The position numbers were made by a program, and so were the translations under genes. DNA of 64,000 nt from Gammaproteobacteria bacterium (GTDB lineage Bacteria > Pseudomonadota > Gammaproteobacteria > Steroidobacterales > Steroidobacteraceae), in assembly GCA_003164785.1 (NCBI GenBank), contig PLUE01000064.1:1-64000 (forward strand), written 5' to 3'. The notes beneath the pieces are model-generated. The model saw nothing but the letters and a program-made list of their open reading frames with translations. It made no database searches and was not told the origin of the DNA. Shown one piece after another: positions 1-64,000 of this stretch; position 1 is the first letter of the stretch, and every line of letters starts with the position of its first letter.

Positions 1-1
1 G

Positions 2-58
2 CCGAGTTCGATTATCGGTACGTCGAAAACCGCACCGAGTTCGATTATCGGCACGTCG
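2..58. repeat. Two-copy 33-bp-period direct repeat at window edge
   Basis: A 24-nt unit starting CCGAGTTCGATTATCGG occurs at 2-25 and 35-58 with one mismatch, at a period of 33 bp (11 codons). The + frame is open from base 1 to a stop at 285, so this could be the in-frame repetitive C-terminal end of a gene that starts before the window. It could equally be non-coding. The array may continue upstream. Confidence 0.6.
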
Positions 59-226
59 TAAGTTTGATGGTTCCCCGGTTTCCTAGATTAGTTAGGGCGG
101 AGCCTGCCGCGAAGTTTCGGCGGGCTATTCCGTCATATAGTTTCGACCCAATGCTGGGTGAGTTGAAGGGTCTGCCACCACTCGATCAGGAGTCCCTCGA
201 TAGCCGCGCTGCGAAGGCCGGTCCGT

Positions 227-1096
227 TTAGCGTCTTTTGCGGCTGGTCGACTTACTTGTTCGTAACCGATCAATCGGCTTTTTAGTCGCGCGTTTCGACT
301 TCCTCGGGAGTGGTTGCGTTGCCCGCGCTGGTTTCTCTGGCGGCGGCTCGTACTGGCGCCGTTTAGCGGAACCTTGTTTCCCCGTCCATGCAAAAACCAG
401 CACGCCCAACTCGCCAATCTCCTTACGCTTTGGTTGACGAAGACGATGCTCCTCAATCTCTCCGTCAATGGAATCGATGAAAGCAGTGCCCCGATGTTCT
501 ATGTCTCGAAGCAGCGGGGCAATTGCCGCAAGGCCTATCTCAGAAACGTGGCAACTACGCTCGAGTAGTAAAGTCCTCCGTTGCTTCCTTGCTGCGGCAT
601 TCCTTTGTAGTGTATTCAGGTACCTCTCGAGAACAAATGCTGCTCGCGGCACCTCAAGTTCCGGCAACACGAACACACGTCTGACCGCCAGCACGTCGCC
701 ATTATCAAGAAATTTCACGCTTGGAGAGCGTTTCATCAACTTTAGAGCGAGGGACTCCTCGACGCGAGCGCGCGAAGCTCTAATTAGGCTCGCTAATGAC
801 CGAGATCCGACCCTGTTGGTCAACAAAACTGGCTTGCCTGCAGCATCCAAAAACCGTGGATCTGAAAACCACGCACCCATGACCACACCCATATCTTCGT
901 AGGCGCGAATCAGACTTCTCAGTAATCGAGTGCTGTTTTTCGAGCGGTGACCGGTGGGGAAGTTCGCGGCGAAATCGGTTATGAATTGGTCGGGTATTTT
1001 ATTGTTGCGCAAAAACTCAAACGTAGCTGACAGCAGCGCAATTGCTCCTTGCCGATTAACGTCAAGAAAAAGCGGGTCTCTGCTAGCTCGATTCAT
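227..1096 (-). CDS. DUF6502-like hypothetical protein
   Basis: 289-residue protein of unknown biochemical role. Its middle contains an AWFSDPRFLDAAGKP stretch that matches the AWFSSPRFADKTGEP stretch of the neighbouring gene, so the two are related and both resemble DUF6502 proteins. It lacks the N-terminal helix-turn-helix-like part seen in the neighbour. The C-terminal 60 residues are rich in Lys, Arg and Pro and are probably disordered. It follows the neighbour by 26 bp on the same strand, suggesting an operon. The ATG at 1096 is the only convincing start. Confidence 0.6.
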   Translation of the reverse strand: MNRASRDPLFLDVNRQGAIALLSATFEFLRNNKIPDQFITDFAANFPTGHRSKNSTRLLRSLIRAYEDMGVVMGAWFSDPRFLDAAGKPVLLTNRVGSRSLASLIRASRARVEESLALKLMKRSPSVKFLDNGDVLAVRRVFVLPELEVPRAAFVLERYLNTLQRNAAARKQRRTLLLERSCHVSEIGLAAIAPLLRDIEHRGTAFIDSIDGEIEEHRLRQPKRKEIGELGVLVFAWTGKQGSAKRRQYEPPPEKPARATQPLPRKSKRATKKPIDRLRTSKSTSRKRR

Positions 1097-1122
1097 AGTG
1101 CAGGTCGCGGCGCAAGCATGAG

Positions 1123-2040
1123 TTACTCCGAATCTTGTCGTCTGGGGCGGCGGCGCAGGTTCTTTCTGCGGGCTTGCGGGCCGGCCGACGCCGGGCGCTC
1201 ACTTTCTGAGATGCTGTCTTGAAAATAGAAAACCGTAACTCCCAAGCGAACAAGGCTTGCGTCGGAGACTTTGGTGTTTCGCTTCTTGCGAGCACGATTC
1301 AGAAGTGAAGTCGCTCCGTTTATGAAGTTGGTGCCTTGCGCGGCGATCTCCCTTCGAATAAAGGAAACCATGTCAAGATCGCTGTCCTCGATGACGGCGG
1401 TTGCCTCAAACAGAGGAGTGGCGGACCGTCGAACGTTATGTGTAAGGGTCTTCAGAAGATCGTTTCCACGCTCGCCCACGGCGGCGATGGAGGTGTCGGA
1501 TAGTCCGCTCAATATCGGCACGCGAGATATAGCTCTAACTTGCTGATCAGCGAGCTGTTCAATGGCATTCATTTGCCTCAACTCATCAAGCATGGCTCGG
1601 ACCGGAATGCCTCCTCCATGTCTTTCGACGAGACTTTCGAAACTACGTCTTTTCCCGAATATCGGAAGTGTTGCGGGTTCACCCGTCTTGTCCGCAAAGC
1701 GGGGGCTACTGAACCAGGCGGCAAGGAGACGTCGAGCCGGATGCTGATCAGCCTTCGATCGACTCATCGCCTCGCGGGAATTCAAAATCTTCGTGACCTC
1801 AGATCTTGGTAATCCCGTCATTATCGAAACGCGCGATTTGCTCTCGCGGCCAGTTTCACGCACAACACGCTTGCTGGCGATGCGCGCGGACTTCTCTCTA
1901 ACTGTCTGATTGAGCTCTCGCACAGTGATCCCGGTATCAAGCATCAATTCGACCAGGGGCTCGAGCAAGCGACTCAACGCTAGTAGCGCTGCCTCTTTGA
2001 TCGGATCATCGGTCGATTCTCTTTTTTCTTGGATGGTCAT
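1123..2040 (-). CDS. DUF6502 family protein, putative regulator
   Basis: 305-residue protein from the ATG at 2040; an upstream in-frame ATG at 2091 would add 17 residues. The N-terminal 90 residues are helical with an MTGLPRSEVTKIL segment resembling a DNA-binding helix-turn-helix, followed by the AWFSSPRF block typical of DUF6502 proteins. The C-terminus is basic. DUF6502 proteins have no settled function, and a DNA-binding role is inferred. It is first in a two-gene minus-strand unit with a paralogue downstream. I chose 2040 because the family-like sequence begins directly after it. Confidence 0.65.
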   Translation of the reverse strand: MTIQEKRESTDDPIKEAALLALSRLLEPLVELMLDTGITVRELNQTVREKSARIASKRVVRETGRESKSRVSIMTGLPRSEVTKILNSREAMSRSKADQHPARRLLAAWFSSPRFADKTGEPATLPIFGKRRSFESLVERHGGGIPVRAMLDELRQMNAIEQLADQQVRAISRVPILSGLSDTSIAAVGERGNDLLKTLTHNVRRSATPLFEATAVIEDSDLDMVSFIRREIAAQGTNFINGATSLLNRARKKRNTKVSDASLVRLGVTVFYFQDSISESERPASAGPQARRKNLRRRPRRQDSE

Positions 2041-2308
2041 TCGACCCGCAAAAAACGTGTCGTTGGGACGAGACACCAATGCCGAAAGCAACCCGGCGAC
2101 AAAGCGTGGCGAATAATCCTTGCGGGATTATCGGATGTCAAATCACCGCTTTCCATGAGGAAAAGAATTCAGGATGACTGCGGCATCGGCGTTCACGAGT
2201 CGTGGACCCGGAGTCCAAGTTCTAAGTCACTACACCATACTATATGTGTCTCTCGTTGCTCGACAAGTTGCAAATCGCGTGCGTATTGCTAAAAATGCGT
2301 GCAGATCT

Positions 2309-2608
2309 ATGACATCCTCCCTAGTCTGCTGGCGCTGTGGAACATCGTTGGCTGCGCTGAGCTTGCCGCTTCGGCGGCTCGATGTGTGCAAGCAATGCAA
2401 GGCTGAGCTGCATGTCTGCAAGATGTGCGTGGAATATGACGTGAGTTATGCCAAGCACTGCAAGGAGCCCACGGCGGAGGAGGTGCGCAAAAAGGATGAG
2501 GCGAATTTCTGCGACCATTTCAAGCCGAAGCCGGGTGCGTACCAGGCCAGGGACGAGGCTGAGCTGGCACGCGCCAAGTTGGCGCTGGATGATTTGTTTC
2601 GCAAGTGA
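2309..2608 (+). CDS. Conserved small zinc-ribbon protein
   Basis: 99-residue protein from ATG 2309 (an open frame from 2174 has no conserved sequence before this point). It carries three CxxC pairs, CWRC, CKQC and CKMC, then further Cys residues ending in an NFCDHF motif, so it probably binds one or two zinc ions. Similar small proteins are common in gammaproteobacteria and are annotated only as hypothetical. No RNA- or DNA-binding role can be read from the sequence. Confidence 0.75.
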   Translation: MTSSLVCWRCGTSLAALSLPLRRLDVCKQCKAELHVCKMCVEYDVSYAKHCKEPTAEEVRKKDEANFCDHFKPKPGAYQARDEAELARAKLALDDLFRK

Positions 2609-2953
2609 CGCGGGGCTCGCCCTCGCCGTCTGCTGCATCGCGATGTCCCCGGCTGGGGCTTCCCCCCTTGCGGCCGGCATGGGTGTTTTCTAATCCAATT
2701 CCGTAGTCTTTTTTGGCGAGCCGCTTGCGCGAATTTGGCGGAACCCCTGCGGGGATGGCTTCGGAGGGCTTGAGGCCCTCTATGGATGACGCCGAATTTC
2801 GCAGATATCGGTTCAAATTTCTCCTCATCCATATCACAACCGTGTCGTCTAGTCGGGGAATCCCGCAATTTTCGTCTGGGGCGGTACGACGAGAAGGTGA
2901 AGGGGGTATAAATTCAGTCAGCGAGCGAGTTTCTGTACAACGGAGTCCAGTGG
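2609..2953. other. Intergenic, no gene seen
   Basis: About 345 bp between the zinc-ribbon gene and the multi-PAS kinase. Short open frames on both strands show no conserved motif and read as shadows. Some leader or promoter for the kinase must lie here, but no clear -35/-10 pair stands out. Confidence 0.5.
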
Positions 2954-5900
2954 ATGGCGACTTCAACAGATTATCTTCGGATAGCCGGCAATGAAGCCAG
3001 GCTGATACCCGAAACTGCATTCGATGCCTTCCGAGAGGCCGTCGTCGTCGTCGATCTTCGGCGCAAGTGCTTGCCCATCGTCCTGGCGAATGCGACCGCG
3101 CGCCGGTGCTTGGTCGGCGACTGCACACCTGACTCGATGGACGATTTCTCCCTATACGCGTTATTGGACAAGGCGGCCGATATCGTCGTCTCGACGGCGA
3201 TGGGGTTGCGCGCGGAGGTTCCGAGTGCGAGCTGGGTGTTGAATTGGGGATTGCTGGGCGGGAATCAATCGATACTGACCGAGATCAAGAGTCTGCACTC
3301 AGGTATCGGGCAACGTCTGGTGATGTTGACCTTCGCGGAGCCGGCGGCCGAGTCCACCGTGTTCTCTGCGATCGAACACCGGGCCCCGGGTCTGCTGATC
3401 TTGAACACGGAACTGACGGTTACCTATGCGAATCCGAGCGCCGTGCGCACCGCCGGGGGGTTGCCGGGCGGGATCTTGAGCTACTCGGGGCTCGCGTTGG
3501 TCCCGACGGCGGGAATTCCTCGCGAGGCCTTTGTTCTGGCCTTGGCGGGTGAGCATTATCACGACGAGGCGGTGGCGGTGACGGCTCCGGGCGCGCCGAC
3601 GCGGTGGTTCGAAATGGATATTCAGCCGCTCAAGAATGCGTCGGGAATTGCGGGTCTCGCGGTGCTGTCGAATGAAGTCACCGAACGACGTTCGGGAAGG
3701 TTGGCGTCGACGGCGGGGGAGCGGCGGCTGCTGGCGCTCACCGAGCATGCGAGCGACATCATCACGGTCGCGGGCCGCGACGGCCGTCTGCAATATGTGA
3801 GCGGCGGAATCTGGAACTCTCTCGGCTATACGGTCGACGAATGGCGGTCGACGTCGTTGCTGGACCACGTCCATCCGGAGGACGTCGAGACCATCCGCGC
3901 CAAGTATGCGCAATTGGTCGCCGGGGCGATTGCCGGTTTCTCGCAGCAGTTTCGGATGCTGCACAAGAACGGGACCTACCGTTGGCTGGAATCGAATTAC
4001 GCCTCGGCGCTCGACAATCCGCTGATCAACGGGGTGGTGGTCAACTCCCGCGACATCACGGAACGCAGGCAGGCGGAGAGCCGGCTGGCGCAGCGTGAAG
4101 AGGTATTCAGGCTCGCCGCGGATGCGGTGAACGGCATCATTTTCGAGTGGGATTTGGTGCGCGAGGTCGTGCATCGTTCCCGCGGCGTGAAGGAGGTGCT
4201 GGGACTGGACGCCGAGGTTCTGGCCCAAGAGGGGGAGTGGTCCGCCCGCATTCATCCGCTCGACGGCGTCGGCTATGCCAAGACCATCAGCGCCGCGGTC
4301 CGGGATGGTGATGGTTGGACCGCCAATTACCGTATTCGCGATGCGCGCGGCCGCTACCGCTCCATGCTGGAGCGGGGGCTGATTCAGCGCAGCGAGCAGG
4401 GCATCGCGGTGCGCGCCATCGGCTGCTGCGTCGACGTGTCCGAGATCAAACGCTTGACCGACCTGCTGGCCGAGGCGCAGCGGGCGGCCAAGATGGGTGC
4501 CTGGGAATTCAGCGTCGCGACCCAGGAGCTGACGTGGACCGACGAAATGTTCCGCATCTACGAGGCGAATCCGGCGGAATTGGCGGTCGCGTGGGAGCCC
4601 ATGCTCGCTCGATTCACCCCGGAGTCGCGGATGCGCTTCGATACGGCGTATGCGGCGGCCGCCGAACAACAGACGGGTGGTTTCGACCTGGAGCTGGAGA
4701 TTGACACCCTGAGGGGCAATCGCCTGTGGGTGCGCATCATCGGCCAGGTGGAGATGATACAGGGGCGGCCGTTTCGGGTATTCGGCTCGGTCCAAAACAT
4801 CCAGGCCCAGAAACTGGCGCAGATCGCGCTGGAGAACAGCACGGGTTGGCTCAAGTTGTCGATGAACATGGCGCACATGCATCCGTGGCGCTGGGATCGG
4901 GCGACCGACTCGCTGGATTTTGCGATTGTCGATGGAAAGATGGTGCATCTGCCGCGCGTCTTTCCGGGCATGAAGAACTTGATGGGGCGCGTGCATCCGA
5001 AAGACCGCCCGGCGATTCGGAAGGGCATCGATCGAGCATGGGACACGCGCCAGCAGGTTCAGGTCGCGTTCCGGCTGAAGTCTCGCAATGGGCAGTATCG
5101 GAGTTACGAGGCGATCGCCAGACCGTTGTTCGACGCCGCGGGGCGCCCCAGCGGGCTGGTGGGTGTGTCCCAAGACGTGACGGCGCGCCATGAGGCCGAG
5201 AAACGATTGCGGCGGTCCGAAGAGCTGTTGCGGATCACGACGGCGAACACCGCCGACACCCTGGTGCTGCTCGACACGGATCTGCGGATTCGATTCATCA
5301 ATCGCAGCGTCGGCGGGATGACCATCGAGCAAATCATCGGCCGGCATGTCGCCGTGCTGTTGCCCGACGCGGCCCGCGACGGGGTCCTCAGCCGCCTGCG
5401 CTTGGTGCTCGCGACGGCGCGGACGGCGGAATTCGAGTTCGACATCCAAGAAGCGGACGGTGGTTTGACGCAGTACTTCGAGAATCGCGCGGTGTTGGTC
5501 CGCGATCAGGGTCTGGGCACGTGCCTCTCCGTGACGATGCGCAACGCCACCGAGCGCAAGCGCCTCGAGAAGGAGATCTTGGAGGTGTCCAGCCGCGAGC
5601 GGCATACCATCGGGCGCGATCTGCACGATGGTTTGGGGCAGGAACTGACCGGAATCGCTTTGATGCTCCGCGCCTTGGCCACCCGGATCTACACCCGGGT
5701 ACCCGAGTCGCGTGGCCAGGTGGACGAGATCGTTGGCTTGGTGAATCAGTCGATCGAGACGGCGCGCGGACTTGCACGTGGCCTGCTGCCGCTCAATCCG
5801 GACGGCGGTGGATTGACGTTCGCCCTGCGGGCGCTGGCGGATCGCGGGCGGGATGTGTATGGCTTGACGGTGGATTTTCGGGCCGAGGTGGCGCCGCAAA

Positions 5901-6232
5901 TCACCTTCAGCGAGGCAAGTTCCAGTCATCTGTACCGTATCGCCCAAGAGGCGCTCACGAATACGGCGCGGCACGGGCGGGCCTCCGCCGCGTCGATTCT
6001 CCTGATCGTGACCAGAGCCAAGTTTTTACTGCAAATCACCGATGATGGGATTGGGATCGGGAATCTGGACCCCGCGGCCTGCGGAATGGGGCTGAAGATC
6101 ATGAAATACCGTGCGGGAATGATTGGCGCGAGGTTCGAAATCGTCGCGAATCAACCCCATGGAACCGTAGTACGCGTTACTGGCGAGCAATCGATGGTAA
6201 TGAGTGCGTTACACTGTGCTCACGCGATTTAA
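2954..6232 (+). CDS. Multi-PAS sensor histidine kinase, NarL/HisKA_3 type
   Basis: 1092-residue cytoplasmic kinase with no clear membrane segment. After an N-terminal region of about 120 residues it carries a string of roughly six PAS/PAC units (recurring phrases such as DITERRQAE, DVTARHEAE and NATERKRLE mark the linkers). The HisKA_3 dimerisation domain holds the phospho-acceptor in RDLHDGLGQEL (His891). The HATPase domain follows with an N-box near EALTNTARHG and a G-box at DDGIGIG (about 1030). It should phosphorylate the LuxR-type regulator that starts 10 bp downstream. The number of PAS units suggests integration of several small-molecule or redox cues; ligands cannot be read from sequence. 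Confidence 0.93.
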   Translation: MATSTDYLRIAGNEARLIPETAFDAFREAVVVVDLRRKCLPIVLANATARRCLVGDCTPDSMDDFSLYALLDKAADIVVSTAMGLRAEVPSASWVLNWGLLGGNQSILTEIKSLHSGIGQRLVMLTFAEPAAESTVFSAIEHRAPGLLILNTELTVTYANPSAVRTAGGLPGGILSYSGLALVPTAGIPREAFVLALAGEHYHDEAVAVTAPGAPTRWFEMDIQPLKNASGIAGLAVLSNEVTERRSGRLASTAGERRLLALTEHASDIITVAGRDGRLQYVSGGIWNSLGYTVDEWRSTSLLDHVHPEDVETIRAKYAQLVAGAIAGFSQQFRMLHKNGTYRWLESNYASALDNPLINGVVVNSRDITERRQAESRLAQREEVFRLAADAVNGIIFEWDLVREVVHRSRGVKEVLGLDAEVLAQEGEWSARIHPLDGVGYAKTISAAVRDGDGWTANYRIRDARGRYRSMLERGLIQRSEQGIAVRAIGCCVDVSEIKRLTDLLAEAQRAAKMGAWEFSVATQELTWTDEMFRIYEANPAELAVAWEPMLARFTPESRMRFDTAYAAAAEQQTGGFDLELEIDTLRGNRLWVRIIGQVEMIQGRPFRVFGSVQNIQAQKLAQIALENSTGWLKLSMNMAHMHPWRWDRATDSLDFAIVDGKMVHLPRVFPGMKNLMGRVHPKDRPAIRKGIDRAWDTRQQVQVAFRLKSRNGQYRSYEAIARPLFDAAGRPSGLVGVSQDVTARHEAEKRLRRSEELLRITTANTADTLVLLDTDLRIRFINRSVGGMTIEQIIGRHVAVLLPDAARDGVLSRLRLVLATARTAEFEFDIQEADGGLTQYFENRAVLVRDQGLGTCLSVTMRNATERKRLEKEILEVSSRERHTIGRDLHDGLGQELTGIALMLRALATRIYTRVPESRGQVDEIVGLVNQSIETARGLARGLLPLNPDGGGLTFALRALADRGRDVYGLTVDFRAEVAPQITFSEASSSHLYRIAQEALTNTARHGRASAASILLIVTRAKFLLQITDDGIGIGNLDPAACGMGLKIMKYRAGMIGARFEIVANQPHGTVVRVTGEQSMVMSALHCAHAI

Positions 6233-6242
6233 GGAGAAGGCA

Positions 6243-7022
6243 ATGGCTGCAAGCAACACATGGATTCGTACGTCGGTAGCTCAGTCCGGCATGACCGGCG
6301 GCAAGCGCCGGGTACGGCGGGTTTTGATCGTCGACGACCACCCGATCGTTCGCCAAGGGCTGCGCCGCGTCATGGAGAACGAGGACGATTTGGCCGTCTG
6401 CGGCGAAGCCGAGACCGCCCGGGACGCCCGGACGGCGATCAAGGAGCTGAATCCCGACGTCATGATCGCCGACATCAGCCTGAAGCAGGGCGATGGCATC
6501 GAGTTGGTCCGCGACGTGCGCGCGCACCATCCGCAACTCCCGATCCTGGTGCTGTCGATGCATGATGAGACGATTTATGCCGAGCGGATGCTGTCCGCAG
6601 GCGCCAATGGCTACATCATGAAGCAGGCCGCCAGCGAACAATTCCTGGTATCGCTACGGCGTGTGCTCGACGGCAACATCTACGTGTCGGAAGCCGTCGG
6701 CAACAACATGATTCAGAAATTTGCCGCCGGCGGTTCCTACATCTCGGCGAACCCGATCGATCGGCTCAGCAACCGCGAGTTGCAGATCCTGCACATGATC
6801 GGCAAGGGGATGAGCACGCGCGAGACCGCGCACTCGCTCAATCTGAGCATCAAGACCGTGGAATCCCATCGGCAGCGCATCAAGCGGAAGCTAAACTTGA
6901 GCACGGGGACGCAGTTGGTCCAATACGCGGTCAACTGGTTCACGGGCCGCGAGGCAAACGCGCACCCATTTAGCGCAAAAGAGGCGCCCGGTGTTGCCAC
7001 GGAGGCTCACACCGCGACGTAG
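6243..7022 (+). CDS. NarL/FixJ-type response regulator
   Basis: 259-residue response regulator. The REC domain (about 20-140) opens with VLIVDDHPIVRQGL and has the phosphorylated Asp in DVMIADISL. A LuxR-type helix-turn-helix lies near 180-245 (LSNRELQILHMIGKG and IKTVESHRQRIKRKL). The start at 6243 is preceded by AAGGAGAAGG, a strong ribosome binding site, which favours it over an in-frame ATG at 6204 inside the kinase gene. It is the cognate partner of the kinase 10 bp upstream and probably a transcription factor. Confidence 0.93.
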   Translation: MAASNTWIRTSVAQSGMTGGKRRVRRVLIVDDHPIVRQGLRRVMENEDDLAVCGEAETARDARTAIKELNPDVMIADISLKQGDGIELVRDVRAHHPQLPILVLSMHDETIYAERMLSAGANGYIMKQAASEQFLVSLRRVLDGNIYVSEAVGNNMIQKFAAGGSYISANPIDRLSNRELQILHMIGKGMSTRETAHSLNLSIKTVESHRQRIKRKLNLSTGTQLVQYAVNWFTGREANAHPFSAKEAPGVATEAHTAT

Positions 7023-7142
7023 CGGCGCACTGGCCCGCGCCACCCGCCTGCGCGACTGCGGCGGTTGCGCGGGCCGGTCGAGCCGATGCCGCGACGGCTC
7101 ATTCGTGCGCACATGGTCAACATGAGCGGCAGTACCCGGATT

Positions 7143-7148
7143 TATAAT
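7143..7148 (+). promoter_or_regulatory. Possible -10 element upstream of the GGDEF gene
   Basis: A perfect TATAAT lies 83 bp before the diguanylate cyclase start. No good -35 is present at the expected distance, so this is weak evidence for a separate promoter of the downstream gene. Confidence 0.25.
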
Positions 7149-7230
7149 AAGCCTATGCCGCATAATCAAGTCGCGGTGTGACTCGCCGATACTACAGAGC
7201 AATTCTCAGTTTCGCGCGGAGTTCGAACCA

Positions 7231-8226
7231 GTGCCAGATATGGAATCTGTGACGTCGCTCACGGCCGAATCGTCGCCTGCCATCTTGCTGGCGGAAGACG
7301 ATCCGGTGACCCGTATGTTGATGACGCGCTTTCTCAAGAAGGCGGGCTACGAGGTGGACGCCGTGGGCGATGGCGCCGAAGCGCTCGACAAAATGACGAA
7401 GCGTTATTACCCGATCTTGGTCACGGATTGGGAGATGCCCGGCATGGACGGCGTCGCGCTCTGCAAGGCGGTGCGCAACATGCAGCTGGATGGGTATGTG
7501 TATGCGCTGCTGCTGACCGCCCGCGACGCGAAAGAACACATCATCGCGGGGCTGGAGGCGGGCGCCGACGATTATCTGGTCAAGCCGGTGCACGAGCGGG
7601 AGCTCATCGCCCGGCTGAACGCCGGGCGGCGCATCCTCGCGCTGGAGCATTCGCTGCGCGCCGCGAATCAGCGCAACCGGATTCTGTCGATCACGGATGC
7701 GTTGACCGGCGCCTACAACCGGCGTTACCTGATGGAACAGCTGCCGCGCGAAGTGGAGCGCTGCCGTCGGTACGCCTACCCGCTGTCGGTCATCATGTTC
7801 GACATCGATCACTTCAAACTCATCAACGACGAAATGGGCCATGCTGCCGGCGACGACGTCCTGCAGCAGTTCGTCGCCCGGGTGCAGCGCTCGATCCGCT
7901 CCAACAGCGATTGGATCGCCCGCTATGGCGGCGAAGAGTTCTTGATGGTGCTGCCGGAGACCGAGTTCAAAGCCGGCATGTTCGTGGCGGAAAAAATCCG
8001 CAGCCTCATCGGTGGGTCGACCTTCGTCACGCGCGTGGGCGACACGCCGGTGACGGCGAGCTTCGGTGTCGCGGCCACCGGTCCGAGCGGCCCGGATTTG
8101 CTGTTGAAGGTCGAAGGCCTCATCAAGGCCGCCGACCTGTGCCTGTATCAGAGCAAGCAGCAGGGGCGGGATCGGACCACCGGCATCGAGATCGCCAATT
8201 CGATGGCGATGCTGGCCAACGGATAG
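7231..8226 (+). CDS. Response regulator with diguanylate cyclase (GGDEF) output
   Basis: 331 residues from a GTG start; an ATG at 7240 is an equally possible start. An N-terminal REC domain (about 17-135) has the acidic pair AEDD, phospho-acceptor Asp66 in VTDWEMPG and Lys118. A GGDEF domain follows with DIDHFKLIND and the active-site GGEEF at 233-237, so it should make cyclic di-GMP on phosphorylation. The RxxD inhibitory I-site is not present at the usual place upstream of GGEEF, suggesting weak product inhibition. It is convergent with the hybrid kinase, which could be its phosphodonor. Confidence 0.92.
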   Translation: MPDMESVTSLTAESSPAILLAEDDPVTRMLMTRFLKKAGYEVDAVGDGAEALDKMTKRYYPILVTDWEMPGMDGVALCKAVRNMQLDGYVYALLLTARDAKEHIIAGLEAGADDYLVKPVHERELIARLNAGRRILALEHSLRAANQRNRILSITDALTGAYNRRYLMEQLPREVERCRRYAYPLSVIMFDIDHFKLINDEMGHAAGDDVLQQFVARVQRSIRSNSDWIARYGGEEFLMVLPETEFKAGMFVAEKIRSLIGGSTFVTRVGDTPVTASFGVAATGPSGPDLLLKVEGLIKAADLCLYQSKQQGRDRTTGIEIANSMAMLANG

Positions 8227-8246
8227 GCGCGCGACCCCGGCGAGGT

Positions 8247-11200
8247 TCAGCAAACGTTCGAGAGTTGCGCGTTCACGGCCCGGAGTCGTTCTTCGAGCTG
8301 GCGCACCAGTCCGTCCAATTCAGTGATCGAATTGGCCCGCGCCGCCGTCTCGAGATTCGACGCGGCGGCACTCAAGGTATGGGCATGCATGTTGGCGCTG
8401 GCGCCCTTCAGGGCGTGCGCGCGTCGGCCGATGGTCTCGACATCGCGGGTGCGCAGCGCCGTGACGATTTCGGCCAGGCATTGATCGCCGCTGCTGATGA
8501 AGGTGTCGACGAGTTCGCGTTCGAACTCCGAGTCGCCGCCCGTCAGTTCGCGCAGGGCGTCCATGTCGACCTCGGTGGGAGCGGCAGCGGCACCGAGGTA
8601 CCGGGCGAGACAGTCCGACAATTGACTGGGCTCGAGCGGTTTGCCCAAGTGGGAATCCATGCCCGCGGCCATGCAATTGTCGCGGTCCTCGGCCATGACG
8701 TTGGCGGTCAGGGCGATGATCGGCAGTCGCCCCCGGCCGCACTGGCGCTCCGACTCGCGGATGCGACGGGCGGCGGTGAAGCCGTCCATGACGGGCATCT
8801 GGCAGTCCATCAAGACGGCGTCGAACTGGGTTTCGGCAATCCGTTCCAGGGCTTCGGCGCCGTTGTTGGCGATCGTGATCTCGAGACCGAGATTCTCGAG
8901 CACGCGCTGGGCGACACGCTGATTCACCGGATTGTCCTCGACCAACAGGACTCGCTGGCCGTGGAAGGTGACCAGGACACGCCGCTGTTCCACGTCCGGG
9001 GATAGATGCGGCGCCGCTCCCGTGAACACGCCGATGAGGAGGCTCGCCAGCTTCGATGCACGAATCGGCTTCGACCCGATCGCGTCCGGGCGATGCTGCC
9101 CGGTGTCGACGCGTGGCTCGGCCCCGAACAGCGATAGCAGGACGAACGGCAGCGTCGCGTGACGCGGGTTGCTGCGCAGCGCGGTCAGGAGATCGAGCCC
9201 GCCGCGCCCGGGCATCAGCTCGTCGGCAAGCACCAGGTCCACCGTCTCACCGCCGTCGAGCAGCGCGAGGGCATGGTCCACGCCGGCGGCCGTGACGGTC
9301 TCGAAGCCGTAGTATCTCAGCTTGAGCGCGAGACTGTCGCGGCTGGCGGCGACGTCGTCGACCACCAAGATCTTTTTGCCCGTTCCCAGCGGGCTGAAGC
9401 CGGGCTGGTCCTCGAGCGGATCCATGCGCAGGGTGACCCAGAACGTCGAGCCCTGGCCCACCGTGCTGCTCACGCCGACTTCACCGCCCAGCAACTCGGC
9501 CAGTGTCTTGACGATGGACAGGCCGAGGCCTGAGCCGCCGTAGTGGCGGGTGGTGGAGGAATCGATCTGGGAGAAGGTCTTGAAAAGCCGGTCGAGGCGA
9601 TCGTGCGGGATACCGATGCCGGTGTCGGTCACTTCGATCCGCAGCGCCGGTGCGCCGTCGGCGACCACCGCGCCGGAGGCCTTCAGCACGATGTAGCCTT
9701 GGTGCGTGAATTTGATGGCGTTGCCGACCAGATTGAGGATGAGCTGGCGCAGGCGGCCGGGGTCGCCGCGCAGCAGCACCTCGATCTCGCCGATGTCGAC
9801 GATCAGTTCGATGCCCTTGACGGCGGATTGAAGCGCCAGCACGGCCACGGTTTCGTAGATGACGTCCCGCAGATCGAAGGCGACGTGCTCCAGGTCGAGG
9901 CGTCCCGCTTCGATCTTGGACAGGTCCAACACGTCGTTGATGAGGGATAGCAGCGCCTGCGCGCTGTCGCGGATGATGTCCACGTACTCGCGCTGGGTCA
10001 CGTCCAGGGTGGTCTCGGACAGTATCCGCGACATGCCGATCACGCCGTTCATCGGCGTGCGTATCTCGTGGCTGACATTGGCCAGGAAGTTGCTCTTGGC
10101 GCGATTCGCGGCTTCGGCCGCCAGCTTGGCGTCGATGGCGGATTGTTCGGCCAGTTTTCGGTCCGTGATGAGCTGCATCGAGCCGGCGAGCCAGATGGGC
10201 TTTCCGGACAGATCACGTTCGGCCTGTGCCCGCAGCCGCACCCACTCGTCGTGCCCCCGCTTGTGCCGCACCCGGACTTCGACGTCGCAGACGGTATCGC
10301 GATATAGATGACTGTCGATGGTCTTGCGGACGCCGGCCCGATCCTCGGGGCAGATCAGTTCCTCGAACCGGTCCCGCGACAGCGTCAGCTCGCCGATGTC
10401 GTACCCCAGGAGTTCCTCGAAGCGCGGACCGTACCAGAACTTGTTTTCCTGGATGTCGAGTTCCCAGACGCCGTCGCGGGTGCCGCGCATGGTGCGTGCG
10501 AGACGCTTTTCGATGGAATCGAGCGCCTCTTCGGCGCGCTTCAAATGCGTCATGTCGACCAGCGCGCCGGTGATTCTCGCCAGTTCGCCGTCGCTGCCGC
10601 GGGACACCGTGGTCGTCTCGGCGATCCAGCGTTCCGTCCCGTCGGGCAGCAGTACGCGATATTCGCAGCGGTAGGAGGGCTTCTGCGGGGTGGTGTCGAA
10701 CGGGGCGCGGCGAATCCGTTCCAGGTCGTCGGGATGCACGGCCGACAAATGTCCGTCGCGATCGTCGAGCCGGGTGGCGGCGGGGATGCCCAAAATCTCG
10801 TGAAAGTTACCGGAGGCGATCCAGCTCTTGCGGCCGAAATCCAAGTCCATGGTGGCCACGCCAGCCACGCCCTGGGCGATGTTCAGGGATTCCGTGCTGT
10901 AGCGCAGGGCGTCTTCGAGTTGCTTGCGCTCGGTGATGTCGGTGACGGTGCCGATCGCACGCGCGGGGAAGCTTTCGGCGTCATTAAGGACCTGGCCACG
11001 GCCGGCCAACCAGCGCAGCCCGCCGTCCAGGAGGAGGGAGCGGTACTCGGCTTGGAATTTGCCGCCGCCGGCAATGGCCGCATTGAGCTCCGCGACCACC
11101 CCTTCGTAGTCTTCGGGGTGGATGGTGGCCAGCCATTCGTCACGCGTGAACAGGGCGGTGCTGTTGGCGAGGCCGAGGAGTTCGAAGAACAGGGGCGTAC

Positions 11201-11657
11201 CGGTGACCTGACCGGTGACGAGGTCCAGATCGAAGACGCCGAAACCGCCGGCGGCCTGCGCGAACTCGAGAAATTCGGAGGAGCGGCGCATTTGGGTCTC
11301 GTGCTCGCGACCCCGGAAGATCGCCTTGTGCAGGCGCTCCGCGAGCAGCTGCATCTCATCGCCTGGCGGGGCGTCGCCGGCGCCGCTTTCGCCGCCCCGG
11401 TCGACCAGGAACGCGAGCTTGTCGCGCAGGCCTTGGATGCGCTTCGCAAAGGCATTCGCGGCGAGCCACGCGGCGGCGAGCAGGAGGAGGAAGCTCGTGC
11501 CGAGACCCACGGCCAGGATGAGGTGACCTTGAAAGATCGAGCGGCCGGCGTGATCCTGGTTGCTGGCGCCGATCAGCCAGAGGCAGGTGAGGGCCGCCAA
11601 CAGGACCGCCAAAACAGGTATTGCCAGCAGTTTGCGGCGAATTGGCCAACTACGCAT
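8247..11657 (-). CDS. Membrane hybrid sensor kinase: PAS x3, HisKA, two REC, Hpt
   Basis: 1136 residues. Two N-terminal membrane helices (about 10-31 and 46-68) are followed by a short linker, three PAS/PAC units (about 125-500), HisKA with the phospho-His in NVSHEIRTPMNG (His530), and HATPase with GSGLGLSIVK (about 709). Two receiver domains follow: the first (about 762-870) has Asp812 in LADELMPG, the second (about 901-1015) has Asp951 in LMDCQMPVMDG. A C-terminal Hpt domain carries RRAHALKGAS. This is a full phosphorelay of BarA/ArcB type. The neighbouring REC-GGDEF protein is a plausible output. It ends 20 bp from that gene, facing it. Confidence 0.94.
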   Translation of the reverse strand: MRSWPIRRKLLAIPVLAVLLAALTCLWLIGASNQDHAGRSIFQGHLILAVGLGTSFLLLLAAAWLAANAFAKRIQGLRDKLAFLVDRGGESGAGDAPPGDEMQLLAERLHKAIFRGREHETQMRRSSEFLEFAQAAGGFGVFDLDLVTGQVTGTPLFFELLGLANSTALFTRDEWLATIHPEDYEGVVAELNAAIAGGGKFQAEYRSLLLDGGLRWLAGRGQVLNDAESFPARAIGTVTDITERKQLEDALRYSTESLNIAQGVAGVATMDLDFGRKSWIASGNFHEILGIPAATRLDDRDGHLSAVHPDDLERIRRAPFDTTPQKPSYRCEYRVLLPDGTERWIAETTTVSRGSDGELARITGALVDMTHLKRAEEALDSIEKRLARTMRGTRDGVWELDIQENKFWYGPRFEELLGYDIGELTLSRDRFEELICPEDRAGVRKTIDSHLYRDTVCDVEVRVRHKRGHDEWVRLRAQAERDLSGKPIWLAGSMQLITDRKLAEQSAIDAKLAAEAANRAKSNFLANVSHEIRTPMNGVIGMSRILSETTLDVTQREYVDIIRDSAQALLSLINDVLDLSKIEAGRLDLEHVAFDLRDVIYETVAVLALQSAVKGIELIVDIGEIEVLLRGDPGRLRQLILNLVGNAIKFTHQGYIVLKASGAVVADGAPALRIEVTDTGIGIPHDRLDRLFKTFSQIDSSTTRHYGGSGLGLSIVKTLAELLGGEVGVSSTVGQGSTFWVTLRMDPLEDQPGFSPLGTGKKILVVDDVAASRDSLALKLRYYGFETVTAAGVDHALALLDGGETVDLVLADELMPGRGGLDLLTALRSNPRHATLPFVLLSLFGAEPRVDTGQHRPDAIGSKPIRASKLASLLIGVFTGAAPHLSPDVEQRRVLVTFHGQRVLLVEDNPVNQRVAQRVLENLGLEITIANNGAEALERIAETQFDAVLMDCQMPVMDGFTAARRIRESERQCGRGRLPIIALTANVMAEDRDNCMAAGMDSHLGKPLEPSQLSDCLARYLGAAAAPTEVDMDALRELTGGDSEFERELVDTFISSGDQCLAEIVTALRTRDVETIGRRAHALKGASANMHAHTLSAAASNLETAARANSITELDGLVRQLEERLRAVNAQLSNVC

Positions 11658-11762
11658 GCGACATCCAGACCGGGTGGGCGTGCGCCCCAGACTACAGTGT
11701 ATCGGCCGGCTGCGCGCCCTCTTGAGCTATGATCTAGATCGAGTTTTCACCGGATAGTCGAC

Positions 11763-13775
11763 ATGCGGGCAGGCAAGATATTGGGTTTCGTGGTGGCCGG
11801 CCTGATCGCGGCGATCGTCCTCGTGTTGGTGTGCGTGTGGCTGTTCGTAAATCCGAACGATTACAAGGCCAAGATGGCCGCCGCGGTCAAGGCCGCGACC
11901 GGCAGAGATCTGGTCCTCAAGGGCGACATCAAACTGTCGGTATTTCCGTGGGTCGCGCTGGAGCTCGGGGCCGCCAGCCTGGGAAATCCGGCTGGGTTCA
12001 GCGACCAGCCCTTCGTCTCCATCCAGCATGCCACGGTCCGGGCGAAGCTGCTGCCGTTGCTGCAGAAGCGGCTCGAGATCGCGCGCGTGGAAATCGACGG
12101 CCTCGACCTGCGCCTCTTGAAGAACGCGGCGGGCGCCGGGAACTGGGAGGGCTTCGGCAGACCGGCGGCGCAGGGCTCGGCGCCTGCGCAAGGGTCGGAT
12201 GGCGCGGCGCGCCAGGCTGAAAGGCCGCTGGCGGGGGTGGCCGGCATCAAGCTGACTCACGCACGCGTCAGCTACGAGAGCGTCGTGCTGGATAATCTCA
12301 GTCTCGAAACCGCGCCATTCGCCGACGGGGTGGTGCCGATCGATCTGCGCTTCGACGCGAATCGCGGCATCGCGACCGAACATGCCACGGTGGAGGCCAA
12401 GGTGGATTTCAGCAATCCGGCCGGCCGGCATTACCGGCTGGCGGCATTGTTGTTGCTCGGTGAGGTGTACCCGGCGGGGAATGGCCGGCCGTTGCGCTGG
12501 ACCGTTTCGATGCCGGGTCTGGATCTCGACCTGGATGCGCAGATGCTGGCGGTCCCGAGCGTCGCGCTGACGGTGGCCGGCGCGGAGTTGAACGGCAGCG
12601 TGAGCGGCACGAAGGTGCTGGATGATTTGACCATGACGGGGTCGGTGACGCTGGCGCCGCTGGTGCTGCGCGAGTTCATTCCACGCTGGGGCCTGTCGCC
12701 GCCGCAGACGCGGGATGCGCGGGCGTTCTCGTCGCTGTCAGGGTCTACCGCGTTCGCCTATGGCGGCAATTCGCTGCGGCTCGACACCGTGCAACTGGCG
12801 TTGGACCAGACGCACCTGCAGGGCAACGTCGCCGACGACCTGGCGACGAAGGCGCTTACGTTCAATCTTTCAGCGGATCAGATCGACGTGGACCGATATC
12901 TGGCGCCCGAGGGCCAGCCACCCGCGCCGACCCAGTCCGTCAAAGCCCGCGAGCCCATCGCCACCGACTCGAAGGCCACCGAGGCCAAGACGCCGTGGGA
13001 CGTGCAGGGCACCGTGGCGGTGGGGTCGCTGCATCTGTCGCGCCTGGATCTGACCAACTTGAAGCTCACGCTGACCGCGAAGGACGGGGTCACGCATCTG
13101 TATCCGCTGCAGGCGCAGATCGACGGTGGCCGCTATTCGGGGGACGTCACGCTCGACGAGCATGGCGAGGTCCCGGTGCTCAGCGTCGATGAGCATTTGA
13201 CCGGAATCGACGTGGGCAAGTTGCTGGCGGGCAGCGGCAAGAGCGTGCATCTGTCCGGCAAGGGCAATCTCAGTATCCGCGCCGCGGGACACGGCGAGAC
13301 CGCGGCGGCGGTGCTCAAGACGTTGAACGGTCATGCGGAGGGGTATGTGACGGAGGGGGCGGTCGAGGGCGTCGACCTGGGCTATCAGTTGAGCCGGGCG
13401 GAGGCGCTCATCAAAGGGGGGAGCACGGCGTCGCTGCAGGACACCCGGCGCACCCAATTCGATGCGTTCAAGACCTCGGCGCAGATCGTCGACGGCGTCG
13501 CGGAAACCAAGGATCTCCTCATTTCCTCGCAGGCGTTGAAAATCACGGGGCAGGGCAGCATGAACCTGGCGACGTCCGCGATCAACTTCGAGCTGCTCGC
13601 CGACACACTGCGGACCACCCAGGGGGTGCCGATCCAGATTCCCGTCATCGTCAGCGGCACCACGTCGAATCCGACGGTGCGGCCCGACGTCGAGGCCCTG
13701 GCGAAGGGACAGTTGCGGCAGAAGCTGCAGGACGTGCTGAAGGACAAATTGCAGGGACTGTTCGGCAAGCCATGA
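11763..13775 (+). CDS. AsmA family protein
   Basis: 670 residues with one N-terminal membrane anchor (about 8-29) and a long periplasmic part. The segment after the anchor, with NPNDYKAKMAAAVKAATGRDL and then LKGDIKLSVFPWVALEL, is the AsmA N-terminal signature. The C-terminal AsmA_2-like region spans about 480-640. Family members are bridge-like proteins linked to outer-membrane lipid homeostasis. The last codon overlaps the mutY start by 4 bp (ATGA), so the two are translationally coupled. Confidence 0.88.
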   Translation: MRAGKILGFVVAGLIAAIVLVLVCVWLFVNPNDYKAKMAAAVKAATGRDLVLKGDIKLSVFPWVALELGAASLGNPAGFSDQPFVSIQHATVRAKLLPLLQKRLEIARVEIDGLDLRLLKNAAGAGNWEGFGRPAAQGSAPAQGSDGAARQAERPLAGVAGIKLTHARVSYESVVLDNLSLETAPFADGVVPIDLRFDANRGIATEHATVEAKVDFSNPAGRHYRLAALLLLGEVYPAGNGRPLRWTVSMPGLDLDLDAQMLAVPSVALTVAGAELNGSVSGTKVLDDLTMTGSVTLAPLVLREFIPRWGLSPPQTRDARAFSSLSGSTAFAYGGNSLRLDTVQLALDQTHLQGNVADDLATKALTFNLSADQIDVDRYLAPEGQPPAPTQSVKAREPIATDSKATEAKTPWDVQGTVAVGSLHLSRLDLTNLKLTLTAKDGVTHLYPLQAQIDGGRYSGDVTLDEHGEVPVLSVDEHLTGIDVGKLLAGSGKSVHLSGKGNLSIRAAGHGETAAAVLKTLNGHAEGYVTEGAVEGVDLGYQLSRAEALIKGGSTASLQDTRRTQFDAFKTSAQIVDGVAETKDLLISSQALKITGQGSMNLATSAINFELLADTLRTTQGVPIQIPVIVSGTTSNPTVRPDVEALAKGQLRQKLQDVLKDKLQGLFGKP

Positions 13776-14905
13776 AGGGCGCGGAGCTCTTGAGCATTGC
13801 GAAGTCCTCAAACGCGGCGGAATCCTTGCACCCTGCGGAATCCGCGGATGCGGCGGATGCCTTTGCCACGCGATTGCTCGCGTGGTTCGACGTGCACGGC
13901 CGCAAGAATCTTCCTTGGCAGCAGGATCGCACGCCCTACCGGGTGTGGATCTCGGAGGTCATGCTGCAGCAGACGCAGGTGAGCACGGTGATTCCCTATT
14001 TCGAGCGCTTCATGGCGCGCTTTCCGGAAGTCGGGATGCTGGCGGCGGCGCCCGAAGATGAGGTGCTGCACCTGTGGACGGGGTTGGGGTACTACGCGCG
14101 GGCGAGAAATCTGCGGGCGTGCGCGCGGGTGCTGGTGGCCGCGCATGGCGGGGTGTTCCCCGAGGCGATCGACGCGGTGGTGGAATTGCCGGGCATCGGG
14201 CGCAGTACTGCGGGAGCGATTCTGGCGCTGTCGCGGGACGAGCGGCATGCGATTCTCGATGGCAATGTGAAGCGGGTGCTGTCGCGGGTGTTCGGCATCG
14301 CGGGCGATCCGAGTTCGGCGGCGGTGAATGCAGCGCTGTGGATGCAGGCGGAGGCGTGCACGCCCAAGTCGCGGGCCGGGGCCTATACGCAGGCCATCAT
14401 GGATCTCGGGGCCACGGTCTGTACGCGGAGCCGACCTGCCTGCACCGTCTGTCCGATGAATGGAATTTGCATCGCAGCCCGCGAAGGACGCCAGGGCGAG
14501 CTGCCCGGCCGCAAGGTGCGGCGTGAGCGCCGCGTCCGCGAGGCGACCTTGTTGATCGCGGAGAGCGGCAGCGCCGGTGCGCGCGCGGTGCTGCTGGAAC
14601 GGCGGCCGTCGCCGGGGATCTGGGGCGGCCTCTGGTCCCCGCCGCAATTCGAGGACGAGGGGGCGGCGCTCGAGTGGTGCCGGCGTGAGGTGGGCGAGAC
14701 TTTTTCTGAACTTAAGCGACTCCCGCCGATCGATCATGCGTTCACGCATTTCGATTTGCGGTTGAACCCGGTGCGGGTGCGCTGTGCGGTGGGCTCGGGG
14801 GTGCGGGAGGGGGAAGGTCGATTGTGGTATTCGCTCGAGGCGCCGCCGCGGGTGGGGTTGCCGCAGCCGATCCGGTTGCTCATCGAGAGGTTGATGGCGG
14901 GGTGA
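13772..14905 (+). CDS. mutY: A/G-specific adenine DNA glycosylase MutY
   Basis: 377 residues. It removes adenine mispaired with 8-oxoguanine. The catalytic Glu lies in VWISEVMLQQTQV, the helix-hairpin-helix is LPGIGRSTAGAI, and the catalytic Asp is in ILDGNVKRV. The 4Fe-4S cluster ligands are in the order Cys-x6-Cys-x2-Cys-x5-Cys (about 217-233). The C-terminal NUDIX-like domain that reads 8-oxoG is present. The start overlaps asmA by 4 bp and gives about 28 extra N-terminal residues with an Ala/Ser/Glu-rich repeat (AAES, PAES), so a later start is possible. Confidence 0.95.
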   Translation: MKGAELLSIAKSSNAAESLHPAESADAADAFATRLLAWFDVHGRKNLPWQQDRTPYRVWISEVMLQQTQVSTVIPYFERFMARFPEVGMLAAAPEDEVLHLWTGLGYYARARNLRACARVLVAAHGGVFPEAIDAVVELPGIGRSTAGAILALSRDERHAILDGNVKRVLSRVFGIAGDPSSAAVNAALWMQAEACTPKSRAGAYTQAIMDLGATVCTRSRPACTVCPMNGICIAAREGRQGELPGRKVRRERRVREATLLIAESGSAGARAVLLERRPSPGIWGGLWSPPQFEDEGAALEWCRREVGETFSELKRLPPIDHAFTHFDLRLNPVRVRCAVGSGVREGEGRLWYSLEAPPRVGLPQPIRLLIERLMAG

Positions 14906-14969
14906 GCGGCGTGGTGTACAAGGCGAATTCGGCGCCAGCGCTGTAGGGCGATTGGGTTAAACTCGTCGG

Positions 14970-15239
14970 ATGGCGCGACGAGTGAACTGTGTGGTGTTGA
15001 AGCGGGAGGCGGAAGGCCTCGATTATCTGCCGTACCCGGGCGATCTGGGCAAGCGGATCTATGCCAACGTATCCAAGGAGGCTTGGGCGCAGTGGGTGGC
15101 GCACCAGACCATGCTCATCAACGAGAACCGCCTGACGCCCATCGAACCCAAGGCGCGGGCGTTTCTGGTGGCTGAAATGGAGAAGTTTTTCTTCGGGACG
15201 GGGTCGGCCAAGCCGGCGGAGTTCGTGCCAAAGGCGTGA
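14970..15239 (+). CDS. yggX: Probable Fe(2+)-trafficking protein YggX
   Basis: 89 residues, the usual family length. The N-terminal VNCVVLKREAEGLDYLPYPG block with Cys7, and the LINENRLTPIEPKARAFL block, are characteristic. YggX protects iron-sulfur proteins against oxidative damage and takes part in iron handling. The mutY-yggX order is conserved in many gammaproteobacteria, which fits because MutY carries an Fe-S cluster. A 64-bp gap separates it from mutY. Confidence 0.95.
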   Translation: MARRVNCVVLKREAEGLDYLPYPGDLGKRIYANVSKEAWAQWVAHQTMLINENRLTPIEPKARAFLVAEMEKFFFGTGSAKPAEFVPKA

Positions 15240-15285
15240 TTTGCTGCGCCGCGCCGGCGTAAGTGCCTGATTTGTGGATCGTTCA

Positions 15286-15314
15286 TTGACGAGTGGGCTT
15301 CGCGCCTGTTTAAT
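15286..15314 (+). promoter_or_regulatory. Sigma-70 promoter of tRNA-Phe
   Basis: A -35 TTGACG at 15286-15291 and a -10 TTTAAT at 15309-15314 are separated by 17 bp. Transcription would begin near 15321, ten bases before the mature tRNA. Confidence 0.6.
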
Positions 15315-15330
15315 ACGCGCCTCCTTGAAA

Positions 15331-15406
<76 letters not shown>

Positions 15407-15539
15407 TTACACCTTAGATCGACTACGACCCAGCGCGCTCGGCTGCGCCTGAGTACGTGTAACCCTTTGATTTTATTCGGTACGATTTCCAAAGTCGTCT
15501 ACCGGCGCCGTCGTGCGCGAATTTCAAGCGAAGCGGAAC

Positions 15540-15633
15540 TGGGGGCAACTCTCGCGCGAGTTGCCCCCAAAAGTCACCCGAAAAAGCCCAGTTGCCCCCA
15601 GCGCTTTTCAAACTGAAAAAGGAGTTGCCCCCA
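15540..15633. repeat. Phased AGTTGCCCCCA iterons before the integrase
   Basis: AGTTGCCCCCA occurs directly at 15559-15569, 15590-15600 and 15623-15633, spaced 31 and 33 bp (about three helical turns). An inverted copy at 15540-15550 forms a perfect 12-bp-arm hairpin with the first. The last copy fills the gap between the ribosome binding site AAAAAGGAG and the integrase ATG. These are probably arm-type sites for integrase or an excisionase, or operator sites for self-control. Confidence 0.7.
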
Positions 15634-16926
15634 ATGCTGTCCAACTTATTGATTCAACGAGCAAAAGCGCAATCGAAAACGACGCGACTTTCCGATGGTC
15701 GCGGTATGTACCTCGAAATTTCCCCCAAAGGTGGCAAATGGTGGCGATTCAAGTATCGGCTCAACGGTAAGGAGAAGCGGATGTCACTGGGCGTGTACCC
15801 GGACGTCGGATTGGCTGATGCACGAGACAAGCGCGAGGCGGCCCGAAAACTGGTCGCCGCCGGCGTTGACCCCACCGAGCACCGCAAGGCCGTCAAGGTC
15901 GCTTTGGTCGAGAGCACGGAGGACACATTCGAAGCAATCGCGCGCGAGTGGTTTGGGTCGTTTTCGAAGCACTGGGTTCCCGGTCACGCCGACAAAGTCA
16001 TCCGCCGGCTCGAACTCAACGTGTTCCCGTGCATTGGTGCGCGACCCATCAAGGCCATCACGGCGCCGGAGTTGCTGGCGGTGCTGCGGCGGGTCGAGGC
16101 CCGCGGCGCGAACGAGACAGCGCACCGCGCGCTGCAGGTCTGCGGCCGGGTATTCCGGTTCGCGGTGGCGACAGGGCGGGCCGAGCGTGATCCGTCCCGG
16201 GACCTGGGCGGTGCGCTGGCGCCGACCAAGGAAAAGCATCTCGCTTCGATCACGGATCCGGAGGAGGTGGGCGCTTTGTTACGAGCCATCGATGCGTACG
16301 ATGGATCTTGGATCACCCGCTGCGCTTTGCGGCTGGCGCCTCTGGTCTTCGTCAGACCGGGCGAACTGCGCGCGGCGCAGTGGGCCGAGTTCGACTTCGA
16401 GAAAGCGGAGTGGCGGATTCCGGCGACCCGGATGAAGATGCGCGTGCAACACGTTGTGCCCTTGTCGACACAGGCCATTGCGGTCTTGCAGGACCTGCAG
16501 CAACTCACTGGCCGATTTGCGTTGGCGTTTCCGGGTGTACGCAGTCGATTTCGACCGATGAGCGAAAACACGGTTACTGCGGCACTGCGCCGGATGGGGT
16601 ACAGCGGCCAGGACATGACCGGTCACGGATTTCGAAGCATGGCGTCGACGTTGCTCAACGAGCAGGGATGGAATCGGGATGCTATCGAGCGTCAACTCGC
16701 ACACGGTGAACGTGACGCGGTACGGGCGGCGTACAACTATGCTCAGCATTTGCCGGAACGGCGGCGGATGATGCAGGCGTGGGCGGACTACCTGGATCAG
16801 CTGAAGTCGAATATTCCTGACCTTAAGCAGGTGCGTGCCGCGCCAACCGTGACAAGTTTTCCGGGAGTACGTGAGGCGTCGGCAGGCGCGCGCCGACCCA
16901 TCAATTTCCCGCGGAAGCATGCATAG
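15634..16926 (+). CDS. P4-type tyrosine integrase
   Basis: 430 residues from ATG 15634, which has AAAAAGGAG about 9 nt upstream; a TTG at 15592 is less likely. The N-terminal DUF4102-type arm-binding domain (LSDGRGMYLEISPKGGKWW) is followed by the core-binding domain and a catalytic domain with Arg in FVRPGELRAAQW, HGFR, the second His in AHGERDAVR and a Tyr in RAAYNYAQHLPERR. It should integrate and excise the island at tRNA-Phe. It is closely related to the integrase at 37033 and nearly identical in its C-terminal half to the remnant at 39641. Confidence 0.95.
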   Translation: MLSNLLIQRAKAQSKTTRLSDGRGMYLEISPKGGKWWRFKYRLNGKEKRMSLGVYPDVGLADARDKREAARKLVAAGVDPTEHRKAVKVALVESTEDTFEAIAREWFGSFSKHWVPGHADKVIRRLELNVFPCIGARPIKAITAPELLAVLRRVEARGANETAHRALQVCGRVFRFAVATGRAERDPSRDLGGALAPTKEKHLASITDPEEVGALLRAIDAYDGSWITRCALRLAPLVFVRPGELRAAQWAEFDFEKAEWRIPATRMKMRVQHVVPLSTQAIAVLQDLQQLTGRFALAFPGVRSRFRPMSENTVTAALRRMGYSGQDMTGHGFRSMASTLLNEQGWNRDAIERQLAHGERDAVRAAYNYAQHLPERRRMMQAWADYLDQLKSNIPDLKQVRAAPTVTSFPGVREASAGARRPINFPRKHA

Positions 16927-17254
16927 TTGAATGGCTGATGGCGGCTTCGCGGTGATTTCCAAATGCGCCGCGATACCGTTCGTGATGGCGTTGCTCGCCC
17001 ATCTAGATGGCGGAGAATGTAATCCACCTAGAGCGTCGTGGGCCGCCGCTACCGGCGTCGAGTGAGTGCTCTCGACCGGGGCCGTGTGAAAACCCGATGG
17101 TGGGCGACGCCGACGAGTCCGCGGCAAGCCGCGGCGGCGGTGCAAGCGCCATGGAGAATGGTTGATGAAGAAACTGCGAGAGAACTTCGGTCAAAAGATG
17201 CTTCAGTCACTGCTCGCCGACCCTGCAAGGCCGATGACCGTCTAAGGTGTACGG
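16927..17254. other. Intergenic, no gene seen
   Basis: About 330 bp between convergent genes. It holds GC-rich self-complementary stretches (for example CCGCGGCAAGCCGCGG near 17120) but no coherent coding sequence. Confidence 0.5.
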
Positions 17255-17947
17255 CTAGAAGCCTCGTTCCGCGCAATAGCGATCTAGCCGCTCCCGAGCC
17301 GCTCGCAACACATAGTGGTAGTCGTCCTGCCCAATGATTCCCGAGGCCCAGCTATTTGCGTCGAACAGCATGCTGTACAGGTTAACGATGGCCAGGCCCA
17401 CCTTCAGCAGTTCTCCAACCTCTTCTCGCATGTGCGGGTACTTTTCCGCGACCGCGTGATCGGCCACCACATCCTTGGCATTTCTGTGCGAGTAGTAGTT
17501 ATGGCGAATCGCAATCAATCGGTCGACGACCGGGTTCGTGGTGCGGGTGACGTACGCCATGTCAACCTTCATTTGCCGTGAATCCAAGGGAGCAAAGGCC
17601 CCGATAAGACTCTCCGCACGTGCGCGCCCCGTCATGCGAGCGGCAAACTCCTCCTTTGAAAACAGATGCGGATTCGACTGGATCGTGTGCATGAATCCTC
17701 GCAGGCCGAGGTTCTTGTCATCCTGATCGTAGATGCGACACAGGCGAAACACCGCGGAATCGAGGTGAGCCTGAATCGTGAGGCTCCAGAAGGTCCACGC
17801 CTGGCGCATCGCCTCGCCGCTATCTGACTCATAGGCGGCGATCAAATTGGAGTGCATACTGAAGGCGATGTTAGCGTCGACCAGCTCCAGGGCAATTGTT
17901 TGGAGTAGCCGCTGGAATTCGGCTGAATCTCGCACCTGGATAGCCAT
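17255..17947 (-). CDS. AbiU2-like HEPN-domain protein
   Basis: 230 residues, all helical. The segment AWTFWSLTIQAHLDSAVFRLCRIYD and, later, LIAIRHNYYSHRNAKD fit the AbiU2-type HEPN fold. The second segment holds an Arg-x5-His motif, close to the RNase-active Rx4-6H signature of HEPN nucleases. AbiU is a phage abortive-infection system, so a defence RNase role is plausible. No antitoxin-like partner is adjacent. Family placement is from pattern recognition. Confidence 0.55.
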   Translation of the reverse strand: MAIQVRDSAEFQRLLQTIALELVDANIAFSMHSNLIAAYESDSGEAMRQAWTFWSLTIQAHLDSAVFRLCRIYDQDDKNLGLRGFMHTIQSNPHLFSKEEFAARMTGRARAESLIGAFAPLDSRQMKVDMAYVTRTTNPVVDRLIAIRHNYYSHRNAKDVVADHAVAEKYPHMREEVGELLKVGLAIVNLYSMLFDANSWASGIIGQDDYHYVLRAARERLDRYCAERGF

Positions 17948-18038
17948 GAGCCAGTCCGCCCTTAACCCGTGCAGAGCGCGAATGACATTGATAATTGAGA
18001 ATCACATCGTCGGTGCATGTACATCAGGCCAAATCACC

Positions 18039-18899
18039 CTAGGTTGCTCTACGCCGCGAAGGAGTCCTTGGAGACACAGCGATATTGATGTGACGATAAG
18101 TGACATCGCGCTCGGTAATGTCGTCTGGCACGACAATGTTGTCGGAGGACACCAGTACGGCATATCGAACGCGGGTCAATTCCGCGCCGGCGAGCGCCCC
18201 TGATGCGTAAGATATTGCCTGAGTACGTGCCGAGACAAAAAGGCGCTCTGCATTGGCGCTATTGGCGAGCTTCTTCCATTCGGTCAGTACCAAGCCTTCC
18301 GCAGATCGTGTAGCGGTTTGAAGGTCGTGCATTGGCTCTTGGAAAACAAGGTCAGTGCGCGCTCCTTTCGAATCAACCTTGAAAGCCCATATGCCGTGGG
18401 ATAGGAGATGGACGGCGCCCAGTTTTTCGCACGCTACCTCGCCAACCTCCCAAGCCTTTCGCCATCGATCCCCCAATTGCTCGTCGACGACGATGGAGCG
18501 TTGCAGGTGCTCAAAGGCTCTCTCAGTTCGGCTTTGGATACTCGCCTGGTGATCCGACAGCAGGTAGGTGACTTCCGCCTCGAGCGACGCCAAGACGACC
18601 AGAGCGGATCGGATGTAGACCTGTCTCATGTCCTGGGTCGTCGCTGAGACCTCGGAAACTAGCGGCCGTGCCTTTGACTCTGCCGCCTCGATCCGCGTAC
18701 ACACTTCATGGCTTGAGGGGCCAAGCCGGGCGCGAAAGATTGCCAGATCTGCGAGAATTGCGGCGGCCGTCTTCCCCAAATCGACCATTGCCCCCAAGCT
18801 GTCGTTATTCTTTTCGAATAAAGAACCTGCCAGTTCCGTTGCCTTCACCAACCCGTGAATCCGTGCGGAAAGCCGTGCCCACTCATTGAAAATCACCAT
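18039..18899 (-). CDS. Hypothetical protein, island cargo
   Basis: 286 residues from ATG 18899 (an in-frame ATG at 18944 would add 15). The N-terminal two-thirds is helical and coiled-coil-like (SRTERAFEHLQRSIVVDEQL); the last third is mixed, with an ISYASGALAGAELTRVRYAVLV segment that looks like a beta-alpha core. I do not recognise the family. The predicted soluble protein lies 91 bp upstream of, and on the same strand as, the HEPN-like gene, so the two may form a unit. Confidence 0.6.
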   Translation of the reverse strand: MVIFNEWARLSARIHGLVKATELAGSLFEKNNDSLGAMVDLGKTAAAILADLAIFRARLGPSSHEVCTRIEAAESKARPLVSEVSATTQDMRQVYIRSALVVLASLEAEVTYLLSDHQASIQSRTERAFEHLQRSIVVDEQLGDRWRKAWEVGEVACEKLGAVHLLSHGIWAFKVDSKGARTDLVFQEPMHDLQTATRSAEGLVLTEWKKLANSANAERLFVSARTQAISYASGALAGAELTRVRYAVLVSSDNIVVPDDITERDVTYRHINIAVSPRTPSRRRAT

Positions 18900-19347
18900 C
18901 GGAGACCCCTCTCGCGCTCTCTTTGCGAGGAACGTGAACTGCACAGTTTACCCTGATGAGATCTGTGCAGACAGTTTCGCAAGCTCGCAGAACAGCCTGG
19001 CGCCGTTGGACAGCGGGTGGTATCGATGGAACCGCTGCAAAGCACTCTGGGGCTTGCCATGGCCTGCGCCATCACGGCCCATAGGGGCCGCTCTCAAGGC
19101 GCGCGCAACGACTTTGAACTTCCGACCCGCCGCGGCTTGCCGTCCAAGGCGTCGTTCTGTCTCACCAAATGCGCACCATCGATTTGAAGGCACGTAAGGG
19201 CAAGAAGCTTTGCAGCGTGCCGCGCGCGACGCTGCAAGCGACGCGCTCACGCCTAAAGACCCTCCTCGGACTGTAGCGCGCCCCGGGACTCCCAAACTCG
19301 AAAATCCATCTCGCGCTCGGCAGCGTAGTAAAATGCGGTCCGAACCT
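18900..19347. other. Intergenic between divergent genes
   Basis: About 450 bp separating a minus-strand and a plus-strand gene. Open frames here overlap in several registers without conserved motifs. It should contain two divergent promoters; none is clear enough to place. Confidence 0.45.
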
Positions 19348-20415
19348 ATGTATCCAAAAAAATTCATATTCGATCCGGCGCATATAGCGAGAGCCCGCCT
19401 CGTCACATTGAGATCGCCAAATCTGAATGTCCTGCTCGATAACGGTGTGGTAATGCCTGGTATCGCTCATTTTCTGGAAGATGGATTCAAAGCACGCGAC
19501 AAACAGGGCAAGCTTCTGCATCCTGATTTGAGCGCGCTTCTCAACTCGAGCATTGGCATTTTCAGCGATTACGGCGGCGAAGATCCATCGAGCCGATATT
19601 TCACCTATTCGTTCCTAGTCTGCGCCTACGGTTCGCTGGAACCATTCAAGCAGCAGATGGCTGCGCTTCGAGAATCGTCCGGCCTCGGCCAAAAGGAAAT
19701 CGCTTTCAAGGACCTTCGCCATGGCCCATCGCGGCGCATGTTGCCTGCGTATTTGAAGTTGACTGACCAATACATCTCCGGTCTGCTCTTCACCTTGGCC
19801 GTCGACAAATCGATCCCATCACTCTTCGGCCCGGGGGATTCCGAAACGCAGAGCAAGATGTCGGACGCGCTGGAGAAGGGCGGTTATGGCGCCGTCAACT
19901 CCAAGGTAGGGGAAAAACTTTTTAGGGTTGTCCATTGCATCGCCTTCTTGATCGCGCTTCTGGGGCATTCGGGTCAGAAGATATTCTGGATGACGGATCA
20001 CGATGCTATCGGAGAAACACCGGAGCGACACACCAAGCTGCTTGGTATCCTCGACCAAGTGATCCCGCTTTACACCAAGAAATCATTCGCGTTCCTTGGG
20101 GGCGCTCGGCCGTTTACGCCTCGATCGTTTGAGCTTCTTGACCTGCTTAGCGTGAGTGACATCGCCGCCGGTGCGATCGCGCAGGTCTTGAGCAGCATCG
20201 ACACGCTCGGCCAGGAAAATGCCCAGATAAAACCCGGCGGGGATCACGTCCTGCGTTGGCTATGCCACAACAGTATTGCGTTGAAGAAGTTCGCCATGAC
20301 GGTGAAACGTCTTCCAGACGGAACTGTCGGCTGTGGGCCAATCGACTTTGAAGCGCGTGCTCCAATTAAGGATGAGCTTTTCATCCCAACGCAGTTAGTT
20401 CGCCGATCACAGTGA
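19348..20415 (+). CDS. Putative DUF3800-like RNase-H-fold protein
   Basis: 355 residues from ATG 19348; an ATG at 19333 and a longer open frame from 19210 exist. Features recalling DUF3800/RNase-H-like enzymes are an early acidic turn (IFSDYGGEDPSSRYFTYS), a following EIAFKDLRHGP segment, a central WMTDHDAIGE stretch and a late SVSDIAAGAIAQ helix. These could supply the acidic catalytic residues. This is a distant, unaided resemblance. It is followed by a small gene after a hairpin. Confidence 0.45.
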   Translation: MYPKKFIFDPAHIARARLVTLRSPNLNVLLDNGVVMPGIAHFLEDGFKARDKQGKLLHPDLSALLNSSIGIFSDYGGEDPSSRYFTYSFLVCAYGSLEPFKQQMAALRESSGLGQKEIAFKDLRHGPSRRMLPAYLKLTDQYISGLLFTLAVDKSIPSLFGPGDSETQSKMSDALEKGGYGAVNSKVGEKLFRVVHCIAFLIALLGHSGQKIFWMTDHDAIGETPERHTKLLGILDQVIPLYTKKSFAFLGGARPFTPRSFELLDLLSVSDIAAGAIAQVLSSIDTLGQENAQIKPGGDHVLRWLCHNSIALKKFAMTVKRLPDGTVGCGPIDFEARAPIKDELFIPTQLVRRSQ

Positions 20416-20421
20416 AAGGCT

Positions 20422-20443
20422 GTCGCGGCTGTTTGGCCGCGAC
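20422..20443 (+). promoter_or_regulatory. Perfect 8-bp-stem hairpin between two cargo genes
   Basis: GTCGCGGC (20422-20429), a six-base loop and GCCGCGAC (20436-20443) form a strong stem. Only a short T stretch follows, so it may be an attenuator or processing site more than a full terminator. It lies in the gap before the next start codon and argues against translation from the GTG at 20412. Confidence 0.5.
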
Positions 20444-20471
20444 GTTTAATGGCAACGGAGGCGGGGCATTC

Positions 20472-20942
20472 ATGGAACGAACCGAACTCGAGCAGCTGCT
20501 CACGTGTCCGCTCAACTGGTCGGCCGTCTGTGACGAGATCGAACTCGTCCGCTGGCTTCAATTCGCGTGGTACGCGACTGCATGCAAGTACCAAGTGGAT
20601 GGGGAGATCCAGCGTCTCATTTCCTATGATGACTTTGCCCCGTCCACGTCGGAACTCGACTTCCTTGAGGAGCATTTGGAACTTCGGACCGAACTCATCA
20701 ACGTGCGCGAGCGGCACACCGACGCAAAAGAGGAATGCCTAAAGAACTACCAGAACCTTCATCGGCAACGGGCGCTGCGCCGAGATGAATATCCCAAGCA
20801 CTATCCGAATCCAAGTTGGACCTTGGAAAAAGTCTGTGCCGAATCGGTAAAGCGCGGCGACGCCGTTCTGCTTCCCATCCTCGATGAGACCCTGCAAGGC
20901 AAGCTCCTCTGGGCGGCACTCGATGAGATCGTCTACCGCTAG
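20472..20942 (+). CDS. Hypothetical helical partner protein
   Basis: 156 residues from ATG 20472, chosen for its GGAGG site 10 nt upstream; a GTG at 20412 overlaps the preceding stop but lies before the hairpin. The product is acidic and helical with a likely coiled coil in EEHLELRTELINVRERHTDAKEE. The family is not recognised. Close spacing suggests it works with the RNase-H-like gene upstream. The same frame stays open beyond its TAG stop for 91 more codons. Confidence 0.5.
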   Translation: MERTELEQLLTCPLNWSAVCDEIELVRWLQFAWYATACKYQVDGEIQRLISYDDFAPSTSELDFLEEHLELRTELINVRERHTDAKEECLKNYQNLHRQRALRRDEYPKHYPNPSWTLEKVCAESVKRGDAVLLPILDETLQGKLLWAALDEIVYR

Positions 20943-21218
20943 GTCAGATGCAGTACGCTCGAAGCCCACGTCGAGCCCGAAGCGCCCGCTGCCGCGCCCG
21001 CCGCATTGTTCGATCGCCATACGCGTATCCTCGCCGCCGACCTCAATCGTATCGTCGGCGCGAGTCAGGGACAAGCGACGCCGTATCTACTCTTCAATCT
21101 GACAAAGCCCACCGCCGAGTTTCATGCGTATCCGATCAGCGGCGAGGCATATCAGACCAACGAATTCCAGGCCCACGTGCAGGGTTGGGACTACGGCCTC
21201 AAGATCCCATCAAAATGA
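20943..21218 (+). pseudogene. Possible C-terminal gene remnant
   Basis: The frame after the TAG at 20940-20942 stays open to 21218 and reads like protein, for example TPYLLFNLTKPTAEFHAYP and FQAHVQGWDYGLKIPSK. It has no good start (a TTG at 21006 is the first candidate). It may be the tail of a lost gene, or a readthrough extension of the ORF before it. Weakly supported. Confidence 0.3.
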
Positions 21219-21327
21219 TCCCGCTGGGAGAGCGGCGAGGGAGGGTGGTCGCATGCTGCCGATCGCCTACGCGCCGGGCTATCTCGATCCCGTCGGCCGA
21301 ACGCTCCCGACTGACTTGGGATGTTCC

Positions 21328-22782
21328 TCATTGTTGATCGCACGGGACGTCCCAAACCACATGCATCGACAGAGCGTCATTGCCGCCGTTGATCGAACCG
21401 CTACACTCGGCATGGCTCCCGTCTTTGTTCTCCTGGAGAACATGTTCGTTACGTTGCCCCGAGCATTTGACGGAGGTGACTTTCGCGGGAGCGTTCCAGC
21501 GGATCGTCCATTTCTGGAGGCGTGTGCCTCCGCCGCCATCGCCCAAATCGATCCGCTGGCCGTCAGGCCGAGTTTGCATGACGCCCGGCTCGTCAGGCGA
21601 AAAAGTAACCGTTTTCTCCTCAGTGCATATCTTGGGGGGCGACCTCGACGCCACCTGATTGCGTTGAGAGGCGGGCGCCAGACGGACTGACACGCCGTGA
21701 TTGCCAATCTTGACGATTGAGTCGGCTTCGCCGGCACTGACGATTCCGACACATAGGCCGGCTTCGGTTGAAATCAGCCAAACGTGCGAACTCGACGTCG
21801 GCGTGGTCCAATTCATAGTGTTTGGAATGTCGGACCCCACACTTGGTATGACTTTCGCTGTTTCATCGATCCAACGGACTTTGGCGGTGTTGCCTGAGGC
21901 ATTGACAAATTCCAGATTGACGTCTTCCGACGACGCGCTCGGTTCGGACGCCACTCGGCTGAGTTCGCCGCAGGGAATCGATTTTGCGATACCAGTTCCC
22001 GCGAGTTCAGACGATTTTCCATGTCGCGCTGTTCCAGAAGTGATGCCCTCGCGAATATGCTTGATCGCTTCCGCCACGGCGCCAATCCCGATGATAGTCA
22101 CTGCAAGGACGACTAACCCGGCAATAATCCAATTGTTCTTCAGCGTTCTAATCCATCGGTCCGCCGTGGATTCGGTCTTCTCGCTCATGGGCGCCACCCT
22201 CTCCGAATAGGTCTGTGAGACGCCAATTTTGTGCACATCCCGCTGTGTCGCCTCGGCCTTACGTCGATCAGCCTCTTCCTTGAATGCGTTAGCAAGCATG
22301 TCCTCGGTCAGTACGCTGAACGTCTGGTCTTTCGACTGCAGGAAAGTCCCGATCGGCAGACTCTTCGTCGAGTAGGCAGAAAGCTCTGCATCGGTCAGCT
22401 TGGGAAAAAATGTATGGAGTTGGTCCAGCTCTTTGGAGACTTCCCGCGCCCGATCCAGGCCCTCCGCCGAATCCGCGCGGCCGTAGCCGCGAACGGCGTC
22501 AGCTCCCTCTTTCAGGGCGCCCTCTCCGGAACGAAGGTGCATCTGCGCATCCACTGCGTCGATCCCTTTGGCATTGATTCGGGCGGTGTATTCGATACGA
22601 AACGTATCGATGACGCCAAGGTCGCGCAGGTAGCGCCAGGCGGCTTCTGCCTCTGACGGCGATAGCTGACAAGCGTCAGCGAGCCGCGCGACGAAGATTG
22701 GCTCGTGCGAGTGTTCGGTCCGCTCACGCACAAGCGCGAGAAGCCGCATCGCCCGATCCTTGGAGGTCTCCCCGTGATTCAT
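21328..22782 (-). CDS. Membrane protein: winged-helix N-terminus and VHL-beta-like domain
   Basis: 484 residues. The N-terminus (about 8-70) resembles a winged helix (LADACQLSPSEAEAAWRYL followed by a short beta hairpin). A helical linker leads to one membrane helix (about 217-236, NNWIIAGLVVLAVTIIGIGA). Residues about 286-350 match the von Hippel-Lindau beta-domain pattern: LEFVNASGNTAKVRWID and then HVWLISTEAGLCVGIV. The last 110 residues have several Cys and may form a second beta domain. A membrane-tethered sensor is inferred. It is divergent from the IetAS-like pair. Confidence 0.6.
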   Translation of the reverse strand: MNHGETSKDRAMRLLALVRERTEHSHEPIFVARLADACQLSPSEAEAAWRYLRDLGVIDTFRIEYTARINAKGIDAVDAQMHLRSGEGALKEGADAVRGYGRADSAEGLDRAREVSKELDQLHTFFPKLTDAELSAYSTKSLPIGTFLQSKDQTFSVLTEDMLANAFKEEADRRKAEATQRDVHKIGVSQTYSERVAPMSEKTESTADRWIRTLKNNWIIAGLVVLAVTIIGIGAVAEAIKHIREGITSGTARHGKSSELAGTGIAKSIPCGELSRVASEPSASSEDVNLEFVNASGNTAKVRWIDETAKVIPSVGSDIPNTMNWTTPTSSSHVWLISTEAGLCVGIVSAGEADSIVKIGNHGVSVRLAPASQRNQVASRSPPKICTEEKTVTFSPDEPGVMQTRPDGQRIDLGDGGGGTRLQKWTIRWNAPAKVTSVKCSGQRNEHVLQENKDGSHAECSGSINGGNDALSMHVVWDVPCDQQ

Positions 22783-23160
22783 TGCATTCCTTCAGCGACA
22801 TTCTAGTGCAGCCAGGTGCCAGCCGACACCAGAAAAATGCGACAGCCGGGCGGACGCTGACGCCAGCTTCACCGAGACCCAAAAACCCTGAGAATTCAGC
22901 ACCCAACGCACCGCATCGATGCAATCCTCGTGAGGCGAGGAGGGTGCAAAAGTTATCGGTCCGTGACCCTCTGCCCATGCCAAAGTCGTGAAGTCCCCGC
23001 GGATGCCCCTTGCAGAATTCGTGAGGGTGCCGCTTACCTGAGGCGCCAGGACCGCTTCTGCCGGTCACATTGAGAGATTGTCGACGGCCGGAATCCTCCC
23101 GGGCCTGTCGATTCACCAGCTGGTTCGCTGGCAGATCGATCGGCACACCCAGCCTGCACC

Positions 23161-23367
23161 AAGATCGGCGCGATTTGGAAGCGCCATCCTGAATTCACCG
23201 CAAGGCAGGTGATGACTAAACTCGGGCCCGAGCACTGGGTGGCCTTGCAATGGGTTCAGAAAATGCCGAGAGAGTGTTGGCGGGCGTCAGTAAGGCGCAG
23301 CGCGGAAGAGAAGCGCATAGGACGGCGGATTCATGTTTACCGCCGGCCGCGTGCGACCTTAAACTGA
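23161..23367 (+). pseudogene. Short protein-like remnant
   Basis: One frame reads IGAIWKRHPEFTARQVMTKL and then WVQKMPRECWRAS with a GRR near the end, before TGA at 23365. The composition looks like real protein, but there is no start codon at the head; the first ATG is 23212, which would give 51 residues. It could be a small gene from that ATG or a decayed one. Confidence 0.3.
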
Positions 23368-23473
23368 ATCTCCCCCTCTGATCGGCTCACGGCCGACACT
23401 GTCGCCCGATGATTTCAACGGACGTGGGTGTCGGTGAGCTCGGGGCCCCGTCATTGGGCGCCGTCGGCAAAGG

Positions 23474-23514
23474 ATTGTAGTGAATCGCTTCGGCGGGTGA
23501 ACTACACTACCAAT
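23474..23514. promoter_or_regulatory. Inverted repeat before the AAA ATPase gene
   Basis: ATTGTAGTG (23474-23482) and CACTACCAAT (23505-23514) are near-perfect inverted copies with one extra base, and the second ends directly at the ATG. The position would suit an operator that blocks expression of the downstream pair. Confidence 0.4.
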
Positions 23515-24501
23515 ATGGCGAAGTCTGATCAGCTAAAAGCGTTGTTGCGCAGTCACGCCGAAGGCGACGACGCGCGCTTTTATGCCGTAGCGATGCAGGT
23601 TGCAGCGCAAGCCGCTCGAAGTGGCCACGGTAAGCTCGCGCAGGAGTTGCGGGATCTGATCGACGAAGCGAAGGCGCGCAGACTGGCGACCGACATGCAG
23701 CCGGGGATCAGACCCGCGTTGCTTGCCCAGCCAAGGGGCGAACTTTCAGGACTGCTGACGGTGGTGTACCCAAAGACACGCATCGCCGACATGGCGTTGA
23801 CGGACGCTCTCCGTACTCGACTCAATCGAGTGCTGACCGAGCAGCGACAGCGTGAACGGATTCGAGAGCATGGGTTTTCTCCGATACGGAAGCTGCTTCT
23901 GGTCGGGCCACCAGGAACTGGTAAAACGATGACGGCTGCGGCGCTTGCGGGCGAGCTCGGGATTCCCTTGTTCAGTATTCAGTTGGATGCGCTCATCACT
24001 AAATTTATGGGCGAAACAGCCGCGAAATTGAGACTCATTTTTGATGCGATTCGGTCAACGCGTGGTGTCTACTTGTTCGACGAATTTGACGCCCTCGGCA
24101 GCGACCGCAGTACGCGCAACGATGTGGGCGAAATCCGTCGGGTTTTGAATTCCTTTCTGCAATTCCTCGAGCAGGATAGTTCGCAAAGCCTGGTGCTTGC
24201 GGCGACGAACCACGTGGGGCTGCTCGATCGTGCGCTGTTTCGACGCTTCGATGCGGTACTCGAATACACGTTGCCGACGAGTGCAGTTATTACGCGCGTC
24301 ATGAAGGCGCGACTGGCATTGCTCGACACCTCGGGCATCGATTGGCACAACGCCGCGAAGCTGGCAGAGGGCCTGAGTCATGCGGAGATTGCGGCCGCGT
24401 GTGAGCAAGCGGCAAAAAATGCGATTCTTGAGCAATCGACTTCGGTACGCGACTCCGAGCTGGCGTTGGCCATCGAGGAACGACGCGCTACTCACGCATA
24501 A
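23515..24501 (+). CDS. ietA: IetA-like AAA ATPase
   Basis: 328 residues from ATG 23515; the upstream extension to 23428 is not protein-like. AAA+ core: Walker A GPPGTGKT (131-138), Walker B VYLFDEFD (185-192), sensor-1 Asn in ATNH (about 232) and arginine-finger-like RR in LFRRFD (243-244). The N-terminal 80 residues are helical. The next gene, 20 bp on, is a subtilisin-like protease. An AAA ATPase plus S8 protease pair is the IetAS arrangement, known from Agrobacterium plasmid stability and as an anti-phage system. The symbol rests on architecture and gene order. Confidence 0.75.
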   Translation: MAKSDQLKALLRSHAEGDDARFYAVAMQVAAQAARSGHGKLAQELRDLIDEAKARRLATDMQPGIRPALLAQPRGELSGLLTVVYPKTRIADMALTDALRTRLNRVLTEQRQRERIREHGFSPIRKLLLVGPPGTGKTMTAAALAGELGIPLFSIQLDALITKFMGETAAKLRLIFDAIRSTRGVYLFDEFDALGSDRSTRNDVGEIRRVLNSFLQFLEQDSSQSLVLAATNHVGLLDRALFRRFDAVLEYTLPTSAVITRVMKARLALLDTSGIDWHNAAKLAEGLSHAEIAAACEQAAKNAILEQSTSVRDSELALAIEERRATHA

Positions 24502-24521
24502 ATTCGAAGGATAGCTGAAAC

Positions 24522-27047
24522 GTGGCGGCTCCCCGGAATCGCAGGCACATTATCGTCACGCGTGCGCCGACCAGCGAGTCGTATACACCTCATAGCCGCA
24601 AAATGGATATTCCGAAGCCGGCTCCACCCGAGAACCGGTCGGCGCACGGACAAGCTCTGCGACAATCTTTAGAAGCGGCCGTTGTGGAGGCGCATCAGCG
24701 CAGAGAACAAGCCGGTGTTCAGGTGCCTGGGGCCGTCCCGGGCCTCTACGTGCAATTTGAAAGCCAGCCCGGCGTGCCACTACAACTTTCGTCATTGGAA
24801 GATTTGCGTCAAGGCATCGAACTCGTGGCAGTAGTACACGTGCAAAGTGACGAGCCTGTGCCGCGGCGAATAGAGCGGGCGACCGTCTTTGTTCCCGAGG
24901 GTAAAGTCAAGAAATTCGTGTCCAGGTTCGACGCGTATTCGCGAGATACGCCGAAAGCCAAGGGCGAGCGCCGCCATGAGGACATGCTTGATCCCGTCGC
25001 GATGCTACGACTCGCGACCTTGCGTGCGTTGTGGACCGATCCTCCCGACGAGTACCCCATTGGGGAACAAAATATCTGGTGGGAGGTTTGGCTGCGCCGC
25101 CACGACGGTAACGAGTTCCAGCGATTGACGGAATTGGCGGAGCTCATGCATCTAAAGGTCGGTGAGCGCCGCCTGCAGTTTGACGATCGTGTCGTCACAT
25201 TGGTCTGGGCAACGGCAAAGCAGTTGTCAGCGTCGATCGACGTCCTAAACGATGTGGCAGAAGTACGCCGCGCCAAGGAAACGGCGACTTTTTTCGCCGA
25301 TTTGGCGCCCGAAGAGCAGGCATCCTGGGTAAGTGATCTGCTATCGCGCACGACCCCACCGGCGCCGCTCGCGCCAGCCGTGTGTGTGCTGGACACCGGC
25401 GTTACGCGTGGGCACCCGTTGCTTCAGGCCGCATTGGCGGCGGCCGATTGCCACACGTGCGATCCGGCGTGGGGGACGCACGACCATCATGGTCACGGTA
25501 CAGAGATGGCTGGCCTCGCTCTATACGGCAATTTGGCGGTGGCGCTGACAGCCGCCGGGCCCATTCCACTTCGATACCTGCTGGAGTCAGTGAAAATTCT
25601 ACCGGCGGTGGGTTCTAATCGACCAGAGCTCTACGGCGCGATCACTGCAGAGGCGACGAGCCGCGCCGAGATTCAGGCACCCACAAGGCGACGCTGCTTC
25701 TCGATGTCGGTCACGGCAACCGATGAGCGAGATCGGGGTCAGCCTACGTCGTGGTCCGCCGCAATCGATGCATTGGCGGCGGGTCGCGCCCATGACGCCA
25801 CGACGCAGGGCCTGGTTTATTTGGACGACGGATCCAATCCTGTTCGCCGTCTTTTTGTTTTGTGCGCGGGTAACGTTGAGTCATCGGCTCTCGAAGCGAA
25901 TCATCTCGATCGTAGCGACGCCGATCCCATTCACGATCCCGCGCAGGCATGGAATGCTCTGACCGTGGGTGCGTTTACGGGCAAGGAAATCATTCAGGAT
26001 CCATCTTTCGCCGGTTGGGAGCCGGTCGCGGCTGCCGGCGACTTGTCGCCGTGGAGCACGACCGGCGTCTCGTTCGCCGAACCATGGCCGATTAAACCGG
26101 ATGTCGTCTTCGAGGGCGGCAATGTGGTCAAGGATGCCAACGGCACAATCGACTTTCCGTGCCCCGATCTGAGCCTATTGTCTACCTACTACCAACCCGC
26201 TCAACGGTCCTTTGTTCTTAGCTGGGGTACGAGCCCGGCGACGGCGCAGGTGGCTGGCATGGCGGCCGTGATTGCCGCTGAGTATCCAACTCTGTGGCCC
26301 GAAACCATACGTGCTCTCGTCATCCACTCGGCTGAATGGACGCGGCCTATGCAGGCGCATCTGCGCGGAGCCGGAGGCAAGCGTGCACGTGCGCGCCTGG
26401 TTCGACGTTACGGGTTCGGAGTTCCCAATGCCGACCGAGCCTTGCGCAGCGCAAACGACGCGCTCACATTGATAGTTGAAGGAACGATCCATCCATTTCG
26501 AGATGGAAAAATGCGCGAAATGCATTTTTTTGAGTTGCCGTGGCCCACGGACATACTGCAGAGTCTCGGCGAGACTCCGGTACGTCTTCGAGTAACGCTT
26601 TCGTATTTCATTGAACCGAACCCAGCTCGAGTTGGTTGGAAGCGGCGTCATCGGTACGCGTCGCATGGCTTGCGGTTCGAGGTGAAAACTCCCACTGAGT
26701 CTTTATCGGAGTTCCGCAAGCGACTAAACCAACGCGCGCTCGATCAGGATGATGAACGCCCGTCGCCCGCTGGCGATTCGGCGGACTGGTATCTCGGCGA
26801 ACAGGCGCGAAACCACGGGTCGATCCACTCGGATATCCTGCAGGGGTTTGCGGCCGATCTCGCAGAGCGCGGAGTCGTCGGCGTCTACCCGGTCAGTGGT
26901 TGGTGGAAAGATCAGCCAAAACGCGACCGTAGCGAGAAAGGAGCGCGGTATTCCTTGATAGTGTCGATTGAAACCCCAGGCGTCGACACGGATATATGGA
27001 CGCCGGTTGCCAACCAGGTGAACGTGCCTATCGCCATCGAGTTGTAG
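24522..27047 (+). CDS. ietS: IetS-like subtilisin (S8) serine protease
   Basis: 841 residues, no signal peptide, so cytoplasmic. A 270-residue N-terminal region precedes the S8 domain. The triad is Asp291 in VCVLDTGV, His325 in HGHGTEMAG and Ser571 in GTSPATAQVAG, with Asn451 (CAGN) as oxyanion residue. A C-terminal region of about 200 residues follows. All catalytic residues are present, so it should be active. It is 20 bp downstream of the AAA ATPase, which probably controls it. A role in phage-triggered toxicity is inferred from the IetAS parallel. Confidence 0.78.
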   Translation: MAAPRNRRHIIVTRAPTSESYTPHSRKMDIPKPAPPENRSAHGQALRQSLEAAVVEAHQRREQAGVQVPGAVPGLYVQFESQPGVPLQLSSLEDLRQGIELVAVVHVQSDEPVPRRIERATVFVPEGKVKKFVSRFDAYSRDTPKAKGERRHEDMLDPVAMLRLATLRALWTDPPDEYPIGEQNIWWEVWLRRHDGNEFQRLTELAELMHLKVGERRLQFDDRVVTLVWATAKQLSASIDVLNDVAEVRRAKETATFFADLAPEEQASWVSDLLSRTTPPAPLAPAVCVLDTGVTRGHPLLQAALAAADCHTCDPAWGTHDHHGHGTEMAGLALYGNLAVALTAAGPIPLRYLLESVKILPAVGSNRPELYGAITAEATSRAEIQAPTRRRCFSMSVTATDERDRGQPTSWSAAIDALAAGRAHDATTQGLVYLDDGSNPVRRLFVLCAGNVESSALEANHLDRSDADPIHDPAQAWNALTVGAFTGKEIIQDPSFAGWEPVAAAGDLSPWSTTGVSFAEPWPIKPDVVFEGGNVVKDANGTIDFPCPDLSLLSTYYQPAQRSFVLSWGTSPATAQVAGMAAVIAAEYPTLWPETIRALVIHSAEWTRPMQAHLRGAGGKRARARLVRRYGFGVPNADRALRSANDALTLIVEGTIHPFRDGKMREMHFFELPWPTDILQSLGETPVRLRVTLSYFIEPNPARVGWKRRHRYASHGLRFEVKTPTESLSEFRKRLNQRALDQDDERPSPAGDSADWYLGEQARNHGSIHSDILQGFAADLAERGVVGVYPVSGWWKDQPKRDRSEKGARYSLIVSIETPGVDTDIWTPVANQVNVPIAIEL

Positions 27048-27195
27048 CGGCTAAATCAACCAATGCAAGAGCTAAAGGCAAATAACATCGCTCGTCATGC
27101 GCCGAATAGGTGGCGCCATCCTGGCAGATTGGATGTTTGACCCTCGGAACAACGGCTTGTCTGGCGCAACTGCGCGTTAATGTTGAGCGAATGGA

Positions 27196-28182
27196 ATGTG
27201 GTTACTCGTATTGCTCGCTCTCGGCGTAGTCCTTATTTGGGCATTTCGGGATGCCGTTTCAGGCAATGGTGCCGGTACCGATCGGTGGTCGCTGCGCCCG
27301 CGCCCGCTCCTGACTGAGCGTGAGCAGCAGTTGTATGAGCGATTGGTAGCGATATTTCCGCATCATGTCGTTCTCGCGCAAGTCGCTTTGTCGCAGCTCG
27401 TCGAATTCACTCCGAACGCGGCCAATCGACAGTCCATCCAAAATCAGTTCTTTCGGCTGGTGGCCGACTTTGTACTCTGCAAGCGCGATTTCACCGTGGT
27501 CGCCGTGATTGAACTCGACGATCCCACACACGAGAGGGCGGATCGGCAAAGCGCCGATGCGCGAAAGACCAAGGCGCTGACGTCCGCGGGCCTGCGACTC
27601 GTCCGGATCCCCGCCGGCCCCGTGCCGTCGCATGAGGAACTGCAACGGCTTATTCGAGATAACGACATTCTATCCGACGGTTCGTTTATGCGAAGCAATC
27701 CTCCGGCGCGCGGCTTGGATCCGGAATCGGCTGCCGTGCGGCGATCGATAGTGACCCTCGTTGTCGTCGCCGTCGTCATCGCCGGTGGCTGGATGATGTA
27801 CTCCCAGTGGCTGACCCGATCGGTCCCACGCGTCCTCGGCGCGCAACCTCTCGCCTTGATGTCCCGCCTGGCACCGGCAACCCCGGCTCCCGTGCGGCCT
27901 GGACCGGCGCCGGCGCCGCCCACGCCGGGTGCTATTCGTCCGACGGCCGCGGAACAAGCAGACGCGAAGCGCGTGGCGGCACAAGCCGTGTTGGCTGCTC
28001 AGCAGGCAGCGGACGCGCTGGCGAAGCGCAAGGAGCGCGCATGGGCGGCATCCTATGTCGCACCGGCCTCCTGTGAACATCCGCCCACGTGGAAGGATCA
28101 GGTCGACTGCGGCAATCAGTACATGCGCGCCAAGAAGGAATTCGAACAGCGGTGGCAGGCGCAGCAGACCGCGGCGCAGTAA
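27196..28182 (+). CDS. DUF2726 membrane-anchored nuclease-like protein
   Basis: 328 residues. An N-terminal membrane helix (1-17), then a DUF2726 domain (about 38-150) with LLTEREQQLYERL, VADFVLCKRDFTVVAVIELDD and LTSAGLRLVRIPA. DUF2726 resembles PD-(D/E)XK nucleases; the acidic positions are present. A second membrane helix (about 184-203), a Pro-rich linker and an Ala-rich helix follow. It starts 148 bp after the IetS-like gene on the same strand and could be a third member of that unit. ATG 27191 lies in another frame. Confidence 0.75.
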   Translation: MWLLVLLALGVVLIWAFRDAVSGNGAGTDRWSLRPRPLLTEREQQLYERLVAIFPHHVVLAQVALSQLVEFTPNAANRQSIQNQFFRLVADFVLCKRDFTVVAVIELDDPTHERADRQSADARKTKALTSAGLRLVRIPAGPVPSHEELQRLIRDNDILSDGSFMRSNPPARGLDPESAAVRRSIVTLVVVAVVIAGGWMMYSQWLTRSVPRVLGAQPLALMSRLAPATPAPVRPGPAPAPPTPGAIRPTAAEQADAKRVAAQAVLAAQQAADALAKRKERAWAASYVAPASCEHPPTWKDQVDCGNQYMRAKKEFEQRWQAQQTAAQ

Positions 28183-28754
28183 CTCAAGCCCAAGCCGTCA
28201 ATCGCCGGCGTCTTTCATTAGTCCCTAATGCACCTGGCGCCGCGCTACGCAGTAATGTGTATGCAATGATCGTTTTTGCCTCTTGCACTGACGATCTCGA
28301 TCAAATGGAAGGGTGTGTGCCCCTGTCGTGGCCGAAGCTTGCGGACAGGTTTGGATGGCGTTGATCAAACCACTATTTCGTTGAAAGATCGAACTGTAAA
28401 TGCACGCGCGTTGCCAAATTTGCGAACAGATAAGCGCAACACTTCGCGCGCTGCGCCGGTTGCGCAATTGACTCGGGCACTGTCGCATGGCGACCACCTT
28501 GTACCCCACGTTGAGCATACCCGCAACGAGCCGCGTTCACGTGCCGAATAGTCACGCAATGCTAGCCAGCTAGCGCCACCCATGGAGCCGCCCGCGGTCC
28601 GTGAATGACCCATCTTTGCCCAGGCCGCCTGAGGTCTTGCTGCCTCAGTACAACGGGTACAGGGGCATCTTTGGCGGGCCGCTCCAGCAACGAGACCGAC
28701 GCGGCAGGTGCAGTGGCAAACTCCGCTTACGTTACCGCGAACAGTATCCGGTAA
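28183..28754. other. Intergenic, no gene seen
   Basis: About 570 bp without a convincing open frame on either strand. Several short frames overlap and none has recognisable motifs. Confidence 0.45.
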
Positions 28755-28937
28755 TCATTTTAGGCGGCCGTTTATTTTCTCAAGGTCAGCGACGGTGAGT
28801 CCTTTGCTAACTGACTCAACCGCTTTCGATGCTAATTGCGAAAGTTTGTCGCAATACTCCTTGGGTGGCGGCAGTATCGACAGCACATCGGCCGCGCCGT
28901 CCGCGAACTGCTTACCGAGGGCGTCATTCTCTGACTG
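28755..28937 (-). pseudogene. Orphan C-terminal fragment fused to truncated IS3
   Basis: Directly after the point where the IS3 transposase loses homology, the frame one base over reads as protein (GKQFADGAADVLSILPPPKE and then LTVADLEKINGRLK) to a TGA at 28755-28757. It is not transposase. It appears to be the last 60 residues or so of an unrelated gene joined to the element by a deletion. Confidence 0.5.
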
Positions 28938-29521
28938 CCGCGATCCGAGTGCAGCAGCAGCCCCGGAGCCGGACGCCGACGCCAGTACGCCATCTGCAGT
29001 GCATCGCAGACCAGCTTCGCCGTCATTCGCTCACTCAGTGCCCAGCCCACGATCCGGCGGGTCCCTAAATCTACGATGGCGGCCAAATAGAGCCAACCTT
29101 CATCCGTCAGCAAGTAGGTGATGTCACCGGTCCAGGCCTGGTTCGGTGACCAGGCCGTGAAGCGCCGAGCCAACAGGTTCATCGCCACTGGTTTGCGATG
29201 ATTGGAGTCCGTGGTGACCCGATAGGGCCGACGGTATACGGTGCGCAAACGCTGGCGTAGAAGGCGTTGGCGCACACTCTCGGCGCCGATCCGCATGCCT
29301 GACTGACGCAGCCGACGAGTGACACGGATGCGCCCGTAGCCCTGCTTGCCTTCGGCATGGATGACGGCCACTTGCGCATCGAGAGATTGGTTGGCGAGTT
29401 CACGATCGCTTGGTCCCCGATCACGCCATTGCAGGAAGCCACTGCGCGAGACGCCCAGCACCTTGCATAACCGCGCGATCGGCTGCCAGCCAGCCTGTGC
29501 TTCGATCCAGGCGTACTTCAC
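28832..29521 (-). pseudogene. IS3 orfB transposase, C-terminally truncated
   Basis: Starts at GTG 29521 overlapping the orfA stop by 4 bp. The HTH_21 region (QGYGRIRVTRRLRQ) and the rve integrase core are present, with the first catalytic Asp in WTGDITYLLTDEGW and the second in LLLHSDRGSQ. After GSQ the reading frame turns into unrelated residues, so the catalytic Glu of the DDE triad is lost. Inactive. Confidence 0.82.
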
Positions 29522-29875
29522 GATGACTCCCTTGCAAAGTACGCCGCCGCTTTTCTTAATATGGCGTTATCCGTTTTAGCCGACGCCAACTCGCGACGTA
29601 ATCGATCTACCTCCGCCTCGAGCTCCTTCGCCGACCGCGGCGTCGCCGACACGCTTCTCGTTGTGCCGAGCTTCCCGGCGCGTTCCAGTTTGATCCAGTT
29701 AAATAAACTCGATTCCGGCATGCCTAGCCGTCGGCTAGCTTCCGTACAACCCACGCTCTCGGCGAGCCGTACCGCTTCAATTTTGAATTCGCTCGTGTAC
29801 CGACGGCTCGGTACCCCGACCTTCTTGTGACCCATATTCGTCTCCAGACATCATCAGATTATAGTCTCCTGATGT
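28938..29875 (-). mobile_element. Truncated IS3-family element
   Basis: Two overlapping frames typical of IS3, orfA and orfB, on the minus strand. The 3' part of orfB, including the last catalytic Glu, and the distal inverted repeat are missing; homology stops near 28938. The proximal end lies close to 29875 but no matching terminal repeats can be paired. It cannot transpose by itself. Confidence 0.75.
29518..29835 (-). CDS. IS3 orfA (HTH_Tnp_1)
   Basis: 105 residues with an N-terminal helix-turn-helix (RRYTSEFKIEAVRLAESVGC, MPESSLFNWIKLERAG) and a leucine-zipper-like coiled coil (KELEAEVDRLRRELASAKTD). It binds the IS ends in intact elements. The gene is complete although its partner is not. 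Confidence 0.85.
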   Translation of the reverse strand: MGHKKVGVPSRRYTSEFKIEAVRLAESVGCTEASRRLGMPESSLFNWIKLERAGKLGTTRSVSATPRSAKELEAEVDRLRRELASAKTDNAILRKAAAYFARESS

Positions 29876-29885
29876 ATGTGGATAC

Positions 29886-30154
29886 GAGGCAAGGTCAGCT
29901 TCTCAATTTTATCTGTTGGAAATGACGGGCCCGGACGTGACGCCGGAGGGGGCGTGACACGGTATGAGTATGACCGGACCCAGGGCCTTGCCTGTGCGGT
30001 TGCCGCCGGTGCCGACACGGTGTATCGGAATTATTTTGCGCCGGTTGGCGCACGGATCGGCCGGACGTGCGATCGGCATATCGATTGCCTGCTGAGGATT
30101 GGCCAAGGTTTCGATGCGACAGCCACGAAAGCGGCGGGCACCCTTGGAAGATAA
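29886..30154 (+). pseudogene. Frameshifted remnant of a conserved uncharacterised protein
   Basis: The frame at 29886 reads SASQFYLLEMTGPDVTPEG and hits a stop after a run of five G. One base over, the protein continues as VTRYEYDRTQGLACAVAAGA and then YRNYFAPVG, to 30154. The combined pattern (ASQF..LEM..PDVTPE, then TRY..DRTQGPACAIA, then YRNYF) is one I recall from a widespread uncharacterised family. The 5' part is missing, cut off near the IS3 end, and the G-run adds a base. Confidence 0.6.
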
Positions 30155-30320
30155 TCTGCACGTGACGAGGTTGCGTCATGTCGATAAACTGGACGTACAT
30201 ACAGCTGGGTTATCCGACGTTGGCTGCGTTGCCGTCAATGCTCAACCAGGAGCAACGCGTGAAGGGAGAGAGGTGCGCTTCCAACCGCGTCAGCTGTCGA
30301 ATTGAACAAGGATTTTTTAC

Positions 30321-31457
30321 TTGAGAAAGTCCGGCAAAAAGAAAAGCGTGTCTATCTCTTCCACCGGCAGTTACGCAGGATTGGTGGGCGGCATCAGCGA
30401 ACTGCTGGAAATGGCACGCCGTTCCAGTGCGCGTGCGGTAAACGCCTTCATGACGGCAACGTATTGGGAGATTGGTCGGCGCATCGTAGAATTTGAGCAA
30501 GGTGGTAAGAAACGGGCTGAGTACGGAAAAGCATTACTCGAACGCCTCTCCAATGATTTGACGGAAAGGTATGGACGTGGGTTTGCCCGTCCCAATCTAA
30601 TTAGGTTCCGGCAATTTTACAGCGCATTTCCTGTTACCGCGATTCGTTCGACACTGTCGAACGAATCCCTCGATGCCTCTTATATAAATCGTTCGACAGC
30701 GTTGAACGAATTGGAGTTGCATAACCTTGCCCGGGCGTTTCCATTGCCCTGGTCTAGTTACGTCCTGTTGATAAGCCGGGCTCGCTCGCCGGAAGCATTC
30801 ATCTTTTACCACGGCGAGGCGCTTCGTGGTGGATGGTCCGTCCGGCAGCTGCAAAGGCAGATAGATACTCAGTTTTATGAGCGTGCTGCACTATCGCGCA
30901 ACAAGGCCGCCATGCTTATCAAGGGATCCAAGCCCGCACCGGGGGATATAACCAGCGCGGATGAGGAAATACGCCATCCGCTCGTACTGGAATTTCTTAA
31001 TCTACGCGATGAATATTCGGAGAGCGATCTCGAGGATTCACTCATTCGGCACCTTGAAACCTTTTTACTCGAGCTCGGTAACGATTTTGCGTTCGTTGGT
31101 CGTCAGCGACGGCTTCGGATAGACGATGAATGGTACCGAGTGGATCTATTGTTTTTTCACCGTCGCCTGCGCTGCCTGGTGATATTCGACTTGAAGCTGG
31201 GTCGGTTTACGCATGCAGATGCCGGTCAGATGCATATGTATTTAAACTATGCGAGAGAGCACTGGGCCCAAGCCGGTGAGAATCCACCAGTCGGCGTCGT
31301 TCTTTGCAGCGGAAAAAACGAAGCGCTGGTGCATTACGCCACGGCTGCATTGCCTACGAAGCTGCTCGTCCGGGAATATCTTACTGCATTGCCAGATGAA
31401 AGCGTTCTGGCGGCGGAGTTGGAAAATACGCGTAAGCAAATAGAGGCACGCAAATGA
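30321..31457 (+). CDS. DUF1016/YhcG PDDEXK nuclease
   Basis: 378 residues from a TTG start. The N-terminal DUF1016_N domain shows YWEIGRRIVEFEQGGKKRAEYG and LSNDLTERYGRGF; the C-terminal PD-(D/E)XK domain shows YRVDLLFFHRRLRCLVIFDLKLG with the Asp...Asp-x-Lys catalytic set. Family members occur in defence islands and near restriction systems. Base composition looks more AT-rich than its neighbours, a sign of separate origin. The start is uncertain by a few codons. Confidence 0.88.
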   Translation: MRKSGKKKSVSISSTGSYAGLVGGISELLEMARRSSARAVNAFMTATYWEIGRRIVEFEQGGKKRAEYGKALLERLSNDLTERYGRGFARPNLIRFRQFYSAFPVTAIRSTLSNESLDASYINRSTALNELELHNLARAFPLPWSSYVLLISRARSPEAFIFYHGEALRGGWSVRQLQRQIDTQFYERAALSRNKAAMLIKGSKPAPGDITSADEEIRHPLVLEFLNLRDEYSESDLEDSLIRHLETFLLELGNDFAFVGRQRRLRIDDEWYRVDLLFFHRRLRCLVIFDLKLGRFTHADAGQMHMYLNYAREHWAQAGENPPVGVVLCSGKNEALVHYATAALPTKLLVREYLTALPDESVLAAELENTRKQIEARK

Positions 31458-31604
31458 CAAATAAAAATTCCATCGGACCGAAGCGCTCATATCATTCAGT
31501 CAGAATGGCCAAGAGAGAATCGATATCGTCCATGTCGTTGTGAACCGATGGAGAAATACGAAGCACGTATTAGCTCCAACGGATGCGTTACGAAGGATCA
31601 AATC

Positions 31605-31922
31605 ATGAGCAAGCCCCAAAGCACCTATCCGCTTCGCCTGCCAACTTCGGTGAAAGCCGAAGTGATACGGCGCGCCAAGGCCGAGGGCACGAGCTTCAAC
31701 CAGTTCGTTGCAACCGCAGTGGCAGAGAAACTGGCCGCGATGAAGTCCGCCGAATTTGTCCTCGAACGACGCGACCGCGCGAATTACGCTGCCTTCGACA
31801 AAATCATGAAGCGCAAGGGTGGAGAGAAACCTAGGCCAGAAGATATATATTGCCATGAATGCACGCCACTGGTGTGCAAGCAGCTGCGCGCCGTACCCGC
31901 ATCGCCGGTTCGCTGCTCATGA
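31605..31922 (+). CDS. Ribbon-helix-helix antitoxin-like protein
   Basis: 105 residues from ATG 31605, which has GAAGGA 9 nt upstream. The first 80 match small HicB/CopG-annotated antitoxins: the strand STYPLRLPTSVKAEVIRRAK, then GTSFNQFVATAVAEKLAAM. After KPRPED the sequence loses this character and runs through the head of the Fic remnant, so the original C-terminus was probably lost in a deletion. No intact toxin partner is adjacent. Confidence 0.65.
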   Translation: MSKPQSTYPLRLPTSVKAEVIRRAKAEGTSFNQFVATAVAEKLAAMKSAEFVLERRDRANYAAFDKIMKRKGGEKPRPEDIYCHECTPLVCKQLRAVPASPVRCS

Positions 31923-32096
31923 TCCAGGAGGCGCTGCAGGCAAAGCCTGTGGCCACGGTGGCGACGCTGACGGCGGCGACGAGGCTCGCCAAGCCCACAG
32001 TCAATTCATTGCTTCGCCATCTCGAGGCGCGGGGGATCGTGTGTATGTCTATCGGCGTTACCTCGAGGCATTGGCGGCGGAGGAGGAGGCGAGCTG
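31859..32096 (+). pseudogene. Remnant of Fic-family protein C-terminus
   Basis: One frame gives VATVATLTAATRLAKPTVNS and LLRHLEARGIV, the winged-helix tail of Fic/DOC proteins; the adjacent frame then gives GDRVYVYRRYLEALAAEEE to a stop at 32096. The Fic catalytic motif is absent. A frameshift after the Gly-Ile-Val joins the two parts. Confidence 0.6.
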
Positions 32097-32283
32097 ACGC
32101 TGTGGGTCGATAAGAGAGCTTACGATCCTCGACGCTGGGCGGCCGCATCCCGATCCAGTACCGGCTGGCGAACGGAATGGCTCTGACGCCGCTCGTGTCG
32201 GTTGCCTGGCAGCGCGCCGTCGGCGACCTGGCCCCGACCGCGTCGATTGGCTCTCAGAACAAGGGTGTAGCCGCACGCCGTCC

Positions 32284-32559
32284 TTGCCGATGCCCGATCC
32301 GGCTGCGATCGCAGAGGCCGCGGACCTGCTGCTGCATGCCAAACGACCGTTGATCCTGGTCCGCGGCGGTGCGGTGGCCACACGCCAGGCGCCCACCGCC
32401 CTCGCCGAGCACCTCGGTGCACCCGTGCTGTCCACCAACGCCGGCAAGGGGATCCTGCCGCTGTCGCATCGTTTGCCCGTGGGCTGTTCCATTGCGCAGG
32501 TATCCGCTCATCCTTCAGCGGGGGCCCCGGCCATGCGGCCGCCGCATCCGAGGGGATGA
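32284..32559 (+). pseudogene. Fragment of thiamine-diphosphate enzyme (acetolactate synthase-like)
   Basis: The frame reads DPAAIAEAADLLLHAKRPLI and then LAEHLGAPVLSTNAGKGILP, matching the start of the TPP-enzyme central domain. Upstream and downstream parts are missing. It is a relic inside the island, likely from a larger deleted metabolic gene. Confidence 0.6.
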
Positions 32560-32678
32560 TGACAATGAAAAAGATCGACATCGCGGCCGTCGAAGCGGCG
32601 CGGCACGGCTCGCGCTTAGACCTAGACCAGTGGAAACTCGGGGGCGTTAAATGGCGCGCCGCTACACGGTTCCAAGGC

Positions 32679-34376
32679 TCAACCGCGCTTCGGGCTGGTC
32701 TTTTTAGCATCCACGTCGATTTCGGTGCGCTTCAGCAGATAATCGAGCCCTCCGACCCGGTACCACCGATATCCATAGGCTTCGACTAGGGGGTGATGCT
32801 GGCCATGCTTGTCCGGTTGACTATGATCTTCCGACAGCAGATTCGCGAGAGTCTGATCCGGTGTGTCGAGTCCCACCGAGAATTGCACTTCGCGCGGGGT
32901 CGACGCGAGATTGTGCAAGAAGAGTACGGAGTTATTGCGCCAGTCGTAGCGAATGACGAGCACCGCAGGGTCGCGCGTGGCGATGAACTCGAAGTCACCC
33001 CAGCCCACTTCGGGAATTTCCTTGCGCATCCGGATGATGCGTTCCATCCAGTTGAGCATGGAGTTGGCGTCGCGGCGCTGCTGTGCGACGTTGACGTGCG
33101 GGTAGCCGAAAGGCCCATCGCTGATAACGGGCAGAACCGGTTTCCTGCTCTTGGTGAAGCCCGCCTGCGGTTCCGTCGACCATTGCATGGGCGTACGGGC
33201 GCAGTTGCGCTCGGGCAGCGACAGATCATCGCCCATCGCGATTTCATCGCCATAACGCAGCACTGGCGTGCCAGGCAGCGTGAACATCAAGCTGTAGGCG
33301 AGTTCGATGCGGCGTCGGTCGCCCTGAAGCATGGGCGCCAAGCGGCGCCGGATGCCGCGGTCATACAGCTGCATGGATTTATCGGGACCGAAAGCCGCGA
33401 ATACTGCCGCCCGTTGCGGCTTGGTCAGGCGTCCCAGATCCAACTCGTCGTGATTGCGCAGAAACATGCCCCATTGCGCGGTCTTGGGGCGGGATTTCGT
33501 TGCCTGCAGCGCCTTCTGTAAAGGCCGCGAGTCGGCGGCCGCCAGCGCAAAGAACAGATTTTGATTGGCGGCGAAGTTGAACATCATGTGCATGCGATCG
33601 CCGGCTCGGCCGAAATACTCCATGTCCGTATTCGGCAGGACGTTAGCCTCGGCGAGAATGATGGCGTCGCCTTCGCGCCACTGCAGAAATTCCCTGAAGG
33701 TGCGCAGCATGTCGTATTGCTCGACGGGTTTGGCGACTGTCGCACCCTTGGTGGCGATGACGAAGGGTACCGCATCCATGCGAAAGCCCGACACGCCCAA
33801 TTGAATCCAGAATCCCATGATTTTGAGAATCTCAGCTTGTACATGCGGGTTCGCCGTGTTGAGATCCGGCTGAAAGTCGTAGAAGCGGTGGAAGTACCAG
33901 GCGCGCGCACGCGCATCGAAACTCCAGGTCGACTTTTGCACCCCCGGAAACACCATGCCTTTGTTGGCGTCGCGAGGTTTCCTTTTGGACCAAACATACC
34001 AGTCGCGGTAGGGCGAGTGGGGATCCTTGCAGGCATCCTTGAACCAGGCGTGCTGGTCGGAGGTGTGATTGACCACCAAATCGATGATGACTCGAATGCC
34101 GCGCTGCTTGGCGGCGTGGGTGAATTCGACGAAGTCGCCCAGGGTACCAAAGCGCGCGTCCACATTGTAATAGTCGGCGATGTCGTAGCCGTCGTCGCGG
34201 CACGGCGAGGTCTGAAACGGCATGAGCCAAATGGCCGTGACGCCTAGACCCTGCAGATAATCGAGCCGACGCATAAGGCCGGCAAAATCGCCGACGCCAT
34301 CCCCATTGGCGTCCATGAAGGTCGCCACGGATAGGCAGTACACGACCGCATTCTTGAACCAGAGATCATTGATCAT
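32679..34376 (-). CDS. GH13 trehalose synthase-like enzyme (TreS family)
   Basis: 565 residues, cytoplasmic. GH13 barrel with the catalytic nucleophile Asp201 (SGFRMDAVPF), acid/base Glu243 (IILAEANV) and third Asp310 (FLRNHDELDL). Sequence around MDANGDGVGDFAGLMRRLDY and the ARTPMQWS block suits the maltose alpha-glucosyltransferase/alpha-glucosidase branch. It could interconvert maltose and trehalose or hydrolyse alpha-glucosides. The ATG overlaps the upstream GH13 gene by 4 bp. It has no maltokinase fusion. Confidence 0.8.
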   Translation of the reverse strand: MINDLWFKNAVVYCLSVATFMDANGDGVGDFAGLMRRLDYLQGLGVTAIWLMPFQTSPCRDDGYDIADYYNVDARFGTLGDFVEFTHAAKQRGIRVIIDLVVNHTSDQHAWFKDACKDPHSPYRDWYVWSKRKPRDANKGMVFPGVQKSTWSFDARARAWYFHRFYDFQPDLNTANPHVQAEILKIMGFWIQLGVSGFRMDAVPFVIATKGATVAKPVEQYDMLRTFREFLQWREGDAIILAEANVLPNTDMEYFGRAGDRMHMMFNFAANQNLFFALAAADSRPLQKALQATKSRPKTAQWGMFLRNHDELDLGRLTKPQRAAVFAAFGPDKSMQLYDRGIRRRLAPMLQGDRRRIELAYSLMFTLPGTPVLRYGDEIAMGDDLSLPERNCARTPMQWSTEPQAGFTKSRKPVLPVISDGPFGYPHVNVAQQRRDANSMLNWMERIIRMRKEIPEVGWGDFEFIATRDPAVLVIRYDWRNNSVLFLHNLASTPREVQFSVGLDTPDQTLANLLSEDHSQPDKHGQHHPLVEAYGYRWYRVGGLDYLLKRTEIDVDAKKTSPKRG

Positions 34377-36082
34377 GGGCTGTCCGGCGTCGGGGGGACG
34401 AGCGCAATAATCACAGCTTCATCCGGCCGCAGAAAGAGCTTGCTTTCCGTGAGGTGCGTTCCGCCATCCAAGTAGGTCGATAGCAGCAGAGACTGCGCGC
34501 GGCCCACTGATTGCAATGCAAACTCGGCCGGCTGCGCGCCGAGGTTGGCGACGATGAACAATTGCTCAGCCAGCGTGTAGCGCACATATGCAAGCAGCGC
34601 TCCGGTCGCGACGACGGGCTGATAACTGCCCATCGAGAGCGCCGCATGCTGTCGGCGCAGCTCGAGCAAGCGTCGGTAAAGCGACAACATCGAGCGCGGA
34701 TCACGGTCTTCGATCGCGACGTTGTTCTCGTTGGCGTCTGCCGCGATAGGCAACCAGGGATCATGATCGCCGAAGCCCGCGTGGGGCGACGCATCCCATT
34801 GCATGGGCGTACGGCTCGGGTCTCGTCCCAAGCATTTACCCGGCACGTTCTTCTCCAACGGGTCCTGTATCTGGTCTGCTGGGATGGGCACATTGTGCAT
34901 GCCGATCTCATCGCCGTAATACAGGGTCGGCGTACCGCGCAAGGTCAGCAATATCATGCCCGCTACCCGGGCTTGGGCTGCGCCCACTCGCGAGGCGATG
35001 CGCGGGTTGTCATGGTTGCCAAGCACCCAGTTCGGCCAGCCGCCGACCGGCAGCGCCGCCTCATAGCGATCGATCAAGCCGGCGATGCTGCGCGCATCCC
35101 AAGGCGTTTGCAGCAGCTGAAAATTGAAAGGTAACTGCACTCCGCGCAAATCCTTGCCGTAGTAGGCGACCAGGCGCTCGAGCGGCAGGTAAATTTCACC
35201 AACCAGCACGCGATCGTCGAATTCGTCGACCACCGCGCGCAGGCGCGCAACGATGTCCTGATTCTCCGGACGGTCAGTAGTGTAGAGCGGATGCTGCGAA
35301 TGAAACAGCGGCATTCCCGGCTTGTAGTCGGGATTTGGCGGATTGTCCCGCCACTGATCGTCCTTGATGAGCAACCAGAGCACGTCGATGCGAAAGCCCG
35401 CCACGCCCCTGCGCAGCCAAAAGCGCAGCACCTCGTGCATGGCCGCCACCACCTCGGGGTTGCGCCAATTGAGGTCGGGCTGCTCCTTTAGGAACGAATG
35501 GTAGTAATACTGCTGGGTAGCCTCGTCCCATTCCCACGCGCTGCCGCCGAAGTTGCTCAGCCAATTATTAGGAGGTCCGCCATCGGGTGCCGCGTCATGC
35601 CAAAGATACCAATCGCGTTTCGAGTTGCCTCGGCTCGAGCGCGAGGCCGCAAACCAGGGGTGCTGGTTGGAGGTGTGGTTGGGCACGTAGTCGAGAAGTA
35701 TCTTCAGGCCGCGTCGCGTTGTTTGCGTGAGCAGGTCATCGAAATCCTCGAGCGTGCCGAAAATCGCCGCAATGCCCGAGTAGTCGGCCACGTCGTAACC
35801 GAAGTCTGCCATGGGTGAAGGGAAAATGGGCGATAGCCACAGCGCGTCGATACCCAAAGCGGCGCAGTAATCGAGCGTCTCGGCGATGCCTCGCAGATCG
35901 CCGATGCCGTCGGCGTTCGCATCGCGGAAGGAACGCGGATAGATTTGATAAATGACGCCGCTTTGCCACCAGTGAGCGGTTGCTGAGACGATGGGCGTAA
36001 ACACGGCTGTGGGATGGTTATTCAAAAGGAAATACCGCTTGTCTCGCTTTAAGTAAAGTGCGGCGTCCGTCCGTTGGCTCAC
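34373..36082 (-). CDS. GH13 alpha-glucosidase (oligo-1,6-glucosidase type)
   Basis: 569 residues from a GTG; a later start is possible since the domain begins at WWQSGVIYQIYPRSF (about 38). Catalytic Asp233 (GFRIDVLWLLIKD), Glu296 (VLVGEIYLP) and Asp358 (VLGNHDNPR). The long insert with DWYLWHDAAPDGGPPNNW is typical of exo-acting alpha-glucosidases. With the overlapping TreS-like gene it forms a two-gene alpha-glucoside unit carried on the island, next to its right end. Confidence 0.85.
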   Translation of the reverse strand: MSQRTDAALYLKRDKRYFLLNNHPTAVFTPIVSATAHWWQSGVIYQIYPRSFRDANADGIGDLRGIAETLDYCAALGIDALWLSPIFPSPMADFGYDVADYSGIAAIFGTLEDFDDLLTQTTRRGLKILLDYVPNHTSNQHPWFAASRSSRGNSKRDWYLWHDAAPDGGPPNNWLSNFGGSAWEWDEATQQYYYHSFLKEQPDLNWRNPEVVAAMHEVLRFWLRRGVAGFRIDVLWLLIKDDQWRDNPPNPDYKPGMPLFHSQHPLYTTDRPENQDIVARLRAVVDEFDDRVLVGEIYLPLERLVAYYGKDLRGVQLPFNFQLLQTPWDARSIAGLIDRYEAALPVGGWPNWVLGNHDNPRIASRVGAAQARVAGMILLTLRGTPTLYYGDEIGMHNVPIPADQIQDPLEKNVPGKCLGRDPSRTPMQWDASPHAGFGDHDPWLPIAADANENNVAIEDRDPRSMLSLYRRLLELRRQHAALSMGSYQPVVATGALLAYVRYTLAEQLFIVANLGAQPAEFALQSVGRAQSLLLSTYLDGGTHLTESKLFLRPDEAVIIALVPPTPDSP

Positions 36083-36863
36083 ACCGGTGGCTAAGCCACT
36101 GTTTCAGTTTTCAGCCAGCGTGACAATAGGACCTGCGCTCTACTTGCCTCGGTAGGCTGGCCGATGGCCGATGGCCGATGGCTGACGCGTGCGCAGCGTT
36201 GGCGCTAAATCGCCGAGGTCGGCCGGCTGGAACAGGTATGCACCATGCAGCCCGGTGCGGGCCTCAATGAACGCGTTCTCGTCAATCTGTACAACTGGGC
36301 GTTCGTTCCTTTCGCCAGGTCGAACCGCTGGCTGGAAGGCCAGCATCTGACCGGCTTGGCCGCCTTTTTCGCCGGCATCGTACAGCGAATCAGGCCTGAC
36401 CTCGGCGCCGCCGGCTGGGCAGGCTCAGCTTATGCTGAAGAATTGTCGACCCGGGCGCGCGACTATGCGGCGAGTGCTGCCGTGGAGCTGGGTCGTTGCC
36501 TATTCAAGGGTCCCGAACTTGAGAACCGTCGCGCCGACGCGCTGGCGCCGGCCGGCCTTCCTCGAGTTCCTCGGCGATGGCGCACCCGTTCGCTCATCGC
36601 GACTGATCGCCCCAGATGCGTACTGCCTGATCGGACGTGCGCCAGCCAGTTTGAAGTACTTCCAACCGTTTCGCGCACTTGCATAGCATTGCAATCGCGG
36701 TATGATTCAAGCGTAGGATACGCAAACGTAGCCGGTCGTATGCAGGCGGGAATGCCCTATAATTTTTTGGCTTTCATGAAGCGGTATCAGTTTGGGGATA
36801 ACTAAAATTCTCAAAAAAATAAAAACCGAATCGAAAGAAAATCGTAATCAATCTATCGCGTTG
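36083..36863. other. Right end of island 1, no clear gene
   Basis: About 780 bp. A 186-codon frame (36245-36805, +) begins with protein-like LVNLYNWAFVPFARSNRW but loses coherence, and other frames hold short protein-like pieces, so decayed coding DNA is possible. The last 100 bp before the attachment site are AT-rich. Confidence 0.4.
36159..36179 (+). repeat. Three tandem GGCCGAT units
   Basis: Three perfect 7-bp copies followed by a partial one, upstream of the GH13 pair. A short repeat of this kind can change copy number by slippage. Confidence 0.7.
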
Positions 36864-36879
36864 CCTCCCTGGCCACCAT
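36864..36879 (+). other. attR of island 1 / attL of second element
   Basis: Exact 16-bp copy of the tRNA-Phe 3' end (15392-15407), without the rest of the tRNA. Another integrase gene begins 154 bp further on in the same orientation, so this copy probably also serves as the left end of a second, tandem element. Confidence 0.85.
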
Positions 36880-36990
36880 ATCATCATCCAGCGACTTCCA
36901 CTGACTACCACCAATCGGGTGGATTTCGCTTATTTTCCAGCGTTTCAGCGCCATTGAGATTCGGTCACTTCCATTGACAGCCAGTCGTCG

Positions 36991-37030
36991 CTGGGGGTAA
37001 CAGGACGTTGCCAAAGAGTGTCACCCCCAG
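36991..37030. repeat. Inverted repeat before second integrase
   Basis: CTGGGGGTAACA (36991-37002) and TGTCACCCCCAG (37019-37030) are inverted copies with one mismatch, ending 2 bp before the integrase ATG. The layout mirrors the repeat before the first integrase, with a different sequence. Confidence 0.6.
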
Positions 37031-37032
37031 AA

Positions 37033-38220
37033 ATGCTCACAAACGCTGTCATTTCAGGCTCCAAACCGCGCGAAAAACCCTTCAAATTGAGCGACGGAGA
37101 CGGCTTGTTTTTGCTGGTCACCCCGGCCGGCAAGCGCTGGTGGCGACTCAAGTTCCGGGTACACGGCAAGGAGAAGCTGCTGAGCCTCGGGATTTTCCCC
37201 GACGTTACGCTGAAACAAGCGCGCGACCGACGGGACGACGCTCGGCGGGATCTGGCCAATGGCATCGATCCCAGCGCGAAGCGGCGAACCGAAAAGCTGG
37301 CCAGCGGGGACACGTTCGAGGCTATCGCCCGCGAATGGTTCGAGAAGTTCTCGGCGAATTGGGTGGAGGGGTATTCGAGCAAGGTTATCCGCCGCCTCGA
37401 AATCTGCGTCTTTCCCTGGGTCGGCGCCATGCCCATATCTCAGATCAAGGCGCCGGACCTGTTGGCGTGTCTGCGTCGGGTCGAGGCTCGCGGCAAACTG
37501 GGGATGGCGCATCGTGCGCTGCAAGTCTGCGGACGGGTGCTCCGATATGCCGTGGCGACCGGACGCGCCGACCGCGATCCGTCCGGTGACCTGCGAGGTG
37601 CACTGCCGCCCAAGCAGGAAAAGCACCATGCGTCGTTCACCGATCCCAATAGCCTCGCCGGATTGTTGCGGGCAATCGATGCCTACGACGGCTCAGTCGT
37701 GGTTCGCAGTGCGCTGCGCCTCGCACCGATGGTCTTCGTGCGACCCGGCGAGCTTCGCGCCGCGGAGTGGAAGGAGTTCAACCTCTATACCGGTGAGTGG
37801 TGTATCGGTGCCGAGCGGATGAAGATGCGCGCCCAACATATCGTGCCCCTGTCTCGTCAAGCCGTCGCGATCTTGCGCGAGCTGGAGCCGGAGACCGGCG
37901 CCGGCCGGTTTGTTTTCCCGAGTCCTCGGACTACCAAGCGGCCGTTGTCCGACAACGGTATGCTCGCCGCGCTCCGGCGGATGGGTTTCGAACAGAGTGT
38001 GCTCACAGTGCACGGCTTTCGGTCAACCGCATCGACACTGCTCAACGAGCAAGGCTGGCATCCGGATGCCATCGAGCGGCAGCTCGCGCACTCGGAACGC
38101 GACGGCGTGCGGGCGGCATACAATTACGCGGAGTACCTACCGGAGCGACGCAAGATGATGCAGGCATGGTCGGACTATCTCGATACTCTGAAGGCCGTCT
38201 CCGACGCGGCCGCCAAATGA
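37033..38220 (+). CDS. Second P4-type tyrosine integrase
   Basis: 395 residues from ATG 37033 (a GTG at 37018 adds five). Same domain order as the first integrase: DUF4102 arm-binding part (LSDGDGLFLLVTPAGKRWWR), core-binding part, then Arg in FVRPGELRAAEW, HGFRSTAS, His in AHSERDGVR and Tyr in RAAYNYAEYLPERR. The protein is clearly a paralogue and not a copy. All catalytic residues are present. Its place right after a tRNA-derived repeat indicates tRNA-Phe targeting. Confidence 0.94.
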   Translation: MLTNAVISGSKPREKPFKLSDGDGLFLLVTPAGKRWWRLKFRVHGKEKLLSLGIFPDVTLKQARDRRDDARRDLANGIDPSAKRRTEKLASGDTFEAIAREWFEKFSANWVEGYSSKVIRRLEICVFPWVGAMPISQIKAPDLLACLRRVEARGKLGMAHRALQVCGRVLRYAVATGRADRDPSGDLRGALPPKQEKHHASFTDPNSLAGLLRAIDAYDGSVVVRSALRLAPMVFVRPGELRAAEWKEFNLYTGEWCIGAERMKMRAQHIVPLSRQAVAILRELEPETGAGRFVFPSPRTTKRPLSDNGMLAALRRMGFEQSVLTVHGFRSTASTLLNEQGWHPDAIERQLAHSERDGVRAAYNYAEYLPERRKMMQAWSDYLDTLKAVSDAAAK

Positions 38221-38247
38221 TTTGCGAACGCGAGCCGGCCTCCTCCA

Positions 38248-38775
38248 ATGGCTAAGCGGACGCGGCAACCTCGATGCATCGTGATCGCCGGACCCAATGG
38301 TGCCGGCAAGACGACTTTTGCGCGATGATACTTGCCCGCCATGGCTCGCGTCATTCACTTCGTTAACGCCGACTTGATCGCCGCAGGCCTCTCGCCGCTG
38401 AAGCCGGAACTGGCGGCCATCGCGGCTGCCCGCATGATATTGCGAGAAATTGACCGACTCGCGAAAGCTCGGGTGGATTTTGCCTTCGAGAGCACGTTGA
38501 GCGGGCTAACCTATGTGCGGCGACTCGAATCCTGGCGACGAGAGGGATATCGTGTTGAAATTGTGTACCTGCGGCTCAAGTCGACCCAGTTGGCGCTGCG
38601 GCGTGTGGCGGCGCGCGTGCGGCAGGGCGGACATGATGTACCTCGGGACGATGTCATACGCCGGTACGCGCGGGGTTGGCATAACTTTCAAACGGTGTAT
38701 CGGCCCTTGGCGGATTCCTGGGCGATCTACGAAAACTCAGCTCAATCGCCACAACTGCTGGAGGAGGCGCCATGA
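38248..38775 (+). pseudogene. Zeta-toxin-like ATPase interrupted by an early TGA
   Basis: From ATG 38248 the frame gives a P-loop (CIVIAGPNGAGKTTFAR), a TGA at 38326-38328, then continues in the same frame as YLPAMARVIHFVNADLIAAG to 38775. Later motifs FAFESTLSG and YLRLKSTQLALRRVAARVRQ fit the zeta-toxin/UNG-kinase family. A single CGA-to-TGA change would explain the stop. Restart at TTG 38332 would lack the P-loop, so kinase activity should be lost. It overlaps the next ORF by 4 bp. Confidence 0.82.
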
Positions 38776-38930
38776 AAACCACGACACGACCCAAGAAGCC
38801 TGAAAGTTTTGCCGCGGGCGTCGGCCGGGCTCTGCGTCTCGCGGCCAAGGACGCAAGAAAGACGGCTCGCATGTACGGCACGCCGATCTACGTTTGGGAA
38901 AACGGGAAGGTTGTCGCGAAGAAGCCGTGA
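38772..38930 (+). CDS. 52-residue partner of the zeta-like toxin
   Basis: Begins at ATG 38772 overlapping the toxin stop, with GGAGGAGG upstream. The product is basic and ends in TPIYVWENGKVVAKKP. The family is small and unnamed, but such ORFs follow zeta-type toxin genes. It is either the antitoxin or an accessory factor. It seems intact although the toxin gene is broken. Confidence 0.65.
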   Translation: MKTTTRPKKPESFAAGVGRALRLAAKDARKTARMYGTPIYVWENGKVVAKKP

Positions 38931-38966
38931 ACAGATTGCACGGGGCGATGTCGCCCGATACCACAG

Positions 38967-39164
38967 TCATCCGGTGCTCAGGGCAGCACGCCGCTTCCAA
39001 TGAGCAATGAACGCCTTCGTGCTGCCAGGCGTTTTCATGCCCTTATCTTTTACGAGGGGCGCGCGTATCCCCTCAACGGCGGAAGACGTCTGAGCTGATA
39101 TTCGTAGGGCCGGCTTCCGCACGGCGGCCGACTTGAGATAAGGATTGGATTGCTTCAGCTTCAT
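38967..39164 (-). CDS. Small hypothetical protein, island-associated
   Basis: 65 residues from ATG 39164 (an in-frame ATG at 39209 adds 15). The head MKLKQSNPYLKSAAVRKPAL and the following SAQTSSAVEGI resemble short proteins found near toxin-antitoxin and Fic loci in mobile elements. It is convergent with the zeta unit. Function unknown. Confidence 0.45.
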   Translation of the reverse strand: MKLKQSNPYLKSAAVRKPALRISAQTSSAVEGIRAPLVKDKGMKTPGSTKAFIAHWKRRAALSTG

Positions 39165-39278
39165 GCGCAAATCATACGTCGCCAATGAAAGATATGAAAC
39201 GCAGTCCATCGCCCAGGGCCAGCGCCGAATGTGGCACGGCTTCGATTCAACGACCCGGAAAATCGTCGGATCTGCCGT

Positions 39279-39512
39279 TTAGGCTGAGCGCCTGAAATCA
39301 ATTCTGCTTGCCGCGATACGCCTTGAGACCCACATCTGCACTTCGCTTTCTAACCACCCCACGGCGCGAATGCCAATCTTGATGCGCTTCGGGAAACGCT
39401 GTTCCGCTTCGAGCTGGTAAATCATAGAGCGCCTCAAGCCAGTTACATTGCAAACCTGGGGAAGGCGGAGAATCTGGAGCGGCATTGCCGATGATCCAGG
39501 ATCGACGCTCAT
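39279..39512 (-). CDS. AlpA-family DNA-binding regulator
   Basis: 77 residues from ATG 39512, which has GGAG 8 nt upstream. The core ILRLPQVCNVTGLRRSMIYQ, then FPKRIKIGIRAVGWLESEV, is the AlpA/MerR-like winged helix found in P4-type elements, where it controls integrase and excision. It probably serves as excisionase or regulator of the second or third element. Confidence 0.85.
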   Translation of the reverse strand: MSVDPGSSAMPLQILRLPQVCNVTGLRRSMIYQLEAEQRFPKRIKIGIRAVGWLESEVQMWVSRRIAASRIDFRRSA

Positions 39513-39640
39513 GATCGAGTCTCCGTCTCTGGGCTTGATCCATGGCGGCGTGCCCTAATTGGCCGCGACGAAACAATAGCGGTGTTTATTGACGCCCGTC
39601 GTTGTCGACGACGTCGACGTAGCGGCATACAGAAAATCGC

Positions 39641-40307
39641 ATGCTCAAGCGGCACGCCGATCGCTTACTGCGTGCCATCGATGCATATGAGGGCGCTTGG
39701 ATCACGCGTTGCGCGTTGCGGTTGGCGCCGCTGGTGTTCGTCAGGCCGGGAGAGCTGCGCGCGGCGCGGTGGCCCGAGTTCGACTTCGCGAAAGCGGAAT
39801 GGCGGATTCCGGCGGCGCGCATGAAGATGCGAGTGCAACACATCGTGCCGCTGTCGACCCAGGCTATCGCAGTGTTACGGGATCTGCAGCCGCTCACCGG
39901 CCGGTTCGCGTTTGCGTTTCCCGGCGGTTCGCAGTCGGTTTCGACCGATGAGTGAAAACACGGTTACTGCGCCGCTGCGTCGGATGGGGTACAGCGGTCA
40001 GGATATGACGGGGCATGGGTTTCGGAGTATGGCGTCGACGTTGCTCAACGAACAGGGATGGAATCGGGATGCCATCGAGCGTCAACTCGCGCACGGCGAA
40101 CGTGACGCAGTACGGGCGGCGTATAACTATGCTCAGCATTTGCCGGAGCGGCGAGAGATGATGCAGGCATGGGGGGGGTTGGATCAGCTCAAGGCGCAGG
40201 TACCCGAGGTCAAGCCGGCGCGGATGGAGCGTCGTGCACTGGGCGTGAGGAAGGCAGCAGCTACCACGGGGTACGCCGTCGCTGTGTTAACGCGGGAGCA
40301 CGGTTAA
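39641..40307 (+). pseudogene. Third integrase: catalytic-domain remnant
   Basis: From about 39665 the sequence matches the C-terminal half of the first integrase almost residue for residue (LLRAIDAYEGAWITRCALRL), until a one-base insertion near 39920 shifts the frame; it then continues as SENTVTAPLRRMGYSGQDM with HGFR and the Tyr region. The N-terminal half is missing. It is a relic of another element of the same family. Confidence 0.9.
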
Positions 40308-40375
40308 GTGGTTGGCGGCGATGCCTCATCGAGTCCGCGAGTGTCTGTTCGCAAGCGGCCAAGTCGGTCACCTTC

Positions 40376-40949
40376 TCAGAGAATCGCCCGATAAGCGGCA
40401 AGAGATTTCGACGTCTGCACGAGCCCTTGTCGAAGTAACGTTTCAAGAAACTCATCCACTCCCACAGGAGGGTGTTTGAGCTGTTGACGTTGCCGCTGCG
40501 CTGCCGCGATAACGGCGGCATGATCCAAATCGAAAAGGTTGTCTGCGAAAACGTCCGGGTGTTGTCTCCATCGCGTAGTGCGATAAAACCTCTGCTGGGA
40601 AGTCCTTTTCATTGAACGTTACGATGACGCTGGCGTTGCACCGGATCGCTGCTGCAAGGACATGTCGATCATCAACGTCCGGGAGTGTCAGTCCGGCGAT
40701 CAATTCTTCGTGGCCGGTAACGAGAGCATCCGGAATGGCGCGGTCCATCAGAGCGGACGTACGATTTAGCTGCTCCGCCGTTAGATCAGGCCGGTTCAAG
40801 AGCAAGTTGCGCTTCCATTCGTCGTGAATCTGCGTGCTCCAACGAGCGCGGAACAGTCCCGATAGGCCGAGTCTGATGAGGAAGTCGCGTAGCGGCGCCG
40901 GGTAGAGCACACATGCATCGTAGACAGCAGTGAACGAAGAGTGCCTCAC
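40376..40949 (-). pseudogene. PIN-domain toxin with frameshift
   Basis: The first frame has the PIN acidic residues (VYDACVLYP, then LTLPDVDDRHVLAAAIRCNA and VTFNEKDFP). Near 40574 the frame breaks, and the C-terminal part continues one base over as HPDVFADNLFDLDHAAV to 40376. The N-terminal PIN core is complete, so a shortened protein may still be made. It overlaps the antitoxin gene by 4 bp. Confidence 0.8.
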
Positions 40950-41412
40950 TTATAGCCCATCTCCAGTTCCTGCGCCTGCTTCGCCAATTCCTCCATCGCA
41001 ATTTCGCTGGCACGATCTCGTTCGCTCTTGAAGTGCATTAGATTTTCAAATCGCACTCGCCGGTGCTTCCCCGTCTTGTGGTGCGGTAGCACCCCCTCTT
41101 CCAGCAGTTTCACAAGGTGGGGCCGCGACACATTGAGCAGATCAGCCGCTTCCTGAGTGGTCAGCTCGGCATGGACCGGTACCACTCTGACGGCATTACC
41201 GTTCGACAATTCGGACAGGATATCCACGAGCAAACGCAGCGCCGAGGTCGGTAACTCGACCTGGTGGGCCTGGTTTTTTCGTCGAAAATCTGGATGCGCT
41301 GTGTTTCAAACCCCGTGGCTAGAAATGCTGCCAAGGCGCGTTGGCCCTGAACGGCCGCCTCAACCTCCTTCTCGACGGGAAGCGTTACGTTGGACAATGC
41401 GGTGTTGGTCAT
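40946..41412 (-). pseudogene. Excisionase-type antitoxin with poly-A frameshift
   Basis: Frame one starts at ATG 41412 (VTLPVEKEVEAAVQGQRALA); frame two, from about 41275, carries the helix-turn-helix (LTTQEAADLLNVSRPHLVKL) and ends at 40946. They join at a run of six A; a seventh A would restore one 150-residue protein. Restart at 41233 would give a 95-residue DNA-binding protein. Partner of the PIN toxin. Confidence 0.8.
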
Positions 41413-41673
41413 ATAGCGCTCCTCGATGATTTCGATAACTGGGCTTCAATACGCACCAGACGTGTGTGGGGCACCAGCATCCGCGAAGCGGCCCGATTTC
41501 CTCGGGGTCAGGGTCATTTTGTCGTCGCCCCGCGCCGCGCCACGTTAATACCGAGTGTGGTGTTCAAAGTGTGCGTTCTTCAATACCGGGCCTAGAGCGA
41601 TTGACGCCGCCTCGGCCCCACGCTCGATGCGGCCGCCTCGTGGCAATTGCACGCGGCGTGAATGGAGGTTTTC

Positions 41674-42813
41674 ATGACGGCGGGTTGTCGCTCACGGGTG
41701 TCCTGTTTCCTCATCCTCACTACAAGCATGTTGGCGGTGACCGGCGCACGAGCCGCCGCAATCTCAAGTCAGTCCTTCGGTCACCTGCCCGACGGACGCG
41801 CTGTCGATCTTTATACGCTGCGATCCGCCATTCTCACGGCGTCCATCACCACCTATGGCGGGCGTGTCGTCAGCCTGGAAGCGCCCGACCGCGCCGGGAA
41901 GAGGGACGATGTGGTGTTGGGATACGATACCGTGGCGGAATATGTCGATGGCAAGCCATTTTTCGGCGCGCTGGTGGGACGCTACGCGAATCGCATCGCC
42001 CACGGACGTTTCGTGCTCGATGGGCAAACGGTTCGAGTGACGAAAAACGAGGGCGAGAACTCGCTGCACGGCGGGCGGGTCGGCTTCGACAAGCGACTGT
42101 GGCAGGCGCGTATCGACCACGGTGCGCTGGTCCTGACGTACACCAGCCCCGACGGGGAAGAAGGGTATCCGGGAACTCTCACCGCGACGGTCCGTTACCG
42201 GCTGGTGCGCAATGCATTGCGCATCGACTATGAGGCGACGTCCGACAAGGACACCGTGGTGAACCTGACCAATCATAGTTACTTCAACCTCGCCGGCGCC
42301 GGTAGTGGACTCGTGCTCGACCACGAGTTGACGCTCTACGCCGATCGCTATACGCCGACTGATGCCGAGTCTATCCCGACGGGAGAGGTGAGCGACGTCG
42401 CCGGCACGCCCTTCGATTTTCGCACGCCGCATCGGATTGGCGAGCGCATCGATGCCGAGGAGCTGCGCACAGGACTCGGATACGACCAGAATTGGGTTTT
42501 GAACCCGCATCGACAGCGCATCGGCCTGGCGGCGAGGGTCGATGAGCCGATATCCGGCCGGCGGCTCGAGGTGCTGACCAGCGAGCCTGGGATACAGTTC
42601 TATAGCGCCAACCATCTGAAGGATTCGCTGGTGGGCAAGGGCGGCAAGCACTACGCCCGCAATTCCGCCTTCTGTCTGGAAACGCAGCATTTCCCGGACT
42701 CGCCCAATCATGCGAATTTCCCTTCCACGGAGTTGCAGGCGGGGCATGTCTTCCGTTCAACCACGCTGTTTCGTTTCTCGACGCTGCCGCCCCGATCGGC
42801 ACCCGGCGGTTGA
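41674..42813 (+). CDS. Secreted aldose 1-epimerase (GalM-type mutarotase)
   Basis: 379 residues from ATG 41674, chosen for GGAGG six nt upstream over an ATG at 41662. A signal peptide (about 1-28) precedes the mutarotase domain with GRYANRIAHGRF, NSLHGGRVGFDKR (catalytic His) and NLTNHSYFNLAG (second His); the catalytic Glu lies in CLETQHFPDSPNH. It interconverts sugar anomers, here in the periplasm. It begins the catabolic locus right of the islands and is 25 bp from maleylacetate reductase. Confidence 0.9.
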   Translation: MTAGCRSRVSCFLILTTSMLAVTGARAAAISSQSFGHLPDGRAVDLYTLRSAILTASITTYGGRVVSLEAPDRAGKRDDVVLGYDTVAEYVDGKPFFGALVGRYANRIAHGRFVLDGQTVRVTKNEGENSLHGGRVGFDKRLWQARIDHGALVLTYTSPDGEEGYPGTLTATVRYRLVRNALRIDYEATSDKDTVVNLTNHSYFNLAGAGSGLVLDHELTLYADRYTPTDAESIPTGEVSDVAGTPFDFRTPHRIGERIDAEELRTGLGYDQNWVLNPHRQRIGLAARVDEPISGRRLEVLTSEPGIQFYSANHLKDSLVGKGGKHYARNSAFCLETQHFPDSPNHANFPSTELQAGHVFRSTTLFRFSTLPPRSAPGG

Positions 42814-42838
42814 GGGATCGAATGACGCGGAACCATCG

Positions 42839-43936
42839 GTGAAAAACTTTGTTTACAACGGCTTGCCGGCGAGGGTCATCTTCGGCGCCGGGACCCTGTC
42901 GACTCTGGCGGGGGTTGTGTCGGATCTCGGCTGCCGGCGCGCGCTCCTATTGTCGACTGCCGTGCAGAGCGAACAGCTCCATCCGTTGCGCCAGCTGCTG
43001 GGCCCGGCCGCCGTCGGTGCATTCACCGAGGCGGCCATGCACACGCCGGTGGAAGTCTCGGAGCGCGCGGTTTTCATGGCGCGCGCCGTCCAGGCGGACT
43101 GCGTCATCGCGCTGGGCGGGGGATCGACCATTGGTTTGGCCAAGGCGATTGCGCTGCGGACCGATCTGCCTCAGATCGTCGTCCCCACCACCTATGCCGG
43201 TTCCGAGATGACGCCCATCCTGGGACAGACGGAAGGAGGCCGTAAAACCACGCAGCGCACGCTCAAGGTCCTGCCGGAGGCCGTCATATACGACGTCGAC
43301 TTGACGCTGTCGCTGCCGCCGGCGATTTCCGCGACCAGCGGATTGAACGCCATTGCGCATGCGGTCGAGGGGCTGTACGCCAAGGACGGCAACCCAATCG
43401 TGTCGTTGATGGCGGAGGAAGGTATTCGAGCATTGGCGCACGCGCTGCCGGGCGTGATCGACGATCCGGGGAACCGGTCGGCACGCAGCGATGCGCTCTA
43501 TGGCGCATGGCTATGCGGGGCGGTGCTGGGCACGGCGGGGATGGCCTTGCATCACAAGCTCTGCCACACCCTGGGTGGAAGCTTCGATTTGCCGCATGCG
43601 GAAACCCACTCGGTCATTCTGCCTCACGCCACGCACTACAATGCCGCCGCGGCGCCCGAGGCCATGGATCGATTGGCGCGAGCGCTGCGCGTCACGGGCG
43701 ATCCGGCCGGCGCGCTGTTCGATCTGGGCGCGCGGCTCGGCGCACCGTCGTCGCTCCGTGCCTTGGGGTTGTCGGAATCCTCATTGCCCCGTGCCGCAGA
43801 CCTGGCGGCGGAGAATCCCTATTGGAATCCGCGGCCGGTGGAACGCGACGCCATCCTGGCACTGCTGCGGGCGGCGTGGAGCGGCGAGCGACCCGCCGGT
43901 GATCACGGACCGCACTACGCAGGCCGCCCTGCATAA
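42839..43936 (+). CDS. Maleylacetate reductase
   Basis: 365 residues from GTG 42839. Iron-containing-alcohol-dehydrogenase fold: nucleotide site ALGGGSTIGLAKAIAL, PTTYAGSEMTPI, and HHKLCHTLGGSFDLPHAETH, which are hallmarks of maleylacetate reductases. It reduces maleylacetate to 3-oxoadipate, the last step of hydroquinone, hydroxyquinol, resorcinol and chlorocatechol routes. This matches the hydroquinone dioxygenase subunit at 57915. The gene lies between a mutarotase and a glycosidase, an unusual setting. Confidence 0.92.
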   Translation: MKNFVYNGLPARVIFGAGTLSTLAGVVSDLGCRRALLLSTAVQSEQLHPLRQLLGPAAVGAFTEAAMHTPVEVSERAVFMARAVQADCVIALGGGSTIGLAKAIALRTDLPQIVVPTTYAGSEMTPILGQTEGGRKTTQRTLKVLPEAVIYDVDLTLSLPPAISATSGLNAIAHAVEGLYAKDGNPIVSLMAEEGIRALAHALPGVIDDPGNRSARSDALYGAWLCGAVLGTAGMALHHKLCHTLGGSFDLPHAETHSVILPHATHYNAAAAPEAMDRLARALRVTGDPAGALFDLGARLGAPSSLRALGLSESSLPRAADLAAENPYWNPRPVERDAILALLRAAWSGERPAGDHGPHYAGRPA

Positions 43937-43985
43937 CACATCACGGATAGCCCCCCGAATTGCAAACGATGAACTGCAACGAGCG

Positions 43986-45689
43986 ATGAAAACTTTTCTG
44001 CTCGCCGCTGTGCTGACCTTGCTGCTGTCGACGTCCGCGGCGCACGCGGCTGACTCCACCATGATTCCGCATCTCGAGACTCGCGGCCGCGCGACTCAAC
44101 TCATCGTCGATGGCAGACCCTGGCTCATCCTCGGCGGGGAATTGAACAACACCGCGGCCACCGACGCGGCGTATCTCGAGGCGGCGTGGCCGAAGCTCAC
44201 GCGACTCGCGCTCAACACGGTGCTGGTCGCGGTCGCTTGGGACTGGATCGAGCCCGAGGAAGGGAAATTCGATTTTTCGGTGTTGGACGGCGTATTGGCG
44301 GGCGCGCGCAAGAACCGGCAGAAAATCGTGCTGTTGTGGTTCGGCAGCTGGAAGAATGGCGTGTCCACGTTCGCACCTGCTTGGGTGAAGGCGGATCAAC
44401 GGAGATTTCCGCGGGTGCGTGTGGGCAGCGGGTCTGCCATCGAAGTGCTCAGCCCCTTCGGCGAGGCTGCCCTCGCCGCGGACACGCGGGCCTACGTGGC
44501 GTTGCTGGAGCATCTCGAACGAGTGGATGCGCAGCACACCACGCTGATGATTCAGCTAGAAAACGAGGTCGGCATCACCGGGGATTCGCGCGACCGCAGC
44601 GAGGGTGCGAGCCGCGCTTTCGCGAGCCAGGTGCCGGCCGAATTACTGCAATGGCTTCAGGAGCACCGGACTTCCCTCTCGCCCGAACTGCTCGCCGCCT
44701 GGCAGGCGGCCGGAGCCAGGTCCGCCGGGACGTGGCAGCAGGTGTTCGGCACTGATTTAAAGGCGGACGAGATCTTCATGGCCTGGCGGTACGCGCAGTA
44801 CATGGGACACATCGCGGCGGCAGGTAAAGCCGTCTATCCGTTGCCTGTATTTACGAACTCCTGGCTGGCCCGTGCCGACAATGTGCCCGGGGACTATCCC
44901 TCGGGCGGCCCCGAGCCATTGACCTTTGATATCTGGAAAGCGGGGGCGCCCGCCATCGACCTCAACTGTCCGGACATCTCCGTTGCCGGCTTCGATCAGA
45001 TCGTCCGGGTATTCCATCGGCCCGACAATCCCCTGTTCATTCCCGAGGGGCTCGGCGTCGCGGCCGGCGTGGCCAATGTGTTCTATGCCGTCGGTGCGCA
45101 GTCCGGACTTGGCTACTCCGTGTTCGGCATCGACAACACCGTCCGGCTCGTCATGTTTCCGCCGGTCCTGGGGACCGCGCCGCCCACGGATCTGGAAAGC
45201 CTGCCGCTTGCCAAGGGTTACGCCGCGCTACGCGAATTGACGCCCATGATTCTCGAGCATCAGGCCCAGGGGACCATCGATGCCGCCTGGCTGAGTGCGG
45301 GCAAGACCTCCCAGGAATTCGACCTCGGCGGTTACCGCCTGCGATTCGAATTGCGGCGCACGTTCTGGGATCAAAAGTTCATGACCGATCTGGGCTACGG
45401 AATCGCCATGGCGGCCGGTCCCGACGAATTCTACATCGTGGGTGCGGACGTACAGGTCACGTTCCAGCCGCGCACGCCGGGCCCGTCCATCGCCGGTCTC
45501 GCCGTCGACGAGGCCGGACACTTCGCTGGCATGCACTTCGTCGCCGAGCGCAAGCTCAACGGCGATGACATCATGTTGAATTACAAGCTGGCGCAGCAGG
45601 CGCAGGTGAACCAGTCGGGCAGCGGTGCCCGCTTCGGTCCGGAAGGTCCGACCATTCAACACATCAAACTCTACCGATACAGCCCCTGA
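43986..45689 (+). CDS. DUF5597 beta-galactosidase-like glycoside hydrolase
   Basis: 567 residues with a signal peptide (about 1-22). A GH42/GH35-like barrel: RPWLILGGELNNTAATD, VAWDWIEPEEGKFDF, acid/base Glu in MIQLENEVG and nucleophile Glu in LFIPEGLG. The C-terminal DUF5597 domain includes DEFYIVGADVQVTF. It should cleave beta-galactosides or related beta-glycosides in the periplasm. It follows maleylacetate reductase by 49 bp and has a paralogue at 47076. Confidence 0.86.
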   Translation: MKTFLLAAVLTLLLSTSAAHAADSTMIPHLETRGRATQLIVDGRPWLILGGELNNTAATDAAYLEAAWPKLTRLALNTVLVAVAWDWIEPEEGKFDFSVLDGVLAGARKNRQKIVLLWFGSWKNGVSTFAPAWVKADQRRFPRVRVGSGSAIEVLSPFGEAALAADTRAYVALLEHLERVDAQHTTLMIQLENEVGITGDSRDRSEGASRAFASQVPAELLQWLQEHRTSLSPELLAAWQAAGARSAGTWQQVFGTDLKADEIFMAWRYAQYMGHIAAAGKAVYPLPVFTNSWLARADNVPGDYPSGGPEPLTFDIWKAGAPAIDLNCPDISVAGFDQIVRVFHRPDNPLFIPEGLGVAAGVANVFYAVGAQSGLGYSVFGIDNTVRLVMFPPVLGTAPPTDLESLPLAKGYAALRELTPMILEHQAQGTIDAAWLSAGKTSQEFDLGGYRLRFELRRTFWDQKFMTDLGYGIAMAAGPDEFYIVGADVQVTFQPRTPGPSIAGLAVDEAGHFAGMHFVAERKLNGDDIMLNYKLAQQAQVNQSGSGARFGPEGPTIQHIKLYRYSP

Positions 45690-45699
45690 GGAGTCTTCC

Positions 45700-45870
45700 G
45701 TGCGGGACACTTCACCCGCAGCGCCGCGGCCAGCCGCCCTTGGCCGAGCAACGAGTGTGGCGCTCCTGGTGAGCTTCGCCTCGATGGGCGCGGCCATCGC
45801 CGGCGGCGCAGGCGCGGCACCCGTACCGACCACCGGCGCCGAGGCCTATGCCGAGGGTGGAACTGAATAA
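45700..45870 (+). CDS. Small exported or membrane hypothetical protein
   Basis: 56 residues from GTG 45700 with GAGGAG seven nt upstream. It contains a hydrophobic stretch (VALLVSFASMGAAIAG) followed by a short hydrophilic tail, so it may be a signal-peptide stub. It may be the truncated start of a lost gene. Weak case. Confidence 0.35.
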   Translation: MRDTSPAAPRPAALGRATSVALLVSFASMGAAIAGGAGAAPVPTTGAEAYAEGGTE

Positions 45871-45898
45871 ATGACGCCGGTGCCGGTGACGCGGCACT

Positions 45899-47089
45899 CT
45901 ATGGCAGCTGCACGATCTCCACCCACGTCGGATTCTTCCCCACCGGGTATTCCCCGAGCGGCGTCAATTCGCCGCTCGCCGCATCGATCGAATACACTCG
46001 CACGCTGTTCGAGAGTTGCCCGCTCGAGAGCAGATAGGCTCCCGAGGGATCGATATTGAAGGCGCGCGGCTGCGCCACCGTCGGGAACCAGTGGAGTGGT
46101 GTGAGCCTTCCCGAGTGCGGGTCGACGCGAAATGCCGCCAGCGTGCTGCTGGTGCGTTCCGACGTATAGAGGAAGCGTCCATCAGGGGTGAGATGCATGT
46201 CTGCGCCCCATGGCTTGCCGCTGAACCCCGGCGGCAGGGTGCTCAAGACCTGCACCTCCGTCCTCACCGTTCCAGCCGCAGCTGATTCACCGGCAGCGGA
46301 TTCAAAAGGGAATACGTGAATGGCCCCATCCAGTTCGTCGATGACGTAGACGAATCTACCATCCCGCGAAAAAACCAGGAATCGCGGCCCTGAATTGGCC
46401 GGGAGCGTGACGGTGGGATGAGCCTGCGGTGTGAGCTTTCCGGTTCTCGCATCGAAGCTGTCCTGGTAAATCACATCGCCGCCGAGCGCCGTGTGCAGCA
46501 CATGGCGATTGGCGGGATCCGCGAGAATGCAGTGGGCCTTCGGTGCGGTGTCGACCGTCTGCAGCGTGTCGCCTACCGCGCCGCTCGCGAGAATGCGGTT
46601 CACGGCCACCTTGTTGCCGCCGTAGGAGGCGCTCAGCAGGAAGCGCCCGGAACGGTCGGTGCTGATATAGGACATTACGTCGGCCAGGTCGGTGTTGCCA
46701 CCTACCTGTCGGAGCACACCGCTTCGCTGCTGAATTGCATATGACGCGACCGCCGACTGCGCGCCGCGCAGGTACGCCGCATAGAGAAATTGCCGGTTCG
46801 GCGCGACGGCGAGCAGCATGGAGCGTCCCGGCTGCGCGGGAGCTTGCACGGTCACGGTGCCGCGCGGCGTGAGCCGGCCGGCCGAGTCCAGTTCGAACAG
46901 CGACAGATCCTGACTGTCGGCGTTGCCGACGTAAACCATAGTCGCAGCGGCGTGAGCGGGCATGTCGATACTCATCATGGCGAATGCAAAGGCCGGCAAA
47001 CCTAGTAAATAAACGCAGCGCGGCAGGCGGCCGCCCTGCCATGGTGGCCGCCATCCCTTCCCGGCGCGCCTTATATTAAAAGCTGGCAA
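45899..47089 (-). CDS. YbhE-type lactonase, seven-bladed propeller
   Basis: 396 residues from a TTG that overlaps the upstream gene by 14 bp; the start is uncertain. An export signal is likely (LLGLPAFAFAMM, then APAHAAA-like site). Repeated blade phrases (GRFLLSASYGGNKVAVNRI, PDGRFLYTSERTSSTLAAF) match the lactonase/6-phosphogluconolactonase family. Being exported, it probably opens a sugar lactone made outside the cytoplasm. Last gene of the minus-strand receptor unit. Confidence 0.85.
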   Translation of the reverse strand: MPAFNIRRAGKGWRPPWQGGRLPRCVYLLGLPAFAFAMMSIDMPAHAAATMVYVGNADSQDLSLFELDSAGRLTPRGTVTVQAPAQPGRSMLLAVAPNRQFLYAAYLRGAQSAVASYAIQQRSGVLRQVGGNTDLADVMSYISTDRSGRFLLSASYGGNKVAVNRILASGAVGDTLQTVDTAPKAHCILADPANRHVLHTALGGDVIYQDSFDARTGKLTPQAHPTVTLPANSGPRFLVFSRDGRFVYVIDELDGAIHVFPFESAAGESAAAGTVRTEVQVLSTLPPGFSGKPWGADMHLTPDGRFLYTSERTSSTLAAFRVDPHSGRLTPLHWFPTVAQPRAFNIDPSGAYLLSSGQLSNSVRVYSIDAASGELTPLGEYPVGKNPTWVEIVQLP

Positions 47090-48788
47090 CCGACACTCGC
47101 AGCACCAAGGGTACCGAGCTGAAATCGAGGCCGCCGTCGTTCTGGTCGCCGTTCAACAGCCGTAAGAACTTGAACTCGCCATTCTCGTAGCTGCCTTCCT
47201 CGACCTTCAGGAACTGCTTCTGCCGGCCTGCGGCGACCGGCCGAAAATCGACGCGGGAATAGAAGCCGGTAACGAGGAATTGGTCCTCGCCGATCCGCGC
47301 TATCAATGCGGCTCCCAGCGGCTGCGGATTGCCGGCGGGGCGGCCGCGCCGGGCCCACACTCCATACGACACGACGGCATCCCACCGTCCGAAGTGCAGC
47401 GTCTGGCTGACCTGGCCGGGTTCCTCCGCCGTTGCCTGCAGCGCCCCCTCGAAACTCAGGCGCGCGATGTCGCGGGCCATGGGATTGAGCAGGCGGTAGA
47501 CCGGCACGAAGGGCGCGATGAATTCCTTCGTCCCCGTGCGCGCCCAGGGAACCAGCAGTTCGTCCTTCGGCCGCGCCAGGTCGGGAGTGTCGAGCGTCTT
47601 GGTGAAGTCCATTCCGAAGGGCGAAAAACCAATGGCCTGGCGGCCAAGGGCGAAGAACAGGAACCGCGGACTTCCGCCGGTCTCCGGCAGGTACAGCGGA
47701 TTGTCGGGACGATGGTAGAGGTCGAGGATTTTGATATAGGCGGTGGTATCGGTCTGGTAATCATCGGGACCCAGCAGGTCGAGGGCGGGCGCCGCGACCT
47801 TCCAGATCGGAATGACGTTGTCGGTGGGGCCGCCGCTTTCGTACGTGCCGGCAGGCGCGGGTGGCAGGGGATCGCGCAGCGCCACGTTGGCGAACATCGG
47901 CAGTGGGTACACCGCCTTGCCGGCGGCGGCGACGCGTCCGATGAAACTGGCGACGGCCCAGGCGTGGAAGTTCACTTCGGCCTCCGGGCCGAAGGCCTCC
48001 TGCCAGGTCGGCGCCGTGGGCGCCGTGCCGCTCACGGTCGCGCGCATGGCGTCGAGCACTTCGCGCGGCACCGGGGCGCGGAACAATTTTTCGGCCGCCG
48101 GCGAGTAATCGCGCGTCACCCCGTACACGCCCGATTCATTTTCCACCTGCATCATGATCACGGTGCGCTCCGGGTCCACCGCCTTCAGATGGCGCATCAG
48201 TGCCGTGAACGCGTTCGTGTCCGCTTCCAGCGTGGCCGGCGCGAGCGGCGATGCCGAGTCCACGGGCCGGCCGTTCGCATCCACCACCTGCGGATAGGTT
48301 TGCGGCGCGGTTTTCATCCACGCCGGCATGTAGTGTGCGTTGCCGTTCTTCCAGGTGGCGAACCACAGCAGAATCAGGTGCAGATGGTGGGCCCGCGCCT
48401 CGGTGAGCAGGGTATCGACGATGGAGTAGTCATACGTCCCCGGGGACGGTTCGAATTGTTCCCAATATACCGGTATCTCGACCGTGTTCGCATGCATGTA
48501 CTCGATCGCCGGCCAGACCTTTGGCAGCATCGCGGGCCAGCCGCTCGAGTTGTTGACCTGCGCACCCAGTACCAGATAGGGCGCATCATCGACCAGCAGC
48601 GCGTAGCGCCCGTCCTTCTGGACGATTCTCGGCAGGGAGTGTTCCCTGCCGGCGCTTGCCGCCGAGGCCGAGCCCGCCGCGAACAGCTGTCCCGCGGCGA
48701 GAGCCACGAGCAGGCGGACCGCGGCCTTGCAACCGAATGATCTCTTCGCGGCCACTCCGAGCGCCGCGGCCGGAAAGGGGAGGATCAT
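47076..48788 (-). CDS. DUF5597 beta-galactosidase-like hydrolase, second copy
   Basis: 570 residues from ATG 48788, which overlaps the TonB receptor stop (ATGA). A signal peptide (about 1-44, Ala-rich cleavage region) precedes the barrel: PYLVLGAQVNNSSGWP, VYWEQFEPSPGTYDY, acid/base Glu in MMQVENESG and nucleophile Glu in LYLPETGG. It is a divergent paralogue of the plus-strand enzyme at 43986. Coupling to the receptor gene suggests that it acts on the imported substrate. Confidence 0.87.
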   Translation of the reverse strand: MILPFPAAALGVAAKRSFGCKAAVRLLVALAAGQLFAAGSASAASAGREHSLPRIVQKDGRYALLVDDAPYLVLGAQVNNSSGWPAMLPKVWPAIEYMHANTVEIPVYWEQFEPSPGTYDYSIVDTLLTEARAHHLHLILLWFATWKNGNAHYMPAWMKTAPQTYPQVVDANGRPVDSASPLAPATLEADTNAFTALMRHLKAVDPERTVIMMQVENESGVYGVTRDYSPAAEKLFRAPVPREVLDAMRATVSGTAPTAPTWQEAFGPEAEVNFHAWAVASFIGRVAAAGKAVYPLPMFANVALRDPLPPAPAGTYESGGPTDNVIPIWKVAAPALDLLGPDDYQTDTTAYIKILDLYHRPDNPLYLPETGGSPRFLFFALGRQAIGFSPFGMDFTKTLDTPDLARPKDELLVPWARTGTKEFIAPFVPVYRLLNPMARDIARLSFEGALQATAEEPGQVSQTLHFGRWDAVVSYGVWARRGRPAGNPQPLGAALIARIGEDQFLVTGFYSRVDFRPVAAGRQKQFLKVEEGSYENGEFKFLRLLNGDQNDGGLDFSSVPLVLRVSVASF

Positions 48789-51160
48789 TCGAATTTCAAG
48801 TGCGTCGACAGCGACCATTCACGCGGCCGCCCCGGCGCGCCGGTGTCCACCGTGATGCCCGGCACGCGATAGCCGTTGTAGCGGTAGTACTTGTCGGTGA
48901 GGTTCGTGCCGCCGAATTCCACGTCCCACTTCCCGCCCATGGGGTAGTACGTCGCACGCCCGCTCAGCAATCCGAAACCGGGAATGTAGGAGCGGTTGGT
49001 GAAGTCGTTGGTCGTGTATTCGTTGGTGTTGTAGCCATAGTCGCCGCGAATCGTGACGTGGGCCTCGTTGGGCACGGCAAAATCATAGGAGGCACCGACG
49101 CTCACCGATTTCTCCGGCGCGTACGCCAGCACCTGCCCCACGGTGATGTTGGCCGTCGTACCGGGCGCCAGATGCGTGATGCGTGCGTTGTCGTAGGCCA
49201 GCGAGTAGTAGGCGAGGAAGTCGCTGGTGATCGCCCATTGCCCTTCCGACTCGATGCCCTTGGAGACCGCTTCGCCGCCGTTGCGCGTCACGTTGATCTT
49301 GTTCACGTCCTGCGCGATCTGGATGTCCTTGTATTCGTCATAGAACACCGTGAAGTTGAAGCGCACGCGCTTGTCCAACCAGTCCGATCGCAATCCCGCC
49401 TCGTAGTTGTCCAGCGTTTCCGGCTGGTAGGGGATGATGATGGGCGAGCCGCCGCCCGGGGGATTGGTGGTGCTGCCGCCGCCGCGGTCGAAGCCCTGCG
49501 AGTAGCCCACGTAGGTCATGAGGTCCGGAGTCCACTGCACCTGGAACGAACCCTTGGGCGCCAGATTGTGGAACTGCAGCATCTGCGGAACGCTGCCGAG
49601 CAATGGGCCTGCGGGCGCGACGCTGGCCGCCGGCTGACAGCAGTACAGTGGCAGCGGGTTCAGCGGCACGTAGCTGTTTACATTGACGAAATCTTCGTTG
49701 TAGCGCGCGCCGACGGTCGCCGAGAACATGTCGCTGAACTTGTACGTCCATTCTGAGAACAGCGCCCAGCCATGGCTGTTGGTGTAGGTCAGCTGATCGA
49801 TGTTCCCGTTGCCCCCGAGGGTCGGGCCCACGCCGGGTACCGTCGAGTAGCCGTAGCCGTTCGTCACCAGGTAGTTGATGGCCGCGGCATTCAGCGCCGG
49901 GCTGATGCCCGGCTGAAGTTCGTTCTGCAGCCAGTTCTGCCGGGCGAAGCGCCGGTCGTCCAGGTAGTAGAAGGCGCCGTTGGTGCCGGTCCAGTGGTCG
50001 GTGTGGAACAGCAGCTGGGACTCGTAGGTCTCCTCGTCCTGTTCGTTGTAGTTCTTGCCGGCGAACATGTTGTACTCGATGCCGGCGAAGTTTTCATAAT
50101 CGAAGCTCTGCACGCGGCGGTTGCTCCACAGCACCTTGGCCGTCCAGGCGTCGTTGAAATCGTACTTCGCCTGGCTCGCCATGCCGCGAATCGTGGTGTA
50201 CGGGTCCGGACCGACGTAGTTCACGGAGGTCTTGTACTGCTGGCTCGCGCCGTACGCCCAGTACGAGGGAATCGTCAGGCCGACGGCGTTGTACAGGCAG
50301 GTGAGGTTCGGGGCGTTCTTCGCGGTGGGCGTCGGATTGACGCAATTCGGCCCCGTATTGATTGCCCAGTCGGTGCCCGGCTCGCCATTCGTGAGTTCAT
50401 TCGTGTAGGAGAAATCGGCCCGCCAGGTGAACTTGTCGGTGGGCTTCCACAGGATGTCGTAGTCGGCCAGCGTGTTGTCCTGCGATCCGTAGTATGTGCC
50501 GTTGGTCGTGCTCTGTACGTAGCCGCCCTTGGTGAGCTTGGCGAGGGTGAGCTTGCTGAGCAGGGTCGAGGTGATCGGCAGATCCACGTAGACGGTGGCG
50601 TCGTAACGGTCGTAGGAACCGGTGGTCAGCTTGACGCGCGCGCCGAAGGTATCCGCCGGCGGCTTGGTCACGTACTGAATGGCGCCGCCCATGGTGTCCT
50701 TGCCGAACAAAGTGCCCTGGGGGCCGCGCAGCACTTCCACGTGATCGACTTCCAGAATGTCGCCGGCGGGAACGCCGAAGGTCTCCGGGTGAGCGATGCC
50801 ATCGTAGTAAATCGAGACGTCCTGGATGCCGCGCATGCCGAAGCCGCCCTCCTGCAAACCGAAGAACCCGTTGGAGCCATGAATCACGAGATCGGGCACC
50901 ATGCGGTTCAGCTCGATCTGATCGTCGATGCCTCGTGCCTCCAATTCCTTGCCGGTGACGACGGCGATGGAGACGGGCACCTGTTGCAGGTCTTCCTGAC
51001 GGCGCCGCGCCGTCACGATGATCTCTTCCAACCCCCCATTGCCTACCCGATCCGGCGTCGTGGCATCCGGGTTGTCCGCATCCGCGGCCGCCGCGGCGCC
51101 CGCGAAGGAGCAAGTTACTGCCGTGAAGACTAGCCATTGCCGAACGTTACGATTTCGCAT
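48785..51160 (-). CDS. TonB-dependent outer-membrane receptor
   Basis: 791 residues with a signal peptide (about 1-26). The TonB box-like EEIIVTARRR is followed by the plug domain (VPVSIAVVTGKELEARGIDD, VEVLRGPQGTLFGKDTMGGA) and a beta-barrel ending in an aromatic-rich strand with final Phe-Glu (WSLSTHLKFE). It imports a substrate across the outer membrane; the linked glycosidases suggest a glycoside or oligosaccharide. It lacks the N-terminal signalling extension of FecA-type receptors. Confidence 0.93.
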   Translation of the reverse strand: MRNRNVRQWLVFTAVTCSFAGAAAAADADNPDATTPDRVGNGGLEEIIVTARRRQEDLQQVPVSIAVVTGKELEARGIDDQIELNRMVPDLVIHGSNGFFGLQEGGFGMRGIQDVSIYYDGIAHPETFGVPAGDILEVDHVEVLRGPQGTLFGKDTMGGAIQYVTKPPADTFGARVKLTTGSYDRYDATVYVDLPITSTLLSKLTLAKLTKGGYVQSTTNGTYYGSQDNTLADYDILWKPTDKFTWRADFSYTNELTNGEPGTDWAINTGPNCVNPTPTAKNAPNLTCLYNAVGLTIPSYWAYGASQQYKTSVNYVGPDPYTTIRGMASQAKYDFNDAWTAKVLWSNRRVQSFDYENFAGIEYNMFAGKNYNEQDEETYESQLLFHTDHWTGTNGAFYYLDDRRFARQNWLQNELQPGISPALNAAAINYLVTNGYGYSTVPGVGPTLGGNGNIDQLTYTNSHGWALFSEWTYKFSDMFSATVGARYNEDFVNVNSYVPLNPLPLYCCQPAASVAPAGPLLGSVPQMLQFHNLAPKGSFQVQWTPDLMTYVGYSQGFDRGGGSTTNPPGGGSPIIIPYQPETLDNYEAGLRSDWLDKRVRFNFTVFYDEYKDIQIAQDVNKINVTRNGGEAVSKGIESEGQWAITSDFLAYYSLAYDNARITHLAPGTTANITVGQVLAYAPEKSVSVGASYDFAVPNEAHVTIRGDYGYNTNEYTTNDFTNRSYIPGFGLLSGRATYYPMGGKWDVEFGGTNLTDKYYRYNGYRVPGITVDTGAPGRPREWSLSTHLKFE

Positions 51161-51337
51161 CCCACATCCCCCTTTGATAAGCCGTTATTCTTCGGTGAAT
51201 TCAGCCGTTGCGGTGCCGGGTTGCATGCCCGGCTGGGACCGATCGACCGGGCTTCGCCGTATCCAGTTGCTGTTCTAATACGGGGCAGCGCAGCGGATCC
51301 TCACCGCCCGCGGCGGTATATTTCTTGGGCGTTGCGA

Positions 51338-52951
51338 TTAATAGCGGTGCGAGATCACCGGGCAGCCGATATGCACGTTGCCTTTCGCCGTCTCCTCGAC
51401 GCAGCGCGCGCGCGCGCGCTCGACGCCGCCCTTGATGAATTCGATGGTCTCCGCCTTGGTCATCGGCGTGCCGAAATGCACCGGCAACACCGTCTCCACA
51501 TCGAGCTTGTAGTGTTCGATGTTGTCCTCGAAGTTATCCGGCCAGTACTGGTACGTGCGGGCGGCGGTAGCGAGATCCGCCTCGACGAAGGCCTTGGCGG
51601 AGGGTACGTAGGCGAACAACCCGTCAGCCATGTGCGGATTCATGCGATCCCAGTACACATCCACCGTGAGTGTGCTGTCGGAGAGCCGCAGATGCTCATC
51701 CACGGGGATGAACTTCAAGGGCTGCGGATGCTGCGAGAGAATGTCCGGATAGTCGGGCGCGGGGTGGGTCACCATGTCGCGGATGATCCCCTCGTTGCCG
51801 CGCCGTGAAATGATTTCCAGCCCTTCCGCGACGGCGACCCGGATTCCGGCGATGTGATCCGAATGCGCGTGCGAGGTGATGACCTGGGTAACGGGCTTAC
51901 CCGGCGAGATCTGCCGCGCCGCTTGGATGAGCGCTTCGGCCATCGGTTTGCGATGCAGTTCATACAGCGTGATATGGTCGGCGAACTCGAAGGCGATGGT
52001 CGCCTGGCCATAGAACTGCAGGTACCAGACGCCCTTCGCGATCTTGATGGGATGGATCGGGGAGGTGAGGTCGGCGTCGAGCTCCGCCTGCGGCGTGAGA
52101 CGCGTGGCCCAGGTCGCCGCCAGGTCGTCGATCTTCGAGTCCACCTCGTAGTTATCGACGAATATCTTGAGATATTCGACATTGCGCCAGTCGGTCTTCG
52201 TCACGTAGCTCATGGGCAGGAGGATTCCGGCGAGCGGCGCATAGCCCTCGAGATAGGTCGTGAAGGTCAATTGGCCGAAATTGTTGTGCGGATTGCTCCA
52301 GCGCACGCGGGCCGGAAGATGGGTCGCGGGATCGAACGCCACGGAGAATTTGTCGCCTTCCTTGAGCGTGATATCGACCCAGGTGAGTCCGTCCTCCGTA
52401 CGCTCGTTGGCGAGCTGCGTGGCCGGATCCAGCGCGGCGCGCACGGCGACCACCGGATTGTTCATGCTCCACATGCGGCGCATGTGGATGCCGTCCAGAT
52501 GCCAGGCGGTTCCGGTCCAGCGCGGAATGCGGGTCTGCTTGTCTTCGGTGTCGATATTGAACGGAACGTCGCCGTCCAGCACCTGATTGATGGGTTCCCA
52601 GCTGGTCTGAAGCAGCAGCGCGAACGAGAACATCATGTTGCGCCGCTCTTTCTGCTGGAAGCGGCCGTGTTCGAGGTCGAACACCCGCCGCAGGTCATTG
52701 GCGGCGATTTCGCGCATCGCGGCGTTCGGCGAGGCGGTGACGTTGGCCAGGCCGAACTGGTAGGCCCACAGGCCGTTGCCGTACAAGGTGATGTTCTTCA
52801 CGGCGCGAACGCGCTCGAGTCCGCCGAGCGCGTTCGCCGCCGCTTCGATGGTCGCGCGGCTCGCGGCCTGCTGCGCCGGGGCGCCGTGCGCGATTGAAAA
52901 GCCTAGCACCGCCGCCAAGGCGCCGATCAGGACTCGTGATCGTCTGTACAT
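51338..52951 (-). CDS. Exported MBL-fold metallo-hydrolase
   Basis: 537 residues from ATG 52951, with GGAGA upstream; the longer frame to 53116 is not protein-like. A signal peptide (about 1-25) precedes an N-terminal 280-residue domain, then the metallo-beta-lactamase fold with the complete HAHSDH motif (TSHAHSDHIAG) and later metal ligands. Substrate unknown. It is upstream of the TonB receptor on the same strand, 177 bp away. Confidence 0.85.
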   Translation of the reverse strand: MYRRSRVLIGALAAVLGFSIAHGAPAQQAASRATIEAAANALGGLERVRAVKNITLYGNGLWAYQFGLANVTASPNAAMREIAANDLRRVFDLEHGRFQQKERRNMMFSFALLLQTSWEPINQVLDGDVPFNIDTEDKQTRIPRWTGTAWHLDGIHMRRMWSMNNPVVAVRAALDPATQLANERTEDGLTWVDITLKEGDKFSVAFDPATHLPARVRWSNPHNNFGQLTFTTYLEGYAPLAGILLPMSYVTKTDWRNVEYLKIFVDNYEVDSKIDDLAATWATRLTPQAELDADLTSPIHPIKIAKGVWYLQFYGQATIAFEFADHITLYELHRKPMAEALIQAARQISPGKPVTQVITSHAHSDHIAGIRVAVAEGLEIISRRGNEGIIRDMVTHPAPDYPDILSQHPQPLKFIPVDEHLRLSDSTLTVDVYWDRMNPHMADGLFAYVPSAKAFVEADLATAARTYQYWPDNFEDNIEHYKLDVETVLPVHFGTPMTKAETIEFIKGGVERARARCVEETAKGNVHIGCPVISHRY

Positions 52952-53082
52952 GATTAGTTCTCCAGCCTTCAAGGTTCCGCGTGACCGCCCAGTGCGGCCG
53001 CAATGGCTCCCGCCTGTTCCAATAACGAGCGCGGCGGCTCGATGACGACATCGAGCCGCCGTGGACCATCGGCTTCCAGCCG

Positions 53083-54291
53083 TCAACCCAAGCTCACGGT
53101 CCGCCCGAGAAACCAATACAGCCCTTCGCCCACCAGGAATGCGGCCGCCACGTCGGTGAATAGCGGTCGTGACACCGTGACTCGCAGCCTCACGAACACC
53201 CAGACCAGCGCCAGCGCGCCCAGCACCACGGTGAGCTGGCCGATTTCGACGCCCAGGTTGAATCCCACCAGCAGTTCAGCAAGCCGGTTGGCGGGCAGCT
53301 GCATTTCCAGGAGGTTGGAGGCAAAGCCGAAGCCGTGAATCAATCCGAATACCAGCGTTACCAGCAGTCGCACCCGGCCCGCATCCTGCATGTGTCCGGT
53401 GAGCAGCAGGTAACTGAACGCAAACAGGGCGCCCCCGGCGAGCAGCGTCATCGGCAGCGCCACATCGACGCCGGAGAGTTTCGCCGCGGCCAGCGCGGCC
53501 AGGATGCCGCCGAGTCCGAGCGCCACCGGCAGCGGACGATGGGTGCGATCGCCGATGTTCTCCGCGCCGATCAGGGCGATGGTGAGTGCAACCAGCGCAT
53601 CGATGTATCGGGCATCGGGTCGCAGGATGCCGGTGACCGCGAGCGCCAGTGTCAGGCTGTGGCCCAGGGTGAATCCGGTCACGACGAATAACAGATCGCG
53701 GACCCGGCGCGAGATCAGCACGAGCCCCAGCATGAAGGACATGTGGTCGATGCCCGTGAAGATGTGCATGACGCCCATGCCGACGAAGCGCAGCAGCCCG
53801 GCGTTCTCCAGGGTGCTCTGCCCGCCGCCGGCCGTGTCGATCCGCTGATGATCCGCGGTGAACAGCTGTTCGAAGAAGCGTCCGTCCGCGTCCTCGATGC
53901 GGGCGAAATCCGTATGCGAACGCACCCGATCGTAGAACGCGCTCGAATGCAGCTGCGTTACCTTGCTCGGGCATTTGAACACGATTTCCTCGCGGTAGAA
54001 GCCCGCGGCCGCCGACAAGCGGCGCGGCCCCTCGCTGATGCCGCACTCCCCGTTTTGCGCCGACGCGCCCATGTGCGTTGCCAGATAGCGGCCGAGCACT
54101 TCGCCACTCGGCAGATCGGCGCCGGAGGGCGACAGGCGTTTCGCCTCGAGATCCGGGACGATCATCTGCAGCCGGACGGTGGCGCCGTCGATCTGCCATG
54201 ACGAATGGCTCTCGCTCAAGGTATGCGCCGCCGCGGGCAGGCCCCCCCAAGCCAGGCCCGCCAGCAGGAAGAGCAGGCGGAGGCGTGTCAC
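53083..54291 (-). CDS. HupE/UreJ-like membrane protein
   Basis: 402 residues. A signal peptide (about 1-22), a periplasmic domain of about 150 residues, then six or seven membrane helices. The motif GIDHMSFMLGLVLISRRVRD and the HGFGFA stretch (VFGLIHGFGFASNL) are marks of HupE/UreJ_2 proteins, thought to move nickel or cobalt. It overlaps the isomerase gene by 4 bp. Confidence 0.86.
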   Translation of the reverse strand: MTRLRLLFLLAGLAWGGLPAAAHTLSESHSSWQIDGATVRLQMIVPDLEAKRLSPSGADLPSGEVLGRYLATHMGASAQNGECGISEGPRRLSAAAGFYREEIVFKCPSKVTQLHSSAFYDRVRSHTDFARIEDADGRFFEQLFTADHQRIDTAGGGQSTLENAGLLRFVGMGVMHIFTGIDHMSFMLGLVLISRRVRDLLFVVTGFTLGHSLTLALAVTGILRPDARYIDALVALTIALIGAENIGDRTHRPLPVALGLGGILAALAAAKLSGVDVALPMTLLAGGALFAFSYLLLTGHMQDAGRVRLLVTLVFGLIHGFGFASNLLEMQLPANRLAELLVGFNLGVEIGQLTVVLGALALVWVFVRLRVTVSRPLFTDVAAAFLVGEGLYWFLGRTVSLG

Positions 54292-55184
54292 GGCCGGTAG
54301 CGGCCTGCGTAGTCCGCAGCGATCAGGATGCTTGAACGGTGGCGCAGGAACGCCATGGTCTCATCCAGCACCCGCTGCTGTGCGAAGCTGCGGTAGTCGC
54401 TGAAGACCTGCGTGCGCGAGGCCGCGTAGCCCTGCGGCACCGGCTTGGCGTTCCTGACCATCAGGACGATGTGGACGCCGTCCGGCAAAGTCACCGGCGC
54501 TGAGACTTCCCCATCGCCCAGGTCCCGCACGGCGGCGAACAGCGCGTCGCCCAGCCGGTACTTCGCGGCGAAGTAGTAGTCCTCGTCGTTGCGCTTCGCT
54601 TCCGTCAACCCGTACTGCGCGACCACCCGCTCCAGCGGCTGCCCCGTGCGCAGCGCCTGCGCCGCCCGCCGCGCCACGTCGAGGCGGTCCTGCTGGCCGG
54701 CCGACCTGCCGGAGACGATGAAATTGCGCACCAGCATCGTGCCGTCCGTAGCGTACTGTGCCTTGTGACTCTCATAAAAATCACGCAGCTGATCCTCGGA
54801 AGGCTGATCCGTAGTGATCGAAACGGTGACCTGCTGAGTCACGGTGGACACCAGGGCATTGCGTGTGCTCTGGTCGGTTTCCGCGAAATCGAGTTCCAGG
54901 CCGCGCTGCACGAGGAGTTCCTCGCGAACCATTTCGTCGAGCACCTTGAGCCGGTCGGCCTCGGTCGATTCAGAAAACTTCAGTCCGGTTTCGGCTTGCA
55001 GCTGATTGATGAAGTCGCTGCGCAGGATCGGCCGCTGATTGACGAGCGCCACATCCTCCGGCGGAACCGCGTGGGTCGTGGTCCCGGCAGCGGTAAACAG
55101 ACCATAGCCCGCGATCCCGAGGCCGGTCAGCGCCCCGGCCGCGGCCAGCAGCATCGCACGCGTGGACCGCAGATCATCCGGCAT
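54288..55184 (-). CDS. Periplasmic peptidyl-prolyl isomerase (SurA/PpiC-like)
   Basis: 298 residues from ATG 55184. An N-terminal anchor (about 10-30), a SurA_N-like helical chaperone region (INQLQAETGLKFSESTEADR, VLDEMVREELLVQRGLELDF) and a parvulin domain ending DGVHIVLMVRN. It probably helps fold exported proteins. It overlaps the cytochrome gene by 11 bp and HupE by 4 bp, so the three are coupled. Confidence 0.85.
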   Translation of the reverse strand: MPDDLRSTRAMLLAAAGALTGLGIAGYGLFTAAGTTTHAVPPEDVALVNQRPILRSDFINQLQAETGLKFSESTEADRLKVLDEMVREELLVQRGLELDFAETDQSTRNALVSTVTQQVTVSITTDQPSEDQLRDFYESHKAQYATDGTMLVRNFIVSGRSAGQQDRLDVARRAAQALRTGQPLERVVAQYGLTEAKRNDEDYYFAAKYRLGDALFAAVRDLGDGEVSAPVTLPDGVHIVLMVRNAKPVPQGYAASRTQVFSDYRSFAQQRVLDETMAFLRHRSSILIAADYAGRYRP

Positions 55185-56022
55185 GCGACCGCTCCTGCGC
55201 AGAGCGGCCGCCGGCGGCCGCGGCGTTGACATACACGGCGATCGCCCGAATCGTCGCTGGTCGTAATTTCCCGATCCAGGGCGGGCAGGCTCCGGCAAGC
55301 CCATGCGCGATCGATGTCGCGATGCTCGGCGGAGTGCCGTCGCCGTACAGCCAGACGGCATCGGTCAAATCCGGAGCGCCGATGGCCGGGTCGCCGCGCG
55401 CGTCCTCGCCGTGACAGTCGAAGCACAGACCGGTTTTGTGGAACACATGCGAACCGCGTGCGGCCGCCGCCGGGTCGGCGGCCGGGTGACGCAGCCCATA
55501 CACATAGGCGACGACGTCGCCGAGTTCATGCGGCGTAAGCGGTGCGATGCTGTAGGCCTGGTAGGGGTTGGGGGTGGCGAAGGCCGGCATGCTGGCGAGA
55601 TTCCATGCCTTGGGGTGTCCTGAACGAATGCCGTAGAGGATCACGCGTTCGATCTCGCCCACGCGGCCGGTGCCGTACAGCCAATCGCCGTCCGCCAGGT
55701 TTGGAATGCCCCGCATCGTGTCGCCGCGGAGGTTGCGGCCGTGGCATGACGCGCAATGATCCTGGAATGCGGGACGCCCGATCGAAATCGCGTAACGCTG
55801 CAGTCCGTGGTCGGCCGCGATGCCATCCGGATCGGTGGTGAGGAGACGGGCCTGTAGCACGCCCCTGTCGCGCGCGTAATGAGCCGCCACGAGACTCAAG
55901 CCGGCGAGCACGGCCAGGGGAATGAGCCATTGCCGTCCCGCCGCCCGGCGCCTGCCACCAGGTCGAATCAGCCGCGCGATGCCGCTAAGCCATGCAATGC
56001 CGCGACGGTTTATGATGTTCAT
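55174..56022 (-). CDS. Dihaem c-type cytochrome
   Basis: 282 residues with an N-terminal membrane anchor (about 33-50) and two haem sites, CASCHG (about 89) and CFDCHG (about 200). Methionines downstream of each can act as axial ligands (NLASMPAF for the first). It resembles CcoP-like or alcohol-dehydrogenase-associated cytochromes and probably accepts electrons from a periplasmic oxidation. First gene of the minus-strand unit, divergent from the sigma factor. Confidence 0.88.
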   Translation of the reverse strand: MNIINRRGIAWLSGIARLIRPGGRRRAAGRQWLIPLAVLAGLSLVAAHYARDRGVLQARLLTTDPDGIAADHGLQRYAISIGRPAFQDHCASCHGRNLRGDTMRGIPNLADGDWLYGTGRVGEIERVILYGIRSGHPKAWNLASMPAFATPNPYQAYSIAPLTPHELGDVVAYVYGLRHPAADPAAAARGSHVFHKTGLCFDCHGEDARGDPAIGAPDLTDAVWLYGDGTPPSIATSIAHGLAGACPPWIGKLRPATIRAIAVYVNAAAAGGRSAQERSHAG

Positions 56023-56067
56023 GGTATTCGTTGTCTCCGGCGGTGCCCCGCCACGCAGCGGCGCGCG

Positions 56068-56080
56068 CCCCCCCCCCCCC
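56068..56080 (+). repeat. 13-C homopolymer between divergent genes
   Basis: Thirteen consecutive C lie 46 bp upstream of the cytochrome start and 163 bp upstream of the sigma-factor start. Such tracts change length during replication and can tune promoter activity. Confidence 0.75.
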
Positions 56081-56242
56081 AGATCAACAACGCACCGTGC
56101 GGGGCATCGTCGACAATTCGGCGGCCAGCCATGGAACTCCAGCTCTGGCTTCCGGTCCGCTGGACAACAGAATTGTCGTCGCCCGTTGGCTGGTAACGTT
56201 TAATGAAGGTGTAGAGACGAACCTGGGCTGCAAGCGATTCCC

Positions 56243-56809
56243 ATGAGCCGCGATACCACAAAATTGATGCTGATTTACGGCAAGCGGCCCCCTGCCGGGA
56301 GATCCGCACTGGAGAGCGTATTCACGGCACACCGCCGAGATCTGCTGCGCTTCCTCACCCGGATCCTGGGCAACTATGAGGATGCGGAAGAAATCGCCCA
56401 GGAAACATACGTGAAACTCATGCGGGCGCCGCTATTCGAACAGTTGACGGGCGACGCGGCGCGGCGCTACCTCTTGAAGACGGGCTTGAATCTGGCGCGT
56501 GACCGCTTCAGGCAGCAGCGGGTCAGGTCTCAGGAAGCGCATGTGCCGTATGCCTTCGACGACCTCGCCAGCGAGGAGGCCTCCCCCGACGAAATCGTCG
56601 ATTGGAATGCAGGAATGGAGGTCATCAAGGGTGTATTGCTCGATCTACCGCCGCGGCATCGCCAGGTGTTCCTGCTGCACGTCACGCACAATATGAGCTA
56701 CCGGGACATCGCAAAGCGCCTGGTCGTGAGCACGAAGACGGTGGAACGGGATCTGGCCATCGTGCTCGAGCTATGCCAGAGCCGGTTGCGCACGGCGGAT
56801 GCCCAATGA
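56243..56809 (+). CDS. ECF sigma factor, FecI-like
   Basis: 188 residues. Sigma-70 region 2 (FTAHRRDLLRFLTRILGNYE, EIAQETYVKLM) and region 4 (LPPRHRQVFLLHVTHNMSYR, RLVVSTKTVERDLAIVLE). It directs RNA polymerase to iron-starvation-type or substrate-induced promoters. The FecR gene overlaps its stop by 4 bp. Confidence 0.93.
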   Translation: MSRDTTKLMLIYGKRPPAGRSALESVFTAHRRDLLRFLTRILGNYEDAEEIAQETYVKLMRAPLFEQLTGDAARRYLLKTGLNLARDRFRQQRVRSQEAHVPYAFDDLASEEASPDEIVDWNAGMEVIKGVLLDLPPRHRQVFLLHVTHNMSYRDIAKRLVVSTKTVERDLAIVLELCQSRLRTADAQ

Positions 56810-57918
56810 CCACCCACAGCTCGGCGGAAGGACCAGGCAAGGACATCCGTGTGGTCGAGGCCCAGGCCGCGCGCTGGTTCGTGCGGCTGAGCGATCATCC
56901 CGTGAGCGCGTCCACCGAAACCGAATTCGATGCATGGCTCGCCGAAGCGGCGGAGCATCGCGCGTCCTACCTGCGGTGCGAGAAGGCGGTGGCGCTCACG
57001 CGGCAGCTGCGCGACGACCCCGGCCTGCAGCCGGACATGGTGCTGTGCGCGCGCATCGCGGCGCATGAGGACGCGGCGCCGCGGTTCGGCAGCTCGGGAG
57101 CGCGCCACCGGTTCAGTCCGTCCGGCGTATGCGCCGCGTGGACCGCAGTCGCGGCGATCCTGGTGGCGGCGGTGGTATGGGGCGGCCATGGGATTGTCGG
57201 CCAAAGTCCGCCCATCGTCTATCAAACCCAGGTGGGAGAGCTGCGCACCATCCTGCTCGACGATCGTTCCACCGTCACGCTGAACACCGACACCCTGTTG
57301 TCGGTTTCCATGACCAGCAAGCTGCGGCGGATCGACTTGCAGCGCGGCGAGGCGTTTTTCAGCGTCACCCATGACAAGGCGCGGCCGTTCGAAGTGTGGG
57401 CCGGGCACGGGATGATCCGCGCTGTCGGCACTCAGTTCGGTGTGGAGGTCATGCGCGATCGAGTGACGGTGTCGGTGCTGGAAGGCGCCGTGACGGTGAA
57501 TCCCTCCGTGGGTGCGCCCAATGCCCCGGCGGGCGGCCGGCTCGAGGCCAATCGTTCGCTGACCTTCGGCGAACGCGGCGCCATGTCGCCGGAGCGGGCC
57601 GGAGACGTGCGCCGCATCCTCGCCTGGCGCGAAGGCAAACTCATCTTCGACGACGTGCCGCTGGCGCAGGCCATGGCGGAATACAACCGCTATACCACCC
57701 ACAAGGTCGAAATCGGATCTCCGCGCATAGGACGCTTGCCGGTGAGCGGAGTGCTGGATATTGCCGACAGCGACTCGCTGAGAATTCTGCTGCGGGATTC
57801 GCTGTCGCTCAGGCTGGTCGAACAATCGGGGTCCATCGTACTCGTCGAACCCGACGAGCAGGGCGGCGCGGCGGGTCCGACCGATCAAAACGAATCAAGC
57901 AACGGATCAAGCCAATGA
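56806..57918 (+). CDS. FecR-type anti-sigma/regulator
   Basis: 370 residues from ATG 56806. Cytoplasmic DUF4880 segment (ARWFVRLSDHPVSASTETEF), one membrane helix (about 105-125), periplasmic FecR domain (LRTILLDDRSTVTLNTDTLL, LQRGEAFFSVTHDKARPFEV) and a C-terminal DUF4974/STN-like part. It should receive a signal from a TonB receptor and control the sigma factor. Its stop overlaps the dioxygenase subunit ATG, tying the regulator to the catabolic gene. Confidence 0.93.
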   Translation: MTTHSSAEGPGKDIRVVEAQAARWFVRLSDHPVSASTETEFDAWLAEAAEHRASYLRCEKAVALTRQLRDDPGLQPDMVLCARIAAHEDAAPRFGSSGARHRFSPSGVCAAWTAVAAILVAAVVWGGHGIVGQSPPIVYQTQVGELRTILLDDRSTVTLNTDTLLSVSMTSKLRRIDLQRGEAFFSVTHDKARPFEVWAGHGMIRAVGTQFGVEVMRDRVTVSVLEGAVTVNPSVGAPNAPAGGRLEANRSLTFGERGAMSPERAGDVRRILAWREGKLIFDDVPLAQAMAEYNRYTTHKVEIGSPRIGRLPVSGVLDIADSDSLRILLRDSLSLRLVEQSGSIVLVEPDEQGGAAGPTDQNESSNGSSQ

Positions 57919-58412
57919 CCAAGTTTAAGACGGTTTTCGGATCGCTGCTCGATTACACCAAGGGTGAGATGGAGATCATCAACGATGATCCCAAGAACTA
58001 CGTGTTCTCCAACGTGTTCGACGTCGCGGCCAAATCAGCGCCCTATGAAAAGGTGGTGGTCGCGATCAATCTGGAGTACGTGATCGAGACTTTGCGTGCC
58101 GAGGGTGTCTCACCCTGGTTTGCCGCCTCGCACGACGAATTTGCCATCGTCATGGACGGCGAGGTCACGATCGAACTCGTCAAGCTCGACCCGGCCGGCG
58201 CCGTTCCCGCCGCGACGCGCGGCACGGTGGCGCTCGCGGGCGAGCCCGCCGGGAAGCGGATGGGCCAGGTGAAGGGGACGCGCGGCCACCAGGTGTTGCT
58301 GCCGCGCGGCGCCGCCTACCGATTCAGCGCGGCGCAGCCGGGGGTAATCCTCCTGCAGACGATCGCGGGCGAACTGTCCGTGCAGAAATGGCGCGAGATA
58401 TGCACGACCTAA
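57915..58412 (+). CDS. Hydroquinone 1,2-dioxygenase small subunit (HapC/PnpC-like)
   Basis: 165 residues, cupin-like. The sequence (FGSLLDYTKGEMEIINDDPK, YVFSNVFDVAAKSAPYEKVV, SPWFAASHDEFAIVMDGEV) fits the small subunit of two-component hydroquinone dioxygenases, which open the ring to 4-hydroxymuconic semialdehyde. The gene is intact and overlaps FecR by 4 bp. The large subunit that should follow is broken, so the enzyme is unlikely to work here unless another copy exists. Confidence 0.8.
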   Translation: MTKFKTVFGSLLDYTKGEMEIINDDPKNYVFSNVFDVAAKSAPYEKVVVAINLEYVIETLRAEGVSPWFAASHDEFAIVMDGEVTIELVKLDPAGAVPAATRGTVALAGEPAGKRMGQVKGTRGHQVLLPRGAAYRFSAAQPGVILLQTIAGELSVQKWREICTT

Positions 58413-58478
58413 GCGCGCACACCCGTCACGGTGCGGCTTCGCGATACCTCCCATCAATCAACCGATCGGAGGATACCC

Positions 58479-58826
58479 ATGAATCAACCGAACCATCCGC
58501 TGTAAGTGAATGCCTCTCCGGCCAGCAATCAAACCGGCTACCGCAGTTTCCAGCTGGGCAGCTTTTCATTCAGCCGCGATGAATATTTCGCGCGTCTGTC
58601 CTGGCAGGTGAACGGTCGAAAACTCTCCCACACGCTGTCGGCCGATGCGTTCCTGCGGGCCATGATGCGCGACGTCGCGTGGGGCTTTTTCTACGGCTGG
58701 GTCAATTTCGATCCGGTCATCGGCACGCGCAACCGCTACGGCAAGGTGGAGTTCTACGCGGGCGCCTACCCATCCGGCCTACAAGGACAAGGCCCTGGAC
58801 AAACCCATTCACGGGCACCTCACTGA
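58479..58826 (+). pseudogene. Broken hydroquinone dioxygenase large subunit (HapD/PnpD-like)
   Basis: A GGAGG site precedes ATG 58479, but TAA at codon nine (58503-58505) stops translation; a GTG follows at once. The frame then reads GYRSFQLGSFSFSRDEYFAR and MRDVAWGFFYGWVNFDPVIG, typical of the large subunit N-terminus. Near 58770 an extra C shifts the frame (HPAYKDKALDKP continues one base over) and homology ends about 58800. About two-thirds of the protein is missing. Confidence 0.85.
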
Positions 58827-59209
58827 CGCAGGTTGCAGAGGGGAAGCCCGCGGATATCGACCGGGCCGTGCGCGCCGCGGTCAAGGCCTATCCGGCATGG
58901 AAGGCCGCGGTGACTCTGCTGATCGATTGCTCGGGTTCCATGCGGGACTTGCCCATTTTGACGGCGGCCGTCAATGATTCCGGATATCTCGAGCGCCATC
59001 TGCGCCAGGCGATCGAGGCGATCGAAAGCCGGTCGCCGGTGGAATTGCTGGCTATCGGCATCGACCACAATGTCGGTGCCTACTATTCCCGTTCGTTAAC
59101 AGTGACCGGACCCGAAAACCTCGGCGAAGCCCTCGTGCTGCAACTCATTCCGTTGCTGCAAGGGCGCGGGGGGCGGAGATCCGCAGCGAGCGAGCGAGGT
59201 GGCCCTTAG
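58799..59209 (+). pseudogene. Fusion of aldehyde dehydrogenase and CobT fragments
   Basis: One open frame holds an aldehyde dehydrogenase N-terminal piece (NPFTGTSLTQVAEGKPADID, then AYPAWKA) joined near 58908 to the VWA domain of cobaltochelatase CobT (VTLLIDCSGSMRDLPI). The latter jumps near 58970 to the CobT tail (YLERHLRQAIEAIESRSPVE). Two deletion junctions preserved the frame. The dehydrogenase piece may come from the semialdehyde dehydrogenase that normally follows the dioxygenase genes. Confidence 0.8.
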
Positions 59210-59258
59210 CACAAGCTGCGCCGTTGAATCGGAATGCGTATTTTCTTGGGTGCAATAC

Positions 59259-59564
59259 ATGGTCAAACATCTGGTGATATGGCGCATGCGCCAGCGAGAA
59301 GTCGATTTGAACTCGGCCGAGGCGCGATCTGAAATTTTACGGGCGATCGACGCCATGCGGGCGGGGATCCCTGGCCTGCGCGCGGTCGAGGTCGGCTTCA
59401 ATCAGAGCCGCGCCAGCGATGCCTCGGACTTGGCGCTGTATTCGGAATTCGATACCTGGGAGGCGCTGCAAGCCTACGAAATCCACCCGCTGCATGAAGC
59501 GCTCAAGGCGCTCATAGGACCGCTGCGCGCGGAGCGGCGCGTCGTCGATTACGAGATATCGTAG
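59259..59564 (+). CDS. Dabb-family (stress-responsive A/B barrel) protein
   Basis: 101 residues from ATG 59259. The start MVKHLVIWRMRQRE and the later FDTWEALQAYEIHPLHEALK are typical of the Dabb ferredoxin-like fold. Some family members are cyclases or decarboxylases of aromatic compounds, others have no known activity. It sits just after the broken ring-cleavage genes. Confidence 0.85.
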   Translation: MVKHLVIWRMRQREVDLNSAEARSEILRAIDAMRAGIPGLRAVEVGFNQSRASDASDLALYSEFDTWEALQAYEIHPLHEALKALIGPLRAERRVVDYEIS

Positions 59565-59664
59565 GTGGGCGGCTGCGGCCGGTGCGCTAGATTGTCGACA
59601 CTTGGCGCCGCCGCACGTTTATCTGCTTGAAGTGGCGTGGCGCGGGGACAAGGCATACATCCTA

Positions 59665-60636
59665 ATGACGATTGACCAGTATCCATTCAAGTCGACCTGG
59701 CCGGCGAAGTCCGCTGTGCTGCGGCACCTAGGGCTGCTGGCGCTGCTGCTGGCGGCTACGCCCGCCGCTGTTGCCCAGGTCGAGCTGTCGGGCACGTGGC
59801 ACCAATTGACCCACGAGGACAAGGCCGAGCGCGGCACGGGCCCTGAAATCGGCGACTATACGGGCATCCCCTTGAACGATGCCGCGCGCCTGCGGGCCGA
59901 AACCTGGGATGCCGATAAGTGGACGGTTCCGGAGCACCAGTGCGAGCCCCATCCGGTCGACTACGCGCCGCACGGGCCGGCGCACATCCGCACCTGGAGC
60001 GAGGTGGATCCTGAATCGCAACGCGTGGTTGCCTGGCACATGACGCATGCCTGGATGATCACGACGCGCAGCATCTGGATGGATGGCCGGCCTCATCCGT
60101 CCGTCGATTCCCGGCATACCTGGATGGGCTTCTCGACCGGCGAATGGCATGGGGACGTGCTCGAAGTGAAGACCACGCACATGAAGGAGGGGTGGATCCG
60201 GCGCAATGGCGTGCCGCGTTCGGATGCCGGCACCCTCACGGAGTTTTTCATCCGTCACGGCAGCTACCTCACGTTGGTGTCGGTGGTCGAGGACCCGGTG
60301 TATCTCACCGAGCCTGAGATTCGCAGCTGGAATTGGGTGCTGGATTTGGGCTACCAGCTCGCGCCGTATCCCTGTTCCTACCGGGTGGAGACGCCGCGGG
60401 CGAAAGGCTACGTGGCGCACTGGCTGCCCGGAACCAATCCGCAAACCGGCGATTTCGCCCGCGCCCATCACCTGCCACCCGAAGTCGGCGCGGGCGGCGC
60501 CAAGACGCTGTACCCGGAATATCGGCATGAACTCGCGCGGCTGATGGCTGCCCAGGGGCTGTCCAAGGCGGCGCAGTCGGAGAAGCGCGCGGCGCCTGCG
60601 ACGCGCGAAACGCCTGCGCCGGGGTCGCCGCAATGA
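59665..60636 (+). CDS. Exported hypothetical protein, member of a paralogous pair
   Basis: 323 residues from ATG 59665 (a TTG frame opens at 59602). The signal peptide is about 1-37 (LLALLLAATPAAVAQ). The mature part is beta-rich, begins LSGTW and carries GVPRSDAGTLTEFF and VSVVEDPVYLTEP. The last two motifs recur in the protein at 62092, so both belong to one family of unknown function. The stop overlaps the MBL gene (ATGA). Confidence 0.7.
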   Translation: MTIDQYPFKSTWPAKSAVLRHLGLLALLLAATPAAVAQVELSGTWHQLTHEDKAERGTGPEIGDYTGIPLNDAARLRAETWDADKWTVPEHQCEPHPVDYAPHGPAHIRTWSEVDPESQRVVAWHMTHAWMITTRSIWMDGRPHPSVDSRHTWMGFSTGEWHGDVLEVKTTHMKEGWIRRNGVPRSDAGTLTEFFIRHGSYLTLVSVVEDPVYLTEPEIRSWNWVLDLGYQLAPYPCSYRVETPRAKGYVAHWLPGTNPQTGDFARAHHLPPEVGAGGAKTLYPEYRHELARLMAAQGLSKAAQSEKRAAPATRETPAPGSPQ

Positions 60637-61637
60637 GCCGGGTCTTCTACGGGAGCCGCGCCGCCCTGCTTGCCGCCGTGCTCTGCGGCGCAGGCGCAGC
60701 GGCCGCAGCGGCCAAGCATTCTTCGGCGCCGGCATTGACTAAGCCCGTCGAGCAGAAGGCCGAAATCGTCCCCGTGCAGCACGGCATTTACATGATCTAC
60801 GCCGGCGAGGGCAGCAACGTCACGATACAGGTAGGCGACCAAGGGGTCGTGGTGGTGGATGCCGCCGTGGCCGGGGTGAGCGAGAAGATTCTCGCGGCGA
60901 TCCGCAGCATCACCGACAAGCCGATCCGCTATCTGATGGACACCAGCGCCGACGCCGACCATGTCGGCGGCAACGAAAACATCTCCAAGGCCGGCATCAC
61001 CTACGGCGGGGGCTACACGCAGGATGCGCACTATTCCTTCATCTATGCGCACGAGAACGTGCAGAACGCGATGAGCGCGCCCACCGGACAGAAATCGGTG
61101 GCGCCTTCCGCGGCGTGGCCAACGGACACGTATTTCCAGGACTCCATGGAGCTGTACTTCAACGGCGAGCCCATCATCATGCTGTATGCGCCCAACGCCC
61201 ACAGCGACGGCGATAGCATGGTGTTCTTCAGAAGCTCCGATGTCATCGCAACCGGCGACGTGTACATCACCACCGGCTATCCGGTCATCGATATAGCGCA
61301 CGGCGGTTCCATCAACGGCATCATCGCGGCGCTCAATCGCATCATCGATATCACCATCCCGAAGGAGAACCAGGAAGGCGGCACGCTGGTCATCCCCGGG
61401 CATGGGCGCGTCAGCGATGAATACGACGTGGTGGTGTACCGCGACATGGTGACCATCATCCGGGATCGTGTGCAGGACATGATGAAGAAGGGCATGACGC
61501 TCGAGCAGACCGAGGCGGCGAAGCCGAGCTCCGATTATGACGGACGCTTCGGATCGGTCAGCGGTTCGTGGACGACGAACCAATTCATCGAGGCCGTCTA
61601 CCGAACTCTGCAGTCCCCGCCGCAGGCGCCCAAGTGA
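60633..61637 (+). CDS. Exported MBL-fold protein with altered metal motif
   Basis: 334 residues with a signal peptide (about 1-26). The fold is clear: GDQGVVVVDAAVAGVSEKI, then DTSADADHVGGNE, ANAHSDGDS-like and TLVIPGHGRVSDEYD. The usual HxHxDH is SxDxDH, so two of three zinc-1 ligands are gone while the Asp-His of site two remains. It may use one metal or a different one. It lies between the two paralogous exported proteins. Confidence 0.85.
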   Translation: MSRVFYGSRAALLAAVLCGAGAAAAAAKHSSAPALTKPVEQKAEIVPVQHGIYMIYAGEGSNVTIQVGDQGVVVVDAAVAGVSEKILAAIRSITDKPIRYLMDTSADADHVGGNENISKAGITYGGGYTQDAHYSFIYAHENVQNAMSAPTGQKSVAPSAAWPTDTYFQDSMELYFNGEPIIMLYAPNAHSDGDSMVFFRSSDVIATGDVYITTGYPVIDIAHGGSINGIIAALNRIIDITIPKENQEGGTLVIPGHGRVSDEYDVVVYRDMVTIIRDRVQDMMKKGMTLEQTEAAKPSSDYDGRFGSVSGSWTTNQFIEAVYRTLQSPPQAPK

Positions 61638-61693
61638 GCCGGAATCCCCAGGCACCCCATGAACGTCAATCATCTTTCGCACAGGAAACAGGC

Positions 61694-62092
61694 ATGAAAG
61701 ACATTTCCAAGATCCTGGCCGGCGTATCCGCGGCCCTCTCGCTGGCATTGGCGGTGCCGGTGCACGCGCACCATTCCTTTCCGTCCACCTACTTCGTCGA
61801 TCAGACCGTCACGATCAAGGGGAAAGTGGTCGAATTCATGTTCCGCAATCCGCATTCGGTCGTGCAGGTGCTGGCGCCGGCGCAAGACGGCACCATGGTG
61901 CGGTGGGCCGTCGAATGGGCCGCCGCCGCGGCGCTGGAGCGCGACGGCAAGGCCAGCCGCGATCTGCTGCATCCCGGAGACGAGGTGATCATCACCGGGG
62001 CCCCCGGCCGGAACCCGGAGGATCACAAGATACGCCTGTATACGATCGAAAGACCGGCGGACGGGTGGAAGTGGGCCGGTAAGTACGACTGA
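61694..62092 (+). CDS. DUF6152 family exported protein
   Basis: 132 residues from ATG 61694. Signal peptide (about 1-25, ending VPVHA), then the family signature AHHSFPSTYFVDQTVTIKGK, VVEFMFRNPHSVV and GDEVIITGAPGRNPEDHKIR. Function unknown; a small OB-like barrel is likely. Its TGA overlaps the next ATG by one base. Confidence 0.87.
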   Translation: MKDISKILAGVSAALSLALAVPVHAHHSFPSTYFVDQTVTIKGKVVEFMFRNPHSVVQVLAPAQDGTMVRWAVEWAAAAALERDGKASRDLLHPGDEVIITGAPGRNPEDHKIRLYTIERPADGWKWAGKYD

Positions 62093-62928
62093 TGCCGGCC
62101 ATGTTGCGTGCACCTTTTCATGCGCTCGCGAGTATCGCGGCAATCTGGCTGCTGAGCGGCGCCGCGGGCGCGGCCGCGCCGCCGGCCCCGGGCGCACCCA
62201 AGCCCGTGGCCACGCCGCGCAATTCGGCCCAGTTCGACATCACGGGTCACTGGGTATCCATCATCAGCGAGGACTGGATCTATCGCATGCTGGTCGCAGC
62301 GAAGGGCGACATCGGCAGCATCCCTGTCAACGATGAGGGCAAGAAAGCAGCCGGGCTCTGGGATCCGGCAAAGGATGCCGCGAGCGGCGGATCCTGCAAG
62401 GCCTACGGCGCGGCCGGACTCATCCGCCGACCGGGGCGGCTGAACATCCGTTGGGATGACGACCGAAGGCTGCGAATCGATTTCGATGCCGGGCGGCAGA
62501 CGCGGCTGCTGCATTTCTTGGATCAGCTGCCGGCCACCGGCTACTCCTCGACGGAACCGCCGAGCAATTTCGCCGTACCGGCGGGCGAGTCCACGCTCCA
62601 GGGATACTCCGTGGCGGCGTGGCACAAACAGGCCCAATCGCTCGGCATGGGCCCCTATGCCTCGATGACCGTGGCAAGCCAGGGGGGCTCCTTGGTGGCC
62701 ATCACGCGCAACATGCTGCCGGGCTATCTGCAGACCAATGGCATTCCCTACAGCGCCGGCACCATTCTCAAGGAGTTCTTCGATCTCGTCGAGATTCCGA
62801 ACGGCACGCAGTACCTGATCGTCACCAGCATCGTCGAAGATCCGACCTACCTCACCCAGCCCTGGGTCACCAGCACGCAGTTCAAGCGCGAGCCCGATGC
62901 CTCGAAATGGGATCCGACCGGATGTTGA
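62092..62928 (+). CDS. Exported hypothetical protein, second member of the pair
   Basis: 278 residues with a signal peptide (about 1-24). The motifs FDITGHWVS, GIPYSAGTILKEFFDL and TSIVEDPTYLTQPWV parallel those of the protein at 59665. The C-terminus is beta-rich. It overlaps the DUF6152 gene by one base, so the four genes 59665-62928 behave as one transcription unit of unknown role. Confidence 0.7.
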   Translation: MPAMLRAPFHALASIAAIWLLSGAAGAAAPPAPGAPKPVATPRNSAQFDITGHWVSIISEDWIYRMLVAAKGDIGSIPVNDEGKKAAGLWDPAKDAASGGSCKAYGAAGLIRRPGRLNIRWDDDRRLRIDFDAGRQTRLLHFLDQLPATGYSSTEPPSNFAVPAGESTLQGYSVAAWHKQAQSLGMGPYASMTVASQGGSLVAITRNMLPGYLQTNGIPYSAGTILKEFFDLVEIPNGTQYLIVTSIVEDPTYLTQPWVTSTQFKREPDASKWDPTGC

Positions 62929-62982
62929 GCGGCCGGTGCACGAGGTTCGGGAAGGGAGTTCGAGCATGACGATGGTTCGAGC

Positions 62983-64000
62983 ATGAGCACGGCACGGGAG
63001 CAGCCCTGGGATTCGCGCTACGAGTGGCAGACGGTCACGTTGCTGACCCTCGGTTTCGGCCTGGTAGGCCTGGATCGCTGGATCGTGGCGCCGCTATTTC
63101 CCTCGATCTCTAAGGACCTTGGCCTCAATTACCGCGACCTCGGCAATCTCATCGGTGCCTTGGGTCTCGCCTGGGGTGCGTGCGCGGTCCTCGCCGGGGG
63201 ACTGTCCGACCGTATCGGCCGCCGCCGGGTGCTGGTGCCCGCGCTCGTGGGATTCTCGCTGCTGTCCGGCTTCACCGGGCTCGCGCAGGGATTGACCAGC
63301 TTGGTGCTGATCCGGGCGCTGATGGGCATCACCGAAGGCTCGTTCTGCCCGACGAGTTTCGCGGCCACCGCGGAGGCGTCCAAACCCAGCCGCCGCGGCC
63401 TGAACCTCGGGGTGCAGCAGAGCGCTTTTCCGCTGTTCGGTCTGGCGCTGGGTCCGATCCTGGCCACGCAGCTGCTGCGGGTCGTCGACTGGCGCCTCAT
63501 ATTCGTCATGGTAGCGGTGCCGGGACTCCTCCTCGCCGTGCTGCTGTGGCGTAGCGTGCGCGATCCTGTCACCGCCGGCCCGCGCGCGACCGAGCGTGCC
63601 CGCCTCTCCGAGGTGATGAAGCATCCCAATGTGCTGCTCGGGATGGCAGCGCTGATGTGCGCGATGAGCGGCATCTTCGTGTTGAGCGCGATGGTGCCCA
63701 ACTACCTGATCGACTACCTGGGTCTGACGGTGCAGCAGATGGGCTTCGTGACCTCCGCCATCGGGTTCGGCGGATTTCTCGGCCAGGTGGCGCTGCCCGG
63801 CGCTTCGGATTTTCTCGGACGCAAGACGGTGTTGCTGGCCGGATTCGTGCTCGGCGCCGGATTGCTGTACGCCTTCGCGCATGTCGGTGCCAAACCCGGG
63901 CCATTGTTTGCGCTACTGTTCGCATCGACGTTCTTCTGCTTCGGTCTGCTGGGCGTCATCACCGGCCCGATCGCCGCCGAAGCCGCGCCGCGCGGACTCA
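62983..64000 (+). CDS. MFS transporter, partial at window end
   Basis: Starts at ATG 62983 and is cut by the window edge after 339 codons. Motif A is DRIGRRRVLVP (GLSDRIGRR), with another in the second half (GASDFLGRKTVL). About ten helices are visible. Sequence near GLDRWIVAPLFPSISKDLGL resembles organic-acid/aromatic-acid type transporters. It follows the four-gene unit by 54 bp and may export or import its substrate. Confidence 0.9.
   Translation, partial: MSTAREQPWDSRYEWQTVTLLTLGFGLVGLDRWIVAPLFPSISKDLGLNYRDLGNLIGALGLAWGACAVLAGGLSDRIGRRRVLVPALVGFSLLSGFTGLAQGLTSLVLIRALMGITEGSFCPTSFAATAEASKPSRRGLNLGVQQSAFPLFGLALGPILATQLLRVVDWRLIFVMVAVPGLLLAVLLWRSVRDPVTAGPRATERARLSEVMKHPNVLLGMAALMCAMSGIFVLSAMVPNYLIDYLGLTVQQMGFVTSAIGFGGFLGQVALPGASDFLGRKTVLLAGFVLGAGLLYAFAHVGAKPGPLFALLFASTFFCFGLLGVITGPIAAEAAPRGL

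Follow-up and report, generated by a model that had tools for sequence, protein, structure and literature searches.

A 21,472-bp island has been inserted by its own integrase into a tRNA-Phe gene ahead of an older element, and it carries defence-type cargo that includes a probable nuclease with a predicted RNase H-like fold; we put the probability of this reading at roughly 0.85. The island lies in the window, by which we mean the entire 64-kb stretch of DNA analyzed, and within a tandem stack it forms the layer closest to the tRNA. It offers a clear boundary that delimits cargo testable as one unit.

Attachment repeats and the layered tRNA-Phe site

The features of the integration site are given below, with window coordinates and strand.

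15331..15406, +, tRNA-Phe (GAA), the integration target (ARAGORN; Rfam RF00005, 75 bits)
15392..15407, +, left attachment repeat, the 16-mer CCTCCCTGGCCACCAT (exact match)
15592..16926, +, tyrosine integrase 1 (Pfam Arm-DNA-bind_3, Phage_int_M and Phage_integrase)
36864..36879, +, right attachment repeat, with which the older element also begins (exact match; homology break here)
37018..38220, +, integrase 2, belonging to the older element, 63% identical to integrase 1 (Pfam scan, alignment)
38332..38775, +, zeta-toxin-like ORF with the N-terminal part of the domain unmatched (PF06414, E 8e-7, profile positions 76-175 of 199)
39279..39512, -, AlpA-like excisionase or regulator belonging to the older element (67% to the ORF that follows the integrase in congener G003)
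39671..40222, +, third integrase, decayed (84% DNA identity to integrase 1)

Since the tRNA ends at 15406, the 16-mer comprises the final 15 bases of tRNA-Phe plus one T. The 5.85-Mb genome contains exactly two copies of it, both on the + strand. A chance repeat was ruled out by window shuffles, from which 0.04 matches with up to two mismatches were expected, and by the genome-wide count with its reversed-pattern control, which gave 0 matches in the whole genome. Other copies of the tRNA 3′ end in this genome measure 51-53 bp, compared with the 16 bp of this short repeat. With the tRNA 3′ end directly repeated on either side, the element falls into the class of tRNA-integrated islands. Integrase 1 adjoins the tRNA and has the R, H-x-x-R, H and Y motif positions, which we take to be the catalytic ones.

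Both junctions were compared with congeners G003 and G021, drawn from a set of one genome per species. The leader 3′ of the window tRNA matched the leader 3′ of tRNA-Phe in G021 with a score of 234 (shuffle maximum 27; 0/500), the aligned integrase Met lying 227 bp past the 16-mer in both. Integrase 1 and its leader sit directly at a tRNA in G021. The DNA past 36879 resembled the DNA past tRNA-Phe in G003, with a modest score of 35 (shuffle maximum 27; 0/500). DNA before the tRNA copy of the 16-mer matched the DNA upstream in G003 (score 186; 0/500), whereas the DNA before 36864 did not (score 16; 147/500). Because G003 resembles the DNA past 36879 and G021 matches the DNA past the window tRNA, the boundary at 36879 is real, and the junctions in these congeners indicate that the 21.5-kb element went in between the tRNA and the older integrase/AlpA element.

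It is improbable that the 16-mer at 36864 is instead the original left site of the older element, joined to the cargo through deletion or rearrangement and not a product of integrase 1. The repeat does stand at the start of that element, 154 bp ahead of the aligned integrase Met, close to the 165 bp found in G003, but tandem integration predicts exactly such a shared site, and this explanation also has to contend with the homology break at the repeat and with integrase 1 in place at the tRNA. Under tandem insertion, the repeat, integrase and boundary found here suggest a reaction in which the tyrosine integrase would recombine the attP of the island with the tRNA-Phe 3′ end, keeping the tRNA intact and giving the opposite end of the island a 16-bp copy. 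Judging from the junctions, the island would have entered a tRNA already bearing the older integrase-AlpA element and displaced that element by 21.5 kb, a case of tandem accretion.

Integrases 2 and 3, together with additional copies of the tRNA 3′ half outside the 64-kb window, show that 15392-36879 covers a single layer of a wider accessory region. The first-pass annotation had described exact 16-bp tRNA-Phe repeats 21.5 kb apart with an integrase just inside the left one, both of which are borne out, but its picture of a single self-contained island gives way to that of a layer in a stack. One of the outside copies, of 51 bp and 96% identity, lies 89 kb downstream on the same contig (G000:C73:104320-104370), and it could bound a larger mobile unit of ~89 kb in which the 16-mer unit is nested and was never mobile alone. 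Much of that stretch is accessory, as the DNA at 43-50 kb was matched in 6 of 23 genus genomes and that at 94-100 kb in 2 of 23, own genome included in each count. We consider the larger unit unlikely to be the real one, given the position of integrase 1 and its leader in G021 and given that the second unit owns an integrase, a leader and a 16-mer, as expected of separate units. The two sizes can nevertheless be compatible as nested layers.

Among 21 relative loci, only integrases were common to the tRNA site, except in one locus pair at 35% identity, and no conserved downstream neighbor was found in these loci that could mark an empty site; several of them span only a few hundred bases past the tRNA. 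The tRNA-Phe site in this genus repeatedly gathers layers of mobile DNA. AlpA-type excisionases are common in such islands and, not being universal, do not define them. A tblastn search with two AlpA-like proteins found no AlpA-like ORF in the 21.5-kb unit, its matches falling in the second element only, and no conjugation genes were seen among the scanned ORFs of the island. Lacking both, the island probably needs helpers for its movement.

Cargo genes

Between integrase 1 and the IetA-like gene, the order is AbiU2, orphan, RNase H-fold gene, small ORF and second orphan, followed by the remaining cargo.

17255..17947, -, AbiU2-type HEPN protein (PF18734, E 1e-18, 68 bits against a cut-off of 26.8; no PADLOC match)
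18039..18944, -, orphan gene upstream of AbiU2 (no family match)
19333..20415, +, gene of an RNase H-fold, DUF3800-like family, function not assigned (predicted fold, alignments, neighborhood)
20412..20942, +, small ORF, start possibly at 20474 (no Pfam, PADLOC or NCBIfam match)
21328..22782, -, orphan gene (nothing in Pfam, PADLOC or PHROGs; a single NCBIfam match, far below cut-off)
23428..24501, +, IetA-like AAA ATPase (PADLOC IetA, E 2.2e-70; NCBIfam IteA)
24522..27047, +, IetS-like subtilase (PF00082, E 4.8e-59; PADLOC IetS, E 2.6e-41; NCBIfam IteS)
27196..28182, +, DUF2726 protein, hydrophobic over one stretch as judged by eye (PF10881, E 2.7e-23)
28832..29835, -, transposase remnant in two ORFs, presumably of the IS3 family (PF00665, PF01527; rve match stopping at position 77 of 102)
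30321..31457, +, YhcG/DUF1016 PDDEXK nuclease (PADLOC candidate PDC-S02, E 2.9e-128)
31548..31922, +, ribbon-helix-helix-like small protein (NCBIfam YlcI/YnfO, 33.5 bits against a cut-off of 30)
32679..36082, -, two adjacent alpha-amylase-family enzymes, which we assign to GH13 (PF00128)

The cargo is rich in defence-type genes that are unrelated to one another. Besides the AbiU2-type HEPN protein, they encode an ATPase and protease that form an IetAS-like pair and a nuclease of the YhcG type; these names come from homology, as does the putative defence function of all cargo genes. The AbiU2 protein reaches the Pfam gathering score for its family. For the small protein at 31548-31922, Pfam HicB fell below its cut-off and PHROGs matches were at E 6.6e-7 and weaker. 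The run of at least five defence-type or unknown genes that had been noted earlier is present as the five genes ahead of the IetA-like gene. The accompanying proposal that the unnamed genes are new systems is reasonable for 19333-20415 and weak for 18039-18944, while AbiU2, IetAS and YhcG already have names.

The product of 18039-18944 has a C-terminal LTEWK...Q motif in all three aligned sequences. PD-(D/E)XK nucleases share a fold with a D...ExK active site, and the motif by itself suggests a possible nuclease of this kind; the single-sequence model is poor, with residues 150-301 below pLDDT 50 and the C-terminal half unusable. Relatives were found in 1 of 348 other genomes of the phylum. 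The second orphan, 21328-22782, shows by eye an N-terminal part that resembles a winged helix and a single transmembrane stretch, and it is present in its own genome only, among 349; searches found no viral relatives of either orphan and no plasmid relatives of the second.

The RNase H-fold gene

The product of 19333-20415 is predicted to adopt an RNase H-like fold near RNase HII and DUF3800. Its AlphaFold model has a pLDDT of 91.3 and a pTM of 0.91, and the best PDB match in Foldseek was RNase HII 1eke (E 1.4e-4), with moderate TM-scores of 0.36 by query and 0.55 by target; a phage DUF3800 protein was matched at E 1.2e-6. Comparison of the family with 18 DUF3800 proteins by hhalign gave 92.9% and E 3.8e-7, and a sequence search of solved structures returned a single match, which at E 0.44 we attribute to chance. 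Direct membership of DUF3800 was rejected, since PF12686 was absent from the matches of all 31 members at E 0.5 (7 families listed overall).

The family is widespread, with relatives of this gene at 43 loci in genomes from several phyla, and D79, E122, D222, D224, D270 and D276 are invariant in 31 aligned sequences. Neighboring proteins matched far more PADLOC models than a control did (173 from 106 proteins and 50 from 70, against 8 from 99 in the control); ordinary genes are also common beside the homologues. No recurrent partner gene was found, the widest neighbor cluster occurring in 4 of 37 loci and being a dehydrogenase by eye. The small ORF 20412-20942 was rejected as an obligate partner, being absent at E 1e-4 beside the 43 homologues. 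The searches made found no assigned role for the family and no Pfam match among its 31 members, and the family is little-known.

From the fold, the invariant acidic residues and the neighborhood, we infer that the protein probably cuts nucleic acid, and it is plausibly a stand-alone defence or abortive-infection effector. That the unnamed genes serve to maintain the element or are passengers in decay, and are not defence genes, is a serious possibility that falls somewhat short of even odds. The near absence of relatives of 18039-18944 and 21328-22782 would fit it, as would the small DNA-binding and toxin-like ORFs and the IS3 remnant in the region, but for 19333-20415 it is opposed by the spread of relatives over several phyla, by their invariant acidic residues and by the defence models that they adjoin. 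Gene 19333-20415 is, by inference, the best candidate for a new defence gene. More tentatively, and with the odds against it, it may represent an undescribed stand-alone family of RNase H-fold nucleases with a rearranged DUF3800-like active site, carried on islands and plasmids of several phyla, which, upon infection, would degrade nucleic acid of the invader or of the host with no fixed partner. Its interest lies in being a small, single-gene, structurally interpretable lead, often near known defence systems.

Comparison with known systems

Like AbiU2 HEPN abortive-infection proteins, the product of 17255-17947 is covered by Pfam HEPN_AbiU2 over residues 10-211; it differs in adjoining an unnamed same-strand orphan and in escaping the PADLOC models. 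A table in the AbiU2 HEPN paper places another HEPN family in an operon with AbiU2 (PMC3710099). The pair at 23428-27047 shares with the IetAS anti-phage system an AAA ATPase followed by an adjoining S8 protease, with IetA and IetS as best PADLOC matches. It scores well below the NCBIfam equivalog cut-offs (200.2 of 510 and 77.7 of 900 bits) and is therefore named IetAS-like, as a divergent relative.

The predicted RNase H-like fold of 19333-20415 is like that of DUF3800 (PF12686), for which an RNase H fold with catalytic rearrangement has been described in a Cas12-linked protein (PMC10910872). The first-strand Asp and the C-terminal Asp of DUF3800 align with this protein, whereas other residues stand in place of the DE-pair Glu and of the Gln in LxQxxD, and its 360 residues exceed the 201-279 of the 18 DUF3800 proteins compared.

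The island as a whole is of a familiar type, presumably that of tRNA-integrated islands with P4/CP4-type tyrosine integrases. It shares with them the tRNA 3′-end target, short direct repeats, a tRNA-adjoining integrase and layering at the same site; it differs in host and cargo and in a tRNA-proximal layer where no AlpA-like ORF was found. Composite islands built by tandem accretion have a described counterpart in CGI48 of Shewanella (PMC8978831).

Integration site and its extent

The 16-mer at the 3′ end of tRNA-Phe (15392-15407) recurs exactly at 36864-36879, and no other copy was found in the 5.85-Mb genome. G+C per kb is lower in the interior of the 21.5-kb element (0.54-0.64) than in the upstream DNA at 3-15 kb of the window (0.60-0.68). 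The first-pass annotation had proposed a defence-rich island at 15392-36879, bounded by these repeats and carrying unnamed genes as candidate new systems. The island and repeats are real, of an ordinary kind, and the repeats lie where they had been placed; the extent was revised, as the proposed unit is the tRNA-proximal layer of a stack.

Features of the integration site and the stack beyond it
15331-15406, tRNA-Phe
15592-16926, integrase 1, beside tRNA-Phe
37018-38220, integrase 2
After integrase 2, zeta-toxin-like ORF
After integrase 2, AlpA-like ORF, 67% identical to the AlpA-like ORF downstream of the integrase in congener G003
After integrase 2, fragment of a third integrase, 84% DNA identity to integrase 1
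G000:C73:104320-104370 (same contig), tRNA-Phe 3′-half copy, 51 bp, 96% identity
G000:C38:7509-7561 (another contig of the same genome), tRNA-Phe 3′-half copy, 94% identity

The tRNA-Phe junctions of congeners, one genome per species, were used in place of an empty strain. The integrase that follows tRNA-Phe in congener G021 shares 85% identity with integrase 1. Alignment of the 184 bp past the 16-mer at the window's tRNA with the corresponding G021 DNA scored 234 (shuffle maximum 27, 0 of 500); in both, the aligned integrase Met lies 227 bp past the 16-mer. The integrase that follows tRNA-Phe in G003 shares 71% identity with integrase 2, and the 138 bp after 36879 aligned to the DNA after this tRNA with a score of 35 (shuffle maximum 27, 0 of 500), a clear but modest match; the aligned Met lies 154 bp past the 16-mer at 36864-36879 versus 165 bp in G003. 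The 138 bp before 36864 gave no alignment to the G003 DNA before its 16-mer (score 16; 147 of 500 shuffles), whereas an equal length of DNA preceding the tRNA copy of the window did align to it (score 186; 0 of 500). Three cross-pairs scored 17-18, with 84-108 of 500 shuffles equally high. The simplest history would be that an older element first occupied tRNA-Phe and that the 21.5-kb element later inserted between the tRNA and this older element.

Matches to the DNA at 43-50 kb were found in 6 of 23 genus genomes and to that at 94-100 kb in 2 of 23 (E 1e-20; own genome included, matches partly short stretches), compared with at least 12 of 22 congeners for the yggX stretch adjoining the tRNA. 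Accessory DNA therefore probably reaches far past 36879. At G000:C73:104320-110064 (L035), the 51-bp tRNA copy is followed by a PLD-helicase-DUF3427 protein and an Mrr-type restriction enzyme, and defence-like content is therefore still present 89 kb downstream. Tandem accretion is an established route by which composite islands form (PMC8978831).

tRNA-Phe loci in relatives

Integrases of the integrase 1 or 2 type follow tRNA-Phe at 4 of 21 relative loci (L043, L044, L049, L063), with pieces of one at L047, and a second type was found at L039, L062 and L066, with weaker matches at L046 and L059. Only one pair among the 21 loci, several of which end a few hundred bases past the tRNA, had a non-integrase gene in common (L057/L060, at 35%).

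On a 13.7-kb contig (L040, G017:C124, 1296-11218), three tRNA-Phe 3′-half copies and one 23-bp piece are spaced 2.4-3.8 kb apart, as would arise if small elements had accumulated there; a zeta-like gene adjoins one of these. At L038 (G011:C109, 228-9287), 51-bp and 15-bp copies of the tRNA-Phe 3′ end, 9 kb apart, flank a PIN gene 95% identical (residues 1-129) to window 40452-40949. At L045 (G020:C222, 4657-4725), the yggX-side tRNA-Phe matches to base 69 only and drew no ARAGORN call, so that either an insertion has disrupted it or the assembly is at fault; the same genome has an intact tRNA-Phe elsewhere, adjoining an integrase. In the window's own genome, a true DUF3800 gene adjoins an integrase paralogue interrupted by a single in-frame stop (L118, G000:C47:13190-15437).

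Named cargo and orphan genes

The cargo includes an AbiU2 HEPN protein (PF18734, E 1e-18), counted among abortive-infection HEPN families in PMC3710099. IetA-like (PADLOC E 2.2e-70; NCBIfam 200.2 of 510 bits, under cut-off), IetS-like (PADLOC E 2.6e-41; NCBIfam 77.7 of 900 bits, under cut-off) and YhcG (PADLOC PDC-S02, E 2.9e-128) proteins are also present, as are, by family match, a DUF2726 protein and two alpha-amylase-family enzymes, metabolic rather than defensive in look.

The orphan gene at 18039-18944 shares its strand with AbiU2 and is located upstream of it, 91 bp away. Among 349 genomes, a single one besides its own has relatives, and a plasmid gave a partial match. LTEWK and a downstream Gln are invariant in three aligned sequences, and this motif suggests a PD-(D/E)XK-like nuclease, a reading for which the poor predicted model speaks neither way. 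Its two relatives in the 1.4-Mb genome G742 (L146, L147) are flanked by housekeeping-like genes, which we take from their sequences to be transketolase and glyceraldehyde-3-phosphate dehydrogenase, and acyltransferase and ketoreductase; the second is also adjoined by a small membrane-protein-like ORF. The orphan at 21328-22782 had no relative in plasmid, viral or 349-genome searches, its own genome aside.

The predicted RNase H-fold gene at 19333-20415

This gene, the lead worth following, has no family match in Pfam, PADLOC, NCBIfam or PHROGs and was not found in the 245 other genomes of its order searched. Profile scanning of other genomes recovered 43 loci, with identity up to 76%; from their titles, we take these to span Alpha-, Beta-, Gamma- and Deltaproteobacteria, Acidobacteriota, Bacillota, a spirochaete and one member of the Bacteroidota. 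Relatives also occur at 7 loci in viral contigs and in 8 of 72,556 plasmid records.

Neighbour ORFs were scanned at 31 loci (176 of 205; the 29 omitted were mostly shorter ones, along with any above 1,500 aa). At E 1e-10, 106 ORFs from 22 loci matched 173 PADLOC models and 70 further ORFs from 10 loci (one shared with the 22) matched 50, compared with 8 from 99 control ORFs of at least 150 aa, taken from seven regions of this genome and others in its order; these counts tally models rather than proteins or loci, the control was drawn from other genomes, and a few strong proteins may account for many matches because PADLOC models are redundant. Among the matches listed for the 106-ORF set are, presumably, as judged partly from protein names, Hachiman, CBASS, Shedu, Gabija, AbiE and Dsr1, and among those listed for the 70-ORF set are reverse-transcriptase systems. 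Integrases made up only 3 of the 106 (E 1e-5), ordinary genes were common, and no recurring partner was found in the relatives' neighbourhoods.

Aligning the window protein with 30 of the 43 loci (13 near-duplicate, short or broken ones omitted) gave invariant positions that include D79, G82, E83, E122, K126, W219, D222, D224, D270, S273 and D276. The AlphaFold model (mean pLDDT 91.3, pTM 0.91) matched RNase HII 1eke in Foldseek (E 1.4e-4; TM 0.36 by query, 0.55 by target). Among viral structures, the top hit was an uncharacterised phage protein (E 3.6e-8), followed by a phage DUF3800 protein (E 1.2e-6). A DUF3800 profile built from 18 of 28 DUF3800 loci matched the family with 92.9% probability (E 3.8e-7); in this alignment D79 falls on the first DUF3800 Asp, and the Asp of LxQxxD is paired with D276. 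PF12686 matched none of the 31 members and two DUF3800 motif residues differ; the protein, though predicted to work like DUF3800, was therefore not filed under it. Text searches of the DUF3800 literature (defense, RNase H, phage), which are blind to unnamed families, listed no description of this one. For DUF3800 proteins adjoining Cas12, PMC10910872 reports a predicted RNase H fold with catalytic rearrangement, and this predicted fold agrees with the RNase H assignment proposed here for gene 19333-20415.
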